Source: Bacteroidales bacterium
GTDB taxonomy: Bacteria; Bacteroidota; Bacteroidia; Bacteroidales; UBA12077
Assembly: GCA_028282785.1 (NCBI GenBank)
Contig: JANQHE010000034.1
Span: 62,001-126,000 of the forward strand
Direction: 5' to 3'
Length of the DNA: 64,000 bases
A program made the position numbers and the translations under genes. A model generated the notes under the pieces. The model was not told the DNA's origin and did not search any database. It worked only from the letters and a program-made list of their open reading frames with translations. Position 1 is the stretch's first letter. Each line of letters begins with the position of its first letter. Below are positions 1 through 64,000 of this stretch, in pieces.

Positions 1-1
1 A

Positions 2-118
2 GAGGTAAAAGGTACTTTTATCAGTTTATGGCACAATGAGTCTTTAAGTGATCATGGGCATTGGAAAGGTTGGGAACCGGTTTATAAAAAGATGCTTGAA
101 ATTATTTTTGAAAAGTAA
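2..118 (+). CDS. Polysaccharide deacetylase family protein, C-terminal fragment
   Basis: The reading frame is open from the window edge to a TAA and encodes the last 38 residues of a protein. The fragment contains LWHNESLSDHGHWKGW followed by a short helix, which matches my memory of the C-terminus of Bacteroidota polysaccharide deacetylase family proteins found in surface-polysaccharide loci. The gene begins outside the window, so catalytic residues cannot be checked. It lies 6 bases ahead of the GNAT-type gene and is probably cotranscribed with it. The family call rests only on this short tail and on the polysaccharide context. Confidence 0.6.
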   Translation, partial: EVKGTFISLWHNESLSDHGHWKGWEPVYKKMLEIIFEK

Positions 119-124
119 ATTAAC

Positions 125-1042
125 TTGGAAATCACTCACCTCAAACATCATCAAATAGATAAAAAAAAGTGGGATGCTGCAATTAAAGATTCGCAGAACG
201 GATTAATCTATGCACTTTCCTGGTTTTTAGATATTGTTTCGCCAAACTGGGAGGCAATTATTATAGATGACTATGAGTTTTTAATGCCTTTAACAAAAAA
301 AAGAAAATTAGGGATCTCATATTGGAACAAGCCAGTTTTTACTCAATTTTTTGGTATTTTTTTTAGAGATAAATTAAATAAGGACATTACTTTAAAGATG
401 ATAAAATTGGCTTTAAAAAAAGTAAAATATGTTGATGTTTGGTTTAATCCTAAAAATGAGTTTCCGGAAAGTTCTTTTTTTATCAAAAGGAAAACACAAG
501 AATTAAAGCTTACAGATACTTATGAAAAGCTTGCTAACAATTATTCAAGAAGCAATAAAAATAATTTAAAGAAAGCATTAAAAGAAGGTTTAATAATTAA
601 TCAAGAACCAAATATTGAGATTTTACTTAAGTTATTAAAAGGTATGTACTCTAGAAAAAATGTTGAGGGTGTTAAGGAACTTGATTTTACAAACCTAAAG
701 CAGATTTATAATTATTCAGTTCAGAGTAATGAAATAAGTACAAATTGTTATACATTATTAAAGGATGGTAAGCCTTGTGCTGCTGCATTCTTTGTTGAAT
801 GGAATAAACGAGCGATAATTTATCATGCTGCAAATGATATAGGACGTAAAACCAGGGCCATGTTTGTGTTAATTGATGAGTATATAAAAGATCATGCCGG
901 ACAAGATTTAATTTTAGATTTCGCCGGTTCAAATATACCTGGAGTAGCTGAATGGAATGAAGGTTTTGGAGCCCGGAGTTTAAATTATTATGCTGTTCAT
1001 ATAAATAAATTACCAGTTCCTTTAAGGTGGATAAAACGATAA
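125..1042 (+). CDS. GNAT/FemAB-like acyltransferase of a polysaccharide locus
   Basis: The 305-residue protein has the look of the GNAT_acetyltransf_6/FemAB-like group: a basic segment SRSNKNNLKKALKEGL near residues 145-160 and a C-terminal half with AAFFVEWNKRAIIYHAAND and LDFAGSNIPGVAEWNEGFGA. Such proteins transfer acyl or aminoacyl groups to sugars or peptides, often in exopolysaccharide loci. No ATG occurs near the N-terminus, so a TTG start at 125 is the best choice; it sits 6 bases after the deacetylase stop. The substrate is unknown. The gene converges with the acyltransferase gene, whose stop is only 1 base away. Confidence 0.7.
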   Translation: MEITHLKHHQIDKKKWDAAIKDSQNGLIYALSWFLDIVSPNWEAIIIDDYEFLMPLTKKRKLGISYWNKPVFTQFFGIFFRDKLNKDITLKMIKLALKKVKYVDVWFNPKNEFPESSFFIKRKTQELKLTDTYEKLANNYSRSNKNNLKKALKEGLIINQEPNIEILLKLLKGMYSRKNVEGVKELDFTNLKQIYNYSVQSNEISTNCYTLLKDGKPCAAAFFVEWNKRAIIYHAANDIGRKTRAMFVLIDEYIKDHAGQDLILDFAGSNIPGVAEWNEGFGARSLNYYAVHINKLPVPLRWIKR

Positions 1043-1043
1043 A

Positions 1044-1577
1044 TTAAGCTTTATAATCTTCTAATTTCTTAATTATTTTAGCCGGATTTCCACCAATTAG
1101 TTGATTCCCTTGCGGAAATGATTTTGTAACAATGGCTCCGGCTGCCACGATAGTATGTTCTCCCAATTCAACGCCAGCTAAAATTATGGAACCATTTGCA
1201 ATCCACGAATTTTTACCAATTCGGATTGGATTATTTTTCTTGAATTTATTAAAATCTTCAGTATCATGATTTTGACTAATTATCGAGATGTTCGGTGCAG
1301 TAATTACATTCTCTTCAAAAATAATTCCACATCTGCCATCAATGTAGCATCCCGGACCATAACCAGGATATTTATTACCCCTTTGAATCTTTTCCGGACA
1401 TTTAATTTGTGATGTGAAATGAACAGGCCAGGGAACGGACCTGTTATAACCCAATATCTTCTGTCTGAATGTATACGTGTATAACTCTTTTAATGAATAG
1501 GGATATAATTCATTATTAATATCTCGATATATAATTCGAAGTAATTGATAAAGGAATAGCTTAAGTAGCCTTTTCAT
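1044..1577 (-). CDS. Hexapeptide-repeat (LbH) acyltransferase, WcaF/maltose-acetyltransferase-like
   Basis: This 177-residue protein carries left-handed beta-helix hexapeptide repeats (IRIGKNSWIANGSIILAG, VELGEHTIVAAGAIV) and ends with the typical GGNPAKIIKKL. QNHD in the middle resembles the conserved histidine region of the family. The expected activity is acetyl-CoA-dependent O-acetylation of a sugar, here probably a surface glycan. Its start overlaps the 3' end of the flippase gene by 17 bases, so the two are translationally coupled in one minus-strand unit. The exact acceptor cannot be told from the sequence. Confidence 0.85.
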   Translation of the reverse strand: MKRLLKLFLYQLLRIIYRDINNELYPYSLKELYTYTFRQKILGYNRSVPWPVHFTSQIKCPEKIQRGNKYPGYGPGCYIDGRCGIIFEENVITAPNISIISQNHDTEDFNKFKKNNPIRIGKNSWIANGSIILAGVELGEHTIVAAGAIVTKSFPQGNQLIGGNPAKIIKKLEDYKA

Positions 1578-2832
1578 AAGTTTTCTTTATAATTACATAT
1601 CCTATTATTGCTAATGCAATATATAAAAATCCTCCAACCAATGAGAAATATAATAACATTACCTCAAAATTCTCTGATTTTGTTAAAAGAATTGTTCCCA
1701 GAACAATACTCAAATATAAAATCTGCCATATCAATAATGTTCCGTTTCTGCGTGTCAGTGCAAAAATATTACTTACACTTCTCATAGCAAAGCTGGTTAT
1801 TGTCAATGGTGTAAGATACCTGGCAATTGAACCTGCAATTTCCCAATCCTCTCCTAAAACAAACACAAATAGTTCCTCACCCCAAAAAACGATTGGAATC
1901 ATAGCAATACTTGCTATAATAAAATTACCAAAATAAGACATTCGGTAGAGTTTTAATTTTTTGTTTGATTCAGTTATCTTTTGGTAAAATACAGTCATAA
2001 ATGACTGACTAATAAGTTCTAAAGGATAAGTGATAACTTTGTTTGCGTTGGAGTACAATCCAACCAGGCTTGTTGTATAAAATAATTTCAGCACATAAAT
2101 TAAAACATCTTTGGAAATGGCATTAAGAAATGCCATAGGAGCTGAGAACCTGGGAAAATTATTGTTTAATCTTAATTGTTCCTTAATTAAATCAGAGCTA
2201 ACCTGTTTTAGATTACCCTTTTCTTCTTTATAGAATCTGATACCAAAAATAATTTGTTGAATTCCCTGACCTGCAATATGTCCAAAGAATAATCCTAATG
2301 ATTTAAGAGCATATAATAATCCCAATAAAACATTTACTCCTGAACTAGTACCGGATTTAACAATCTTTAAATTGGCCTGTAATTTAAATTTCTTTTCTCT
2401 TGTGTACCATTGAAAAAAAACATTTCCTAATCCTACAATAAAAATACTCAGGGGTAAAAAATAAAAATAGGAAGGTTCAATAAAACCGCTTAATTTATGA
2501 TCAAAGCTTTTTAAGATAACTATTAATAAAAGAGAGGTTAGGGAAATGACAAATGAAATTTTAAAAGTTCCTTTGAAAATGGCTAAAGCTTCCATTCGTT
2601 TTTCAGGAAGCATAATGGAAAGTTCATATCTGCCAGTCGATATCGCAGCAACAATATTTGCAATACTCAGATAAATTGCAATATAGCCAAAATCTTCAGG
2701 AGTATAAATTCTGGTTAATATTGGTATTGCAATTAATGTAATTATCTGGGCAATAGTTGCTCCGGATAGTAAAGTGAAAACATTTTTCAGAAATTCACTT
2801 TTTGCAATAGGATTATTTTTGAGATTAATCAT
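1561..2832 (-). CDS. Wzx-type oligosaccharide/lipopolysaccharide flippase
   Basis: The 423-residue, strongly hydrophobic protein has about 12 predicted membrane segments. Its N-terminus runs FTLLSGATIAQIITLIAIPILTRIYTPEDFG, the hallmark of the polysaccharide_synt/MOP flippase family, and the motif STGRYELSIMLPE follows. Proteins of this group move undecaprenyl-linked oligosaccharide repeat units across the inner membrane. The gene lies directly ahead of and overlaps an LbH acyltransferase and is near a deacetylase tail, all consistent with O-antigen or exopolysaccharide synthesis. No polymerase or glycosyltransferase is inside the window. Confidence 0.88.
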   Translation of the reverse strand: MINLKNNPIAKSEFLKNVFTLLSGATIAQIITLIAIPILTRIYTPEDFGYIAIYLSIANIVAAISTGRYELSIMLPEKRMEALAIFKGTFKISFVISLTSLLLIVILKSFDHKLSGFIEPSYFYFLPLSIFIVGLGNVFFQWYTREKKFKLQANLKIVKSGTSSGVNVLLGLLYALKSLGLFFGHIAGQGIQQIIFGIRFYKEEKGNLKQVSSDLIKEQLRLNNNFPRFSAPMAFLNAISKDVLIYVLKLFYTTSLVGLYSNANKVITYPLELISQSFMTVFYQKITESNKKLKLYRMSYFGNFIIASIAMIPIVFWGEELFVFVLGEDWEIAGSIARYLTPLTITSFAMRSVSNIFALTRRNGTLLIWQILYLSIVLGTILLTKSENFEVMLLYFSLVGGFLYIALAIIGYVIIKKTYEKAT

Positions 2833-2851
2833 TTAGTGATATTCAGAAAAA

Positions 2852-3562
2852 TTACGCTTTTAAGCTTTCGAAATCAATTTCTGTATTTTGATCCTGTTCA
2901 AAGATTTTTCCGTTTTCAAATTTTATTGTCTTGGAAGGAAACTTCTTAACCATATTATAATCATGAGTAGCCATAATAACTGCCCTACCGTTATTGCTGA
3001 TCTCAAATAAAAGCTTCATTAAATTTTCTGAAGTTTCCGGATCAAGATTTCCCGTTGGTTCATCGGCAAGAATTATCTCAGGGTCATTTAACAAAGCTCG
3101 AGCTATAACTACACGTTGTTGTTCTCCACCGGAAAGTTGATGTGGCATTTTATAACCTTTATAGCTTAGAGCAACTCGATCCAACACTTCTGTAATTCTG
3201 TCATTGATCTCCTGTTTGTTTTTCCAACCCGTTGCTTTTAAAACAAATAAAAGATTATCATAAACTGTTCTATCTGTTAAAAGTTTAAAATCCTGAAAAA
3301 CAATACCTAATTTGCGTCGAAGCAGAGGAGTTTGCTTTGTTTTAAGTTTTGTCAAATCAAAACCTGAAATTCTTGCCTCGCCTTCTAATAATGGAATTTC
3401 AGCATTAATGGTTTTTATTAGACTAGTTTTACCGCTTCCAACCTTTCCAATAAAATAGATAAATTCACCTTTGTTAACCGAAAGGTTTACATCTTTTAAT
3501 ATCAAATTATCTTTCTGAAATATATTTGCATTTTCAAATTCAATGATTGTATCTAAAGCCAT
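2852..3562 (-). CDS. ftsE: Cell division ATP-binding protein FtsE
   Basis: From the ATG at 3562 the protein has 236 residues with a full ABC ATPase set: Walker [11 protein letters not shown]-loop FQDF, signature [15 protein letters not shown], Walker [10 protein letters not shown] and switch histidine ATHD. Length and sequence style ([15 protein letters not shown]) match FtsE, which pairs with FtsX to regulate peptidoglycan hydrolysis at the septum. The frame stays open 29 codons upstream, but that stretch is poor in family features, so the internal ATG is preferred. No ftsX is adjacent. A LolD-like function is a less likely alternative. Confidence 0.85.
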
Positions 3563-3599
3563 ATTTCTAACTTCAAGGTTTATAGAATATTTAATACAT

Positions 3600-3824
3600 T
3601 TATTTTTTAGAACAAAATTCCGGAATATACAACTTATATAAAATTCCAAAAGGCGCTTTTTTAATTAAGTCCTTGATTTTTTTCTCGTAATCCTCAAGTC
3701 CGAATTTTTTTATCTGATTCTCTGGATTATTGGTTTTGAAATGAGCCAATAAAACAAAATTATTATCTCTAATTTGCACGTAATCAGGTATTTTGTCCGT
3801 TCCTTGAGTTTTTAGAAAATACAT
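3600..3824 (-). CDS. Small hypothetical protein upstream of ftsE
   Basis: The 74-residue product starts MYFLKTQGTDKIPDYVQIRDNNF and ends with a lysine-rich tail; it has no signal peptide or membrane segment. The content is mixed alpha/beta with the codon usage of neighbours, and it lies 37 bases ahead of ftsE on the same strand, so cotranscription is likely. I do not recognise a named family, though the sequence looks like a short conserved Bacteroidota protein and not a chance frame. Function unknown. Confidence 0.6.
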   Translation of the reverse strand: MYFLKTQGTDKIPDYVQIRDNNFVLLAHFKTNNPENQIKKFGLEDYEKKIKDLIKKAPFGILYKLYIPEFCSKK

Positions 3825-4058
3825 GGTATGTTATTTGTGTTAATCACAAATGTAGATAAAAAAACTTATTAATAAATTTTACAAATCTCTTAATACATAT
3901 AAAACATATTAACAATTTCTACCTTTTTTTAATAATTACAGGAAAATATTTACACTAATTAACAGTTTTATGTTAATTAAAAAGAATTTATAAGCCAATT
4001 GAAAAGGTTTATTCTTTTTAAATTTATGCGAATTTCAAGAAGCGAATTTATGTATAAA
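3825..4058. other. Divergent AT-rich intergenic region
   Basis: This stretch separates the minus-strand ftsE group from the plus-strand TPR/barrel genes and must hold promoters for both. It is very AT-rich with no clear hairpin and no convincing TAnnTTTG element. The TPR reading frame extends back to 3999 but the upstream codons lack features. Confidence 0.4.
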
Positions 4059-7000
4059 ATGAAATATATTAAAGTTTTAATTGTAAGTCTGTTATTGATT
4101 TTATCAACAAATTTATTTGCGCAAAAATCAATGATCTTTACCGATCCCGATCTGGAATATAAAACAGGTTTGGATTTATTCGAGAAACAAAAATACGGGG
4201 TAGCACAAAAGCATTTTCAGAATGCTATTAAATTGTACGACGATTCTTATATTGAATATAAAGCAAATGCAGAATTTTATTCGGCTTTATGCGCTATCGA
4301 ACTTTATAATGAGGATGCGGAATACCTTATTTCAAAATTTATTGCAGAACGCCCGGAAAACTCAAAGGTAAATTCTGCTTATTTTCATATGGCGAAGTTT
4401 CAGTATCGTCAAAAGCAATATCATCAGGCCATAAAATGGTTTAACGAGTTAAATAAAGATAAACTGAACGAAGAAGAGTTGGATGAATACTATTTTAAGT
4501 TAGGATATAGCTATTTTATGCGTAAGAAGTTTGAAAAAGCCAGTTTAGCTTTTCGGGAAATAAAAGATATAAATACGAACTTTAGCGCTCCGGCAACATA
4601 TTACTATGCACATATAGCCTATCAGGATAAGAATTATGAAACTGCACTACAAGGATTTCAAAGGTTAAGTGAAAATGAGACTTTTGCTCCTGTTGTACCG
4701 TATTATATAACTCAAATATATTATTTACAAGGAAGATATGATGAAGTGCTTGAATATGCACCTTCATTGCTGGAATCAGCAAGTGCAAAAAGAACTCCCG
4801 AGATTGCAAAAGTAATTGGTGATTCATATTATAAGAAACAACAATTTACAGATGCAATAGATTATCTGCAAAAACATAAAGAAGAGGCAAAATTTGTATC
4901 TCGTAAGGATTATTATCAACTGGCATATTGCTATTATAAATTAGAACAATATGATAGTGCCGCCGTATCTTTTGAAAAAGTTCTAACAGAAACAGATTTA
5001 TTAGCGCAAAACGCTTATTTCCATTTAGCCGATTGCTATATAGAACTAGATGAAAAAAATAAAGCTAGATTAGCTTTTGAATTTGCTTCAAAATTAGATT
5101 TTGATCCTGAAATTAAGGAAGAAGCACTTTTTAATTATGCTCTGTTAACATATGAATTATATCATTCGCCTTTTAATGAGGCTATTGGAGCATTTCATGA
5201 ATTTATAAAATTATATCCAAACTCAATACGGATTGATGAAGCATATAATTTTCTTGTTATGGCATATTTATACACAAGTAATTATAAAGAAGCGCTTAAT
5301 TCGCTTGAAATGATTTCAGATAAAGATCATGGAATGAAGGAGGCATATCAAAAAGTAGCATATTACAGGGGATTAGAACTATTTAATAACTTGCATTACG
5401 AAGAAGCAGTCGTAACATTTGATAAATCGCTTCAGTTTCCGGGCTATAATCGTGCTATTGCTGCTCAAACAAATTATTGGAGAGCTGAAGCATATTATCA
5501 ATTAGAAGAATATGAAAAAGCGATCGAATCATATAATAATTTTCTGACAACAAGCGGTGCTTTTCAATTGGAAGAATACAACCTGGCGCATTATAACTTA
5601 GGGTATTCTTATTTTAAATTACAGGATTATCCAGATGCAATCCAGTGGTTTAGAAAATATATCGGCTTCACAAAAAACGAAAAATCAAAAACAGTTGCAG
5701 ATGCTTATAATAGAATTGGTGATAGTTACTTCATCTCCAGAACATATTGGTTAGCAATTGAGTTTTATGATAAAGCTGTTGAAATTGGACTTTTGGATAG
5801 AGATTATGCATTGTTTCAAAGAGGTTTTGCCCTTGGATTATTAACTCGCCCCGAAAAGAAACTAAATTCAATGCAACGATTGTTGGATGAACATCCCGAA
5901 TCTGCCTATATTGACGATGCGCTCTATGAAATGGCTAAAAGCCATACGGACCTGCAAAGTCCGGATCTGGCAATGCAAAAGTATGAACGTGTTGTTAACG
6001 AATTTCCATCAAGTAGTTACGTTAAAAAATCCTTGGTTCAGTTAGGGCTATTGAACTATAATAAGGATAATAACCAGGAAGCATTAAAATATTACCAAAG
6101 AGTCGTTGCCGAATTTCCTGGTACTATGGAAGCTAAAAATGCCCTAACAGGTATAAAAAATATTTATGTGGACATGAATGATGTTGATTCATATTTTGCA
6201 TATGTAAATGGATTGGGAGAATTTGCAGATATAAGCCTAAACGAGCAAGATTCTTTAACATATATTTCTGCGGAGAAGCTATATATGGCAGGAGATTGTG
6301 AAAAATCAATTCTTCAATTTAATGATTATCTCACAAAGTTTCCTGACGGATCATTTGTTTTAAATGCTCATTTTTATTTAGCTGATTGTCACAATAGAAA
6401 TGAAAATTACGATCGCGCTGTAAAATCCTATAAGTTTGTTATTGATAAACCTAAAAATACTTTTACAGAACAAGCTTTGCTGGCTGCAGCATCAATAAAT
6501 TATAATAATGAGAATTATAAAGACGCATTGGTCAATTATCAAAAGCTCGATCAGATTGCGGAAGTAAACAGTAATTTAATTGAATCACGGATTGGCCAAT
6601 TAAGAACGAATTACTTGTTACAAGATTATAAAAAGGCGATTGAAGCGGCAGACAAAGTACTTCATACAGAAAAAATTTCCCAGGAATATAAACGTGAGGC
6701 TCATTATAAAAAGGGAAAAGCACTTTTCGAGACTAAAAATTATGAAATGGCCCTGGATGAATTTAGGATTATATCAGAGGAAGTAAATAGTAAAGAAGGA
6801 GCTGAATCCAAGTACTTAATTTGTCAAATATATTTTGATAATAAACAGTATGATATAACGGAACATGAAATTTTCGACTTTGCATCTCAAAATACATCGC
6901 AGGAATATTGGTTGGCTAAATCATTTATATTACTAGCAGATGTCTACCTGCAAAAAGATGATTTGTTCCAGGCCAAACATACACTAAAAAGCATTATGGA

Positions 7001-7190
7001 TAATTACGATCCTGATGCTAAAGATGAAATTATTTCAGTAGCTACTGAAAAATACAATACTATTTTGGAGAATGAAAAAGCAGAGCTTGAGAAGGGAGCA
7101 GATGATGTGTTAGAGTTAAATTTTGAAGGAAATCAAGAAGGACAGTATAATGAGCTTTTCAAAGAAAAGCCTGATACCATTGAATTTTAA
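4059..7190 (+). CDS. Exported tetratricopeptide-repeat protein
   Basis: The 1043-residue product begins with a signal peptide (MKYIKVLIVSLLLILSTNLFAQ) and is otherwise nearly all TPR units, for example YYKLEQYDSAAVSFEKVL and YFKLQDYPDAIQWFRKYI, over residues of about 30-1020. The spacing of some units resembles YbgF/BamD-type periplasmic TPRs. TPR solenoids act as protein-binding scaffolds, here in the periplasm. The start at 4059 is chosen for the signal peptide; an ATG at 4050 is an alternative. The next gene, an outer-membrane beta-barrel, starts 16 bases downstream, so the pair probably works together at the envelope. Confidence 0.85.
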   Translation: MKYIKVLIVSLLLILSTNLFAQKSMIFTDPDLEYKTGLDLFEKQKYGVAQKHFQNAIKLYDDSYIEYKANAEFYSALCAIELYNEDAEYLISKFIAERPENSKVNSAYFHMAKFQYRQKQYHQAIKWFNELNKDKLNEEELDEYYFKLGYSYFMRKKFEKASLAFREIKDINTNFSAPATYYYAHIAYQDKNYETALQGFQRLSENETFAPVVPYYITQIYYLQGRYDEVLEYAPSLLESASAKRTPEIAKVIGDSYYKKQQFTDAIDYLQKHKEEAKFVSRKDYYQLAYCYYKLEQYDSAAVSFEKVLTETDLLAQNAYFHLADCYIELDEKNKARLAFEFASKLDFDPEIKEEALFNYALLTYELYHSPFNEAIGAFHEFIKLYPNSIRIDEAYNFLVMAYLYTSNYKEALNSLEMISDKDHGMKEAYQKVAYYRGLELFNNLHYEEAVVTFDKSLQFPGYNRAIAAQTNYWRAEAYYQLEEYEKAIESYNNFLTTSGAFQLEEYNLAHYNLGYSYFKLQDYPDAIQWFRKYIGFTKNEKSKTVADAYNRIGDSYFISRTYWLAIEFYDKAVEIGLLDRDYALFQRGFALGLLTRPEKKLNSMQRLLDEHPESAYIDDALYEMAKSHTDLQSPDLAMQKYERVVNEFPSSSYVKKSLVQLGLLNYNKDNNQEALKYYQRVVAEFPGTMEAKNALTGIKNIYVDMNDVDSYFAYVNGLGEFADISLNEQDSLTYISAEKLYMAGDCEKSILQFNDYLTKFPDGSFVLNAHFYLADCHNRNENYDRAVKSYKFVIDKPKNTFTEQALLAAASINYNNENYKDALVNYQKLDQIAEVNSNLIESRIGQLRTNYLLQDYKKAIEAADKVLHTEKISQEYKREAHYKKGKALFETKNYEMALDEFRIISEEVNSKEGAESKYLICQIYFDNKQYDITEHEIFDFASQNTSQEYWLAKSFILLADVYLQKDDLFQAKHTLKSIMDNYDPDAKDEIISVATEKYNTILENEKAELEKGADDVLELNFEGNQEGQYNELFKEKPDTIEF

Positions 7191-7206
7191 AATAAAGACA
7201 TTAGAT

Positions 7207-8871
7207 ATGATCCGAAAAATATTTATATACATTCAACTGATAGGAATTTTATTATTAGGATATAAAAATCTTAATGCGCAGGAGAAATTAGTTAAAGAGG
7301 TTCAAGTTGTGAAACCATATGAACCAACTATTTCAGATGCTTATAAAATAACTCATTTACCAAAAATAACGGATACGGTTAAAACTATTCCTGAAATTAA
7401 ATATATTCTTCAAACCAGACCTATAAATGTTGGTTATGAGGTAACACCTATTAAACCTGCAAAAATGGTAGGAGAGCCATTATCGAAGTTATACAATGGC
7501 TATGTTAAAGTAGGCTTAGGTACAAAGATGTTACCGATGATTGAAGGTTATGTAAATAATAAACGCTCAAAGGAATATTCAATAGGCGCATACTATAAAT
7601 TTCTTAATTCCATAGGTCAGGCAACTTTTGACAATGATGAAAAGGAATTTGCAGGTTTTAGTGATAATAACCTAAGGTTTTTTGGAAAGAAATTTTTAAA
7701 AAACTCAATTGTAGAGGGGGAGATGGGATTGTTAAGCAATACAAGATATTTCTATGGCTACAATACTAAAGTTGATACAACCATAGAGAAGGAAAACATT
7801 AAACAAAATTTCTTAAACTTAAACCTTAACGCTAATTATAAAAGCAATTACGTTGATTCAACTCATCTTAATTATGATTTTGGATTTAAACTTGGCTATA
7901 CAAAAGATAATTTTGAAAATAATGAGTTAGGAATAGGAATAGTTGGAGATGTAAACAAAATATTTACAAAAGAAATGGTTGGAGTGAAGGTTGCCATTAA
8001 ACATTTCTCAACAAATGAACAACTGGATTCTTCAAATAATACAGTCGTAAATATAAATCCCTGGCTGGGTATTTTTGGCGATAAATGGCGCGTAAAAGCC
8101 GGAGTTAATATCTATTCTGATATCCGTGGCGATGGTTCAAAAGCATACTACTACCCTTCAGGCCATTTGGAATATGATATGGCAAATCATTACCTAATTC
8201 CGTATGCAGGAGTTGATGGTAAGTTAGAGATAAATAATTTTCAACGAATAAGTCAGGATAACCCGTTTCTGGTTCCCGGAACAAGTATCATGAATACTGA
8301 TCAAAAGATTATTCTTTATGGCGGTATTAGAGGTAACTTTAATTCTACAACCTATTATAATTTCAAAGTGTCATATTCGTTGATTGATAATATGCCATTT
8401 TATTATAATGATTTAGTTAGTACGGATAGCATTGGAAATCAATTTGGAGTTGTCTACGATAACATTAAACTAACAAGTTATTTTGGAGAAATTTCTGTTT
8501 CACCATCTGAAAAATTGAATATAAATGTTAAAGCAAATTATCGTAGTTATGAAATGGAAAATGAAGATGAACCTTGGCATAAACCTGCATTTGATATGTC
8601 TTTTACCACAAGATATAATTTACGCCATAAAATCATCTTAAAGGGTGAAATTTTAGCTATTGGGAAAAGATATGTTAAACTAAATGATTCCGGTAATATC
8701 GGAGAACTTGAATCTGCAATTGATATAAATATAGGAGCAGAATATAGATATTCCAGAGTTTTATCAGGATTTGTCCGGCTTAACAACATTCTATCCGATG
8801 GATATTACGAATGGAATTATTATCCTACTTATGGATTCAATATTTTATTAGGACTTACATATTCATTATAA
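7207..8871 (+). CDS. Outer-membrane beta-barrel protein paired with TPR protein
   Basis: Starting at the ATG at 7207, the 554-residue protein has a signal peptide (IYIQLIGILLLGYKNLNAQ) and then a long run of alternating amphipathic strands (YVKVGLGTKMLPMIEGYVNN, YSIGAYYKFLNS, LNLNANYKSNYVDSTHLNYDFGFKLGY) ending in an aromatic-rich strand NILLGLTYSL, as in barrels. It resembles the barrel part of TonB-dependent receptors but shows no obvious plug domain; near the N-terminus is VKEVQVVKPYEPTISDAYKI. Partner of the preceding TPR protein by position. Substrate unknown. Confidence 0.75.
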   Translation: MIRKIFIYIQLIGILLLGYKNLNAQEKLVKEVQVVKPYEPTISDAYKITHLPKITDTVKTIPEIKYILQTRPINVGYEVTPIKPAKMVGEPLSKLYNGYVKVGLGTKMLPMIEGYVNNKRSKEYSIGAYYKFLNSIGQATFDNDEKEFAGFSDNNLRFFGKKFLKNSIVEGEMGLLSNTRYFYGYNTKVDTTIEKENIKQNFLNLNLNANYKSNYVDSTHLNYDFGFKLGYTKDNFENNELGIGIVGDVNKIFTKEMVGVKVAIKHFSTNEQLDSSNNTVVNINPWLGIFGDKWRVKAGVNIYSDIRGDGSKAYYYPSGHLEYDMANHYLIPYAGVDGKLEINNFQRISQDNPFLVPGTSIMNTDQKIILYGGIRGNFNSTTYYNFKVSYSLIDNMPFYYNDLVSTDSIGNQFGVVYDNIKLTSYFGEISVSPSEKLNINVKANYRSYEMENEDEPWHKPAFDMSFTTRYNLRHKIILKGEILAIGKRYVKLNDSGNIGELESAIDINIGAEYRYSRVLSGFVRLNNILSDGYYEWNYYPTYGFNILLGLTYSL

Positions 8872-11193
<2,322 letters not shown>

Positions 11194-11205
11194 AGATTAA
11201 AATAT

Positions 11206-11247
11206 TATATAAGAAATGGCGATAATTTTATCGCCATTTCTTATATA
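11206..11247. terminator. Long perfect hairpin after gyrB
   Basis: A perfect 20-base inverted repeat (11206-11225 and 11228-11247) with a 2-base centre sits 12 bases after the gyrB stop. Core arms read GAAATGGCGATAA / TTATCGCCATTTC. The following T-run is short, so it may be an intrinsic terminator or an mRNA 3' end stabiliser. It lies between convergent genes. Confidence 0.75.
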
Positions 11248-11309
11248 CGGAATTTTAAAAGCAAGTCAAAAAAAATCCAAAATACATTATATCAAAATAT
11301 TAAGAGGAG

Positions 11310-11343
11310 AAACAGGAGTAAACAAAATTCATTACTCCTGTTT
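11310..11343 (-). terminator. Hairpin terminator of the giant T9SS protein gene
   Basis: Perfect 12-base arms AAACAGGAGTAA (11310-11321) and TTACTCCTGTTT (11332-11343) enclose a 10-base loop, 7 bases after the stop codon of the minus-strand gene. This marks the probable end of the cobalamin-regulated transcript. Confidence 0.7.
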
Positions 11344-11350
11344 AGTGAAT

Positions 11351-14300
11351 TTATTGTTTAATAAACTTCCGAGTTATAATCTGATCACCTTGCACTAATT
11401 TTAGAATATATGTGCCGGAGGAAATATCTGTAACATCTATTTTATTCTCAGGAGATTCGATAACTTTTATTAATTGGCCATGTAAACTGTAAATACTGAT
11501 ATGCGACAATTTATCGTTTGAATTAATAAAAATTACATCCCTACATGGATTAGGATAAAAGCTAATATTTTCTTTTCCGGGCATGTTTATTCCTGTGCTA
11601 ATATCTAAACTAACATCGTAACTATAGGTAATATCAAGATTATTACTGATTGCTTTCAAATCAATAGTTATCGTTTCATTACTTGCCTTTAGAGCTTGTA
11701 ATAACAGTATGTTATTATTCAAATTACATTGTAATAATCCTTCATTAGAATTACCTGTGATTTGAATTTCAATATCAGCATCATTATTATCAATATCACT
11801 AAAAACATTGCTTAAATCTACCTGTATTTCATCCAAAGAGTTAATAGTTAGATTATCCAGCTCATTTGCAATATATGGAGCATCATCAATAGGATTAACA
11901 CTTACAGGTAATATTAATGTACATGTTTTACCGTTCGATAGTGCTTCAATAGTAATATCAGAAGTTCCATACTGATTTTCTTCAAGATGAATGGAAAGAA
12001 TATTATTGTTTAGCTCAGCACCTAAGACTGTATTATCTGAAATGTTTTTGACTGATAGGCTTATTAAATTATCGTTGTTATCCACATCAGTAAATACACC
12101 GGTAAGGTCAATGCTAATCGGATCAGCATCTTCATCCATAACTGGATTTGATGGAGTATTAGCAATAACAGGTGCGTCGTCTAAAGGATTGATGATAACT
12201 GTTAAGTCTAATTCGCAAGTTTTATTATTCGATAAAGCCTCAATTGTTATAACCGCAGTTCCATTTTGATCCTTAGCAGGATTTATTGTCAGGGTTTTTC
12301 CTTCAAATCCAGCATTTAGTAGAGTTTGCTCTGAAATATTCTTAACAGTCAGGGTAATTTCACTGTCATTGTTATCAATATCGGTAAATACACTGGTAAA
12401 GTTGATATTGACAGGACTAGCATCTTCATCTATTACAGTATTTGCCGGTGTATTTGCAACTACAGGTGGATTGTCAAACGCATTGATCTTTACTTGTATT
12501 GTTAACTCACATGTTTTTCCGTTCGATAGTGCTTCAATGATAAGTTGACAGTCTTCTTCGTTACTATTTAAAGGTTTAATTGTAAGAATGTTATCATTTA
12601 TTTCTGCACTAATCTTATTTATATCAGAATTACTCTTGATAGATATTGCAATATCATTGTCATCGTTATCACAATCGCTAAATACATCCGATAAATCAAT
12701 GTTTGCAGCATCACCATCTTCTTCCAATACAGGATTTGCCGGAGTATTTCTTACATAAGGAGCAGCATCTTGTTCGATAGCATTAAAGTTATCGATACAG
12801 AAATATGCAGGAATAGTCAATCCAATTTCATTATTTCGCGATCCGGACACGGTAAAGTAGATTTTCTGTACTTCACCCAATGAAGAAAGATCAACCCATT
12901 TCCAGTAATTCAGAATATAATGATCGTCGGGATTATCAGAACGATAATCAGCCAGGTAAACATCTATGCTTGAAGTGATATTACCATTTTTATCTCTTCC
13001 CGAGAATGTTACTTTATACCAGTCACCTTGTTCAAATGGACCGCCAATAAAACTATCACCATTTTTTAATGATGAAACCAAATAAGCCGTATTGGTGATA
13101 AATGTACCTTTTAATAATTCTCCGTTAGAAGTATTGGTAAGGTTAATTTCAGGAACAAAACCATAAGCGTATGCTACTCCATAATTTTCAGAGTTCATAG
13201 CACCTGATCCGGCAGCTGATCGGAACTGTTGTTCTAAATAGTAATCAGGATCAAAATCTGTACTTGTTTCATTTGAATATGCAAATCCCATCCAGGTCAT
13301 ATACGATTCGTTGTAATAGTTATTAAAACTAAAAGAACCACTGTAGAAAATACTATTTTCTTCCTCAGGATTACCCATCCAGTAAGATTCAGGACTTAAA
13401 GACAATTCTTCGAATGTTGCAGTAGTTGCTTCGTTGCTTAACACATTTACAATAAGATTTGTGTTTGTTGTTGATCCAAAAGCATCGGTAACTTTAACTT
13501 TATATTCAGTTGTATGAGAAGGTGTAGCTTCCGGATTATAAACTGCAGCATCACTAAGATTCTCAGCTGGAGTCCATTCGTAATTGTATGGTTTAACACC
13601 ACCCGAAACAATTGCCTCTAGAGCTGCTTCTTCACCTGCATTAATTGTAATATCACTAATAGGATCAATACTTAATTCCAAAGGTAATGAACTAAAATCA
13701 TCAATATATAGTATTTCAGATCCGGCAGTGATTTCTATTCCTACTATTTGCCCTAATGATCTTAAACTTACGTAATCCCATTCAGCATAAGCATTAAGAT
13801 TAATTGCTTCCGTATAGGAAGCATCAGTTTTAATACCTTTTAATTGTGTTGCTGAAGCAGATTTTATGAAGAAGCCATCTAATATAAGGCCATCATCGGT
13901 ATTGGTTAATGAAATAGTTGCCGATTGTGTAGCTTCAACCTGAATATGTTTAAAAGAATATTCTGTAGCTCCTTCACCTTCAATAACATTAACACCAGAA
14001 AAGTAAGCTGTTCCGTCTTCAAAATTATCACTGGTTGTGGCAATTAACTCGAAAGTTGAAGGCTCGGTTGGTTTATAACCGGTCTGGAAACTAACTTTTG
14101 CTACAGACTCGGCAATATGATCCAGGTTATCTTTCACAACCACATATACATCATATTCAGTGTGCGAATCTAATCCTGTAATCATACTTGAAGCTGCTTT
14201 GTTTTTGTAGAATTCAAATTTCCCTTTTAAATGATCATCAATAGGATTATCTGTAGCATCGGTACCATTTATTACCTGGTCAACACTTGGAGCAGTTTCA

Positions 14301-17300
14301 TCTTTAGCCAGGATAACAAAATAAGCCATACCGTTGTTATCGGTTTTTACATTTAAGAAAGCATTCTGATGATCAATATTTGATATAAATGGATAACCAT
14401 CGGCAAATACAGGAGCGTTTGTGCTTGGTTCGGAAAATTCATCGGCTCCCAATGTAGGAGTTATTTCCGAACGGATTTCATTATCCATATCAACCAAAAC
14501 AGATGCAATCTTTATACCGCAATTCAGGTTACCGGCAGATTGCAGGTGTAAATCATTATCTGAATAAAAAGCAGGATCTTCAGAGACGGAATGATCAGCT
14601 CCGGTTAATGTTTTCCAACTGTTTAAATCGCTAACCATGTCACTTCCGTTTTTACATAAATTAGTACCTGCGGTAAACAGGTTATTGTAATCGAAAGTAA
14701 TTTCATTATAGAAGGTGGCATTATTCAGCGAAACAGCATATTGTTCTGTTTTATTTACAAACATGTTATTTTTAATGATCATGTTAGCAGGCATATCGCT
14801 GGTTCCGCCTGAGAATCTTAGTGCAGCATTGTTGGTTGAGCTACCTGTAATAAGAACCGTATTGTAATAAACTTCTGTATTTGATGATCCATCATCGAAT
14901 TCGAAACCATATGATTCATTTCCTGCATTTTGAAGGTTAACTACATTGTTGTAAATCATAGCATGATTGTCTTCGTCTCCCTGGATATATCTAAACTGGA
15001 ATCCAACAACTTCTTTGTTTACCGATGAACGAATGGTATTATTCGAAAATACAGAATTTCCAATCGTACGATATCCAACAACTGCGATCATTTCTGAAAT
15101 ACCGTCATTATCAACCAGGATTAAGTTATTCTCAAATCGGATATCCTTTTGATTATCCAACCATGCAACTTTTCTACCCTGGTTTCTAAAAGTATTATTT
15201 GTTATAATATGTCCTTTTTCTTTTGGTAAAACAACATATCCGGTTCCACATAATGATAATGCCGTGGCTGAACCATTAAATTCACAATTGTTAATCGTAA
15301 GGCGATCGTTGTTCTCGTTAGCTATATTTTCAGCATCGGTATCAATAGCTGAAATATCGCTATAACCAGTGCAGAAAGGAGCATCGAAATAACATGATTC
15401 GAAAGTAATATCTCTACTCTGGTTACGTATCAGGATAATACCATCGTAAGATGTTTTGCTGGTTTTGAAAGTTATATTCTCGAATGTAACAAAATCAGCT
15501 CCCTGTAGCTCAAATATACCGATATCATCAGAGCTTGTGATACTTAGATTGTAAACAAACTTTACATTTTCCTTAACTCCGTTTTTGGCTCTGAATATAA
15601 TGGTGTTTTCAGATGATGTACCCTGTATTTGAGGTAGCTGAACTCTTTCAACATAAATACCATCTTCAACTAAGAAAACTACATCATCTTCTATTCCAGA
15701 ATGGATTAAACTACTGACAGCTTCTTCGAATGAAATAAAATCTCCATTTCCGGATTGGTCAATAATAAATTCTCCTTGCATACCTGCAATTACTTTTCTG
15801 CTGCCTGCAGGATTTCCGTTGTCAGGATTATGTTGCTCATCATTAATTGTAAAGTTTATCAGCGTGGCATCCACAAAGTTTGCTATTTTGGCATTTTCAG
15901 ATATATCGTAAACTAACCAAAAGTAGAATCCAGCTTCATTTGTAATTGAAACATCGCAATTAAATATTAAGTTCCCATCTGTGTCAGGTGTTGTTTCTCC
16001 TAAAAGTTCACTGCTTTCAATATTAAGTATATTGGTTTCCTCGGAATAATATAGTTTTGCATTAAAAATATCACTATCAGCAGAACTTAAGCCCGTATTA
16101 AACTGAAAGTTTGTAATATTTGCAGGCGTTGTTTCTCCTCCAAAGTTTAGTTTTACCTGAAGGATTTCAGCATTCTTTTCATTTTTAATTACCGGATCCG
16201 TATTGGCTTGATTAACTACAACATCTTTATAGAAAATGGGTTGTGGTATAAAGCTTTGGACAGTGGCTTCCCATCCATCTTTAGGTGTTGACCATGAGTA
16301 ACTTTTAAATTCCACCGTTAGTTCGCCATTGTCTGCAGTAGATTTAAATACATATGGTTCATCAGAACTTGTTATATTCTCATCACCATCCATTTCACCA
16401 ATAAGATTTTCATCTTCAGTTCCGTTACCGTTATAAACTAAAATTTCATCCATGCTGTAGAATTGAAGGCTATTGATTGTTAAACGGGCTTTTTGAGTAT
16501 TATCTTCAGGGATGAAAGTTACCGTTCCGGTAAAATCTTTGGAATATTTATTGGCCTGTCCGCCATCATCGAAAAACTGTAACGGGGTTTCGTTAACATA
16601 TACCGTATTTATTCCGGCTCCAAGGTTGTAAATGTTCTTAATGATACTGCTTTCTGCAGGTGCACCATTATCAATGGTATACTCGGAATCCATTAATTGA
16701 ACTTTTTTAAGTTCGGCATCAACGGTATTGTCTATAGTAGCTCCTGATGCGATATCATATACCAACCAGAAGTAATTGTTACCTTCTTCAAGAGAATTAG
16801 TACTTGTAAAGGTAAAATCATTTTCAGGAGCAGAAACTTCTGTACCAACAGGAGTTGTTGTTGAAAAAGCATTATCTTTTCCTGTGAAATATAATCGGGC
16901 AGCACTTAAATCAGTAGGCTGGGTTGTTCCATTCGTATTAAAAGTAAATATGGTATTGTTAACAGGATTTAATGTTCCGGAGGTTTTCAGATTAATAGAC
17001 AGTATTTGCTGATCGATAGATCCGGGTTTTACAAAGCCAGATTGCTGAGTTACCTCTGCTGATTTGAACTCCATATCTTTAGGCACTTCGCTCCATAATG
17101 TTGCTTCCCAGCCGGTTTTAGTATATGTGGAAGTATAGGTATTACCAGCAAATTGAATGGTAAGTGTTCCGTTATCAGCAGTTGAAGTTACAATATAACC
17201 AGGCCCATCGGAGCAGTTTGTTTCATCAGCTTCCCATAATAAATCGGCAGATGCAGTACTGTTTCCGTTAAATATTTTGAATACTGCTTTTGTACCATAA

Positions 17301-19342
17301 GTAGAGCTTGAATAGTAAATATCGAAAGAAGAAAAATCAACTTTCATTTTTTCGTTGCTATTTGATGGAATAAATGTAACGGTTGACATAGCATCGGGAC
17401 TGTATTTTCCTCCTGGTCCTTCGTTATCATCTGTAAATGGAATTTCCTGGTAAATAGTTTTTGTAAGAGTGCCTGATGTTGGCATTCTAAAGGTATTGTC
17501 TATGGTTCTATTTCCTTCAGGAGATGTTGTTGTGGGAACCTGGCTTGTTCCGCCAACATACACAGAAGTACAAGAAGCGTCTACAACATTATAGTGATTT
17601 GCCAGATTGGCCATATCATACACTAACCAAAAGTAGTTTTTACCTACACTTAGCTCTTGGTTTGAGCTTATCGTAAATTCTCCATTTGGTAAATTTTGCT
17701 CGCCAACTAAATTTGAGGAGCTAAAAACATTTTTATTTGCAGTATAATATAATTTAGCTTTTGCAATATCTCCAGCATCGGAAGAACCGGAAGTGTTGAA
17801 AATAAAATTTCCTGTAGATATAGGATTAAGTGTATTTTCGGTTTCTATCTCAATTTTTAGGATTTGTGCATCTGTTTCAGATGCAGAAACAACATTAGTG
17901 ATTCCCTGTAATACATTTGAAGCAACATAACTCATGTTAGAAGGGGTAAATTCAGAAACCAGAGCCTGCCATCCTTCTTTTGGCGCTCCTGTGTTTACTT
18001 TAAAATAAATGGTAATGGCACCGCTCGCATCCATTGAATAAATACTTGGTGGCATTTCCGAATAGGTGTCAATTAAATTAGCTTCATCAGTGGTTGGTCC
18101 ATGGTAGATCTTAAAGATATCGTTATTACCGGTACTTGAAGTATTAAATATTTCGAAATTGTTCCATTCAATTTTTATAGATTTACTACTGGTGTTCGGA
18201 ATAAATGTTATGGTGCCTTCAAATCCTTCAGAATACTTTTCCAATTCACCACCATCATCGTAAAAAACAAGATTTTCGTTAACAGCAACAGTATTTGTTC
18301 CCGATGACATATTCAAAATTTTCTTAAGTTGCCTGTTAGCATTAGGATTTGGTGAGGAAACTGCATAATTATCTGTTCCTATAGTAATTTGTGAACAGCT
18401 AGCATCCACTAAATTATCTAATAAGGCACCAGCACTAATATCAAATGCAAGCCAAAAATAATTGTTTCCTTCTGCCAGTTCGGTGTTTCCATTTAAGGTT
18501 ATAGCATTTTGAATAATGCTGGTTTCTCCTAGTGGCGTTGAAGTTGTAAATAAGTTTGAATTTCCTGTATAAAACAGTTGAGCCCTGGTAATATCGTTTA
18601 AATCTGTTGTGCCATCTAAACTAAAATTAAAATCATTGATGGTTAATTTATTCAGCGCACCTTGAGTTTTTATATTAATACCAACAATATCGTTGTTTGT
18701 GCTACCTATAGAAATAACATTTGTATTGTTTTGAAATGATTCGGCAGAAACAAATTGCATAGGTGCTGGTTCATAAACCTGAACATGATCAATGAATAGA
18801 TTTTTACTGCCATAATCGCTAATAACTTCAAAAGAAAGTATTGTTTCATCGGTAGCTCCTGTTAGTTCTAAGTCAATTTCAATCCAATCATTAGCAAATC
18901 CATCAGCAGCATGATTATATATTTCACTATAATTGGCTCCATTATCCGTTGACATTTTTATTACGAAAACAGGATCTTGACTGTAACCATCGGTACACTG
19001 CCATGAAAGCTTAAGTTTAGGGTTTGATAAACTTCCCAATTGTAAAACGGGTGTTTTAAGTTTAGCCACCATATTTTTGGAAATGTTGTAAACATCAGCC
19101 ATAGCTGCATATGTACCATCTGGTACATTTCCCGGGCCATAAGTGGACCCATCATTTTGCTCCCAGCCATCACCGCTGGCATCTTCTGTTTCGGCTGTCC
19201 AACCTTCCGGAGGGAAGGTGGTTCCTTCAAAACTTTCTACCCATGGAAAGGCAGAGATTGCTTTCGAGGGTTTTTTTCCATTCCCGGCATATAACCATAC
19301 CGAGAATAAGCTCAATAAAATGAGTGTAATTGTTTTTTTCAT
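11351..19342 (-). CDS. Giant T9SS-secreted modular surface protein (2663 aa)
   Basis: Visible order: signal peptide (1-20); adhesin/choice-of-anchor-J-like domain (33-192); alternating modules 193-1180, four copies of a BNR_assoc_N-like unit (LxxxNYFWLVYDI) and three CUB-like units (FYDDGG...YS..F.GT.TFIP, KEGWQA); right-handed beta-helix (1188-1640); Fn3-like (1643-1755); two DUF4465-like domains (1757-1892, 1975-2190) around a PKD/SprB-like unit; four tandem Ig/cadherin-like repeats (2195-2582) with DLTGVFTDVDNND; T9SS type A sorting domain (2590-2663, FYPNPCRDVIF...GTYILKL). It should be exported by T9SS and anchored outside. As last gene of the cobalamin-riboswitch cluster, 42 bases after the BtuG-like gene, a role in surface corrinoid capture is possible but not shown. 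Domain limits are approximate. Confidence 0.85.
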   Translation of the reverse strand: MKKTITLILLSLFSVWLYAGNGKKPSKAISAFPWVESFEGTTFPPEGWTAETEDASGDGWEQNDGSTYGPGNVPDGTYAAMADVYNISKNMVAKLKTPVLQLGSLSNPKLKLSWQCTDGYSQDPVFVIKMSTDNGANYSEIYNHAADGFANDWIEIDLELTGATDETILSFEVISDYGSKNLFIDHVQVYEPAPMQFVSAESFQNNTNVISIGSTNNDIVGINIKTQGALNKLTINDFNFSLDGTTDLNDITRAQLFYTGNSNLFTTSTPLGETSIIQNAITLNGNTELAEGNNYFWLAFDISAGALLDNLVDASCSQITIGTDNYAVSSPNPNANRQLKKILNMSSGTNTVAVNENLVFYDDGGELEKYSEGFEGTITFIPNTSSKSIKIEWNNFEIFNTSSTGNNDIFKIYHGPTTDEANLIDTYSEMPPSIYSMDASGAITIYFKVNTGAPKEGWQALVSEFTPSNMSYVASNVLQGITNVVSASETDAQILKIEIETENTLNPISTGNFIFNTSGSSDAGDIAKAKLYYTANKNVFSSSNLVGEQNLPNGEFTISSNQELSVGKNYFWLVYDMANLANHYNVVDASCTSVYVGGTSQVPTTTSPEGNRTIDNTFRMPTSGTLTKTIYQEIPFTDDNEGPGGKYSPDAMSTVTFIPSNSNEKMKVDFSSFDIYYSSSTYGTKAVFKIFNGNSTASADLLWEADETNCSDGPGYIVTSTADNGTLTIQFAGNTYTSTYTKTGWEATLWSEVPKDMEFKSAEVTQQSGFVKPGSIDQQILSINLKTSGTLNPVNNTIFTFNTNGTTQPTDLSAARLYFTGKDNAFSTTTPVGTEVSAPENDFTFTSTNSLEEGNNYFWLVYDIASGATIDNTVDAELKKVQLMDSEYTIDNGAPAESSIIKNIYNLGAGINTVYVNETPLQFFDDGGQANKYSKDFTGTVTFIPEDNTQKARLTINSLQFYSMDEILVYNGNGTEDENLIGEMDGDENITSSDEPYVFKSTADNGELTVEFKSYSWSTPKDGWEATVQSFIPQPIFYKDVVVNQANTDPVIKNEKNAEILQVKLNFGGETTPANITNFQFNTGLSSADSDIFNAKLYYSEETNILNIESSELLGETTPDTDGNLIFNCDVSITNEAGFYFWLVYDISENAKIANFVDATLINFTINDEQHNPDNGNPAGSRKVIAGMQGEFIIDQSGNGDFISFEEAVSSLIHSGIEDDVVFLVEDGIYVERVQLPQIQGTSSENTIIFRAKNGVKENVKFVYNLSITSSDDIGIFELQGADFVTFENITFKTSKTSYDGIILIRNQSRDITFESCYFDAPFCTGYSDISAIDTDAENIANENNDRLTINNCEFNGSATALSLCGTGYVVLPKEKGHIITNNTFRNQGRKVAWLDNQKDIRFENNLILVDNDGISEMIAVVGYRTIGNSVFSNNTIRSSVNKEVVGFQFRYIQGDEDNHAMIYNNVVNLQNAGNESYGFEFDDGSSNTEVYYNTVLITGSSTNNAALRFSGGTSDMPANMIIKNNMFVNKTEQYAVSLNNATFYNEITFDYNNLFTAGTNLCKNGSDMVSDLNSWKTLTGADHSVSEDPAFYSDNDLHLQSAGNLNCGIKIASVLVDMDNEIRSEITPTLGADEFSEPSTNAPVFADGYPFISNIDHQNAFLNVKTDNNGMAYFVILAKDETAPSVDQVINGTDATDNPIDDHLKGKFEFYKNKAASSMITGLDSHTEYDVYVVVKDNLDHIAESVAKVSFQTGYKPTEPSTFELIATTSDNFEDGTAYFSGVNVIEGEGATEYSFKHIQVEATQSATISLTNTDDGLILDGFFIKSASATQLKGIKTDASYTEAINLNAYAEWDYVSLRSLGQIVGIEITAGSEILYIDDFSSLPLELSIDPISDITINAGEEAALEAIVSGGVKPYNYEWTPAENLSDAAVYNPEATPSHTTEYKVKVTDAFGSTTNTNLIVNVLSNEATTATFEELSLSPESYWMGNPEEENSIFYSGSFSFNNYYNESYMTWMGFAYSNETSTDFDPDYYLEQQFRSAAGSGAMNSENYGVAYAYGFVPEINLTNTSNGELLKGTFITNTAYLVSSLKNGDSFIGGPFEQGDWYKVTFSGRDKNGNITSSIDVYLADYRSDNPDDHYILNYWKWVDLSSLGEVQKIYFTVSGSRNNEIGLTIPAYFCIDNFNAIEQDAAPYVRNTPANPVLEEDGDAANIDLSDVFSDCDNDDNDIAISIKSNSDINKISAEINDNILTIKPLNSNEEDCQLIIEALSNGKTCELTIQVKINAFDNPPVVANTPANTVIDEDASPVNINFTSVFTDIDNNDSEITLTVKNISEQTLLNAGFEGKTLTINPAKDQNGTAVITIEALSNNKTCELDLTVIINPLDDAPVIANTPSNPVMDEDADPISIDLTGVFTDVDNNDNLISLSVKNISDNTVLGAELNNNILSIHLEENQYGTSDITIEALSNGKTCTLILPVSVNPIDDAPYIANELDNLTINSLDEIQVDLSNVFSDIDNNDADIEIQITGNSNEGLLQCNLNNNILLLQALKASNETITIDLKAISNNLDITYSYDVSLDISTGINMPGKENISFYPNPCRDVIFINSNDKLSHISIYSLHGQLIKVIESPENKIDVTDISSGTYILKLVQGDQIITRKFIKQ
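11597..12760 (-). repeat. Four tandem Ig/cadherin-like repeats in the 2663-aa protein
   Basis: Four units of about 97 residues each contain the pattern PV.DEDA..I.IDLT.VFTD.DNND, then ITIEALSN.KTCEL. Similarity is also visible in the DNA (about 12120-12480). Related units occur in the 1704-aa protein of the same cluster, so the two genes share a stalk-like repeat. Confidence 0.85.
15803..18766 (-). repeat. Alternating sialidase-N-like and CUB-like modules
   Basis: Residues 193-1180 consist of four copies of a unit of about 145 residues with the core A.LYYT...N.F......G......N.YFWLVYDI....VDA, separated by three CUB-like units with F.DDGG..KYS..F.GTVTFIP and T.KDGWEA. This internal amplification explains much of the protein's length. 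Confidence 0.75.
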
Positions 19343-19384
19343 TGTTTAATTAAATTTAATTTTTGAATAGGTTATTTGATATAA

Positions 19385-20512
19385 TTATTTTTGATTGCTT
19401 GGTTTAAAGCAAAATGCTCCAGGAATGATACCTACCTTAAAGGTATCTACCGGTTCACCTTGAGGTGAGTATCGGTACGTTACACCTTGTTGAACATAAT
19501 CTATGGCATCGGCGACATAAATTTCAGAACTTACCGGATCAACAGTTAATCCATAATACCCACCGGAATAGTTTCCTTCGTAATGACTTTCAATAAAAGG
19601 CTCATCGGGAAAAATGGAAGCAGTAACCGGTAAACGGAATATATGACGGTTAATAAAGTAAAGTGTATCCTTGGTACCATTTAAGCATACTTCAGAAGGC
19701 CAATCGCCCAATTCAAACCTAAAAATTTTCTCTACTTTACGTGTTTCTGCATCAATGCAAATTAGCCCGGGAGCTTCGTGTCCGTAGGGACTACCGTAAT
19801 ACCCTCCATCGGTTACGGTCCATATTTTATTGTATTTATCAAGAACAAGCGAAGTGGGTTGTTTAAGGACTTTAATAGAATTAACGACCCGGTCAGTTTC
19901 GCTATCAATAACTAAAATCTGATTATCGTACGACCAACAGTTTGTAAATACATATTTACCGTATTGTACCATTTGCTCGGTAGGATGCTGATAAAATTCA
20001 GAGGAATGATTATCCACATTTATAGAACCTGTAATTTGGAATGTTTTAGGATTTACAATGGCAATGGACTTTGCATAAAGATCAGTTATGTAAGCTTTAT
20101 GATCATTTATAAAATGAATATACCGGGGAGAGGTTAATCCGGTAATTTTACCTACATAATCAAAAGTGTGAATATTAATTACGTATACTTTTCCTGAATT
20201 ATTAACTACTATATAACCTAAAGAGTCGCGAATAGCCATAGATTGAGCTACATCTCCCAATGGAACAGCATTTGTTCTGTAAAATACATTGTTCAGGTTT
20301 TTCATCGAATCAATCATGTAATAGGAGAGAGAAGCATTATCGTACATGAAATTACCTTCGTTGGTAATAAAAACACCCCGTTGATTTCTGATATAATTGG
20401 TAAGCGATGTATCTTGCTTCACTTCAAGTTTATTAAACTCGGTAAGTTCATCATCGTCCATACACGAATAAATTAGTGTGCTTATGATGAATATGAAAAG
20501 GTATTTTTTCAT
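19385..20512 (-). CDS. btuG: BtuG-like surface beta-propeller lipoprotein (DUF5074/YncE type)
   Basis: The 375-residue product has a lipoprotein signal (STLIYSC) followed by MDDDE, an acidic stretch like the Bacteroidota lipoprotein export signal for surface exposure. The rest is a seven-bladed-type beta-propeller with repeats such as [34 protein letters not shown] and [16 protein letters not shown], starting [20 protein letters not shown], the style of BtuG of Bacteroides, which binds cobalamin tightly and caps BtuB. It lies 30 bases after a BtuB-like receptor gene in a cobalamin-riboswitch cluster, which supports the call. Binding itself is not demonstrated; other DUF5074 proteins bind other ligands. 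Confidence 0.8.
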
Positions 20513-20542
20513 TGTCTTATGGTTTTAATCGTTACCTAAATG

Positions 20543-22561
20543 TTATTTTTTGAAGGAGATTTTTAATAATAAAGTGAAGTATCTGCCAGGCATATACCTA
20601 TTTAATACAGACCGGTATTCTTCGTCAAACAGATTGTTAACTTTTAACTCAACTCCAAGAGTATATTTTTTTACATCGTATTCTTTTCCTATAGTCAGGT
20701 TACTCATATAATAAGGATAGTACCAGCCTAATTTTCCAGTATTTTGGCTTACACCTAAATCGCCAGAATCATCTTCGAGTCCCACTTTATTGCTGGTCAT
20801 GGTAAATCTTTCACTGTAAGCATTAAACTGATATCGTATGTAATATCCTTGGTATTTAAGTTGTGTTAAGAAGTTTCCGGAATGCACAGGAATAAATGGT
20901 AGTTGCTTTTTATACGATTCGTCACCCCAGGTTAAAGGATCACCATAGTTTAATGATTTTGTAAGGCCGTAGTTTCCTTGGAACTGGATATTTAACTTTT
21001 GGATGTAGCTTGTTACTTTAAGGTTATATTCCAAACCATAAGATTTCACTTTTTTAATATTAAATGGCTCCCAGTATCCTTTGAAACTGGGTAACCAAAT
21101 AATCCAGTTGTTTATGTCGGAATAAAAGCCCGTTAATTCGCTGCTCACTTGAATTCTACTATTACTTAAAGCATACGTAATAGTCATATCTTCAGTATAT
21201 CCTTCTTCTGCTTTTAGTTCAGGATTACCGCCAGGTTGCCAATATAAGTCGTTAAGGGTAGGATGGTGGTAATTTCGGGCAAAGCTACCTTTAATCACTA
21301 AATCAGTATTTAAAAAAGGTTTGTAACTAACACCCAGGTTAAATATTAAAGGTGATAAATTAAAATCTATAATATCATCACGAAGCATTAAAGAGATATT
21401 AAATTTCTTAAAAACGTTTAAGTAGAATCCTCCAAATACAGAAAAGTCATCTCGTATAACATCATACCCGGTTTTTAGTACCGAATCTTTGGTGTTAACA
21501 TTGCAATGTTTATAATTAAGCGATAAATTAAATTGGAAATTCTCAGTAAAGTCATAACCATATTTTGCATTGCCATGGATGCTTTGCATGATACTTTCAG
21601 AATAAATTGCGGGGACTTTTCCTATACCATTTACCTCATTTTCCAATATATAATCAAGAGATTGGTAGTCATAACCAGAACTAATATGAAGTTTACTCTT
21701 GCTTCTGTAATGTTTCCATTCGGCAACAGCCTTAAATGTATTATCGTCTTGTGAGTTTAAATTGGCATGATCAGAACCTTCGTAACTTTGGACTGTTGGT
21801 AGTGATCGTTGAGCAAGCTGCCCCCATGTTTTAAGGGAAATGTAATTGTATTCGTTTGCCCTGAAGTAGATTTCCTGGGCAAATCCGTATTTTGAGTAAT
21901 CAGCATTCTCATTTTTAACTTTGGGGCGTTCGGTAATTGATTTATTTATAAAAGAGTAATCGTTTTTTGATGCGTTAGAATATACGCGAGTTTTGGATTG
22001 AATTTTTTTATTGCCAGTGTTAACCTGCCCAAACTCATCGAAGCTTGAGTAACTTCCAACTCCCTGGTAATACCGGGCACTAAAACGGTTGTTCCAGTCG
22101 ACCTTATTGTTGATGTTTATGCTTCCACCTAAACCTCCGCTTTGTTCTTTAATGGAACTACCCCCATGGTTTAAGCTTAAATCGTCAATAATATACACAG
22201 GGATCAACGAAAAATCTACCATTCCCAACATGGGGGAGTTGATGTTCATTCCATTCCATAAAACCTGGGTATGTGTAGCTGCTGTTCCTCTAAACGATGC
22301 AGTTGCTAATGCACCACGCCCATGCTCTTTAATGTACACAGGTGTGTTTTCAGATAACACATCCGAAAGATTTTGGTTGAGTTTGTCTAACAGAACAATA
22401 GAATCTACTTCAGATATTTTTTGACCGGCTTCTTCCTTATTAAAAATCCTGTTGGCAACAATCTTAACTTCTTTAATTTCAATGGTATCAATTACAGATT
22501 GTGCATTAATTGATACTATACTGCTTAAAATATAAACTATAATGATAAGTAGTCTTTTCAT
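20543..22561 (-). CDS. btuB: TonB-dependent receptor, BtuB-like corrinoid transporter
   Basis: The 672-residue protein has a signal peptide (IIIVYILSSIVSINAQ), a TonB-box-like start (DTIEIKEVKIVANR), a plug domain (LSDVLSENTPVYIKEHGRGALATASFRGT, QVLWNGMNINSP) and a 22-strand-type barrel with PTLNDLYWQPGGNPELKAEEG and a terminal strand RYFTLLLKISFKK. This matches the BtuB/colicin-receptor subgroup. It should import cobalamin across the outer membrane using TonB energy. Neighbours are a BtuG-like lipoprotein immediately downstream and a T9SS protein 8 bases upstream; the whole run lies behind a cobalamin riboswitch. Confidence 0.85.
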   Translation of the reverse strand: MKRLLIIIVYILSSIVSINAQSVIDTIEIKEVKIVANRIFNKEEAGQKISEVDSIVLLDKLNQNLSDVLSENTPVYIKEHGRGALATASFRGTAATHTQVLWNGMNINSPMLGMVDFSLIPVYIIDDLSLNHGGSSIKEQSGGLGGSININNKVDWNNRFSARYYQGVGSYSSFDEFGQVNTGNKKIQSKTRVYSNASKNDYSFINKSITERPKVKNENADYSKYGFAQEIYFRANEYNYISLKTWGQLAQRSLPTVQSYEGSDHANLNSQDDNTFKAVAEWKHYRSKSKLHISSGYDYQSLDYILENEVNGIGKVPAIYSESIMQSIHGNAKYGYDFTENFQFNLSLNYKHCNVNTKDSVLKTGYDVIRDDFSVFGGFYLNVFKKFNISLMLRDDIIDFNLSPLIFNLGVSYKPFLNTDLVIKGSFARNYHHPTLNDLYWQPGGNPELKAEEGYTEDMTITYALSNSRIQVSSELTGFYSDINNWIIWLPSFKGYWEPFNIKKVKSYGLEYNLKVTSYIQKLNIQFQGNYGLTKSLNYGDPLTWGDESYKKQLPFIPVHSGNFLTQLKYQGYYIRYQFNAYSERFTMTSNKVGLEDDSGDLGVSQNTGKLGWYYPYYMSNLTIGKEYDVKKYTLGVELKVNNLFDEEYRSVLNRYMPGRYFTLLLKISFKK

Positions 22562-22569
22562 TCTGTTTA

Positions 22570-25005
22570 TTAGTGATTTATGATGATTTTTTTGCTGATT
22601 ATTTTATCGGAATCTTTTATCTGTATGAAATAAATCCCATTAGTCCATGTATTCGTATTAATGGTTATTTCAGTAAATAGCTGAAAATGATTTTGATATT
22701 TAAGTATTCCTGTTGATGAGTATATGAAAATGTCTACCGGTTCACTCGTTATATTATTGGCTTTAATAGAAATATATTGGTCCGCAGGATTTGGATACAT
22801 TTTGAAAGAAGCTTCTAATTTTTCAATTCCCGTTATACCGTTTTCTACAATTAGATGGTATTTTTCAGTGGCTATTCGAACCAAATACTCACCGGTATTT
22901 TTAAAATGAAGATGTGCTTTTCCATTATTATCAGTTGAAATGAAAATTCCATCCTCGGAATATTCTTCATCATTCACAATGACAGGGACAGATATAGCCG
23001 GAATAATTCCATTACTTGTAACTGACGAATTTTCTATATGATATGAATCGCATGAAGCGCTTATGTCAAGAGTTTTGCCTGTTTCAACTGTGGTTTCAAT
23101 AAAATCAACCTGATATATACACCAGGGAAAATGGACGTTATCAATATAATAAACAAATACTTCATCGCCTTCAGATACTTGTATATCTGCAAAACCATGT
23201 ACAAAACCGGCGTTATTGTGTTTTATGATCCAGGCATTATCTTCATATCCTCCCGATCCGTAATAGTATTCAATGTTATTGCCCACATTAACAGGGAGTT
23301 GTGAGATGTATAAGTTACCTTCTGGTTTATCAGCAAAACGTAGATCACTTTCAAATTCAATATTTTCGAATACTGAAGCTACAACATGGGCAAGTGTAAT
23401 TACCGGAATATCATGTAATCCGTAATTCAGGTTTGGATTAGTAATAAACGGACTCAAATTAAAGTTAGTAACTTCAATTTTACTCCTAGTAAACACAATA
23501 CCTTTATCTGACTTAATGCTTAAATAAACCTGAATTTTATCAGGTGCTTTTAGTACGGTTATTTCAACAGAATCTTTAATGTTTTCAAAACCTTTAGGAT
23601 GTACATATAGTTTTGATTTTCCTTCTTTTTTACCTTGTATCTGATAGGTATCATTGTTTTGTTCAATAGCTATATTGTCGTTTGAACTGCTCCAGATATT
23701 TTCTAAACCATAAAAATAATGGCCATTTTGATCCATTACTTTAGCACTAATTGTAAGTATATCGCCAACTCTTAATTCGTTTTGTTCAAATTCTAAGATT
23801 ATTTTGTCGGGAGCAATAATATCTGTGTTTATGGTCTTGGTATAAGTTGTGCCATTATTATATTTTGCTGTAACGATAATCTTTCCTGTATCAATAGCAG
23901 TTAAATAGTTATTTTCATCTATTCTGGCTTTTAATGGTTTATCAACTGACCATTCAATATTTTCTGCATTTTGTATTTTTCCCTTTATAAAAAAGTTGGC
24001 TTCAAGTTTAAGTATGGTACCTGCACTAACTTGTGGTGGAAGGTCGTTAAGCACAAACAGGTTTTCTTCGCCCGTAATCGAAGGGTTTGGAGTAACATCC
24101 ATAACAGCGGTAATTTCGGTTGAGACTTCACCTAACCAACCAGCTTCTTCGTTTATTGCAGTATATATTTTCACAAAATCAATTTGATCCAGGTTTGCAG
24201 GATTGCCTTTGGAATCTACTGCCCAGTCAATATCTATAGGATCGCCACCACATCCTTCTTTTTCGGGAGTATAAGGATTATCGGGTACATCGTAGGGTGC
24301 ACTTCCCCGGGGGAAGTTATCGGCATATCCGAATCCGCGTCGAAACGACATAATGTAAGTAGGGATGGTTTTATCTACAAAACCCTTAATTCGCGTACCC
24401 GAAAAACCATAACTTTCCTGGTTAATGTCCGGGAACAAATCCGCCGAAGGATAATAAGGTTGTAAATGAAATTCGTTAGCATAAACATAACCTGTATCAT
24501 TTTGATTGTCGATCCATTCTACATCAGCAGCGACTTCGCTATTAGGATTGGTATAGGAGAGCGAGTAATTTTTAATGGTAGATTCCCAATAATGATCGCT
24601 ACCTACAATTTCGTACCAGGTGTCGTCGGCAATCCCATTCTGATTTTCATCTTTCATAACCATAATAATTCCCGGTTCAGACCATTCTTCCAATGGATTT
24701 CCAAATACAGTAAAATCAATTCCATAGGGATTTTCAGGATCATTTTCCAGTGATTTGTTAAATCCAACAATAATGTATCCTCCATAAGCACCAAGGCTAA
24801 TACCTCCGCTTACTCCTCCAATAATTGATTCTGCTTTTGTTGGTGTTCCCCAGGCAGAAGTATTGATAAATTGACCCGGTGCCGGCTTATATTCAATAAT
24901 CCGGGAAACAAAGATTTCATTTTTTGTTTTTTGTATGTTTAAAATGTTCTGACCTGATAATGATTTTAAAATTAGGATCAGAATAATGGTTATAAAAGAT
25001 CGCAT
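22570..25005 (-). CDS. T9SS-sorted surface protein with transcobalamin-like (DUF4430-like) segment
   Basis: 811 residues: signal peptide (1-19); domain 36-304 with GPGQF-type start, SLGAYGGYIIVGF, NPYGIDFTVFGN, DDTWYEIVGS and AGWLGEVS, homologous to residues 225-497 of the 1704-aa neighbour; two BIG2-like Ig units (about 320-490); a segment at 490-636 whose pattern (GLHDIPVITLAHVVAS, then NAWIIKHNN...GFADIQVSEGDEVFVYYID) resembles DUF4430, the beta-domain fold of transcobalamin; another Ig-like unit; T9SS sorting domain (733-811, MYPNPADQYISI). Likely secreted and surface anchored. Position between BtuB-like and 1704-aa genes suggests cobalamin capture. The DUF4430 match is by eye. Confidence 0.78.
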   Translation of the reverse strand: MRSFITIILILILKSLSGQNILNIQKTKNEIFVSRIIEYKPAPGQFINTSAWGTPTKAESIIGGVSGGISLGAYGGYIIVGFNKSLENDPENPYGIDFTVFGNPLEEWSEPGIIMVMKDENQNGIADDTWYEIVGSDHYWESTIKNYSLSYTNPNSEVAADVEWIDNQNDTGYVYANEFHLQPYYPSADLFPDINQESYGFSGTRIKGFVDKTIPTYIMSFRRGFGYADNFPRGSAPYDVPDNPYTPEKEGCGGDPIDIDWAVDSKGNPANLDQIDFVKIYTAINEEAGWLGEVSTEITAVMDVTPNPSITGEENLFVLNDLPPQVSAGTILKLEANFFIKGKIQNAENIEWSVDKPLKARIDENNYLTAIDTGKIIVTAKYNNGTTYTKTINTDIIAPDKIILEFEQNELRVGDILTISAKVMDQNGHYFYGLENIWSSSNDNIAIEQNNDTYQIQGKKEGKSKLYVHPKGFENIKDSVEITVLKAPDKIQVYLSIKSDKGIVFTRSKIEVTNFNLSPFITNPNLNYGLHDIPVITLAHVVASVFENIEFESDLRFADKPEGNLYISQLPVNVGNNIEYYYGSGGYEDNAWIIKHNNAGFVHGFADIQVSEGDEVFVYYIDNVHFPWCIYQVDFIETTVETGKTLDISASCDSYHIENSSVTSNGIIPAISVPVIVNDEEYSEDGIFISTDNNGKAHLHFKNTGEYLVRIATEKYHLIVENGITGIEKLEASFKMYPNPADQYISIKANNITSEPVDIFIYSSTGILKYQNHFQLFTEITINTNTWTNGIYFIQIKDSDKIISKKIIINH

Positions 25006-25027
25006 TCTGTGAAGATTTAAATGAAAA

Positions 25028-25054
25028 TTACCGGGATCAGGGTGATCCCGGTAA
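25028..25054 (-). terminator. Intra-cluster hairpin between 1704-aa and 811-aa genes
   Basis: Perfect 12-base arms TTACCGGGATCA (25028-25039) and TGATCCCGGTAA (25043-25054) with a 3-base centre begin 12 bases after the 1704-aa stop codon. On the minus strand TTTTCAT follows. It may be a leaky terminator or an mRNA processing/stability element inside the operon. Confidence 0.65.
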
Positions 25055-25066
25055 AGAAATAATGTA

Positions 25067-28000
25067 TTATTGTTTAATAATTGTTTTTGTAATTTGCTTG
25101 TTATTACCTTTAATACTTATGAAATAAGTACCGCTTGGTAAACCGGAAACATTTATTTTACAATAATTGATATTTTCAGGATTGATTATTCGTTGGATAT
25201 TTCCAATGCTGTTATATATAACAATACGTTCCATTCCAAATTCACAATCAATGTTAATAATATCCTGAACAGGATTAGGATAAATCTTGAGAGTAATTTT
25301 TTCGATGTCATCAAATCCGGTAGCAGTGTTATTTACTGTAATATTAAATGATGTATTTACAGATTCAGTTCCATCACTTGCAGTAACTGTTAATTCAGCC
25401 GTGCCATATTGATCCTGAACAAATGATACGTTTAGTATATTTTCCGAGATTGAAGTTTCAACTAGGCTTTCATTTGTATTATTACTAATGGTAATTTCAA
25501 GCTTATCACCATCAATGTCGTCGAATATATTACTTAAATCAATTTGCTTATCTGCAGCATTCATATCTACAGTTATATCGTCGATTGTTTCAACAACAAC
25601 AGGTTGATCGTTAACAGCATTAACCACAAGATTAAATGTATCTGTTACGGATAATCCATTTGAAGTTGCTTCAACAACAACTTCTGATTCTCCAAACTGA
25701 TTTTCAAGTAATGCTAAAGATAAATTGTTACTATTGATTTCAGCATTTAAAAGGTTTGTATTCGAAATACTTTTAACAACTTTTGTTATAGCAGTATTAT
25801 CGTTATCAATATCATCAAATACATTGGTTAAATCAATATCAGCTATATTTTCATCTTCGTTTGCCGTGATATCAGCTATTGGATTAGCAACAGTTGGCGC
25901 ATTATCAGTGGCTTTAACATTAATATTAAACGTATCAGTTACGGTTAGTGTATTTGATGTAGCTTCGATAATAACTTCCAGTTTACCCGATTGATTTTCT
26001 TTTAATTCAATAGTTAAAAGATTATTTGTAATACTTATTGTTAGTAAAGTTTCATCTATTACGCTAATAATTTCTTTAGTAATGACTGAATTATCATTAT
26101 CTATATCATCAAATACATTTGATAAGTCAATGGCAGCAATGCTTTCATTTTCATTAGCAGTAATATCAGCTATTGAATTTGCAACATATGGAGCATCATC
26201 TACCGGTGTTACATAAACATTAAATGTGTCAGTTAAGGTTACATCATTTGATTCTGCTTCTATTATTACTTCAGCTTCACCATTTTGTTCCTCGTTAAAA
26301 TGAATGGTTAATACATTATTGCTGATTGTTGTAGTTATCAGTGATGGATTTGTATTACTTATTATACTAGTGCTGATTGGATTATCAACATCAACGAATG
26401 TTTCTGTTAATGTAAAAAGAGAGTCAGCAGCATCTTCATCAACTGAAATATCAGGGATTAATGTTCCTAATGTCATTGGATCATCTACAGGATTGATAGT
26501 TATTTTAACCGTATCGAGAACAAATGCACCTTGCTTATCTATTCCTTGCATTAGCACATTAAAAGTCGTTGGCTCTGTTAACTCTGCATTGTAATTTCCG
26601 GAAATGTAACGTGTTTGTGAGTCAAAACTTAACCAATCGTACTGAGCCGGATTATATAAATACATGGCAGGGTAATTATCCTCTTTATCTTTAAATGTAG
26701 AATATGATAATCTAAATTTAAAGCCTTCACCTTCGTTATATGTCTTTAATGAATTGGTTGAATAAGTGTAAGGTTTCTCGTTCATTACTGATGCTTGACA
26801 TATTTTCATAACTTCAGGTGATGCACCAACGCCTTTAAATGACCCAATACTATCAAGATTGCTATTGTAAATCTGACCAACACCTTCTCCATGCCAGTAA
26901 GCATAAGCTACATAGTACTTCTTTTCATCAGGATCATAAGCAGAACCTCGGCCAATATGATCGCTATCCTGAGTATAATATGACGGAATATTCATATGTG
27001 TTTCGGTTCCAAAACTTTGATCTTGTGTATTGAACGCAACATAGCCAAGATCTTTTTTAATGAAAATAGTGTCGTTGGTGCATGGTTCAATCGCTAATGG
27101 TGACGAATCGTAAGGAATTCCAGAGGTATATTCTACTTCTTGAATACTACCGGAAGCTATATCATAGATAACAACTCCGGAGTTAAATCGACCCATAAAG
27201 TCAGCAAGACGCACACAATAAATTTTGTTTTCTTTGGCAATCATTTGCATTACACCAAGTCCGGCAATGCCAAGATCAACTTCTTTGTCGAGCGTTAATG
27301 TTTTTAAGTCGATAATAGCCAAAGAACTTGCCTGGCCTGCAAAACCACCGTTGATCATAACATAAGCGGTGTCATTAACAATCACAATGTCAGTAGCCTG
27401 ATCAGATACAGGGATCTTTTTGATAAAGGATAGATCACCTTTATTGTAAATTCGCACATTGTATCCATCTTCAGGTGCTTGAGCACTGTTTTGACGTGTG
27501 GCCAACAACATATTCTTGTAAATGGCTAGTTTATGATTTACTCCTGCCATATCAGTTCCCTGACCATCGGCACTATTAGGATCTAAATCCTGAGTATAAA
27601 TTGAGTCCGTTGCAGTTCTTGAAGAAACATTATATCTGGTTATATAATAATCTGCCGATACATAAGCATAGTTACCATCAACAATCATATCCTGAACTGA
27701 GGTAGCTCCTGCAAGGTAATTATCAATTTGAATGGTAGTATCTTGCTCGGGAATATAAGTCATTAATTCAGTAGGAGCATTAGGATTCATAAACTCACCT
27801 CCATTTGTAAACAGGATTTGTTTTGGCGAATTGTAATTATCCGGTTCTACTGCTTTAAATACTAAGTTAATTGTTTTTTCTACACCAAAAGCTTCAACAG
27901 TAAACTCTATATTTTCTGTACCGTAAAGATTTTCTTTAACTGAATACTCCAGTTTGTTACTATTAATTTCAGCATGTATGATATTTGCAGAGAAATTGAT

Positions 28001-30181
28001 TGATTTCAGATACACAATGGCGTCAACCCCGGTTTGAAATAATTCGTTATTTTCAAAGGAACCTGATCTGCTATAGTATGGAATATTAATGGTGTCATTA
28101 ATAGCAGTTATATCAGGAATGTCAGTTACTATGGCAACAATGGTGTCTTTAAGCTCTGGACTGTGGGCAGATTGAGCAATTATATTTGTAGTACCTGTGT
28201 TTTTAGCTTTAAAAATGCCATTATGAATAGTACCTACGTTACTATCCGATGATATCCAGTTGAAAGTTTCATATACAAACCTATTACGATCGCCTGAACG
28301 ATTGTCAATAGCTTCAGCATGAATATATTCGGTTTCTCCTTTAATAATTCTAATCGTATCATTAGATACATTCGAGTTTCCTTCAAGCTCTATAATTATA
28401 TCAGTTAGTTCAACCACTTCGATTATTAGAGAATCTTCAGGGACACTGTTTTTAGCATTAAAATGAATGGTAGTTTGACCATTTTCAATAGCAGTAAGTA
28501 AACCTGTATTATCGATAATTGCTACATGCGTACTATCAGAGCTCCATTGAGGAGTTCCTGATTGAGGAATACCATTTTTAAACAGTAAACCTTCATATTG
28601 TAATGAGGTTCCTTTTAAAACCTGTAATTGAGCAGCTCCAATCGCATGAAATTCATAATTTTTAGGAACATAATCAGGATTTGGAGTTGTTATAGCAACT
28701 TTAAATATTTCAGGTGAAATTTCACCTAACCATCCACCATCTTCTTGTACGGTACTATATACCTTAACAAAATGAACAGTATCTAAAGATACTTGGTTCC
28801 CGTGAATATCAACAGCCCATTCAAGATCAAAACCATCTGCGGCTTTTCCATTTTCATCTTCAAAATAAGGATTCATTGGATTTGTAGGGTATCTATTTGC
28901 AGGTCGGCTATCAGCATAACCAAATGCAGGCAATCTTTTTGCTACTATATAGTTAGGTTTGCTTTTATCCAGCAAGAACCGTGTGAATGTGCCATTGTAT
29001 GAGACAGAATCTGGACTTATTTCAAAAGAATAAGGATCAGGGTAATACTGTTGCTTGTGAAAACTGTTTGTTCTCATTGCTCCATTAAAACCTTTATCCG
29101 TGCTATAAGTTATGGTATGCCTATCATTATATTCAGGATTGTAATATGTCATGGTTAGATCTTTAATCGAGGATTGGAAATAATATTCTGAGCCAGCCAA
29201 TTCATACCATGTATCATCTGGTAATCCATTTTTATTTACATCTTTCATTACCTGAACAGCAGCAGGCTCTCCCCATCCGCCAAAAGCATTACCCACAACT
29301 GTGAAATCTACTCCATATGGATTATTCGCTCGATTTATAATAGGCTGGTCAAAACCAACAATAATATAGCCACCAAAACCACCTAATGAAACTCCGCCGC
29401 TGGTATTCCCAATAACCTTTTTAGCAGCAGCCGTATCGGCCCATGAAGTATTTACAAATTGTCCGGGACCTGGCAAGAAGTCAAATATTTTAGATACATA
29501 GGAGTTTTTATGTACATTCATATATACTACTGCAGTATCGTAATTTGCATCGATATCGGCAATTCGATATATCATCTTATCACTTGTGTAGTTAGGCGTA
29601 TTTTTATCACTATAATATTTTATGGTACCATCTCCTGTAATTTGATGTATACCTGACGTTGCACTTTGAATAATTTCAAAACTTGAATAATCAAGAAAAG
29701 TTCTTGGATTATCATTTTGGGTTACAGTTACTTCTAAAGTATCTCCAATATCAAGATCATAAGAATCATCAGAACATTCTATAGGATCTATATTTGTAAT
29801 AACCTTAGAGATGGCATCTATTCCATTATATGTTAATGTAATAGTTAGAGTATCTTTACCATATGAATTAGCAGGAATTTTATAATAAAAATATTGTCCA
29901 CTCCAAGTAGAATAATAGTATCCATCAAAAAATAGATTTGATTCATTGGTAGATGAGAAGTTGATTGTGATATCAGCATTTGTGGAGAGTTCACTTTTGA
30001 TATCAATTTCTGCAGGGAAATTAAACAGGTCGGCAAATTTTACAGTTCTTTTGTAATCCGAAGAACTGCGCATTCGATCTACCTTTAAATTTTCTTTATG
30101 AGTAAACTCCTGGCTATAAGAGCTTATTCCAAATAAAGTTAGTCCTGCAAAGACTAATAAAAATTTGTAGATTTGTTTCAT
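25067..30181 (-). CDS. Giant T9SS surface protein with internal BtuG-like propeller (1704 aa)
   Basis: Order seen: signal peptide (1-23); beta-rich N-terminal region; Ig-like (135-225); the domain shared with the 811-aa protein (225-497; GPGQFVNTSW, SLGGFGGYIIVGF, PYGVDFTVVGN, DDTWYELAGSEYY); two BIG2-like units (512-686); Ig-like (690-780); a DUF5074/YncE-like propeller (785-1130; ILFTNGGEFMNP, YAYVSADYYITRYN, SSLAIIDLKTLTL, SGVVIYDIASGSI); four Ig/cadherin-like repeats (1232-1618; IDLSNVFDDIDNDN); T9SS type A sorting domain (1630-1704). It is the second gene after the cobalamin riboswitch. The propeller resembles the BtuG-like lipoprotein of the same cluster, so cobalamin or corrinoid binding is inferred, not proven. 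Confidence 0.85.
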   Translation of the reverse strand: MKQIYKFLLVFAGLTLFGISSYSQEFTHKENLKVDRMRSSSDYKRTVKFADLFNFPAEIDIKSELSTNADITINFSSTNESNLFFDGYYYSTWSGQYFYYKIPANSYGKDTLTITLTYNGIDAISKVITNIDPIECSDDSYDLDIGDTLEVTVTQNDNPRTFLDYSSFEIIQSATSGIHQITGDGTIKYYSDKNTPNYTSDKMIYRIADIDANYDTAVVYMNVHKNSYVSKIFDFLPGPGQFVNTSWADTAAAKKVIGNTSGGVSLGGFGGYIIVGFDQPIINRANNPYGVDFTVVGNAFGGWGEPAAVQVMKDVNKNGLPDDTWYELAGSEYYFQSSIKDLTMTYYNPEYNDRHTITYSTDKGFNGAMRTNSFHKQQYYPDPYSFEISPDSVSYNGTFTRFLLDKSKPNYIVAKRLPAFGYADSRPANRYPTNPMNPYFEDENGKAADGFDLEWAVDIHGNQVSLDTVHFVKVYSTVQEDGGWLGEISPEIFKVAITTPNPDYVPKNYEFHAIGAAQLQVLKGTSLQYEGLLFKNGIPQSGTPQWSSDSTHVAIIDNTGLLTAIENGQTTIHFNAKNSVPEDSLIIEVVELTDIIIELEGNSNVSNDTIRIIKGETEYIHAEAIDNRSGDRNRFVYETFNWISSDSNVGTIHNGIFKAKNTGTTNIIAQSAHSPELKDTIVAIVTDIPDITAINDTINIPYYSRSGSFENNELFQTGVDAIVYLKSINFSANIIHAEINSNKLEYSVKENLYGTENIEFTVEAFGVEKTINLVFKAVEPDNYNSPKQILFTNGGEFMNPNAPTELMTYIPEQDTTIQIDNYLAGATSVQDMIVDGNYAYVSADYYITRYNVSSRTATDSIYTQDLDPNSADGQGTDMAGVNHKLAIYKNMLLATRQNSAQAPEDGYNVRIYNKGDLSFIKKIPVSDQATDIVIVNDTAYVMINGGFAGQASSLAIIDLKTLTLDKEVDLGIAGLGVMQMIAKENKIYCVRLADFMGRFNSGVVIYDIASGSIQEVEYTSGIPYDSSPLAIEPCTNDTIFIKKDLGYVAFNTQDQSFGTETHMNIPSYYTQDSDHIGRGSAYDPDEKKYYVAYAYWHGEGVGQIYNSNLDSIGSFKGVGASPEVMKICQASVMNEKPYTYSTNSLKTYNEGEGFKFRLSYSTFKDKEDNYPAMYLYNPAQYDWLSFDSQTRYISGNYNAELTEPTTFNVLMQGIDKQGAFVLDTVKITINPVDDPMTLGTLIPDISVDEDAADSLFTLTETFVDVDNPISTSIISNTNPSLITTTISNNVLTIHFNEEQNGEAEVIIEAESNDVTLTDTFNVYVTPVDDAPYVANSIADITANENESIAAIDLSNVFDDIDNDNSVITKEIISVIDETLLTISITNNLLTIELKENQSGKLEVIIEATSNTLTVTDTFNINVKATDNAPTVANPIADITANEDENIADIDLTNVFDDIDNDNTAITKVVKSISNTNLLNAEINSNNLSLALLENQFGESEVVVEATSNGLSVTDTFNLVVNAVNDQPVVVETIDDITVDMNAADKQIDLSNIFDDIDGDKLEITISNNTNESLVETSISENILNVSFVQDQYGTAELTVTASDGTESVNTSFNITVNNTATGFDDIEKITLKIYPNPVQDIINIDCEFGMERIVIYNSIGNIQRIINPENINYCKINVSGLPSGTYFISIKGNNKQITKTIIKQ
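25328..26488 (-). repeat. Four tandem Ig/cadherin-like repeats in the 1704-aa protein
   Basis: Units of about 97 residues with P.VAN.IADITANE.E.IA.IDLSNVFDDIDNDN and EVI.EA.SN...VTDTFN. Units two and three are the most alike. They precede the sorting domain, so they probably form a stalk holding the ligand-binding part away from the surface. Confidence 0.85.
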
Positions 30182-30220
30182 AATGCAATTGTTTATTAAT
30201 AAATGATTGTTTTAGAGTTA

Positions 30221-30255
30221 TGAGCGGCTGGGGTTTTGGCGAACGCAGCCGCTCA
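30221..30255. other. GC-rich hairpin between DUF6580-like gene and 1704-aa gene
   Basis: Perfect 10-base arms TGAGCGGCTG (30221-30230) and CAGCCGCTCA (30246-30255) enclose 15 bases, directly after the first gene of the cluster. A T-run follows only on the plus strand; on the minus (transcribed) strand TAACTCTAAAAC follows, so it is not a standard terminator there. It could separate expression of gene one from the rest or protect mRNA. Confidence 0.6.
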
Positions 30256-30260
30256 GTTTT

Positions 30261-30839
30261 TTATTTTGTTTTTTGTTTTTCAAGTTGCAATGCAGGGAAA
30301 CGGTATTTAGCAACTTCAAATATTCCAAACAATAATCCGGAATATATGAGGTCTCCCATAAATGTATTTTTCAAAAAAGGTAAACCTGCGGTATAGCACA
30401 TTATAAGGCCTGTAAATGATTTTGAATACATTGTTCCGGATGCCCATACACCAAAATTTGATAGGATAAAAAAGCTAATAGATGCCAGGCATGAGGCGAA
30501 CAGAATATTTGTAATTCTGATTTTTTTAATTAGTCCAAATCCAATAAATCCAATAACAATAAAGGCTCCATAGGTCCAGTAGCATCCCTGGTAAAACCAA
30601 ACAAAATGATCGAAATATTGTACATAAACAATATTATTAAGTGCTAAGTCGCTTAACCACATGGAAGCAATGGGTATAATTATGGCAAAATGCTTTTGTT
30701 TTAAATATGCTGCGCCAAATAATGCCATAGCACCAATAGGGGCAAAGTTAGGAGGATGTGGTATTAACCGGCTAAAGGCAGCCAATAAAATCAATAGAGA
30801 AAGTACTCCAAATCGTAAATGAATTTTTGATCTTTTCAT
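30261..30839 (-). CDS. DUF6580-like integral membrane protein behind cobalamin riboswitch
   Basis: From the ATG at 30839 the protein has 192 residues with five to six membrane segments. AFSRLIPHPPNFAPIGAMALFGAAY at the start is what I recall for DUF6580-type proteins of Bacteroidota; the compact hydrophobic layout also resembles vitamin ECF S-components. It is the first gene after the riboswitch. No BtuC, BtuD or BtuF lies in the cluster, so this could be an inner-membrane corrinoid or cobalt transport component; that is inference. A start at 30905 would add 22 polar residues and overlap the riboswitch expression region, so it is disfavoured. Confidence 0.7.
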   Translation of the reverse strand: MKRSKIHLRFGVLSLLILLAAFSRLIPHPPNFAPIGAMALFGAAYLKQKHFAIIIPIASMWLSDLALNNIVYVQYFDHFVWFYQGCYWTYGAFIVIGFIGFGLIKKIRITNILFASCLASISFFILSNFGVWASGTMYSKSFTGLIMCYTAGLPFLKNTFMGDLIYSGLLFGIFEVAKYRFPALQLEKQKTK

Positions 30840-30961
30840 CGTTACTGCAATTTTAATTGAGTTAATAACTTGATCTTGCAGCAAACGATGAATTTGGAAG
30901 GCCAATAAAACATCGAAATGATCAGCTACCCGTTCTCCGCAGGCTACAAAATCTATGTTTA

Positions 30962-31092
30962 ATTGGCAGGTCTTCTGACTTAGGCCTGTTTTAACGCCTT
31001 CCCCTCCAAATTAAAGAGTGACATATTGTTAAAACATTTAATAGCCATCACAGCAGCGGGAACTGTTGCCGAATTTAACGACATTCCCTTTT
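30962..31092 (-). promoter_or_regulatory. Cobalamin (adenosylcobalamin-type) riboswitch, minus strand
   Basis: Read on the minus strand it starts AAAAGGGAATGTCG, continues with GGCAACAGTTCCCGCTGCTGTGA (core shown at 31034-31060) and ends with the B12-box-like AGAAGACCTGCCAAT (30962-30976). These are the conserved blocks of cobalamin riboswitches. It precedes the DUF6580-like gene by about 120 bases and so should repress the six-gene surface uptake cluster when cobalamin is plentiful. Confidence 0.92.
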
Positions 31093-31133
31093 AATCCTTT
31101 TCCTAATAAGAAAAATAGGAACCAATTAGATGG

Positions 31134-31161
31134 CAAATATAATTATTATTTTTCCCAACAA
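31134..31161 (-). promoter_or_regulatory. Bacteroidota-type promoter for the minus-strand cobalamin cluster
   Basis: On the minus strand TTG (31161-31159) is followed after exactly 17 bases by TATATTTG (31141-31134), a full match to the TTG-N17..23-TAnnTTTG promoter pattern known from Bacteroidota. Transcription would begin around 31126, some 35 bases before the riboswitch core. Confidence 0.7.
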
Positions 31162-31173
31162 GAAATTAATACA

Positions 31174-31181
31174 TATCTTTG
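31174..31181 (+). promoter_or_regulatory. Candidate -7 element for the plus-strand cobalamin unit
   Basis: TATCTTTG fits TAnnTTTG and lies about 55 bases before the plus-strand riboswitch. No good -33 TTG is visible at 17-23 bases upstream, so this is weaker than the divergent promoter. Confidence 0.5.
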
Positions 31182-31230
31182 CATCCAAGTTCATTCAGAT
31201 CATGTAAAATTAAGATACTCCTTAAAAAGA

Positions 31231-31480
31231 GTTTAAAAGGGAATCACGTGCCTTGCCTGCCATCCTGATAGTTCTTGGGAAAACGGCGGCATGAAATCGT
31301 GGGCTGACGCGCAACTGTAATCCTGATTCTGATACACTCAGATTCGTGCTTTCAGCAATTGTGCCATTTTACTCAAAGAATAGTTTAGTTTGAAGTGCGG
31401 AGCGATCCGCCTTCGCTAAAGCTTCGATGGGTGAGAGAAGGCGCTGAAAGTCGGGAAAGCCAGGAGACCTGTCTTAATTG
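31231..31480 (+). promoter_or_regulatory. Cobalamin riboswitch with enlarged variable arm, plus strand
   Basis: Conserved blocks are AAAAGGGAATCACGTGCC (31235-31252), GACGCGCAACTGTAA (about 31307-31321) and the B12-box-like GCCAGGAGACCTGTC (31459-31473). Between them CTTTCAGC (about 31349-31356) can pair with GCTGAAAG (about 31443-31450), enclosing an insert of about 85 bases with a GCGGA-GCGA-TCCGC tetraloop hairpin and a CGCCTT/AAGGCG pairing option. The AspT/YidE-type transporter gene begins about 115 bases downstream. Confidence 0.88.
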
Positions 31481-31595
31481 TTTCTTGAATGATATCTGCT
31501 TTCGCGGTATAAAGCATGTATCGATCTTTTTTACAGATCCATTTTCTTTATTTCCCGCGGGCACAATTTGTTGTTAACTTAAATCTATTTAGAAA

Positions 31596-33251
31596 ATGGA
31601 GATCTTAAAATTACTTTCGAACAGCAACACGGCATCATCCTTGATGTTTTTGGCCCTCACAGGGATTCTGGGAATCTTATTTGGTAAAATCAGGTTTGGG
31701 AACATCAAATTAGGTATAGCCGGAGTGTTATTTAGTGGATTGCTCATCGGGCATTTAGGAGCAACAATAAACCATCAGGTGCTGCATTTTACAAAGGAAT
31801 TTGGCCTGATTCTTTTTGTCTATTCCATTGGCATTGAGATTGGCCCACGTTTTGTTTCTTCATTTCGCAATAATGGAATGAAATTGAACCTGCTGGCGAC
31901 ATTGATCGTGGTATTTGGGTTTTTTACTGCTTTTAGTATTCACAAACTATTTAACATGGAAACTCACATTATTGCCGGTTTATTCAGTGGAGCAGTAACC
32001 AATACACCCAGTTTAGGTGCTATACAATCACTAATATCCGATCAGTTTACAAACGGGAATGCTTTAGCGGAAGTTTCAGGAATGGCTTATGCCGTTGCTT
32101 ATCCATTTGGTATTATTGGAATCATTTTGGTTATGTTTGTGGTTCGAGGTATATTTAAAATCAAACTGAACAAAGAAATAGAAAACTATCAGGAGCAAAT
32201 TGATGCAGGTTCTAATCAATCAACAGTCGAGGTATTGGTTTCTAATCCAAATTTGTTTGGGAAAACCCTTAAATTTTTAAAAACTACGCTCGATAAAGAA
32301 TTTGTTTTTTCACGGTTAATGCGTGACGGAGAATACCTTATTCCCGATGATAAAATATATCTTCAGGAAGGTGATATTTTATTTGGATTATGTTCTGATG
32401 CTTGTGTTCCTCATCTTGAACTGAAAGTTGGAAAACTATCTCCCGCAAAGAAAATAAAGATTACCGATCAAATGTCTATGCGGCATATTTTAATTACCAA
32501 TCGTAAAATAACCGGTCGACAAATAAAGGATATTAACCTATCCGGATTATTTCCTGCAAATATTACACGCATTTTCAGGGGCGAAACGGAGATTATTCCT
32601 GCAGGCAATACAACCATTGAATTTGGTGATACGGTTCGGGTAGTTGGAGCCAGAAACCGCATGAACGAAATTGCAGGATTTTTAGGTAATTCTTTACATG
32701 ACCTATCACATCCTAACTTAATCCCCTTATTTATTGGAATTTTCCTTGGAATTCTGATAGGAAGCATATCATTTTTTATCCCGGGTTTACCTGCTCCTGC
32801 AAAGTTAGGTTTAGCAGGAGGTCCTTTAATTGTTGCATTAATCCTTGGGCATAAAGGTCGTGTGGGAAACTTTGATTTTTACATGACACCAAGTGCAAAT
32901 CGATTTATTCGCGAATTGGGAATTGTTTTGTTTTTGGCTTGTGTGGGGTTAGGATCAGGGAAGCATTTTTGGGAAACCATTGTAAATGGTGGATATATCT
33001 GGATGCTCTATGGAGCAGCCATTACATTTATCCCTTTATTAGTAGTTGGTATTCTTGGACGCTTTTTAAAATTGAATTATTTAACTCTGTGTGGTTTATT
33101 ATCAGGTTCAATGACAGATCCACCGGCTCTTGAATTTGCAAATTCAATTGCACCAGTACATGCACAAGCAAGTGCATATGCTACGGTTTATCCTTTAACC
33201 ATGTTTTTGAGAATACTTCTGGCACAAGTATTAGTATTGGTATTAGCTTAA
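31596..33251 (+). CDS. AspT/YidE/YbjL-family transporter with two RCK_C domains
   Basis: The 551-residue protein has the duplicated membrane domain of the aspartate:alanine exchanger family: first half with FGLILFVYSIGIEIGPRF and GAVTNTPSLGAI, second half with ELGIVLFLACVGLGSGKHF and GSMTDPPALEFA. Between them lie two RCK_C (TrkA-C) domains (about 205-365), often ligand-sensing. The family exchanges amino acids or dicarboxylates across the inner membrane; most members have no known substrate. It follows a cobalamin riboswitch and starts at ATG 31596. Repression by cobalamin would suit a function needed when B12 is scarce, but the substrate cannot be read from sequence. Confidence 0.85.
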   Translation: MEILKLLSNSNTASSLMFLALTGILGILFGKIRFGNIKLGIAGVLFSGLLIGHLGATINHQVLHFTKEFGLILFVYSIGIEIGPRFVSSFRNNGMKLNLLATLIVVFGFFTAFSIHKLFNMETHIIAGLFSGAVTNTPSLGAIQSLISDQFTNGNALAEVSGMAYAVAYPFGIIGIILVMFVVRGIFKIKLNKEIENYQEQIDAGSNQSTVEVLVSNPNLFGKTLKFLKTTLDKEFVFSRLMRDGEYLIPDDKIYLQEGDILFGLCSDACVPHLELKVGKLSPAKKIKITDQMSMRHILITNRKITGRQIKDINLSGLFPANITRIFRGETEIIPAGNTTIEFGDTVRVVGARNRMNEIAGFLGNSLHDLSHPNLIPLFIGIFLGILIGSISFFIPGLPAPAKLGLAGGPLIVALILGHKGRVGNFDFYMTPSANRFIRELGIVLFLACVGLGSGKHFWETIVNGGYIWMLYGAAITFIPLLVVGILGRFLKLNYLTLCGLLSGSMTDPPALEFANSIAPVHAQASAYATVYPLTMFLRILLAQVLVLVLA

Positions 33252-33261
33252 AATTCAACTC

Positions 33262-33459
33262 ATGAAAACGATAGAAGAAATTGTAATTTGTCCAAGATGT
33301 GGCCAGGTATTTACCTGTTACAACTCGATGGAGTGTTGGTGTTCAAAAATCGAAATCCCTACTGATGTACTCAAATATATTTCAAATAACTATTCCGAAT
33401 GTTTATGCAAAGAATGTATCGAAGGATTAATCATAAAAATATGTAATCTAAAAAATTAA
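33262..33459 (+). CDS. Cysteine-rich CWC family small protein
   Basis: The 65-residue product has nine cysteines: C10-x2-C13, C19, C25-W-C27, C47, C49-x2-C52 and C61. The CWC motif and paired CxxC sites fit the cysteine-rich CWC family, probably a small metal-binding (zinc-ribbon-like) protein of unknown role. It starts 10 bases after the transporter and 4 bases before the PAS gene, so the three form one unit under the plus-strand cobalamin riboswitch. Confidence 0.8.
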   Translation: MKTIEEIVICPRCGQVFTCYNSMECWCSKIEIPTDVLKYISNNYSECLCKECIEGLIIKICNLKN

Positions 33460-33463
33460 TACT

Positions 33464-33943
33464 ATGGAAAATATAAAAAAAGAACAAAATAGTGGACCGT
33501 TGTTAAGTTGGGACATTTATTTCGATTATTATAATCGGTTAATGAAAAGAATGAATGATAAAATTTATTTAGAAAAGTTTTTACAACAACATTATGTTAA
33601 AATTCCAGGAGAACTGATGAAATGTGTTAACACGTACGATGCTATTGTAATCACAGACACTAAACAAATTATTCAATGGGTAAGTTCGGGATTTTATCAT
33701 ATGACCGGATATACTTTTGATGAGGCAATCTACAGAAAACCTTCTTTTTTACAAGGCTCTAAAACCAGCGAAACTATTAAAATACGAATTAGAGAGGCGA
33801 TACTAAAAAGTAACCCTGTTTCAGAGACACTTGTAAATTACAGAAAATCAGGCATAGAGTATGATTGTCAGGTAAACATTGAACCAGTCTTTGATCATAA
33901 AAAGGATTTAACGCATTTTATGGCTTTTGAAAAAAAGATATAA
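33464..33943 (+). CDS. Single PAS (LOV-like, Cys-less) domain protein
   Basis: The 159-residue protein has a helical N-terminal region (1-50) and one PAS domain (about 53-157). DTKQIIQWVSSGFYHMTGYTFDEA and FLQG follow the order seen in LOV domains, but the photoactive cysteine of NCRFLQ is replaced (K92-P93-S94-F95), so flavin-cysteine photochemistry of the usual kind is not expected. No output domain is attached; it may sense a small ligand or act through a partner. It is the third gene behind the plus-strand cobalamin riboswitch. Function unknown. Confidence 0.75.
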   Translation: MENIKKEQNSGPLLSWDIYFDYYNRLMKRMNDKIYLEKFLQQHYVKIPGELMKCVNTYDAIVITDTKQIIQWVSSGFYHMTGYTFDEAIYRKPSFLQGSKTSETIKIRIREAILKSNPVSETLVNYRKSGIEYDCQVNIEPVFDHKKDLTHFMAFEKKI

Positions 33944-33951
33944 AACCTTAG

Positions 33952-35040
33952 TTAATTTATCTTATAAGCTGCTTTCTCCAGGTCTCTTACGGTCTTAATT
34001 TGTTTTGGTGGATTTAGATATTGACCAAGGAACTTATAAATTCTTACACGTACTTCTCTGGCATGTTTTGTATCCATTCTATCAAACGAATGTCCTCCGG
34101 GGATATTTTGGAAGATCTCGTACTCAAATTTTTTACCATCAGCTTTTAACGATTTTATTAGATGTTCAACTTCTAAAACATTAACATCATCGTCATTTGT
34201 ATTTGTGTGAATTAATAATGGTGTATTTTGAAATTTATGCGTATTCCATGCCGGAGATCTTCTTCTGTATTCATTTACATCCTCATAAGCCGTTTTACCA
34301 ATATGATAATCAGCCGAAAAAAGCTCCCTGTAACTTTGGGTCTGGTAGCCCATTCTTGAAATTATATCACTTACCGGAACGCCGGCAAATGCAACTTTAT
34401 AATCTTTTGGATGGTCAAAGATATTGTGCAATGTAATCATACCTCCATGGCTCCACCCGATAATACCAACTCTCTCTCCATCAACAATCTCATAATTATC
34501 AATCATAAATTGCCTACTTGCATTAACATCTTCAGTTTCTAATCCACCATAATCAATCTTTTCGTAATGGCCTTTTCCATAACCTGTACTACCTCGATAT
34601 TCAGCCGCAACCACAATGTATTGTTGAGAAATCAGTTCTCGAACAATATGGGCATAGTATGTAGTGAAATCACCATGGACACCTCCATGAGGCAATACAA
34701 TTAAAGGATACTTCTTTGATGGATCAATATCCTTAGGAATAAAGGTATATGTCCAGAATTTTACCGGATTACCTGCTCCCTGGGCTGTAGGGTTCTTTTC
34801 CTTCCATTTTGGAGGCCCATAAATATAAACCTTATCAACGTAAGCAATATCTCCAACCTTATTATACCATAGAATATCATCTGATATTTTTTCTAAACGA
34901 TCAAACCTATGCTGCAGGTATTCCAATTGATCGTTAAGTTTTTCGATAATTTCATCTTTGTTTCCTGATTCCTGAGCAATTGTATTACTGAAAATAAAAC
35001 AGAATAATACAAAAAGGAAAGGGTATTTAATACTTTTCAT
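33952..35040 (-). CDS. Secreted S9-type alpha/beta hydrolase (prolyl-oligopeptidase-like)
   Basis: The 362-residue protein has a signal peptide (FLFVLFCFIFSNTIAQ) and an alpha/beta hydrolase domain with oxyanion region VLPHGGVHGD, nucleophile elbow GWSHGG (Ser197), acid NDDDV (about 283-285) and His317 in GGHSF. The layout matches the catalytic domain of the S9 prolyl oligopeptidase family without its beta-propeller; a short helical stretch precedes it. It may cleave peptides or esters in the periplasm. It converges with the PAS gene with only 8 bases between stops. Confidence 0.82.
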   Translation of the reverse strand: MKSIKYPFLFVLFCFIFSNTIAQESGNKDEIIEKLNDQLEYLQHRFDRLEKISDDILWYNKVGDIAYVDKVYIYGPPKWKEKNPTAQGAGNPVKFWTYTFIPKDIDPSKKYPLIVLPHGGVHGDFTTYYAHIVRELISQQYIVVAAEYRGSTGYGKGHYEKIDYGGLETEDVNASRQFMIDNYEIVDGERVGIIGWSHGGMITLHNIFDHPKDYKVAFAGVPVSDIISRMGYQTQSYRELFSADYHIGKTAYEDVNEYRRRSPAWNTHKFQNTPLLIHTNTNDDDVNVLEVEHLIKSLKADGKKFEYEIFQNIPGGHSFDRMDTKHAREVRVRIYKFLGQYLNPPKQIKTVRDLEKAAYKIN

Positions 35041-35096
35041 AATATTATAGATTTAATTTTAGGATTTTACTTTTGACTTTTAACATGGCTTAAAGT

Positions 35097-35876
35097 TTAA
35101 ATCTCAATTTCTCCTTCAAATACAAAAATAGCTGGCCCGGTTAACCAAATGTCTTTATACTTATTTTTATCAACCTTTTTGAATGAGACATTTAAATTGC
35201 CACCTTTTGTTAAAATGTCATATGAATTTTTGTCAGATTTGGAGTATAACGATGCACAAATGGCAGAAGCCGTAACTCCGGTTCCACAAGATAAGGTCTC
35301 GTTCTCTACACCTCGTTCATAAGTTCGAACATAAATTTTACCATTCTGAATTTCAACAAAATTCACATTTGTTCCATCCGGTTCAAATTCGGCGCTATAT
35401 CTTATTTCTCTACCTCTGTTAAAAATATCCAATTTATCAATATCATCTCTAAAAGTAACATAATGCGGTGAGCCGGTATTAAGGTAATAATTGGTATTAA
35501 CAATGTTTATCTCTGTTACATCATTCATTTGTAATGATATGGTTTTATTATCGTTTACCATAGCTTTATGCTTACCGTCAATAGCCATAAACCGGATTTT
35601 TTTACCAGTTATATTTAAGCCTTTTGCAAAACGAACAAGGCATCTTCCTCCATTACCACACATGGTACTTTCTTTACCATCAGAATTAAAATATCTCATA
35701 AAAAAATCAAGTTCCTTATGGTTTTCAAGTAACATTAAACCATCGGCACCGATGCCAAATTTTCTATCACACAAACGATTAATTTGTGATTCGGTTAAAC
35801 TAACCACATTGTCTCGATTATCAATAATGATAAAATCATTACCTGTACCCTGATATTTATGAAATTTGAACTTCAT
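35097..35876 (-). CDS. dapF: Diaminopimelate epimerase
   Basis: From the ATG at 35876 the 259-residue product has the two catalytic cysteine motifs of DapF: MCGNGGRC and LSCGTGVTAS, and the N-terminal KFHKYQGTGNDFIIID. It converts LL- to meso-diaminopimelate for lysine and peptidoglycan synthesis. An earlier start at 35897 adds only MFTKKHC and is less likely. Confidence 0.95.
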   Translation of the reverse strand: MKFKFHKYQGTGNDFIIIDNRDNVVSLTESQINRLCDRKFGIGADGLMLLENHKELDFFMRYFNSDGKESTMCGNGGRCLVRFAKGLNITGKKIRFMAIDGKHKAMVNDNKTISLQMNDVTEINIVNTNYYLNTGSPHYVTFRDDIDKLDIFNRGREIRYSAEFEPDGTNVNFVEIQNGKIYVRTYERGVENETLSCGTGVTASAICASLYSKSDKNSYDILTKGGNLNVSFKKVDKNKYKDIWLTGPAIFVFEGEIEI

Positions 35877-36023
35877 ACAGTGTTTTTTTGTAAACATATA
35901 AAATAATTGATGATAAAGTTACGAAAGTTTACTTTTTGTTAAATAATGTTAAACGAATTTTATTTTAAGCCATGTAGGCATTAATTTTGAAATTAATAGG
36001 TTGAATCTATAATAAAACAAGAT

Positions 36024-37511
36024 ATGAAAACAAGGGTATTTTTAGGAAATATTATGATAGCATTATTATCAGCATTAATTGCGGTAATTATTTATTCGAA
36101 TTTTATTAAAGAAGAAATTGAAGAAAAACCAGACTTAGAATCCCAAAAGCAGAATACGATTAATATTTTAGAAGATTCAAATTTGGTAAATTATGCGCAA
36201 GATCCATTAAGTTCAAATAGGCAGTTTCTTGATTTTACGGAAGCTGCAGAAAAGAGTGTAAATGCAGTAGTTCATGTAACCTCAAAGTATAATTTACAAA
36301 CTGACTATTATGAAAATCCGCTTTATGAATTTTTCTTTGGTGATATGCAAAGACAACCGATTGAATCATTTGGTTCTGGTGTCATTATATCAGAAGACGG
36401 ATATATTGTAACAAATTATCATGTGGTTGAAAAATCAGATGAAGTTCAGGTTGTTTTAAATGATAAAAGAACTTTTAATGCTGAACTGGTAGGAGTGGAT
36501 AGAGGAACAGACTTAGCATTGTTAAAAATAGAAGGAACAGGTCTGCCGTATATTGCTCTTGGTAATTCCGATGTTTTGAAAGTAGGAGAATGGGTATTAG
36601 CCGTTGGTAATCCGTTTAATCTAACATCAACGGTAACAGCCGGTATTGTTAGTGCAAAAGCTCGTAATATAAATATTCTGAGAGGCCAGGCCCAATATAC
36701 AATTGAATCATATATACAAACAGATGCTGCAGTTAATAAAGGGAATAGCGGTGGGGCCTTAGTAAATTTAGGAGGAGAGTTAGTTGGAATCAATTCGGCA
36801 ATCATATCTCCATCCGGAGCTTATTCAGGATATTCTTTTGCTATACCAATCAATTTGGTTAAAAAGGTAGTTGCAGATCTTATTAAATACGGAGAAGTTC
36901 AAAGAGCGGTACTTGGAGTTGAAATTAGAGATGTTGATAATGACATAGCCGAAAAAAATAGTTTGGATAAAATAGAAGGTGTTTATATCATAAATGCTAA
37001 TGAAGGTGCGGCCAGAGAAGCAGGAATAAAATCCGGAGATATAATTCTGGAAATTAATAATGTAAAGGTTAACAGTACAGCTGAATTAACCGAACAGATT
37101 GGCAAATATCGTCCGGGAGAAACCATTTATGTAACAGTTAAAAGAGATAATAAAAGGAAACAATTTGAGGTTCTTTTACGTAATATGCATGGAAACACTA
37201 AAATTGTCAAAGCCGAGGAATTTATATCAAGCCTTGGAGCTTCTCTGAGAATTCTTGATAGTCGCGAAAAAAGACTATATGATACTGAGCATGGTGTAAA
37301 GGTTATAGATTTAAAAGATGGAGCTTTACAAAAAGCGGGTGTCGAGGAAGGTTATATTATTACTCATATAGAAGATCAGAAGGTAAAAGGGATTGATGAT
37401 GTTAAAAACATCCTTAACAGAAAGGGGAAAGGAGATGTTGTTGAGATTGAAGCTATGCACTCTGGAACAAGATACATTTATGTTTATAAGTACAGAGTAA
37501 AATTAGACTGA
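36024..37511 (+). CDS. DegP/HtrA-family periplasmic serine protease
   Basis: The 495-residue protein has an N-terminal membrane or signal segment (10-24), a trypsin-like domain with His133 (NYHVV), Asp163 (GTDLALL) and Ser242 (KGNSGGAL), and two PDZ domains (about 295-385 and 405-490; GAAREAGIKSGDIILEINN, GALQKAGVEEGYIITHIEDQ). This is the DegP/DegQ arrangement: a chaperone-protease for misfolded envelope proteins. It lies 91 bases ahead of the primary sigma factor gene. Confidence 0.93.
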   Translation: MKTRVFLGNIMIALLSALIAVIIYSNFIKEEIEEKPDLESQKQNTINILEDSNLVNYAQDPLSSNRQFLDFTEAAEKSVNAVVHVTSKYNLQTDYYENPLYEFFFGDMQRQPIESFGSGVIISEDGYIVTNYHVVEKSDEVQVVLNDKRTFNAELVGVDRGTDLALLKIEGTGLPYIALGNSDVLKVGEWVLAVGNPFNLTSTVTAGIVSAKARNINILRGQAQYTIESYIQTDAAVNKGNSGGALVNLGGELVGINSAIISPSGAYSGYSFAIPINLVKKVVADLIKYGEVQRAVLGVEIRDVDNDIAEKNSLDKIEGVYIINANEGAAREAGIKSGDIILEINNVKVNSTAELTEQIGKYRPGETIYVTVKRDNKRKQFEVLLRNMHGNTKIVKAEEFISSLGASLRILDSREKRLYDTEHGVKVIDLKDGALQKAGVEEGYIITHIEDQKVKGIDDVKNILNRKGKGDVVEIEAMHSGTRYIYVYKYRVKLD

Positions 37512-37602
37512 TCAAAAAAGGATTTTAGGGTTCTTGGCTAAGTAGAAAGTGTTGACAATAAGGCACAATTAATCATAAATTGAGGAAATTTTCTTATAGC
37601 CA

Positions 37603-38463
37603 ATGAGACAATTAAAAATCACCAAATCAATAACGAATAGAGAAAGTGCTTCTCTTGATAAATATTTGCAAGAAATTGGTAAAGAAGGTCTTGTAACTAT
37701 AGAAGAAGAAGTAGAGTTAGCTCAAAGAATCAGGAAGGGAGATCGTTTAGCTCTGGAAAAACTTACCAAGGCTAATTTAAGATTTGTTGTTTCTGTAGCT
37801 AAGCAATATCAAAACCAAGGTTTAACACTACCTGATTTAATTAACGAAGGAAATTTGGGATTAATTAAAGCTGCCGAGAAATTCGATGAAACTCGCGGCT
37901 TTAAATTTATATCATACGCTGTTTGGTGGATTCGTCAGTCTATTTTGCAGGCATTGGCAGAACAGTCAAGAATTGTTCGTTTACCTTTGAACCAGGTTGG
38001 CTCTTTAAATAAAATAAATAAAGCATTTTCAAGGTTTGAGCAAGAAAATGAAAGAACTCCATCAGCAGATGAACTAGCAGATAAATTAGAGATTCCAAAA
38101 GACAAAGTGGCTGATACAATGCGAGTATCCGGACGTCATATATCGGTTGATGCACCTTTTGCCGAAGGAGAGGATAGTAGTTTGTTAGATGTTCTTATTA
38201 GCGATGATTCTCCTCATACTGATGTTACCTTAATTAATGAATCTCTAACACGGGAAGTGGATAGGGCACTAGCAACGCTTACTGAGCGAGAACGTGATAT
38301 AGTGAGATACTTTTTTGGAATTGGAGTTTCAGAAATGACTTTAGAGGAAATAGGTGATCGATTTGGTTTAACCAGAGAAAGAGTTCGACAGATTAAAGAA
38401 AAAGCTATCAGAAGATTACGTCATACATCAAGAAGCAAATTGTTAAAGTCTTATTTAGGTTAA
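37603..38463 (+). CDS. rpoD: Primary RNA polymerase sigma factor (RpoD, Bacteroidota type)
   Basis: The 286-residue protein begins [22 protein letters not shown] (region 1.2) with no region 1.1, then region 2 ([19 protein letters not shown]), region 3 and region 4 with helix-turn-helix [18 protein letters not shown]. Length and N-terminus are those of the Bacteroidota housekeeping sigma factor, which recognises TTG/TAnnTTTG promoters such as those in this window. It is followed by a hairpin shared with uvrB. Confidence 0.95.
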
Positions 38464-38481
38464 GGTTGTTAACAAGATCAA

Positions 38482-38507
38482 AAAGCCATCCAAATTAGGA
38501 TGGTTTT
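38482..38507. terminator. Bidirectional terminator between rpoD and uvrB
   Basis: Arms 38482-38491 and 38498-38507 (AAAGCCATCC / GGATGGTTTT with one G-T pair) enclose a 6-base loop, with A-rich and T-rich flanks on both sides. It overlaps the last two bases of the uvrB stop and serves two convergent genes. Confidence 0.8.
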
Positions 38508-40521
38508 ATTTCTTCTTAGCAAGTCCTTGCAATGCAAACATTTCATCCCTGAGCCTGGCTGCTTCAGGAAAATTTAATTCTTTCGCTGCTTTTTCCATTA
38601 ATAACTTTGTTTTTTCTATGGCTTTTTCCAGAGCAACGTTATCCATATATTTTACAATAGGATCAGCTGCAATATCCAATCCTTCGGGTTCAGAGTAGAC
38701 TTTGCTTTTTACAGCGGCCTTTTTCTGGTAATCGCCCATTAATGATCGCGATGCCTTTACAATTTGTTTTGGAGTTATGCCATGTTTTTCGTTGTAAGCT
38801 AATTGCTTTTCTCTTCTATAAGTAGTTTGATCTATAGTTTGCTGCATGGAATCCGTAATTTTGTCTGCATACATAATTACTTTTCCCTCTATATTTCTTG
38901 CTGCACGCCCAGCTGTTTGGGTAAGGGATCTGTTGGACCTTAAGAAACCTTCCTTATCTGCATCTAAAATTGCAACCAGGGCTACTTCAGGTAAATCCAA
39001 TCCTTCGCGTAATAAGTTTACACCGATCAATACATCGAAAGTTCCGTCACGTAATTGATCCATTATTTCAACACGTTCCAGCGTATCAATATCGGAATGT
39101 ATATATCTGCATTTGATTTCAAATCGGGTTAAATACTTTGTAAGTTCTTCAGCCATTCTTTTAGTCAAAGTTGTAACTAAAGTTCTTTGAGCTTTTTCTA
39201 CCCTAATATTGATTTCTTCCATTAAATCATCAATTTGATTTAATGAAGGTTTTACTTCAATTTCAGGATCAAGTAAACCTGTTGGTCTTATTACTTGCTC
39301 AACAAAAACTCCTTCACACTTTTCAAATTCATAATCACCGGGAGTAGCACTCACAAACATTAACTGTTTCGTTAAAGCTTCAAACTCTTCAAATTTTAAT
39401 GGTCTGTTGTCAATCGCCGCAGGTAACCTAAAACCATATTCAACCAAATTCTTTTTACGGGAATGATCACCTCCAAACATGGCTCTGATCTGTGGAAGAG
39501 TAACGTGGCTTTCATCAACTACAGTTAAAAAATCATTCGGAAAATAATCCAATAAACAGAAAGGTCGCGTGCCTGGTTTTCTTCCATCAAAATATCTGGA
39601 ATAATTTTCAATCCCGGGACAATAGCCAAGTTCTTTTATCATTTCCAAATCATACTCAACACGGTCTTTTATTCGTTTAGCTTCATGGTTTTTACTGATT
39701 GATTTGAAATATTCAATTTGTGCAAATAGATCATCTTGAATTTGGTGAATGGCTCTGTTCATTCGCTCTTTAGTTGTAACAAAAATATTGGCAGGGTATA
39801 TTATTCCTGTCTGCAAGCTCTCTATAGTTTGATTGCTAATGGGATCAAACGATTCTATTTCTTCAATTTCATCGCCCCAAAATACAACTCTGTAAGCTAA
39901 ATCATTATAAGCTAAATGAATATCAATAGTATCACCATTAACTCGAAAGGTACCGGGTTTAAAATCTATTTCACTTCTCGAATAAAGACTTTCAACCAAA
40001 TATCTTAAAAACTGATTTCGATTAATGGTTTGTCCTTGTTTGATCGTTACTGTATTACTATGAAAATCATCCGGGTTTCCAATTCCATACAAACATGAAA
40101 CCGAAGAAACTACAATAACATCTCTACGTCCTGAAAGTAGTGCCGATGTAGCGCGTAATCTGAGCTTTTCAATTTCTTCATTTATTGATAAATCTTTTTC
40201 AATATAAGTATCGGTAACAGGTAAATATGCCTCAGGTTGATAGTAATCGTAATATGAGACAAAATACTCTACCGCATTTTCAGGAAAAAATTGTTTAAAC
40301 TCCCCATATAATTGAGCAGCTAATGTTTTATTATGACTTAATACTAGCGTTGGCCTTTCAACTACCTCAATAACATTCGCAACGGAGAAAGTTTTTCCGG
40401 ATCCTGTTACACCAAGTAAAGTTTGGTATTTATCTCCCCGTTCAATTCCTTCTGCAAGTTGTTTTATAGCTTCAGGCTGATCTCCGGTTGGCCGGTATTC
40501 TGAGGTTAATTTATATTTCAT
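38506..40521 (-). CDS. uvrB: Excinuclease ABC subunit UvrB
   Basis: The 671-residue protein has Walker A GVTGSGKTFS, the damage-probing beta-hairpin YYDYYQPEAYLPVTDTYIEKD, the DESH box (VDESHVTLPQIRAMFGGD), helicase motif VI QTAGRAARN and the C-terminal UVR motif ELNFPEAARLRDEMFAL. It verifies lesions and loads UvrC in nucleotide excision repair. Full length; start at 40521 gives the typical MKYKLTSEYRPTGDQP. Confidence 0.97.
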   Translation of the reverse strand: MKYKLTSEYRPTGDQPEAIKQLAEGIERGDKYQTLLGVTGSGKTFSVANVIEVVERPTLVLSHNKTLAAQLYGEFKQFFPENAVEYFVSYYDYYQPEAYLPVTDTYIEKDLSINEEIEKLRLRATSALLSGRRDVIVVSSVSCLYGIGNPDDFHSNTVTIKQGQTINRNQFLRYLVESLYSRSEIDFKPGTFRVNGDTIDIHLAYNDLAYRVVFWGDEIEEIESFDPISNQTIESLQTGIIYPANIFVTTKERMNRAIHQIQDDLFAQIEYFKSISKNHEAKRIKDRVEYDLEMIKELGYCPGIENYSRYFDGRKPGTRPFCLLDYFPNDFLTVVDESHVTLPQIRAMFGGDHSRKKNLVEYGFRLPAAIDNRPLKFEEFEALTKQLMFVSATPGDYEFEKCEGVFVEQVIRPTGLLDPEIEVKPSLNQIDDLMEEINIRVEKAQRTLVTTLTKRMAEELTKYLTRFEIKCRYIHSDIDTLERVEIMDQLRDGTFDVLIGVNLLREGLDLPEVALVAILDADKEGFLRSNRSLTQTAGRAARNIEGKVIMYADKITDSMQQTIDQTTYRREKQLAYNEKHGITPKQIVKASRSLMGDYQKKAAVKSKVYSEPEGLDIAADPIVKYMDNVALEKAIEKTKLLMEKAAKELNFPEAARLRDEMFALQGLAKKK

Positions 40522-40527
40522 TAAGAT

Positions 40528-41541
40528 TTATTGCTTGGTAAGTACAACATAAACAGGGTAATGATCGCTATAGCCACCATAGTAATTTGGGCCTCCATAT
40601 GTTCTGTTTGGACTTTTATTTCCTTCTTTGCTTTCATACGTGATCCAATCTGCCGAAAAAATGTGTGCTTCTTTATTTTTAACAACAAAACCGGTAGTGC
40701 AGTTTAATAATGAATTGGATACAATAATATGATCCAACACGCTCCACTCTCCTTTATAGTTATGGGTTCCTAATCCCTTTTCAGTAAATGGAATCATTAA
40801 ATTATTTAATGATTCTTTATTGCCCGAGTTATCAGCTTTTAAGGTTTCTTTCACGCTTTTATTCATTGGTGTGTCATTTAGATCACCCATAACTAAAATT
40901 TTAGCAGATCTATAAATACTGGTAATTTGATCAATTTCATTTCTTACTAATTTTGCGTACTCCATCCTGTATTTTTCGGTCTCCTCCGTTCCTCCCCATC
41001 TTGACTTCCAATGATTAACAAATACATGTAACGTATCTGTTTGATTTATAATACCACTTACATAAAGTATGTCTCTGGATTTAAAATCTTTATCAAATTC
41101 AGGTTTTACAGGAATTATTTTATGATTTAAATAATAGAACTCTTCAGCGTCATATAACAAAGCAACATCTATACCCCGGGTATCCGGACTTTCTTGATGA
41201 ACAAACCTATATTCAATATCCTTGATTCTATCTTGAAGAATTAAATCTTGAATTACTTTTCGGTTTTCTACTTCGCATAATCCTACTAATTCCGGTAGTT
41301 CATTATCTCCTATGGAACTGATTACAATCGAAAGATTTTTTAGCTTTTTATCATATCTTTCTTTATTCCACTTTTTACTTCCTTCCGGAGTAAATTCATC
41401 ATCTTTAGTGTTTGGATCATCAGTTATATCAAAAAGATTCTCTACGTTGTAAAACATTGCAGTAAATGTATTTTTATCAACTTGTGAATAAACTAATATA
41501 CTTATAAGAACTAAAGCTGAGAGAATAGTTACTTTTTTCAT
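40528..41541 (-). CDS. Exported endonuclease/exonuclease/phosphatase family protein
   Basis: The 337-residue protein has a signal peptide (ILSALVLISILVYS) and the EEP fold: FYNVENLFD at the start, GLCEVENR (catalytic Glu), VFVNHWKSR, VMGDLNDTP and the C-terminal SDHYPVYV. Members hydrolyse phosphodiesters or phosphomonoesters; FYNVENLFDT-type proteins are common extracytoplasmic Bacteroidota enzymes. It lies 6 bases upstream of uvrB and probably shares its transcript. Substrate not known. Confidence 0.85.
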   Translation of the reverse strand: MKKVTILSALVLISILVYSQVDKNTFTAMFYNVENLFDITDDPNTKDDEFTPEGSKKWNKERYDKKLKNLSIVISSIGDNELPELVGLCEVENRKVIQDLILQDRIKDIEYRFVHQESPDTRGIDVALLYDAEEFYYLNHKIIPVKPEFDKDFKSRDILYVSGIINQTDTLHVFVNHWKSRWGGTEETEKYRMEYAKLVRNEIDQITSIYRSAKILVMGDLNDTPMNKSVKETLKADNSGNKESLNNLMIPFTEKGLGTHNYKGEWSVLDHIIVSNSLLNCTTGFVVKNKEAHIFSADWITYESKEGNKSPNRTYGGPNYYGGYSDHYPVYVVLTKQ

Positions 41542-41612
41542 GAATATAAGGTTTAAGTTAGAAGCATAAAGTTAATAATATAAAATGACATTAATTACTG
41601 ACATAAAGACAG

Positions 41613-41642
41613 AAAAAGCCATAATATAAACTATGGCTTTTT
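41613..41642 (-). terminator. Terminator downstream of the RND exporter gene
   Basis: Perfect 11-base arms AAAAAGCCATA (41613-41623) and TATGGCTTTTT (41632-41642) with an 8-base loop. On the minus strand the stem ends TATGGCTTTTTCTG, as expected for the transcript coming from the exporter gene, about 100 bases after its stop. Confidence 0.75.
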
Positions 41643-41745
41643 GTCATAAACTTCTGAACGAAGCTTGAACGTTTTTTTAAAGGAATATTACACAATATAC
41701 AATGCCAAAATTGATGTCAATACCTCTACTTGTCTTAAAACTCTA

Positions 41746-44088
41746 TTATTTTTCTTCACCGAATACCTTAAATCGTTTAAATAACAAAGGCGTTACAAAG
41801 AAGTCGGCAATAAGTGCTGATAACATTCCTGACACAGCTAATATTCCAAGGAAGAAGTAGAATTTAACCTCAGAAGTCAGGTAGGTTAAGAAATTAGCAC
41901 TTAACACCAACGTTGTAAATACTAATGCAACACCTACGGAACGAATGGAACGTAATATGCTTTCACGGTAATTACGGGTTCTTAAAAACTCTAACTTGCT
42001 GTGGTTAATGAAATGAATAGTATCATCAACAGCAAGCCCTAGTATCATTGGCATTATTAATACCGTAGAAGAATCTAAAGGAACACCCGAAAAACCCATT
42101 ATACCACCGATAACTAATGCCGGTGTTAGATTAGGAATAAGAGCAATAAGTCCTGTTTTAACACTTCCAAAAACAATCATCATTAATATGGCGATAATCA
42201 ACATGGCAATACCAAATGAAACGATTTGTCCGTGAGCTATGTACCCAATCATTTTAATAAATTGAGGTATTGTACCTACAATGTTGATGTCAGAATCAGG
42301 GAATAGCTCTTTGGCATATTGTACTACCTCGTTAAAGTCATCTGTCATTTGTTTCACTTGCATATCATTTAGATGCACCGACAGGCGTAGGTATTTATAA
42401 TCGTAATCAACCCAATATTCGCTTTCAGTTCCTCCTGCATTTTCATATAACAAAAGAAGTTGGGCCACCAAATTACGACTATCCGGTATTTTATAATGAT
42501 CAGGATTATCCTCATTTAGCACTTGGTTCATATCTTTAACAACATCCAATATTGAGTTTGTTTTTTTAGCCATATTGGATTCTAACGCTTTGGCTTCCAG
42601 GGATTCCAATTTATGTAATACTTCAGGTTCCTTTGCCATGCCAGCTTCAGGTAGCTCAATCATTACCTCGTAAGAATACAAGGAACCCAGCTCGGTTTGA
42701 GCCAACTCAAATAGGTTCTTAACATAGGGAACTTTTGTGCCAATCGTCTTTTTTGGGTTTGTATCTACACTTATTAGGCTTACTCCCCAAATAAGAAAAC
42801 CAATAATTACCAAATAGCTGAATACTATCTTTTTGGGATTATCCAGTATCCAATTTCCAAGTTTATATAACCGACCTTCAAGTTTTGAATGTTTGTTCTT
42901 TAAGTATTTCGGATGTTGTTTTTTGTTTTTACCAAAACTTAGCAAAACAGGTGTGAGTATCATTACTATGATAAAAGTTGCAGCTACAATTCCGGCTGTG
43001 GATAATCCCATAAAGCGAACAGTCTTTACCGGAATAAACAATGCACTAAGCAATGCTGTAATAGTTGTTAATGCCGTAAACAATACACCCCAACCTACTT
43101 CACCAAAGGAATAAATTATTGCTTCTCTACGTTGGCCGTGTTGCCTGAAATGCCGTTTATAAAAACTAAAAAGGTGGATGGAATAAGCTATGGAAACAGC
43201 AAATCCAATTAGGAATGGAAAACTAAGTACCATGTTGTCTACCGGCTTTCCAATAAAACCAACTACGCCATAAACTACCAACATAGAACTGATAGCAGAT
43301 ATTATAGGAACCACAACACCCCAAACTGAACGTAAAGCTATTATCAGAATAATAATTGCCAATAAAATGGCCATTCCCATTACACGACTGCTCTCAACAG
43401 CAAAATATTCTCGTTTTTCATGGTTAATAACTGGCATACCAATTGACCTAGGGTTCAATTGTTCGTATTTAGCCTGACTAATCACATTTAAAACAGATTC
43501 CCCGGCAAGTTCATCGGGACTGGTTTCATATTCACCTTGCCAATCCTCCGGAAATGGAGCAAACTTTATAGTTAATAATGTTTGTGTTCCGTCTGACGAA
43601 ATAAACCTCTTTCGGAAACTTTCTTTGCTAAATGCTTTTTCCTTAATTTGAGATAACTCATTTGGATCGGTTGGTATTACTTCGGGAATAATTTGTTCAA
43701 TTACCATTCCGTATTCATCACCGACCGTAAATTCCAAATCGTTTATTGAAGTAATACGTTCAACAAATACTACGCTATCAACAAGCTCGTTATGTAATTT
43801 CCTTAGAAGAGTTAAGGATTCATGCGAAAACAAATCTTCGTTTTCTAACAGTACAATTACATATTGGTCGTTTCCAAAAATTTCTTCAAATTGGTCAGTT
43901 TGAATTTTAATAGAATCACTTTCAAGAAAAGAGTTTTCGTTAGAAGTGTCAATTTTTATTAAAGTAGAACCATACATACAAGCAATAATAGTTGCTACAA
44001 ACAATAAAAGGTAGAGCCACCTTAGTTTTAGAATATGATGGGCCAGTCTTTCAAATCCTGCATTTATTTTTTCAATATTCAGTATCAT
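41746..44088 (-). CDS. RND/MMPL-family inner-membrane exporter
   Basis: The 780-residue protein has 12 membrane segments in two halves, each with a large periplasmic loop (about 55-225 and 445-610) followed by five or six helices including a sterol-sensing-like block (FLIGFAVSIAYSIHLFSF, MILGLAVDDTIHFINH). This is the MMPL/HpnN-type RND layout, used for lipid or hydrophobic cargo export. Together with the downstream-encoded barrel and LolA-like protein (51 and 30 bases apart) it forms a set known from other bacteria for outer-membrane lipid trafficking. Confidence 0.85.
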   Translation of the reverse strand: MILNIEKINAGFERLAHHILKLRWLYLLLFVATIIACMYGSTLIKIDTSNENSFLESDSIKIQTDQFEEIFGNDQYVIVLLENEDLFSHESLTLLRKLHNELVDSVVFVERITSINDLEFTVGDEYGMVIEQIIPEVIPTDPNELSQIKEKAFSKESFRKRFISSDGTQTLLTIKFAPFPEDWQGEYETSPDELAGESVLNVISQAKYEQLNPRSIGMPVINHEKREYFAVESSRVMGMAILLAIIILIIALRSVWGVVVPIISAISSMLVVYGVVGFIGKPVDNMVLSFPFLIGFAVSIAYSIHLFSFYKRHFRQHGQRREAIIYSFGEVGWGVLFTALTTITALLSALFIPVKTVRFMGLSTAGIVAATFIIVMILTPVLLSFGKNKKQHPKYLKNKHSKLEGRLYKLGNWILDNPKKIVFSYLVIIGFLIWGVSLISVDTNPKKTIGTKVPYVKNLFELAQTELGSLYSYEVMIELPEAGMAKEPEVLHKLESLEAKALESNMAKKTNSILDVVKDMNQVLNEDNPDHYKIPDSRNLVAQLLLLYENAGGTESEYWVDYDYKYLRLSVHLNDMQVKQMTDDFNEVVQYAKELFPDSDINIVGTIPQFIKMIGYIAHGQIVSFGIAMLIIAILMMIVFGSVKTGLIALIPNLTPALVIGGIMGFSGVPLDSSTVLIMPMILGLAVDDTIHFINHSKLEFLRTRNYRESILRSIRSVGVALVFTTLVLSANFLTYLTSEVKFYFFLGILAVSGMLSALIADFFVTPLLFKRFKVFGEEK

Positions 44089-44139
44089 GACTTTTATTTT
44101 TTTAATGTTTTACAATTTGTTGTTTTTTGATAATTCTGT

Positions 44140-45366
44140 TTAAAAGCTAAATTTTGCTTTCACCCACATTTGTGAGTTTTTATTATACCTTCCGAAAACA
44201 CCACTATCTCCGCGAAACCAATCATATCCAATCATTGCATGTATGTTGTCAGATAAGGAATAATCGGCACTTGTTCTGTTAAAGAAGTCTCCTTCATTTA
44301 AACCGAAGTACCCAAAGGTTGAAAGGCTTAAGGTGCTATGCAGTAACTTTTTGCTAACACCAAGAGTCGAGATATAGGTATGCTCGTTAAGGGCGTTCTC
44401 GTTTGAATATTCTAAAATGTATTCATCCGAAAACTGCCCGGTTATTGTCCATTCATTGCCAGGGTACCAGTCAATACCGAGAAGGTAATTGATACTATTA
44501 CTTTCAAGTAACCCTGCTTCATAGTTTTTTGGTTTTGGTGAGAATTTCTTATCAAAATAGAATGCACTTTCCCCTTTAATAATAAAAGCACTAAGGGATT
44601 TAGAGAATCCCGCTCCGACAAAGCCCAAGCGATGATGTTCCGGCCTAATATGCATTATATCGGTGCTGTCATTAATATAATAGCTGTAAACGGGAGCTTT
44701 GTTCCAGGTATTCAAAGCTGAAATATCAAAGTCGATACCTGAAAGGTAAAAAGATAGTTTACCACCATATTCGATATTAGTGAGTTTAAAGTCAGGCGTT
44801 AAGGCTTCATCCTCAACCAATCCCAGTTCGGCATAATCCATACCCCAAGGATTATTTGTTCCGGGAAGTATATAACTCTCGAATACCGGAACACATACTA
44901 AATCTAACTCCCAGTTTTTGCTGAATTTACTAAATACTATTCCGTTCACTGGCATACGTATATCATCATAGTCCTGAGCCAGAAATTCAGTTAGGTCCAT
45001 AGGAGAAATAACATCAGTTACTTTAAGCCCATCAGCTTTTCCCCAGATTATGATTTGTCGTCCGGCTTTAAATCCCCACGTATTACCAGTGTATTCCATA
45101 TAAGCTTCACGAAATTGTATTTTTGATAGTTCAGGCAATACATTATTATGCAAAGCATTAATGGAAACGAAAAAATAAGAATTGCCGTTAACTTTTTCCA
45201 GTTCACCTCGAAATCGGGAACGAGAAGCCATAAAATCATTAGGATTATCTATTCTTACTGCATGGTAAGTATCAATAAAGCCCTTTACTTTTATCTTATC
45301 ATTCTCTTGGGTAAAACCGCAGTATGAAATGAGTATAAGTATTATTATAAATGTTACTGTTTTCAT
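44140..45366 (-). CDS. Outer-membrane beta-barrel protein of the RND set (DUF1302-like)
   Basis: The 408-residue protein has a signal peptide (IIILILISYCGFTQ) and repeated amphipathic strands with porin-like aromatic positions (YMEYTGNTWGFKAGRQIIIWGKADG, MIGYDWFRGDSGVFGRY, MWVKAKFSF). WGFKAGRQIIIWGKADGL followed by ISPMDLTE recalls DUF1302/alginate-type barrels that accompany MMPL exporters. It probably offers the outer-membrane step for the RND partner encoded next. Confidence 0.72.
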   Translation of the reverse strand: MKTVTFIIILILISYCGFTQENDKIKVKGFIDTYHAVRIDNPNDFMASRSRFRGELEKVNGNSYFFVSINALHNNVLPELSKIQFREAYMEYTGNTWGFKAGRQIIIWGKADGLKVTDVISPMDLTEFLAQDYDDIRMPVNGIVFSKFSKNWELDLVCVPVFESYILPGTNNPWGMDYAELGLVEDEALTPDFKLTNIEYGGKLSFYLSGIDFDISALNTWNKAPVYSYYINDSTDIMHIRPEHHRLGFVGAGFSKSLSAFIIKGESAFYFDKKFSPKPKNYEAGLLESNSINYLLGIDWYPGNEWTITGQFSDEYILEYSNENALNEHTYISTLGVSKKLLHSTLSLSTFGYFGLNEGDFFNRTSADYSLSDNIHAMIGYDWFRGDSGVFGRYNKNSQMWVKAKFSF

Positions 45367-45396
45367 GTTTTACAGTTTAATCCTTTGAAGAAAAGC

Positions 45397-46188
45397 TTAT
45401 TGCAAGTATCCTTTTTCCAGTGAGTTTACTGTAAAGACACTTTCATCTATCGGAACATTGTAAGTCATTGATTCTAAAAGGATAATGGTTTTGTGATTAC
45501 GCTGATGGTGGGTCATAATCATTTCTGTTGCCACCCAAAATCCATCAATTTTCTTAATTTGGTTTACTTCCAATAGTTTTAGTAAAGCTCCCTGCATATC
45601 ATAGTATTTAACCATAACCGCCATGTAATTGTCTTTGCGTATCCAACTGATATTTTTAGAATACAAGCCGTCATTAAGTTTTGGTGTACTTTCAATTACC
45701 CAACATAATTGACCATTTACAGTTTCTTCGCGGATAAGTTTATGCTTGTCGGAATCTACATCACGGTTTCCCATGTCATCATAAGTAAAATCTGACCCCA
45801 TGAAGTACTCTTTCTTTGCAGATGTTCCACTAATTCTACGTGTTTTTTTCATGGCGGGTAAATACAACCAACGATCGTCTGTTTTCGATTCATCGTTGTA
45901 ATCCCATGTTAAAAAACCTGTTCCTTTTACGTCGGCAGGTCGCTGAAAGAACATGATTGTTTTTTTGTCTTTGCCATAATCTTTGGAGTAAGAAAGCATG
46001 GTACGTACTCTTTTTCTTCCACGTTTGTTAATTAACTCCATTGTCATGACCGATTTTCGGGTGTCACCATCAGGGCATTCATCAACTTTTAACATAATAT
46101 CACGCCCTGTTTGTTGACTATAACTCAACTGAGCTATTGTTATAAATGACAAAACAAGTATTAATGATTTTACTGTTGGAATTTTCAT
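45397..46188 (-). CDS. Outer membrane lipoprotein-sorting (LolA-like) protein
   Basis: The 263-residue protein has a signal peptide ([17 protein letters not shown]) and the LolA-like fold of the lipoprotein-sorting family: [51 protein letters not shown] and GSDFTYDDM. Such proteins carry hydrophobic cargo through the periplasm and are usually encoded beside MMPL exporters, as here. First gene of the three-gene set; a 170-base gap separates it from the regulator gene. Confidence 0.85.
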
Positions 46189-46358
46189 TTTATTTCCTCC
46201 GTATTTTTTGATTATTTAATTTTTAAATCCTAATCGAAAATATGGAGAGAAACTATGAGATATATTATTTATGTAGCAAAAAGCTTGGCTTTGGAGGGAA
46301 TGGAATTAAACTTGTAGTGAATGGTATTTTTTTGGGGTGAAATGTAAGGTTATCCGAT
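46189..46358. other. Intergenic region between LytTR regulator and exporter set
   Basis: This stretch probably holds the promoter of the LolA-like/barrel/RND set. On the minus strand TTACATTTC resembles a -7 element. No strong hairpin is seen after the regulator gene; LytTR proteins bind paired repeats, but no clear pair was found by eye. Confidence 0.35.
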
Positions 46359-48602
46359 CTAAAGTAATTCCTTTAAATCTTTTTCTTTTGAACGGGATAC
46401 CGGTATTGAAATATCCATGTCGAAATTTTTAAGAAATGCCTTATTATCTGATTTATGAAAAGTATAACCAGATGCAGAATTAATAATATATGAGCGATGA
46501 CAACGGATAATATTCTGATATCTCAATTGTCTTTCTACATTGGCAAGCGTAGTCCGTAATATTTTCTCAACTTTTTTCTTGTTCTCTTTAAAAACAATGA
46601 GTGTATAATTATCTTGTGCTTCTGCATATAAAAAATCCGAAATTATTAGTTCTACAAACTCTTTGGTATCGGATTCAATTTTAATTAGCTGATTTCCTGT
46701 GCCTTTATACTTTGATGCAATTAATTCAAGGAACAATGGGTGTTTATGATAATCTTCCCAAAATTCATCATACTGAAGAAACATCAAATAGAATAAAGGA
46801 TTCTGAAGCATTTTTTCTAAGTACCGTATAGATTGTTCTTTTTTTCCTAATATTTTACATAAAACAGCCTTGTTATAAAAAGTACTTGTATCATTTTCCG
46901 GCAGTTGCTCGATGAGTGATTTGGTTTTGAAAAAATTATCTTCGTCTTTTAATCCTTTATATATTTCTAAATAAAGTCCATATTTCATGTTTTGATACTC
47001 ATAAGCATCGTCACCTATGTTCAAATATTCCATAGCTTGGCGATATTGCCTTAGCATAATGCAACAACAAGCCAAACGCAGGACATTATATGTTCTATTC
47101 ACATCCTCATTCAATAATATGAGGTAAGTGTTGTGAGCAGCTTCGTACTCCCTGTTTAAATATTGAATTAATCCAAGACGAACATTTACTGAAAAGGAAT
47201 AAGGATCTAGTTCTTTTGCAAGCTTTAATTCACTTAATGCTCGCTTAAGCTCTCCTTTTATTAGGAAAACCATTCCATTATACATCCGTATTTCAGCATT
47301 ACAAGGGCTGATTGCGAGTGCTATGGTAATATTTTTCTCGAAATCCGGAATAAACCAATTGCCCAACCAAAAAGAAGCCAGAGCTTTAGCAATATAACCA
47401 TCAGGTATTGTACTATCTGCTTCAATAGATTTTTCTGCATTTATTATGGCATTGGTGATATTTTCTTTAAAATCTCCAACTCTGTTCAATGCTATATATG
47501 CATAGCACATACTAATACCTGCATAAGCAAGTGCATAATCAGGAACTATTTCCAGAGCTTTTTTAAATTGATTTATTGCACTCGTTGTATCTGAATCCCA
47601 TTTTTTTGAGAAGTACTTTCCTTGCAAATAATGTGAGTATGCTACGGGGTCAATATAGTAATCATTTGCATCATTCTGTTTAGGTTTTGGTTCTTCCTTT
47701 TTAAAATACTGCAGTATACTTTTTGAAATCTGGTTTTCTGAGTCGTAAAGAGTATCAGAGTCAGATTTAATAGTATCGGCAATAATATTATAACCATTTG
47801 AACTATCAACTAGTTGGTAAGAAATTCTGTATTCATTCATTCTTTTACGAATACTTCCATCCAATATATAGTTTACATTAAGTTTTCGGCTAATATCTAA
47901 AATAGATAACTCTTTGTTTTTGAAAATAAAAGATGAAGAACGAGCGGTAACGAACAAATCCTTTGCTTTTGATAAACTATTGATTACCTCTTCTGCAATT
48001 CCATCACATATATAGTCAAGCTCTTTTTCAGAAGATGTGTTATGGAAAGGAAGTACGGCGATAGAATTCTTTTTCTTTTGTTTAGGTATTAATTCATCTT
48101 GAGATGGTATATAGAAGCCCTTAGATGAGAGTGCGTAGACCTCAACAGGTGATTTCATATCTTTCATAAGTACATCACCGACGTACGCAAATTCAAATTC
48201 TTTGAACTCTTTTAATGAATTCACTAAATCACCTGTTAATAGTATAGAACCTTCTGAACATATTTCAGAAAGTTTATATGCAAGTGAATTGTCTAACTTT
48301 TGACCAGTTTGCCCTTCTTCATCACTTATATAACTAATTCCTGCCCTGAAAGGAATGCGGGGTTCTTGTAAAAAATGAAGAAAAGAGTTCATCGCGAAGC
48401 GAATAGCATTTTCGGGCAATTTAAAGTCTAATGAAATAATTTCGGAACTATTATATAATATTTCATTTCCATATTTATTACTTAAAGAATTAAAAATGGA
48501 TTTATATCGTGATTTTAAATCTTTAACTTCTGCTCGAATGGATTCATCAATGTGAGGCAAGTCAATAATTTGACCGTATAATATGATATTTTTGTTTTTC
48601 AT
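46359..48602 (-). CDS. LytTR transcriptional regulator with cyclase-like, TolB-like and TPR domains
   Basis: 747 residues: residues 1-160 resemble a class III adenylate/guanylate cyclase homology domain (PRIPFRAGISYISDEEGQTG, LSEICSEGSILLTGDL, FEFAYVGDVLMKDMKSPVEVYAL) without clear catalytic aspartates; 178-297 is TolB-like/FlgO-like (SIAVLPFHNTSSEKELDYICDGIAEEVINSLSK, DISRKLNVNYILDGSIRK); 320-630 is TPR (CYAYIALN, ELKLAKELDPYS); 645-747 is a LytTR DNA-binding domain (YAEAQDNYTLI, LRYQNIIRCHRSYIIN). No signal peptide, so cytosolic. It probably controls the adjacent RND set. CHD-like plus TolB-like plus TPR fusions are known, but mostly with other DNA-binding domains. Confidence 0.82.
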   Translation of the reverse strand: MKNKNIILYGQIIDLPHIDESIRAEVKDLKSRYKSIFNSLSNKYGNEILYNSSEIISLDFKLPENAIRFAMNSFLHFLQEPRIPFRAGISYISDEEGQTGQKLDNSLAYKLSEICSEGSILLTGDLVNSLKEFKEFEFAYVGDVLMKDMKSPVEVYALSSKGFYIPSQDELIPKQKKKNSIAVLPFHNTSSEKELDYICDGIAEEVINSLSKAKDLFVTARSSSFIFKNKELSILDISRKLNVNYILDGSIRKRMNEYRISYQLVDSSNGYNIIADTIKSDSDTLYDSENQISKSILQYFKKEEPKPKQNDANDYYIDPVAYSHYLQGKYFSKKWDSDTTSAINQFKKALEIVPDYALAYAGISMCYAYIALNRVGDFKENITNAIINAEKSIEADSTIPDGYIAKALASFWLGNWFIPDFEKNITIALAISPCNAEIRMYNGMVFLIKGELKRALSELKLAKELDPYSFSVNVRLGLIQYLNREYEAAHNTYLILLNEDVNRTYNVLRLACCCIMLRQYRQAMEYLNIGDDAYEYQNMKYGLYLEIYKGLKDEDNFFKTKSLIEQLPENDTSTFYNKAVLCKILGKKEQSIRYLEKMLQNPLFYLMFLQYDEFWEDYHKHPLFLELIASKYKGTGNQLIKIESDTKEFVELIISDFLYAEAQDNYTLIVFKENKKKVEKILRTTLANVERQLRYQNIIRCHRSYIINSASGYTFHKSDNKAFLKNFDMDISIPVSRSKEKDLKELL

Positions 48603-48775
48603 GTTTCTTGTTACTTACAAAAACCATAAATATTTTTGCTAAATTGGGAATTTTGTTGCCATCTAAATATGGAAATATAATTGGATATTGTATTGAATTT
48701 TTGAGAATTACTATCATATTTGTATTAAATAAGAAAATCCCTCCACCAAAGGATTTGAATTATTCAATAATTTTT

Positions 48776-49435
48776 TCATCTATTTTTCTTATGGCCATTC
48801 ATACTGGCAACTACGTTGCTAAAAGTGAATTGTTCTCTTTTTAGTTCATCGTACCAATAGAAGTTAGAAACGATTTTATAAACGCCAATAATCTCCTCAT
48901 GTATACCATTAAATACAGTTACAGCTTTTTCTGACAGTGTTTTGCAGGTTTCTTTTAATGTTTCCTGTGTTATGTTGGCTTCTTTTAATTGGTAGGCATA
49001 ACCAATAATTCTGTCAATTAGTGCTATGTTAGTTCCTTTTTCAACAATTTGTTTTTTCAAACCTTCGGATATGCCTTTTTTGAAGGTACTTATTAGTTGT
49101 ATTAAAGCTTCCCAGTCGCCTTTTTGTATGCGATACAGGTTTTTATCATATCCCATTTTTTTTACTATTTCTTTAGATTCCTTAACGAAGTCAGCTTCAA
49201 GCTGAGCTTTAAGTAATGATAAATCTTTTAATACGAGATATTGAAGTGATGCAAGTTTTCCGGTTATATCCCTTAGTTCTTTATTTTTGTCTAAATCAAG
49301 ATAATTTTTAATTCCATCATCAATTTTTACAGATAATTCAGTTACGTTAGTTTCAGTCCAGTTGTTTCTTACAATTGCTAGGTCGGATAAGTTCCCGGCC
49401 AAAGTTTGAGTTATTATTTTTGACGCTAAAAGCAT
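48776..49435 (-). CDS. Hypothetical all-helical protein
   Basis: The 219-residue product is nearly all helix with no signal peptide or membrane segment (LSDLAIVRNNWTETNVTELSVKIDDGI, TFKKGISEGLKKQIVEKGTNIALIDRIIGYAYQLKE). I do not recognise the family. Codon usage and an ATG start at 49435 fit a real gene. It stands alone between the regulator gene and a long non-coding stretch. Confidence 0.6.
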   Translation of the reverse strand: MLLASKIITQTLAGNLSDLAIVRNNWTETNVTELSVKIDDGIKNYLDLDKNKELRDITGKLASLQYLVLKDLSLLKAQLEADFVKESKEIVKKMGYDKNLYRIQKGDWEALIQLISTFKKGISEGLKKQIVEKGTNIALIDRIIGYAYQLKEANITQETLKETCKTLSEKAVTVFNGIHEEIIGVYKIVSNFYWYDELKREQFTFSNVVASMNGHKKNR

Positions 49436-49917
49436 TTCAAAGCCTTTTACTTTGTATGTTCTTGCATTTGCTATAATAAATAGAATTTAGATGATTATTA
49501 AATATTAAATGAACTATCTATTTGATACTAACAACTCCCTTAATCCACATCTAAAGTATCTACTATTCTAGAAATTGATTCCATTGAGGTTGAATTTCAT
49601 TCGTACACCACTTTGATACTGTTGTCCGTTTATTTATAATTCTGATACCAACCATAAATTTGTTTTTCCTTTCTCTTTCAATATTGCTTTAATTTTATTG
49701 AATATTCACTTTTTTTACCACTTTTCAATATTTATTGCTTACGCGTTAATTCTAAACAATATTTACAAATATATGCTAAAAATACCTTTGTGTAAGTATA
49801 TTTGTATTCAATATCAGTATACAATATTGATTATATTTAAAAATAAAATAAATTTAAATAGTGATGATGTAGGCTGGCTTTTTCAAAAATAAGCCAAAAA
49901 AAGAGCCCCGAATCTGT

Positions 49918-49956
49918 CTGCCAACAAGGCAGAAAATCCCACTGTCGTGTTGGCAG
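49918..49956. repeat. REP-like palindrome 1
   Basis: Arms CTGCCAACA (49918-49926) and TGTTGGCAG (49948-49956) are perfect inverted repeats of 9 bases. Confidence 0.6.
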
Positions 49957-49995
49957 GTAGTCAGAAAAGCAGGAAATGCTCCGCTTTGCAGTGTG

Positions 49996-50035
49996 GCCTG
50001 TCTGCCCTGCCTAGCCGTCAGGCAGGCGAACAGGC
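49996..50035. repeat. REP-like nested palindrome 2
   Basis: Outer arms GCCTGT (49996-50001) / ACAGGC (50030-50035) and inner arms CCTGCCT (50006-50012) / AGGCAGG (50020-50026) nest into one stem-loop. Confidence 0.65.
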
Positions 50036-50128
50036 AGGAAAATCTGGCGGCGGTGTCTGCCTACCAGCGTGGGTGGGGGACTTCGGGGATAGATTTCGGT
50101 TGGCGGGGTGTTGATTGGTGGTGGTAAA

Positions 50129-50144
50129 CCTGTCTGCCGACAGG
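50129..50144. repeat. REP-like palindrome 3
   Basis: CCTGTC (50129-50134) and GACAGG (50139-50144) flank TGCC. It shares the CTGCC/GGCAG theme with the two palindromes upstream and with the one at 57923. Confidence 0.6.
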
Positions 50145-50193
50145 CAAGAAAAGAAAAGGACATCGACCAAAAAATGGAAGATGTCCTATCATG

Positions 50194-50268
50194 TCGGGAT
50201 GAGAAGATTCGAACTTCCGGCCCCACGCCCCCCAGACGTGTACTCTAACCTGGCTGAGCTACATCCCG
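50194..50268 (-). tRNA. tRNA-Pro, anticodon GGG
   Basis: On the minus strand a full cloverleaf can be drawn: acceptor CGGGATG/CATCCCG, D arm GCTC/GAGT, anticodon stem CACGT/GCGTG with loop CTGGGGG (anticodon at 50231-50233), T arm GGAAG-TTCGAAT-CTTCT and discriminator A at 50194. CCA is not encoded. It reads the proline codons CCC and CCT. Confidence 0.92.
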
Positions 50269-50419
50269 AATGATTAGCAAAAATACTTATCAAATCTTAA
50301 TTAACAAAATTATTATTTATTTAAAATGTGGTATATTTATTGTTTGATAAAATGATATTTATTAAAATATTTAGATAATTACTTAAGTAAAATAAATCAA
50401 TAAATTAAACAATAAAAAA

Positions 50420-51412
50420 ATGGCATTATTTAAAACATTAGATAATCAAGAAGAAGAAAATAATCCAAAACAAGTGGATACTGAAGTTGAAAAAGTGAAA
50501 TGTTTAATCGTAGGTTCGGGTCCTGCAGGATATACTGCGGCAATCTATGCGGCAAGAGCTAACCTAAATCCTGTAATGTATGAAGGCCTGGAACCAGGTG
50601 GACAGTTAACAACCACAAACGATGTTGAGAATTATCCAGGATATCCTGAAGGTATAACAGGTCCGGCAATGATGGAAGACTTTAAAAAACAAGCACAGCG
50701 TTTTGGAACCGATGTTAGGTTTGGTATGGCTACGGCAACAGATTTATCAGAAAGGCCTTTCAAAGTTACCATTGATGGTAAAAAACTTATTGAGGCAGAA
50801 AGTTTAATTATAGCGACCGGAGCAACGGCTAAATATTTAGGTATAGAATCAGAAGAGAAATTTAAAGGTCAGGGGGTTTCTGCTTGTGCTACTTGTGACG
50901 GATTCTTTTATAAAGGGAAAGATGTTGCGGTAGTAGGTGGTGGAGATACAGCTGCAGAGGAGGCTACTTATTTGGCAGGATTATGTAACAAAGTATATTT
51001 AATTATCAGAAAAGATCATATGCGAGCTTCTAAAGTGATGCAAGAGAGAGTTTTCAATACAAAAAATATTGAAATACTTTTTGAGCATACTACAAAGGAA
51101 ATTGTTGGTGATATGAGTGGTGTTACCGGCGTAATTTTGAAGAATGGAAAAGATGAGGATGTTAAAATTGATATTCATGGATTCTTCCTGGCAATTGGAC
51201 ATACTCCAAATTCCGATATATTTAAGAAATATTTGGATACTGATGAAGTAGGTTATATTAAAACCGAAGCAGACAGTACAATAACAAAAGTTCCCGGTGT
51301 ATTTGCGTGTGGCGATGTAATGGATCCACATTATCGTCAGGCAGTTACTGCGGCCGGAAGTGGTTGTAGAGCAGCTATGGATGCAGAGCGATTTCTTGGA
51401 TCTTTACAATAG
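50420..51412 (+). CDS. trxB: Thioredoxin-disulfide reductase
   Basis: The 330-residue protein has the FAD site VGSGPAGYTAAIYAARA, the redox pair C156-A-T-C159 in ACATCDGFF, the NADPH site VVGGGDTAAEEA and the C-terminal FAD motif VFACGDVMD. It reduces thioredoxin with NADPH. A hydrophilic N-terminal extension of about 25 residues precedes the usual start of the domain. A terminator follows. Confidence 0.95.
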   Translation: MALFKTLDNQEEENNPKQVDTEVEKVKCLIVGSGPAGYTAAIYAARANLNPVMYEGLEPGGQLTTTNDVENYPGYPEGITGPAMMEDFKKQAQRFGTDVRFGMATATDLSERPFKVTIDGKKLIEAESLIIATGATAKYLGIESEEKFKGQGVSACATCDGFFYKGKDVAVVGGGDTAAEEATYLAGLCNKVYLIIRKDHMRASKVMQERVFNTKNIEILFEHTTKEIVGDMSGVTGVILKNGKDEDVKIDIHGFFLAIGHTPNSDIFKKYLDTDEVGYIKTEADSTITKVPGVFACGDVMDPHYRQAVTAAGSGCRAAMDAERFLGSLQ

Positions 51413-51426
51413 ATAATAAAAATAAG

Positions 51427-51453
51427 AAAAGCCATCTTTAACGGATGGCTTTT
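51427..51453. terminator. Terminator between trxB and oxoamine synthase gene
   Basis: AAAAGCCATC (51427-51436) pairs with GATGGCTTTT (51444-51453) around a 7-base loop and is followed by more T. It serves trxB and, given the A-rich opposite flank, probably the convergent gene too. Confidence 0.85.
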
Positions 51454-51473
51454 TTAATATTATAAGGATATAT

Positions 51474-52727
51474 TTACTTTACAGGAGCAATTCTATCAGC
51501 TTTATATTCACCAGCTTCTAATTTCTTTTTAACTGCTTTAAATGCATTGATTGTATATTCAACATCTTCAAGAGTATGCATTGCAGTAGGAATAAGTCTT
51601 AATAATAACTGGCCCTTAGGAATTACAGGATATACAACAATTGAACAGAATACATTATAATTTTCCCTCAGATCCATTGTAATATTCGTTCCTTCAGGGA
51701 TACTTCCGGATAAATAAACCGGTGTTACAGGCGATTCCGTTTCACCTAAATTAAACCCAGCATCCTTTAATCCTTTTTGTAAAGCACGAACAACAGTCCA
51801 AAGATTTTCTCTTAATTGTTTTTGAGTTTTAAGAAGTTCTAATCTTTTTAAACTACCAACAACTAAAGGCATTGGTAACGACTTGGCAAAGATTTGTGAT
51901 CTTAGGTTATATCTTAAATAATTTATAACATTTTCACTAGATGCAACGAAAGCTCCAATTCCAGCCATTGCTTTTGCAAAAGTTGAAAAATAAACATCAA
52001 TTTCATTTTGTACACCTAAATATTCACCAGTTCCTGCACCAGTTTCGCCCATAGTACCAAATCCATGCGCATCATCAACCAATAATCGGAAATTATACTT
52101 TTCTTTTAATGCAACTATATCTTTTAAATTACCAAGGTCTCCAGCCATTCCAAATACACCTTCGGTAATTAATAAGATACCACCTGTACATCCATCAGCT
52201 TGTTTAGTTGCAAATTGTAGCATTTTTTCGCATTTCTCCATGTCATTATGCGGAAATACAAAACTTTTACCTCCTTTTGCTTTATGCAAGAATACACCAT
52301 CCATAATACATGCATGCGATTCTGAGTCGTATACAATAACGTCATTTCTAGTAACTAAACTGTCGATGATTGATACCATTCCTTGATATCCAAAATTTAA
52401 TAGATAAGCATCTTCTTTTCCAACAAATTCAGCTAATTTAGATTCCAGTTCTTCGTGTTTACTTGTTTGTCCTGACATCATTCTTGCACCCATAGGATAT
52501 GCTAGTCCCCACTCTTGTGTCGCTTCAGAATCGACTTTTCTTACTTCAGGGTGGTTTGCTAATCCAATATAGTTATTTAAACTCCATGTTAGAACTTCTT
52601 TACCCCTAAATATCATTTTAGGATTAATATCACCTTCTAACTTTGGAAACATAAAATAGCCATGGGCTTCTTTCATATGTTGCCCTAATGGCCCCATACC
52701 TCGTTTTATCTTATCAAATAAATCCAC
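51474..52727 (-). CDS. Alpha-oxoamine synthase (serine palmitoyltransferase/capnine-synthase type)
   Basis: The 417-residue PLP enzyme has the fold type I motifs of the AOS family: LNNYIGLANHPEV, MMSGQTSKHEELE, LLVDDAHGFGTMG (Asp218, His221) and STFAKAMAGIGAF with the PLP lysine K252. The family condenses an amino acid with an acyl thioester. In Bacteroidota such enzymes start sphingolipid (serine) or sulfonolipid (cysteate) synthesis; both are possible here, and 2-amino-3-ketobutyrate ligase is less likely given the N-terminal FDKIKRGMGPLGQHMKEAHGY extension. No lipid genes are adjacent to decide. Confidence 0.8.
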   Translation of the reverse strand: MDLFDKIKRGMGPLGQHMKEAHGYFMFPKLEGDINPKMIFRGKEVLTWSLNNYIGLANHPEVRKVDSEATQEWGLAYPMGARMMSGQTSKHEELESKLAEFVGKEDAYLLNFGYQGMVSIIDSLVTRNDVIVYDSESHACIMDGVFLHKAKGGKSFVFPHNDMEKCEKMLQFATKQADGCTGGILLITEGVFGMAGDLGNLKDIVALKEKYNFRLLVDDAHGFGTMGETGAGTGEYLGVQNEIDVYFSTFAKAMAGIGAFVASSENVINYLRYNLRSQIFAKSLPMPLVVGSLKRLELLKTQKQLRENLWTVVRALQKGLKDAGFNLGETESPVTPVYLSGSIPEGTNITMDLRENYNVFCSIVVYPVIPKGQLLLRLIPTAMHTLEDVEYTINAFKAVKKKLEAGEYKADRIAPVK

Positions 52728-52865
52728 TGTTTATAGTTTTTTGTTAGTATACAATATTAAAGGCACAAAAGTACGTTTTTTTAAAAAAATTGCAAATTGA
52801 TGAAAATAAATTAAATAAAATCAGCGTTTAGTGTAATTATATTTTAGCATTTTAAACTAAAATTG

Positions 52866-52873
52866 TACATTTG
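52866..52873 (+). promoter_or_regulatory. Candidate -7 element upstream of bamD
   Basis: TACATTTG matches TAnnTTTG and lies 17 bases before the preferred bamD ATG at 52890. If used, transcription starts about 52880, which argues against start codons at 52863 or 52878. Confidence 0.5.
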
Positions 52874-52889
52874 CAAAATGTTTGAAAAA

Positions 52890-53672
52890 ATGAAAAGATT
52901 AATACCGTTTATTCTACTGTTGGCAATAGTTTCATCGTGTAAATACGAAAAATTATTGAAAAGTCGTGATTATAGTTTAAAGTATCAAAAAGCTTTGGAA
53001 TATTATGCCGAAGAAGATTATGTAAGGGCTGAAGGATTATTTGAACAACTTAAACCTATTCTAAGAGGTACTAAACAAGCAGATACAGTATATTTTTATG
53101 CCGCATATAGCAATTATTATCAAAAGAGTTATTTACTTGCATCTCATTATTTTGACGAGTTTAGAAAGATATATGGAAACAGTAAATTTGCTGAAGAAGC
53201 TGAATTTATGAATGCCTACTGTACTTATTTAATGTCTCCTCGGCCAAGTTTGGATCAAGCATATTCTTATCAGGCAATTTCGTTATTTGGGTTGTATATT
53301 TCAAGATATCCAAACAGTGAAAGAAAAGGTGAATGCGTAAAATATATTGAAGAGTTAAGAAATAAATTAGTTGAGAAATCATATCAAAGTGCCAAATTAT
53401 ATTATAATCTTGGAGATTATAAGGCTGCAATTATTGCATTAAACAATAGCTTAGATGATTTTCCGGAAACAAAGTACCGGGAGGAATTAATGTTTATGAT
53501 TCTAAAGGCAAAATTTTTATTGGCAGAAAACAGTATTGCTACAAAAAAAACGGAAAGATATCAATCTACTGTTGATGAGTATTACTCGTTTATGGGAGAA
53601 TGGCCTGAAAGCGAATTTATGAACGAGGCAAAAAATATGTTTGCTGATTCACAAAGGAATTTGAAAAATTAG
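52890..53672 (+). CDS. bamD: Outer membrane protein assembly factor BamD
   Basis: From the ATG at 52890 the 260-residue product has a lipoprotein signal (FILLLAIVSSCKYE) and TPR-like helices (YYAEEDYVRAEGLFEQLKP, ASHYFDEFRKIYGNSKFAEEAEFMNAYC, YISRYPNSERKGECVKYI) typical of BamD/YfiO. It is the lipoprotein partner of BamA in barrel insertion. It heads the run bamD-rpoZ-coaBC-porD-recN, a common Bacteroidota order. Confidence 0.92.
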   Translation: MKRLIPFILLLAIVSSCKYEKLLKSRDYSLKYQKALEYYAEEDYVRAEGLFEQLKPILRGTKQADTVYFYAAYSNYYQKSYLLASHYFDEFRKIYGNSKFAEEAEFMNAYCTYLMSPRPSLDQAYSYQAISLFGLYISRYPNSERKGECVKYIEELRNKLVEKSYQSAKLYYNLGDYKAAIIALNNSLDDFPETKYREELMFMILKAKFLLAENSIATKKTERYQSTVDEYYSFMGEWPESEFMNEAKNMFADSQRNLKN

Positions 53673-53694
53673 TATATAATTAATTTGTATTAGG

Positions 53695-54024
53695 ATGGAT
53701 TACAAAAAGACAAAGGCTCCGGGATCAACTGTTACACGAAATTTAAATGAGATAGATCGTGAAACAGGAAATATTTATGAAACTGTAGCCATAGTTTCAA
53801 AAAGAGCAAATCAGATTGGAAGCGAACTTAAGGAAGAACTGAACAGAAAGTTGGAAGAATTTGCATCTTATACAGATAACCTTGAAGAGGTATTTGAAAA
53901 TAGAGAGCAAATTGAAATATCCAGATTTTACGAAAGATTACCAAAGCCTAGCTTAATAGCAATGCAGGAATTTTTAGATGGAGAAATCTATTATAGAAAG
54001 CCTGAAATTGAAGAAGCAGAATAG
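53695..54024 (+). CDS. rpoZ: RNA polymerase omega subunit (Bacteroidota type)
   Basis: The 109-residue protein begins MDYKKTKAPGSTVTRNLNEID and has GNIYETVAIVSKRANQIGSEL and ENREQIEISRFYERLPKP, the conserved blocks of Bacteroidota RpoZ. It stabilises the beta' subunit. It lies 22 bases after bamD and 20 before coaBC in one operon. Confidence 0.9.
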   Translation: MDYKKTKAPGSTVTRNLNEIDRETGNIYETVAIVSKRANQIGSELKEELNRKLEEFASYTDNLEEVFENREQIEISRFYERLPKPSLIAMQEFLDGEIYYRKPEIEEAE

Positions 54025-54044
54025 TTTATTCAAACAATTAGCTC

Positions 54045-55244
54045 ATGAAGCTAAAAGGAAAAAATATTTTATTGGGAATAACCGGAGGAATAGCGGCGTA
54101 TAAAGCTGCTATTCTTGTAAGGTTACTTGTGAAAGAGGGTGCACAGGTAAAAGTGGTTATGACCAAATTAGCTAAGGAATTCATTACTCCGTTAACTTTA
54201 GCAACACTCTCAAAAAATCCTATTTTAGTTGAGTTCTTCGATCCTGAAAACGGACAATGGAATAGTCACGTCGATATAGGTTTATGGTCAGATTTATACA
54301 TGATTGCACCGGCAACAGCAAATTCTATGGGTAAAATGGCTCATGGAATTGCAGATAACCTATTGCTTACAACCTATTTGTCGGCACGATGTCCTGTGAT
54401 GTTGGCTCCAACCATGGATTTGGATATGTACCAACATCCCGCTAATTTAAAAAATATTGAGATCTTAAAATCTTACGGAAATATTATTGTCGAACCGGAA
54501 AGTGGAGAATTAGCAAGTGGATTGGTAGGGAAAGGAAGAATGGCTGAACCAGAAGTGATCACCGAGAGAATAATCGAATTCTTTTCTTCAAAAAAAAAAC
54601 TAAAATCTAAAAAAATTCTTGTAACAGCAGGACCAACATTTGAACCAATTGATCCTGTAAGATTTATTGGAAATTATAGTTCCGGTAAAATGGGTTATGC
54701 TATTGCAGAAGAATTAGCTACTCAAGGCGCGGAAGTTCTTCTTGTTTCGGGCCCAACTCATTTAGAAGTTTCAAATCCATTAATAAAAAAAATAAAGGTT
54801 CAAACTGCGCAAGAAATGTACGATGCTGCAGTAAATAATTTTTCTGATTGTGATGGTGCTATTATGTCAGCTGCTGTAGCTGATTTTAAACCTGTAACTC
54901 AATATGACCAAAAGATTAAAAGAGGAAAAGATGACTTGAAAATTATCTTAGAGCCCAATAAAGATATTGCTGCAGAATTAGGTAATATTAAAAAAGAAAA
55001 TCAAATTCTTGTTGGATTCGCTCTCGAAACAAATAATGAGTTGGAGAACGCTAAAAAGAAAATACAGAATAAAAACCTTGACTTTATCGTTCTAAACTCA
55101 TTAAAGGAGGAAGGTGCAGGATTTGAACATGATACGAATAAAATTAGTATTATTGACAAAATTGATAATATTACTAATTTTGAATTAAAGTCAAAACAAG
55201 AGGTTGCTATTGATATAGTGAATGAACTGATCAAAAAGTTTTAA
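54045..55244 (+). CDS. coaBC: Bifunctional phosphopantothenoylcysteine decarboxylase/phosphopantothenate-cysteine ligase
   Basis: The 399-residue protein joins a flavoprotein decarboxylase half (GITGGIAAYKAAILVRLL, APATANSMGKMAHGIADNLL, APTMDLDMY) and a ligase half (VTAGPTFEPIDPVRFIGNYSSGKMGYAIAEE, SAAVADFKP, NKISIID). It carries out two steps of coenzyme A synthesis from phosphopantothenate. Full length and ATG start. Confidence 0.95.
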   Translation: MKLKGKNILLGITGGIAAYKAAILVRLLVKEGAQVKVVMTKLAKEFITPLTLATLSKNPILVEFFDPENGQWNSHVDIGLWSDLYMIAPATANSMGKMAHGIADNLLLTTYLSARCPVMLAPTMDLDMYQHPANLKNIEILKSYGNIIVEPESGELASGLVGKGRMAEPEVITERIIEFFSSKKKLKSKKILVTAGPTFEPIDPVRFIGNYSSGKMGYAIAEELATQGAEVLLVSGPTHLEVSNPLIKKIKVQTAQEMYDAAVNNFSDCDGAIMSAAVADFKPVTQYDQKIKRGKDDLKIILEPNKDIAAELGNIKKENQILVGFALETNNELENAKKKIQNKNLDFIVLNSLKEEGAGFEHDTNKISIIDKIDNITNFELKSKQEVAIDIVNELIKKF

Positions 55245-55254
55245 ATTTTCAAAT

Positions 55255-56154
55255 ATGAAAAAAGTAATTGTTTTATTCGTTTTCTTATTTGTGTCTATTA
55301 TTTCAATGGGGCAGGAACTTAGATGCAATGTACAGGTAATTTCAAGTCAGATTCAAGGGACAAATAAACAGGTTTTTCAAACACTACAAACCGCTATTTA
55401 CGAGTTCATGAATAATACGGCATGGACAAGCCATGTTTATTCAAATGAAGAAAGAATTGAATGTAATATATTAATTAACCTTCAGGATCATAGTGGTGAT
55501 GAATTTAATGGAAGCATTCAGGTTCAATCAAGTAGACCAACTTATAATACTTCATACAATACGACTATTTTAAATTATAAAGATGATTATCTCAGATTTA
55601 ATTATGTTGAATTTGAACCTTTAGAATTTACTATTACAGAGCACCGTTCAAATCTGACATCTGTGTTAGCTTATTATGCATACATTATTCTAGGGCTAGA
55701 CTATGATACATTTTCGTTAATGGGAGGAACAGAATTTTATCAAAAAGCAGAACAAATTGTAAATAACGCCCAAAATGCACAGGAAAAAGGTTGGAAAGCA
55801 TTTGAAAATCGTAAAAATAGGTATTGGCTTATAGAGAATATTCTTAACGATAGATATAGGGGTATTCGAGAATTCTTATATAGATATCATCGGTTAGGGC
55901 TTGATGTAATGGAAAGCAAAGAAGCCCAGGGTAGAAGTGAGATTGCGGAAAGCCTTGATTTAATGCAGAAAATATATCGACAAAAACCCGATCCGTATTT
56001 ATTCTATTATGATTTAATCATGAGTGCTAAATCAAATGAGCTGGTAAATGTTTTTTCCGAATCGTTTATGGCAGAAGCAGATCGGGTATATAAGATTTTA
56101 GTTGAAATTGATCCTACAAGATCTGATAAATATAAGAAGATCAAACAGCAGTAA
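55255..56154 (+). CDS. porD: Type IX secretion protein PorD (DUF4835)
   Basis: The 299-residue protein has a signal peptide (IVLFVFLFVSIISMGQ) followed by ELRCNVQVISSQIQGTNKQVFQTLQTAIYEFMNNTAWT, the start typical of DUF4835/PorD proteins, which are linked to T9SS function in Bacteroidota. It lies 10 bases after coaBC. Its presence agrees with the three T9SS-sorted proteins in the window. Its exact biochemical role is unsettled. Confidence 0.88.
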   Translation: MKKVIVLFVFLFVSIISMGQELRCNVQVISSQIQGTNKQVFQTLQTAIYEFMNNTAWTSHVYSNEERIECNILINLQDHSGDEFNGSIQVQSSRPTYNTSYNTTILNYKDDYLRFNYVEFEPLEFTITEHRSNLTSVLAYYAYIILGLDYDTFSLMGGTEFYQKAEQIVNNAQNAQEKGWKAFENRKNRYWLIENILNDRYRGIREFLYRYHRLGLDVMESKEAQGRSEIAESLDLMQKIYRQKPDPYLFYYDLIMSAKSNELVNVFSESFMAEADRVYKILVEIDPTRSDKYKKIKQQ

Positions 56155-56247
56155 TCAACATTTTTTGTTATTATTCTTACCTTAAATTAAAGATATTCAA
56201 TGATCTTTTTTTAGTAAGTTTGTAATCATTATTCAGATACATCTGTT

Positions 56248-57903
56248 ATGCTACAATCAATTTATATTCAGAATTATGCTTTAATCAGTGAATTGGAGAT
56301 TGATTTTAATAAGGGATTAAATATAATAACCGGGGAAACCGGTGCAGGTAAATCTATCTTATTGGGAGCTTTATCATTAGTATTGGGACAAAGAGCCGAT
56401 ACCTCGGTTTTAAAAGACAAAGCCAGGAAATGTTTTGTGGAAGCAAAGTTTCAAATTAAACAATATAAAATAAAGCACTTCTTTAAACAAAACGATCTCG
56501 ATTATGAAGATTTGACCACCATAAGACGTGAAATAACGGATAATGGTAAATCTCGCGCTTTTATTAATGATACTCCTGTAAACCTTTCTTTATTAAAGGA
56601 ATTAAGTTCATCATTAATTGATATTCATTCACAACATGAAAGTTTATTATTGGGAGACGATCATTTTCAATTAAGTTTAGTTGATTCATTTGCACACCAT
56701 CAGGATTTATTAGATACTTATGGAAATAAATTTGAAGAGTATAATATTTTAAATTCTGAATATAATAAGCTTATAAATAATGCAGAGAAAGCAAAAGCAG
56801 ATTTGGATTATTATCAATTCCAGTTTGATCAACTAGAAGCATTAAAATTAACGGATGGTGAACAAGGTGAATTAGAAGAAGAACTAGTGCAATTAAATCA
56901 TGCGGAGGAAATAAAATTGAAACTCTCTGAAAGTTTTCATTTACTTTCGGGAGAGGAGATTTCGATTATTTCCAACTTAAAACAAGTAAAAAGTGCTATA
57001 GAATCAATCTCAAAATATATTAAAGAAGGAGAGGATTTAACGCAACGTATTGAATCAACTTATATTGAATTACAGGACTTAAATAATGAGATAGAAATTC
57101 TAAATGAGAAAGTTGAACATGACCCAGCAAAAATAGAGTTTATTCGAGAGCGTTTAGATAATATTTATTCATTAGAACAAAAACATAAAGTTAGTTCAGT
57201 TAAAGAATTAATCACTATAAAGGAAGAGTTGCAGCAGAAAATTGACATGATTAATTCGTATGATTTTGAAACAGAAAAGATTAAAAAACAACTTGATTTA
57301 TTATTGGTTGAACTGACAAATGATGCAAATCAAATTTCTGAAAATAGAAAAGTTATTATTCCAAAAATTGAGAATAAGGTTATTGGGATATTGCAATTAC
57401 TGGGAATTCCAAATGCTAATTTTAAAGTTGAACAAGTTCCAACAGAAGAATTTCTACCAACAGGAAAGGAAATAATCAGGTTTTTATTTTCGGCAAACAA
57501 AAATGTTGCATTGGAAGAATTATCAAAAGTTGCTTCGGGAGGTGAAATCTCCAGGTTAATGTTAAGCATTAAATCATTATTAGTTGAAACAACTACTTTG
57601 CCAACAATCATTTTTGATGAAATTGATACAGGAACATCTGGTGAAATAGCCGATAAGATGGGCTCAATTATTAAGCAAATGTCAAAAAATATGCAAGTAA
57701 TTAATATTACACATTTGCCGCAGATTGCAGGAAAGGGAGATTATCATTATTTAGTTTATAAAAAGGACAATCACGAAACTACAAATACATACATAAAACT
57801 TTTATCGCAAAGCGAACGAATAAATGAGATAGCAAAGATGTTAAGTGGAGAAGCTCTCACGGATGCTGCTATTGAAAATGCAAAGGTTCTACTTGCTAAA
57901 TAG
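56248..57903 (+). CDS. recN: DNA repair protein RecN
   Basis: The 551-residue SMC-like ATPase has Walker A GETGAGKSILLGAL, a long central coiled coil (about 160-360), the ABC signature VASGGEISRLMLSIK and Walker B IIFDEIDTGTSGE. RecN holds DNA ends during double-strand break repair. Start at ATG 56248, with the family's usual MLQSIYIQNYALI. Confidence 0.95.
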   Translation: MLQSIYIQNYALISELEIDFNKGLNIITGETGAGKSILLGALSLVLGQRADTSVLKDKARKCFVEAKFQIKQYKIKHFFKQNDLDYEDLTTIRREITDNGKSRAFINDTPVNLSLLKELSSSLIDIHSQHESLLLGDDHFQLSLVDSFAHHQDLLDTYGNKFEEYNILNSEYNKLINNAEKAKADLDYYQFQFDQLEALKLTDGEQGELEEELVQLNHAEEIKLKLSESFHLLSGEEISIISNLKQVKSAIESISKYIKEGEDLTQRIESTYIELQDLNNEIEILNEKVEHDPAKIEFIRERLDNIYSLEQKHKVSSVKELITIKEELQQKIDMINSYDFETEKIKKQLDLLLVELTNDANQISENRKVIIPKIENKVIGILQLLGIPNANFKVEQVPTEEFLPTGKEIIRFLFSANKNVALEELSKVASGGEISRLMLSIKSLLVETTTLPTIIFDEIDTGTSGEIADKMGSIIKQMSKNMQVINITHLPQIAGKGDYHYLVYKKDNHETTNTYIKLLSQSERINEIAKMLSGEALTDAAIENAKVLLAK

Positions 57904-57922
57904 AATTAGAAAGAATGCCTAA

Positions 57923-57934
57923 CCTGCCGGCAGG
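57923..57934. repeat. REP-like perfect palindrome
   Basis: CCTGCCGGCAGG is a perfect 12-base palindrome between recN and the broken four-helix-bundle gene. It has the same CTGCC/GGCAG core as the palindromes near the tRNA. Confidence 0.6.
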
Positions 57935-57981
57935 CAAGCAGGATTGCCTCAAATTTAAAATACTTAAAATGATAATTAGGA

Positions 57982-58362
57982 ATGAGTGAGGGAGAAAAAT
58001 ATAATAAGAAGAAATTTGCAAAAGAATTAGAAGAACGAACTAAGTTATTTGCTATTTCTATTATAAAATTGTCTATTAAATTACCGGACACCCCTGAAGG
58101 AAGAGTTGTTAAATATCAGTTATCAAAAGTAGGAATAAGTGTAGGAGCAAATTACAGAGAAGCAAATAGGTCGAGAAGCCGAGCAGACTTTAAAAATAAA
58201 ATAAAAATATGCGAAAGTGGAGCAAGTGAATCTTAGTATTGGCTGGAAATAATATTGATGGTTGATTGGTTAAAACCTGAAGAAATGGAATATGAGTATA
58301 AGGAATCCGGAGAATTGTTGGCAATTTTCACATCTATAGAACTTAATTTGAATTCAAAATAA
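57982..58362 (+). pseudogene. Four-helix-bundle (S23/IVS-type) protein with in-frame amber stop
   Basis: The first 84 codons encode a typical four-helix-bundle protein (LFAISIIKLSIKLPDTPEGRVVKYQLSKVGISVGANYREANRSRSRADFKNKIKICESGASES). At 58234 a TAG interrupts the frame, yet the same frame then continues without other stops to a TAA at 58360, encoding YWLEIILMVDWL and a further helix, as expected for the normal C-terminus (usually S-Q-YWLE at this point, so CAG to TAG is the simplest change). Intact members are about 120 residues. The gene is probably inactive or makes an 84-residue fragment. Confidence 0.8.
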
Positions 58363-58399
58363 TAATTAGCTAGATTTTTAGGCATTTTAGTGCATTTTA

Positions 58400-58407
58400 T
58401 ATTTTTG
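58400..58407 (+). promoter_or_regulatory. Candidate -7 element upstream of fabI
   Basis: TATTTTTG fits TAnnTTTG and lies 63 bases before the fabI start. No clear -33 was assigned. Confidence 0.4.
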
Positions 58408-58470
58408 GCATTAATATGAACATTATTTCTTAATGATTGTATCTAGCTTGTACAAAAAAAAAGTTTAATC

Positions 58471-59352
58471 ATGGCATTTAATTTATTAAAAGGTAAAAAA
58501 GGATTAATTTTTGGTGCATTGAACGATAAATCAATTGCATGGAAGGTAGCTGAAAAGGCTTATGAAGAGGGTGCAGAAATTGTTTTAACAAATGCACCTT
58601 TTGCATTACGGTTAGGTGATACTGATGAGTTAGCTGAAAAATGTAATTCTATTGTTATTCCGGCTGATGCAACAAGTATTGAAGATATTGAGAATTTAGT
58701 TGATAAAACCATGGAGCATTTTGGAGGTAAATTTGATTTTATACTTCACTCAATTGGTATGTCTCCAAACGTTCGTAAAGGTATAACATATGATAACCTG
58801 AATTACGATTATTTTTTAAAAACCTTAGATGTTTCAGCTTTATCTTTTCATAAAATACTACAAGTTTCCAGGAAAAAAGATGCTTTAAATAATTGGGGCT
58901 CTGTATTAGCGCTTTCATATGTTGCAGCGCAAAGAACATTATACGGATACAACGATATGGCTGATGCAAAATCATTGTTAGAGTCAATTGCTCGTAGTTT
59001 TGGATACATTTATGGCCGTGAAAAGAAAATCAGAATAAATACTATTTCACAATCACCTACGCAAACAACAGCAGGTTCTGGCGTTATGGGATTAGATCAG
59101 TTGATGGATTTCTCAAACCGAATGTCGCCTTTAGGCAATGCGGATGCAGAAGAATGTGCAAACTATTGTATTGCCATGTTCTCTGATTTAACAAAGAAAA
59201 TCACAATGCAGAACATATTCCATGATGGGGGCTTTTCAAGTATGGGTATGAGCCGCAGGGCAATGGATGTTTATAGTAAGAATTTAGATGAATGCTGCGA
59301 GTTTAGAGAAATAGACTTTAAAGATATTACACACCGGTTCGAAGAATTCTAG
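58471..59352 (+). CDS. fabI: Enoyl-[acyl-carrier-protein] reductase FabI
   Basis: The 293-residue SDR protein has the NAD site GLIFGALNDKSIAWKVAEKAYEEGAE and the FabI catalytic pair Y160-x6-K167 in YGYNDMADAKSLLE. It carries out the last reduction of fatty acid elongation. It is longer at the C-terminus than E. coli FabI, with a DVYSKNLDECCEFREIDFKD tail, as in other Bacteroidota. It is followed by a good terminator. Confidence 0.92.
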   Translation: MAFNLLKGKKGLIFGALNDKSIAWKVAEKAYEEGAEIVLTNAPFALRLGDTDELAEKCNSIVIPADATSIEDIENLVDKTMEHFGGKFDFILHSIGMSPNVRKGITYDNLNYDYFLKTLDVSALSFHKILQVSRKKDALNNWGSVLALSYVAAQRTLYGYNDMADAKSLLESIARSFGYIYGREKKIRINTISQSPTQTTAGSGVMGLDQLMDFSNRMSPLGNADAEECANYCIAMFSDLTKKITMQNIFHDGGFSSMGMSRRAMDVYSKNLDECCEFREIDFKDITHRFEEF

Positions 59353-59361
59353 AAATTTTAT

Positions 59362-59381
59362 AAACCGGCATTAGCCGGTTT
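59362..59381 (+). terminator. Terminator after fabI
   Basis: AAACCGGC (59362-59369) and GCCGGTTT (59374-59381) form an 8-base stem with loop ATTA, followed by TTTCTTTTC. Confidence 0.9.
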
Positions 59382-59449
59382 TTTCTTTTCATACTTGGTA
59401 GTTTTTAATTTTTCAGGTAGATTTCCACCTTGTTTTTAAACATGAAGTT

Positions 59450-60598
59450 ATGAATTTAGTTTTACTCATCGTTTTCTACTTGTTTTTCCCGGTTTTTATA
59501 TTATACCTGTGCCATAAATTTCCAATTGTCAATAAGATTGGTGCAGTGCTGTTAGCTTATGGGTTTGGCTTGGTTTTGGGTAACCTCAATATTTTACCAG
59601 AAGGTAGTAACAAAGTTCAGGATTTAATGACAATGATTACTATTCCATTAGCGATACCTTTACTATTGTTTTCAACTAACATTAAGGCTTGGTTTAAAAT
59701 TGCAGGTAAAACATTAGTTTCAATGATCATAGCCCTTGTGAGTGTTGTTTTAGTAGTTTTTGTGGGTTATTTTATTTTTAAAGGGAATGGGATTAAAGAA
59801 TTATGGAAGATTGGAGGATTATTAGTTGGGTTATATTCAGGTGGAACTCCAAACCTTGCATCACTGAAGTTGATTCTAAATGTTAATCCTGATGTATTCG
59901 TAATAACACATTCATTTGACATGTTAATTTCAGCAATATATTTATTGTTTCTGATTACAATTGGACAGAAAACATTTCAATTGATTTTACCAAAATACAA
60001 AAGCTTTAATAATCCTATTAGTAAGGATTCAAGAAATAATACTGAAAATAACTATTGGGGATTTTGGAAAAAACAATATAGGGTATCATTACTAAAAGGG
60101 TTAGGTTTAGCGGTATTAATATTCGCTGTTGGTGGAAGCTTAACGTTTATCGTACCTGAAGGATCTCAAATGGCGGTTGTTATGCTAACAATTACAACCT
60201 TAGCAATATTAAGTTCTCTAATTAAGGGTGTGAATAAACTTGAAAAAACCTTTGATTTAGGAATGTACCTTATTTTAGTTTTTAGTATTGTTATAGCTTC
60301 AATGGCAGATATTAAGACTTTTACAGGGACAGCACCAGACTTGTTATTGTATATATCATTTGTAATTTTTGTATCACTTATCTTACATGTATTAGTTTCT
60401 AAAATATTTAAAATTGACTCGGATACTGTAATGATAACTTCCACGGCATTAATATGTTCACCTCCTTTTGTTCCGGTAATTGCAGGTGCAATTAAGAATA
60501 GGGAAATTATAGTATCCGGATTAACAGTTGGAATAATAGGGTATGCATTAGGCAACTATCTTGGATTTGTAATCGCACAAATATTACATTCATTATAA
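59450..60598 (+). CDS. DUF819-family membrane protein
   Basis: The 382-residue protein has about ten membrane segments and matches the DUF819 family: PLAIPLLLFSTNIKAWFKIAGKT, GLYSGGTPNLASLKLIL and ICSPPFVPVIAGAIKNREIIVSG. Members are likely secondary transporters of unknown substrate. The VOC-family gene follows 12 bases downstream. Confidence 0.85.
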   Translation: MNLVLLIVFYLFFPVFILYLCHKFPIVNKIGAVLLAYGFGLVLGNLNILPEGSNKVQDLMTMITIPLAIPLLLFSTNIKAWFKIAGKTLVSMIIALVSVVLVVFVGYFIFKGNGIKELWKIGGLLVGLYSGGTPNLASLKLILNVNPDVFVITHSFDMLISAIYLLFLITIGQKTFQLILPKYKSFNNPISKDSRNNTENNYWGFWKKQYRVSLLKGLGLAVLIFAVGGSLTFIVPEGSQMAVVMLTITTLAILSSLIKGVNKLEKTFDLGMYLILVFSIVIASMADIKTFTGTAPDLLLYISFVIFVSLILHVLVSKIFKIDSDTVMITSTALICSPPFVPVIAGAIKNREIIVSGLTVGIIGYALGNYLGFVIAQILHSL

Positions 60599-60610
60599 AT
60601 TTAAATTGGC

Positions 60611-60994
60611 ATGAAAGAGATTGAGTTTATTTTATATGTTTCAGATCAACAAAAAAGTAAAGATTTCTATCAACAACTTTTAAATATTAAACCAAGTTTG
60701 GATGTTCCCGGGATGACAGAATTTAAGCTGAATGAGGGGGTTAAACTGGGGCTAATGCCTGAAGGTGGAATCGCAAAAATTATAGATGGTAAAATATCTC
60801 ATCCATCAAATGGCCAAGGTATTCCGAGATGTGAATTATACTTGGTTGTTGAAAATGCACAGGAATTTATGGATAAAGGAATTAAATTAGGGGGAAAAGA
60901 AATAAGCAAATTAAGTGATAGGGATTGGGGAGATAGGGTTGGGTATATCTCTGATGTAGACGGGCATATAATTGCCTTTGCAGAAAGGGGATAA
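60611..60994 (+). CDS. VOC-family (glyoxalase/bleomycin-resistance-like) protein
   Basis: The 127-residue protein has the VOC fold: IEFILYVSDQQKSKDFYQQLL at the start, FKLNEGVKLGLMPEGG, CELYLVVENAQEFMDKGIKLGGKE and WGDRVGYISDVDGHIIAFAE at the end. These proteins bind a metal and handle small substrates or toxic compounds. Probably cotranscribed with the DUF819 gene. Substrate unknown. Confidence 0.85.
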   Translation: MKEIEFILYVSDQQKSKDFYQQLLNIKPSLDVPGMTEFKLNEGVKLGLMPEGGIAKIIDGKISHPSNGQGIPRCELYLVVENAQEFMDKGIKLGGKEISKLSDRDWGDRVGYISDVDGHIIAFAERG

Positions 60995-61032
60995 AAACAT
61001 TATTGACAGAAAAAATCCTGCCAATGATGTTT
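60995..61032. terminator. Imperfect hairpin between VOC and YfcC-type genes
   Basis: Arms 60995-61009 and 61018-61032 (AAACATTATTGACAG / CTGCCAATGATGTTT) pair over 15 positions with one mismatch and one wobble, between convergent genes. Confidence 0.6.
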
Positions 61033-61053
61033 ACAAAGTTTTATTTCCAACGC

Positions 61054-62661
61054 TTAAAACCCGTTTAAATCCATTAAAACAGTTGGAATCAATAATAAAA
61101 ATCCAAGTATTACTAAAATAATCATAAATGGAGTAATCCATTTTACCCATTTCTCATACGGAATTTTGGCTACACCTAATACACCGATCAAAACACCCGA
61201 AGTTGGTGTAATCATATTGGTAAAACCATCTCCTAATTGAAATGCAACAATTGTTGCTTGCCGGGAGATGCCGATTAAATCAGAAAATGGTGCCATTATG
61301 GGCATAGTAATAGCTGCTTTTGCGCTTCCGGAGGGGATTAATATATTTATTAAAGATTGAATAACATACATTACACCGATAGAACCAACCTTTCCCATTG
61401 TTTTCATTGATTGAGAAATGGAATAAAGAATAGTGTCGATAACTTTTCCTTCTTGCAATACAATGATAATGCCTCCTGCTAATCCAACAATTAATGCCGC
61501 AGAAGCAATATCTTTAGCACCTTCCAAAAATAACTTGGTAATATTATTCGGTGATTTGTTATTTGCAATTCCAGCGATTAAACCCATTACAAAAAATAAG
61601 GTGGCTATTTCCATTACGTACCAACCATATCCCATTACACCAATAATTAAAAACAATATAGTAAAAATGAGAATGTTAAGAATGAAAAAATGAACGGACT
61701 TCTTTAATAAAAAAGGGCTTGATAATATAAATAAACCGGTAAGTATTGGAATAATTGGCATTTTGGCAGCTGAATTTCCTATTGATAAGGTGGTTTCAAA
61801 ATAATAAAAAGATAGGATAATTAAAGCAACTGATACTAATCCAAAAATTACCCATGCTGATTTAGGTGTATAATATTGCACATGCTCAGGATCAATGAGC
61901 GATTTATTTCTCCAGTTTTTGTTATCATCTTCATAAACCAATGACGATTTTGGATTCTTTTTAACTTTTTTAGCATATCTAATTAGATATACTATTCCAA
62001 CAATGTTAAGAATAATCCATAAAACAAACCTGTATTCTATGCCTGTAAATAATGGAATTCCTGCAATTCCTTGTGCAATTCCTATAGTAAAAGGATTAAG
62101 TAAGGCACCTGCAAAACCAAGTGTTGCCGCAACAAAACATAAATTGACCCCTACAATAGAATCGTAACCCATGGATATGGCTAAAGGAACAAATATGATT
62201 ACAAATGCTATGGTTTCTTCACTCATTCCAAATACAGCACCAAAAACTGAAAACATTAACATAATAAGGGTGAAGATTATATTATCAATGCCCAGAAATC
62301 GAAATAACTTAATGTGTTCAATACGTTTAGTTTTCTTAAGAAATGAAAAAATGCCCACATCAATTGCTTTACTATCATTCATAATCCAGAAAGCACCACC
62401 AATCATTAATATAAAAATTATAATGTCCGATTGTTTTACAAATCCTTTAAAAAATGCCGAAAAAATTTCTGATGTTTGAGGTACATTGTCTGTGGTATGA
62501 AAGGAATCTTTTATAATAACATTTTGTGTAGTTCCATCAGGTAAGGTAACTGTTTCTCTATCAAATTCACCACCAGGTAATACCCATGTTAATATAGCAC
62601 AAAATACAATTATAAAAAATACTATGACATAAGTATGTGGTATTTGTCTTTTCTTTTTCAT
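61054..62661 (-). CDS. YfcC-family (DcuC-like) carboxylate/amino-acid carrier
   Basis: The 535-residue protein has about 12-13 membrane segments and YfcC-type motifs: TWVLPGGEFDRE near the N-terminus, MSEETIAFVIIFVPLAISMGYDS, FAGALLNPFTIGIAQGIAGIPLFTG and LINILIPSGSAKAAITMPIMAPFSDLIG. Relatives include C4-dicarboxylate and arginine/ornithine carriers. It is divergent from hutI with 125 bases between, so a link to histidine or other amino-acid use is possible. Substrate not assigned. Confidence 0.85.
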   Translation of the reverse strand: MKKKRQIPHTYVIVFFIIVFCAILTWVLPGGEFDRETVTLPDGTTQNVIIKDSFHTTDNVPQTSEIFSAFFKGFVKQSDIIIFILMIGGAFWIMNDSKAIDVGIFSFLKKTKRIEHIKLFRFLGIDNIIFTLIMLMFSVFGAVFGMSEETIAFVIIFVPLAISMGYDSIVGVNLCFVAATLGFAGALLNPFTIGIAQGIAGIPLFTGIEYRFVLWIILNIVGIVYLIRYAKKVKKNPKSSLVYEDDNKNWRNKSLIDPEHVQYYTPKSAWVIFGLVSVALIILSFYYFETTLSIGNSAAKMPIIPILTGLFILSSPFLLKKSVHFFILNILIFTILFLIIGVMGYGWYVMEIATLFFVMGLIAGIANNKSPNNITKLFLEGAKDIASAALIVGLAGGIIIVLQEGKVIDTILYSISQSMKTMGKVGSIGVMYVIQSLINILIPSGSAKAAITMPIMAPFSDLIGISRQATIVAFQLGDGFTNMITPTSGVLIGVLGVAKIPYEKWVKWITPFMIILVILGFLLLIPTVLMDLNGF

Positions 62662-62714
62662 TTTATACTCCTAAATATTTAAAGTCCGTAAAAATAGAAC
62701 ATAAGTTATAGAAC

Positions 62715-62756
62715 ACGAAATTTATTATATATATCAATACAATTTTGTATTTTCGT
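62715..62756. promoter_or_regulatory. Inverted repeats in the hutI/yfcC divergent region
   Basis: ATACAA-TT-TTGTAT (62737-62750) lies inside a wider pair ACGAAA (62715-62720) / TTTCGT (62751-62756). Being midway between divergent genes, it could be an operator. No regulator gene is in the window. Confidence 0.4.
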
Positions 62757-62786
62757 ACCCTTAAATGAAAGTAATAAAAAGTTGTT

Positions 62787-64000
62787 ATGAGTTTGTTAAT
62801 TAAGAATATAAAGAATCTAATAAATATTGAAGAAAGTTCCGTTAAATGGGTGGCAGGCAAAGATATGCAAAAATTAAATTCAATTGAAAATGCATACCTT
62901 ATAATTAAAGAGGATAAAATTGCTGATTTTGATAAAATGAGTAATCTGAATTTAGATAATTTTCAAGGAGAAGAAATCGATGCAACGGGAAAAATGGTAT
63001 TTCCATCATTCTGTGATTCACATACCCATTTAGTTTATGCCGGTAGTCGAGAAATTGAATATGGAGATAAAATTCGCGGATTATCTTATGAAGAAATAGC
63101 AAAAAGGGGCGGGGGAATATTAAACTCAGCAAAATTACTTCATAATACATCAGAAGATTCATTGTACGAACAGGCTTTACAAAGAATTAATGAAATAATT
63201 GGTTTTGGGACGGGAGCTGTCGAAATAAAAAGTGGATACGGTTTAACTGTTGATGATGAGTTAAAAATGCTTCGAGTAATAAAGCGTTTAAAAGATACTG
63301 CACCAATTACAATTAAATCTACATTTTTGGGTGCACATGCCATTCCTACTGAATATAAAGGAAAACAAGACGAATATGTAGATTTGGTAATTAATGAAAT
63401 GATTCCCCAGGTTGCTTCAGAAGAATTAGCTGATTATATCGATGTATTCTGTGATAAAGGCTTCTTTACTGTTGACCAAACAGATCGAATCTTGATGGCA
63501 GGAATGAAATATGGTATGCGTCCAAAAATTCACGCCAATGAATTAGATTATTCCGGAGGAATTCAAGTAGGAGTCAAGTATAATGCACTTTCAGTGGATC
63601 ATTTGGAATTTACAGGTGAAGATGAAATAAGAGTACTTTTAGAATCTGAAACTATGCCTACATTGTTGCCTGGAGCGGCTTTCTTTTTGGGAATGATAGA
63701 TCCTCCTGTTCGTAAAATGATTGATGCAGGTTTACCAATTGCGTTGGCTTCTGATTATAATCCGGGATCGTCTCCTTCTGGAAATATGAAATTTATTATG
63801 TCTCTTGGAACTATAAAATTAAGAATGCTTCCGGAAGAAGTTGTAAATGCATCTACAATTAATGGTGCTTACGCTATGGGAATTCACGAAACACATGGAA
63901 GTATTGCAATAGGAAAAAAGGCAAATGTGTTTATTACTAAGAAAATACCCACTTATGAGTATATGCCTTACGCATATACAAGCAATTTAATCGATCAGGT
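62787..64000 (+). CDS. hutI: Imidazolonepropionase, truncated by the window end
   Basis: The frame opens at ATG 62787 and runs to the window edge (404 residues). It has the amidohydrolase motifs of HutI: FCDSHTHLVYAGSRE (metal-binding histidines), EIKSGYGL, KSTFLGAHAIP, IHANELDYSGG, SVDHLEF and ASDYNPGSSPS. It opens the imidazolone ring in histidine degradation to glutamate. Only a handful of C-terminal residues should be missing. Confidence 0.95.
   Translation, partial: MSLLIKNIKNLINIEESSVKWVAGKDMQKLNSIENAYLIIKEDKIADFDKMSNLNLDNFQGEEIDATGKMVFPSFCDSHTHLVYAGSREIEYGDKIRGLSYEEIAKRGGGILNSAKLLHNTSEDSLYEQALQRINEIIGFGTGAVEIKSGYGLTVDDELKMLRVIKRLKDTAPITIKSTFLGAHAIPTEYKGKQDEYVDLVINEMIPQVASEELADYIDVFCDKGFFTVDQTDRILMAGMKYGMRPKIHANELDYSGGIQVGVKYNALSVDHLEFTGEDEIRVLLESETMPTLLPGAAFFLGMIDPPVRKMIDAGLPIALASDYNPGSSPSGNMKFIMSLGTIKLRMLPEEVVNASTINGAYAMGIHETHGSIAIGKKANVFITKKIPTYEYMPYAYTSNLIDQ

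Follow-up and report, generated by a model that had tools for sequence, protein, structure and literature searches.

The locus described here is most probably a cobamide-repressed uptake operon in which B12-binding modules, carried on predicted cargo of the type IX secretion system (T9SS), would hand cobamide to BtuG and BtuB. We assign this reading, judged from the sequence, a probability of about 85%. All positions refer to the window, the whole 64,000-nucleotide stretch of DNA that was analysed.

Six open reading frames on the minus strand, separated by intergenic gaps of 79, 61, 8, 30, and 42 bases, encode a DUF6580 protein, a 1704-aa protein, an 811-aa protein, BtuB, BtuG, and a 2663-aa protein, in that order after the leader. 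The original prediction had placed a Bacteroidota-type promoter (TTG-N17-TATATTTG) and a cobalamin riboswitch at the head of this run, and both were found. The promoter, a consensus match only, reads from 31161 to 31134 on the minus strand, and the riboswitch occupies positions 30948 to 31141 of the same strand (RF00174, 106.1 bits, E = 1.5e-25). The gaps and gene types listed at the outset also held, namely, a DUF6580-like membrane protein as the first gene, a BtuB-like receptor, a BtuG-like lipoprotein, and three large proteins with T9SS sorting domains. Missed at that stage was a second, divergent cobalamin riboswitch at positions 31196 to 31490 of the plus strand (RF00174, 67.4 bits, E = 1.7e-14), spaced 54 bases from the first; both exceed the Rfam gathering threshold for this family (31.5 bits). 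Behind it lies a gene for a YidE/AspT-type (Asp-Al_Ex) transporter (31596 to 33251, plus strand; NF003007, E = 3e-180; PF06826, E = 6e-83), and the pairing of a riboswitch with a YidE-type transporter was also seen at another locus (L147). A simple scan found no intrinsic terminators near either riboswitch. The combination of genes at this locus exceeds what would be expected by chance, because the whole genome (5.5 Mb) contains only four cobalamin riboswitches and the same combination recurs elsewhere.

Each of the three large proteins carries a domain from a family with proven B12 binding, whereas only two had been predicted to contain modules resembling cobalamin binders; relatives of both families, BtuH and DUF4465/BtuJ, bind B12 experimentally (PMC8941943, PMC12751083, PMC13398666). 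The 1704-aa protein (25067 to 30181, minus strand) combines a BtuH domain with Ig-like domains, a distantly BtuG-like propeller, cadherin-like repeats, and a sorting domain, and the 811-aa protein (22570 to 25005, minus strand) consists of a BtuH domain, Ig-like domains, and a sorting domain. The predicted B12-binding domains of the BtuH type lie on the minus strand at 28691 to 29506 in the former (8blw_B, E = 2e-37; 7biz_A, E = 8e-35) and at 24091 to 24915 in the latter (8blw_B, E = 1e-43; 7biz_A, E = 1e-38), and both align with the C-terminal domain of BtuH2/BtuGH over the whole length of about 270 residues (E = 1e-34 to 1e-43). BtuH2 makes polar contacts to B12 through Gln333, Asn399, His476, Tyr510, Trp511, and Trp577 (PMC8941943). 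By alignment, five of these six are kept here, the exception being Trp511, which is replaced by Ile or Val at a position that is also variable in the B12-binding BtuGH. In place of the lipoprotein anchor of known BtuH proteins, both proteins have a T9SS sorting domain. The propeller-like region of the 1704-aa protein (26771 to 27841, minus strand) gave no sequence match in the PDB and a distant profile match to BtuG only (hhalign probability of 91% over 145 columns), and an AF2 model of the half containing the BtuH domain and the propeller, built from three sequences, was discarded (pLDDT of 43). Residues 484 to 735 of the 811-aa protein looked like a transcobalamin-like DUF4430 domain, but this assignment was dropped when no Pfam match was obtained.

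The 2663-aa protein (11351 to 19342, minus strand) contains BNR_assoc_N-like repeats, a DUF4465 domain, further repeats, and a sorting domain. Its DUF4465 (BtuJ-type) domain, predicted to bind B12 and located at 12785 to 13306 of the minus strand, matched PF14717 with an E value of 8.8e-52 (176 bits against a cut-off of 25) and 9hmu_A with an E value of 8e-28. The segment TIPAYFCID is aligned with NTPSYFCLD of the 9hmu binding loop, and the conserved Pro-x-Tyr that ends the main loop is present.

A type A sorting domain (PF18962/TIGR04183) closes each large protein, at 25076 to 25285 in the 1704-aa protein (PF18962, E = 1.6e-11), at 22579 to 22800 in the 811-aa protein (PF18962, E = 2.3e-11), and at 11360 to 11557 in the 2663-aa protein (PF18962, E = 2.7e-11; TIGR04183, E = 7e-14), all on the minus strand. 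The genome also encodes the T9SS translocon SprA (2656 bits), and with tails of this kind and a T9SS in the genome all three are predicted T9SS cargo. Such cargo may be either released or anchored, and the sorting domain alone does not distinguish the two. The large proteins could therefore be released as soluble scavengers ("cobalophores") or sit on outer-membrane vesicles, competing for or sharing B12 at a distance and returning it to BtuG and BtuB, much as BtuJ1 and BtuJ2 of Bacteroides thetaiotaomicron act on extracellular vesicles (PMC12751083). We consider this unlikely, since no sequence feature favours release over anchoring and the great length of the proteins, with their Ig-like and cadherin-like repeats, suits a tethered stalk. 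Repeats without a known role in B12 binding make up most of the 2663-aa and 1704-aa proteins, as would be expected if these proteins served chiefly in adhesion or as structural components of the surface, had acquired B12-binding domains, and were placed in the operon incidentally. However, the part that is shared and conserved is the B12-binding domain, and shorter relatives of about 400 to 490 aa, encoded in the same kind of riboswitch operon, have little beyond a BtuH domain, an Ig domain, and the tail, which makes an adhesin role very improbable.

The capture operon also finds support in the recurrence of its arrangement in many other Bacteroidota. A neighbourhood search for the same gene set, suggested as a check in the original prediction, recovered the order from the riboswitch to BtuG in another Bacteroidales genome (L071), where a riboswitch is followed by DUF6580, a 1795-aa protein with a BtuH domain, a propeller, and a T9SS tail, a second T9SS-tailed BtuH protein, BtuB, and BtuG. 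T9SS-tailed BtuH-, BtuJ-, or BtuG-like proteins occurred in 21 of 40 order-level loci, several of which share a genome or genus, and a cobalamin riboswitch was present in 19 of the 20 T9SS-tailed order-level loci put to Rfam. Tails of this kind were found in none of 4 SprA-negative genomes versus 21 of 32 SprA-positive genomes. In a tree of BtuH sequences, one clade holds most of the T9SS forms, and the type of anchor has switched repeatedly. The riboswitches, domain identities, sorting tails, SprA, and conservation are established at the sequence level.

BtuB (20543 to 22561, minus strand), a TonB-dependent cobamide receptor, matched the solved Bacteroides BtuB (8bmx_C, E = 3e-112) and scored 60 bits on the Escherichia coli-type model TIGR01779, far under the cut-off of that model. 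BtuG (19385 to 20512, minus strand), a surface lipoprotein with a DUF5074/YncE propeller, matched the solved BtuG structures (8bn0, 8bmy, and 3dsm; E of about 1e-131), and its lipoprotein cysteine, Cys17, is followed by MDDDE, which, as read from the sequence, resembles a surface-export signal. Because the lipoprotein BtuG is retained in the operon, the T9SS binders are an addition to BtuBG and not a substitute.

The cobamide loci of B. thetaiotaomicron (BtuB, BtuG, BtuH, BtuJ, BtuK, and BtuL; PMC6143338, PMC8941943, PMC10404256, PMC12751083) resemble this operon in riboswitch control, in the BtuB and BtuG homologues, and in the BtuH and DUF4465/BtuJ domains, and the BtuGH fusion of that species is comparable with the BtuH-propeller combination of the 1704-aa protein. 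In contrast, the accessory binders of B. thetaiotaomicron are all lipoproteins of about 250 to 660 aa, whereas those described here are 811 to 2663 aa long and have T9SS sorting domains, and DUF6580 is absent from the gene lists of the B. thetaiotaomicron loci. The idea that T9SS-dependent surface scavenging of B12 exists here stands with respect to a cobalamin-riboswitch capture operon with T9SS-borne B12-binding modules, as the riboswitch, domain matches, and sorting tails indicate, but the claim that it was undescribed has to be narrowed. T9SS targeting of B12 binders is partly known, because 229 of 824 DUF4465 (IPR027828) proteins have been counted with the C-terminal sorting domain IPR026444, and the family has been proposed to be extracellular (Juodeikis et al. 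2025; PMC12751083); a later paper from the same field states that the other members have signals for the periplasm (PMC13398666). The 2663-aa protein is of the same kind, with a DUF4465 domain and a C-terminal sorting domain. The earlier report gives the count only and does not discuss operon context, T9SS-tailed BtuH, or the giant repeat architecture, and our literature search found no description of T9SS-tailed BtuH, of the combined operon, or of any role for DUF6580.

The DUF6580 protein (30261 to 30839, minus strand; PF20221, E = 1e-55) has six predicted membrane helices and more likely starts at the ATG at 30839 than at the TTG at 30905. When an AF2 model built from three sequences (pLDDT of 58) was compared with known structures (Foldseek, VIA), the top matches were nearly all S components, with BtuM and BioY jointly best at a Z score of 13.3, a value that helical bundles may in some cases reach by chance. 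BtuM, a solitary S-component-like B12 transporter found mostly in Proteobacteria (PMC6072759; 8c7p, 8ovv), is like the DUF6580 protein of this Bacteroidota locus in its size of about 190 aa, its six helices, and its proximity to btuB. However, the two are only about 11% identical, and the invariant cobalt-liganding cysteine of BtuM is absent from the DUF6580 alignment, so membership in BtuM was rejected. The reading as an ordinary ECF S component was rejected as well, since a search of the genome found no EcfT/CbiQ. In 8 of the 14 Bacteroidia loci put to Rfam, DUF6580 followed either a riboswitch or BtuB/BtuG. In other classes, a riboswitch lay within 1.5 kb in none of 20 loci; the link to riboswitches therefore applies to Bacteroidia, and DUF6580 was rejected as a general riboswitch gene across classes. 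Its neighbours in those classes include YceI-like and DNA-repair genes. BtuB-like or BtuG-like neighbours also occur outside Bacteroidia.

The S-component-like fold of the model, the link to BtuB and riboswitches in Bacteroidia, and the failure to find EcfT make DUF6580 a candidate cobamide importer. We tentatively propose that it represents an unrecognised family of inner-membrane cobamide importers in Bacteroidota, with an S-component fold and no ECF module, that is paired with an outer capture layer built by the T9SS; if so, the operon alone would move cobamide from the medium into the cytoplasm. It would not be the sole uptake route, because the genome also encodes BtuFCD and a second BtuBG. 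A fold match common to all S components, the missing BtuM cysteine, and the YceI-like and DNA-repair neighbours would also fit an unrelated type of membrane protein, or one that imports a different compound, such as a cobamide precursor (e.g., 5,6-dimethylbenzimidazole) or another vitamin. We regard this as possible but rather doubtful, given the 8 of 14 Bacteroidia loci and the position of DUF6580 as first gene of the operon studied here.

Taking the cobamide uptake operon as the preferred reading, we infer its expression response, the surface location of its products, B12 binding, hand-over, and transport as follows. When cobamide is scarce, riboswitch 1 would permit expression of the six genes and riboswitch 2 that of the transporter. 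The three large proteins would cross the inner membrane by means of their signal peptides, exit through the type IX system, and be kept at the cell surface or released nearby, where their BtuH and DUF4465 domains would bind cobamide tightly. From these binders, cobamide would pass to the lipoprotein BtuG, the lid of the TonB-dependent BtuB, and BtuB would take it into the periplasm. DUF6580 would be the likeliest operon-encoded inner-membrane importer, acting either by itself, as BtuM does, or alongside the BtuFCD system encoded elsewhere in the genome.

Surface capture of B12 in Bacteroidota has been known from lipoproteins of gut Bacteroides, and here the same domains appear to use another secretion route. 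The Bacteroidota that carry B12-binding domains on T9SS proteins are mostly non-gut, and in two Gram-positive species S-layer proteins bear the same domains. B12-binding domains may therefore be modules hung by evolution on whichever surface anchor the cell has. Overall, these findings tie the T9SS to vitamin scavenging, and they make T9SS-tailed BtuH and DUF6580 testable candidates for cobamide acquisition by bacteria with this secretion system.

The six minus-strand genes of the run (11351-31161), the gaps between them, the promoter element and the cobalamin riboswitch all lie where the original prediction had placed them, and the riboswitch heading the run scored 106.1 bits with Rfam. A second cobalamin riboswitch, absent from that prediction, lies in the opposite orientation at 31196-31490 (+; 67.4 bits), directly followed by a YidE/AspT-type (Asp-Al_Ex) transporter gene (the pair spanning 31196-33251, +); the same pairing was seen in L147, a locus from a genome of another family. 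The 159-aa PAS protein encoded at 33464-33943 (+) is similar to LOV photoreceptors (NF052652, E 1e-18), with the motif RKPSFLQG and without the photoactive cysteine.

The 375-aa lipoprotein was identified as BtuG (E about 1e-131 against a solved BtuG) and the receptor as a BtuB of the Bacteroides type (E 3e-112). Each of the three large proteins has a C-terminal T9SS type A sorting domain, and the genome encodes the translocon SprA (2656 bits). BtuH domains, matching 7biz (BtuH2) and 8blw (BtuGH), are N-terminal in the 811-aa protein and internal in the 1704-aa protein and share 44% identity. Six named residues of BtuH2 make polar contacts with B12 (PMC8941943); by alignment, Gln333, Asn399, His476, Tyr510, and Trp577 are kept in the window domains, and Trp511 is replaced by Ile or Val. 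The 1704-aa protein also contains a propeller distantly similar to BtuG (hhalign probability, 91%) and could therefore correspond to BtuGH as a BtuH-propeller protein. The 2663-aa protein includes a DUF4465 domain related to B12-bound 9hmu and to BtuJ1/BtuJ2, and eight distant members of this family bind B12 (PMC13398666). These putative functions are read from homology.

Four cobalamin riboswitches were found in the genome (5.5 Mb, 81 contigs). Contig C8 carries the order riboswitch-BtuB-BtuG-diphthamide synthase-like-CobU-CobT, plus a CobS-like gene, which makes the window locus the genome's second BtuBG system, extended by a T9SS layer. A divergent Cas9-like gene adjoins the C8 BtuB/BtuG operon (locus L168, 7216-9999), a neighborhood that recurs in same-genus genomes (L148 and L151). 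On contig C79, a lipoprotein DUF4465 gene is followed by an opposite-strand gene and then by BtuF-, BtuC-, and BtuD-like genes. On contig C37, a riboswitch lies upstream of the anaerobic ribonucleotide reductase gene nrdD (locus L169, 3842-6016), as if the presence of B12 would switch off this B12-independent enzyme.

DUF6580, the first gene product behind the run's riboswitch, is a six-helix membrane protein. Its AF2 model was weak (pLDDT 58, three sequences); the top Foldseek matches were ECF S components, and a second structural alignment of this model gave cobalamin-bound BtuM (8c7p and 8ovv) and BioY the same score, Z 13.3, a value that helical bundles can reach without kinship according to the tool's warning, although most top rows here were of a single fold. 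EcfT was not found in the genome, which parallels the situation in BtuM-bearing organisms (PMC6072759). DUF6580 lacks the defining cysteine of BtuM. Of 296 genomes surveyed across the phylum, 120 encoded PF20221. Among 14 same-class DUF6580 loci, 9 had a cobalamin riboswitch (Rfam), which in 8 headed the gene run that includes DUF6580, usually as riboswitch-BtuB-DUF6580; in other classes, none of 20 loci had one within 1.5 kb. The model and these neighborhoods make DUF6580 a candidate cobamide importer that would work like BtuM while being distinct from it. No mention of DUF6580 was found in the literature searched.

A GTDB genome scan with the two window BtuH domains yielded 80 loci. In L071, from an environmental Bacteroidales MAG, gene order matched the window from riboswitch to BtuG: riboswitch, DUF6580, a 1795-aa BtuH-propeller-T9SS protein, a 489-aa BtuH-T9SS protein, BtuB, and BtuG. 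Further non-gut BtuH-T9SS loci were L015, L016, L017, L020, L024, and L029, and with L071 counted, five of these seven had a riboswitch within the stretches searched. L024 (10097-14467, a Sporocytophaga MAG) combines BtuH, DUF4465, and many Ig domains in a single T9SS protein, adjoined by two further DUF4465 proteins and two riboswitches. T9SS-tailed propeller proteins directly behind a riboswitch or DUF6580 were seen in L016 (8728-9927), L017 (8484-9941), L109 (5400-8189), and L100 (3109-7398), the last two belonging to a second BtuG-like propeller family (VNEDWFG...).

Within the order, the BtuH domain was present in 54 of 247 genomes and missing from the two same-genus genomes among the 247. 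In 21 of the order's 40 fetched loci, a protein of the BtuH, DUF4465, or BtuG-like kind bore a T9SS tail; one of the 21, L097, duplicates the L015 record. Tails were called with a profile built in this analysis; in a Pfam check, 8 of 10 exceeded the cutoff and two fell just below. Rfam found a cobalamin riboswitch in 19 of 20 T9SS-tailed loci searched, the sole exception being L129, a 5-kb contig; the chance of one in an 18-kb stretch is roughly 1% (at four per 5.5 Mb). IPR026444 is the T9SS sorting domain. It was reported in 229 of 824 DUF4465 proteins, a family that the authors concluded to be mainly extracellular (Juodeikis et al. 2025, PMC12751083), and T9SS targeting is thus already on record for one of the two domain families. 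Among open-access papers, searches pairing T9SS with cobalamin or BtuB turned up nothing on BtuH or such operons.

T9SS tails occurred in 21 of 32 SprA-positive genomes versus none of 4 SprA-negative genomes (Fisher P = 0.003 by locus, loci sharing a genome not being independent; hypergeometric P about 0.02 by genome). A quick tree was drawn from 116 BtuH domains (28 T9SS, 72 lipoprotein, and 16 other). In it, 22 T9SS forms fell within one supported set of 27, and the starred branches required the T9SS label to change at least four times. Close to this set were two giants from Gram-positive Peptoniphilaceae, BtuH-domain proteins of 2.4-2.5 thousand residues with ABC transporter genes adjoining (L021, 5903-13507; L022, 6461-13777). 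Cobalamin riboswitches are present at L021; the L022 giant, the one scanned with Pfam, has SLH domains as well as weak DUF4430 domains. The tree and the distribution of anchors, including these giants, argue that the job of the BtuH binding domain is probably constant and that its anchor is variable.
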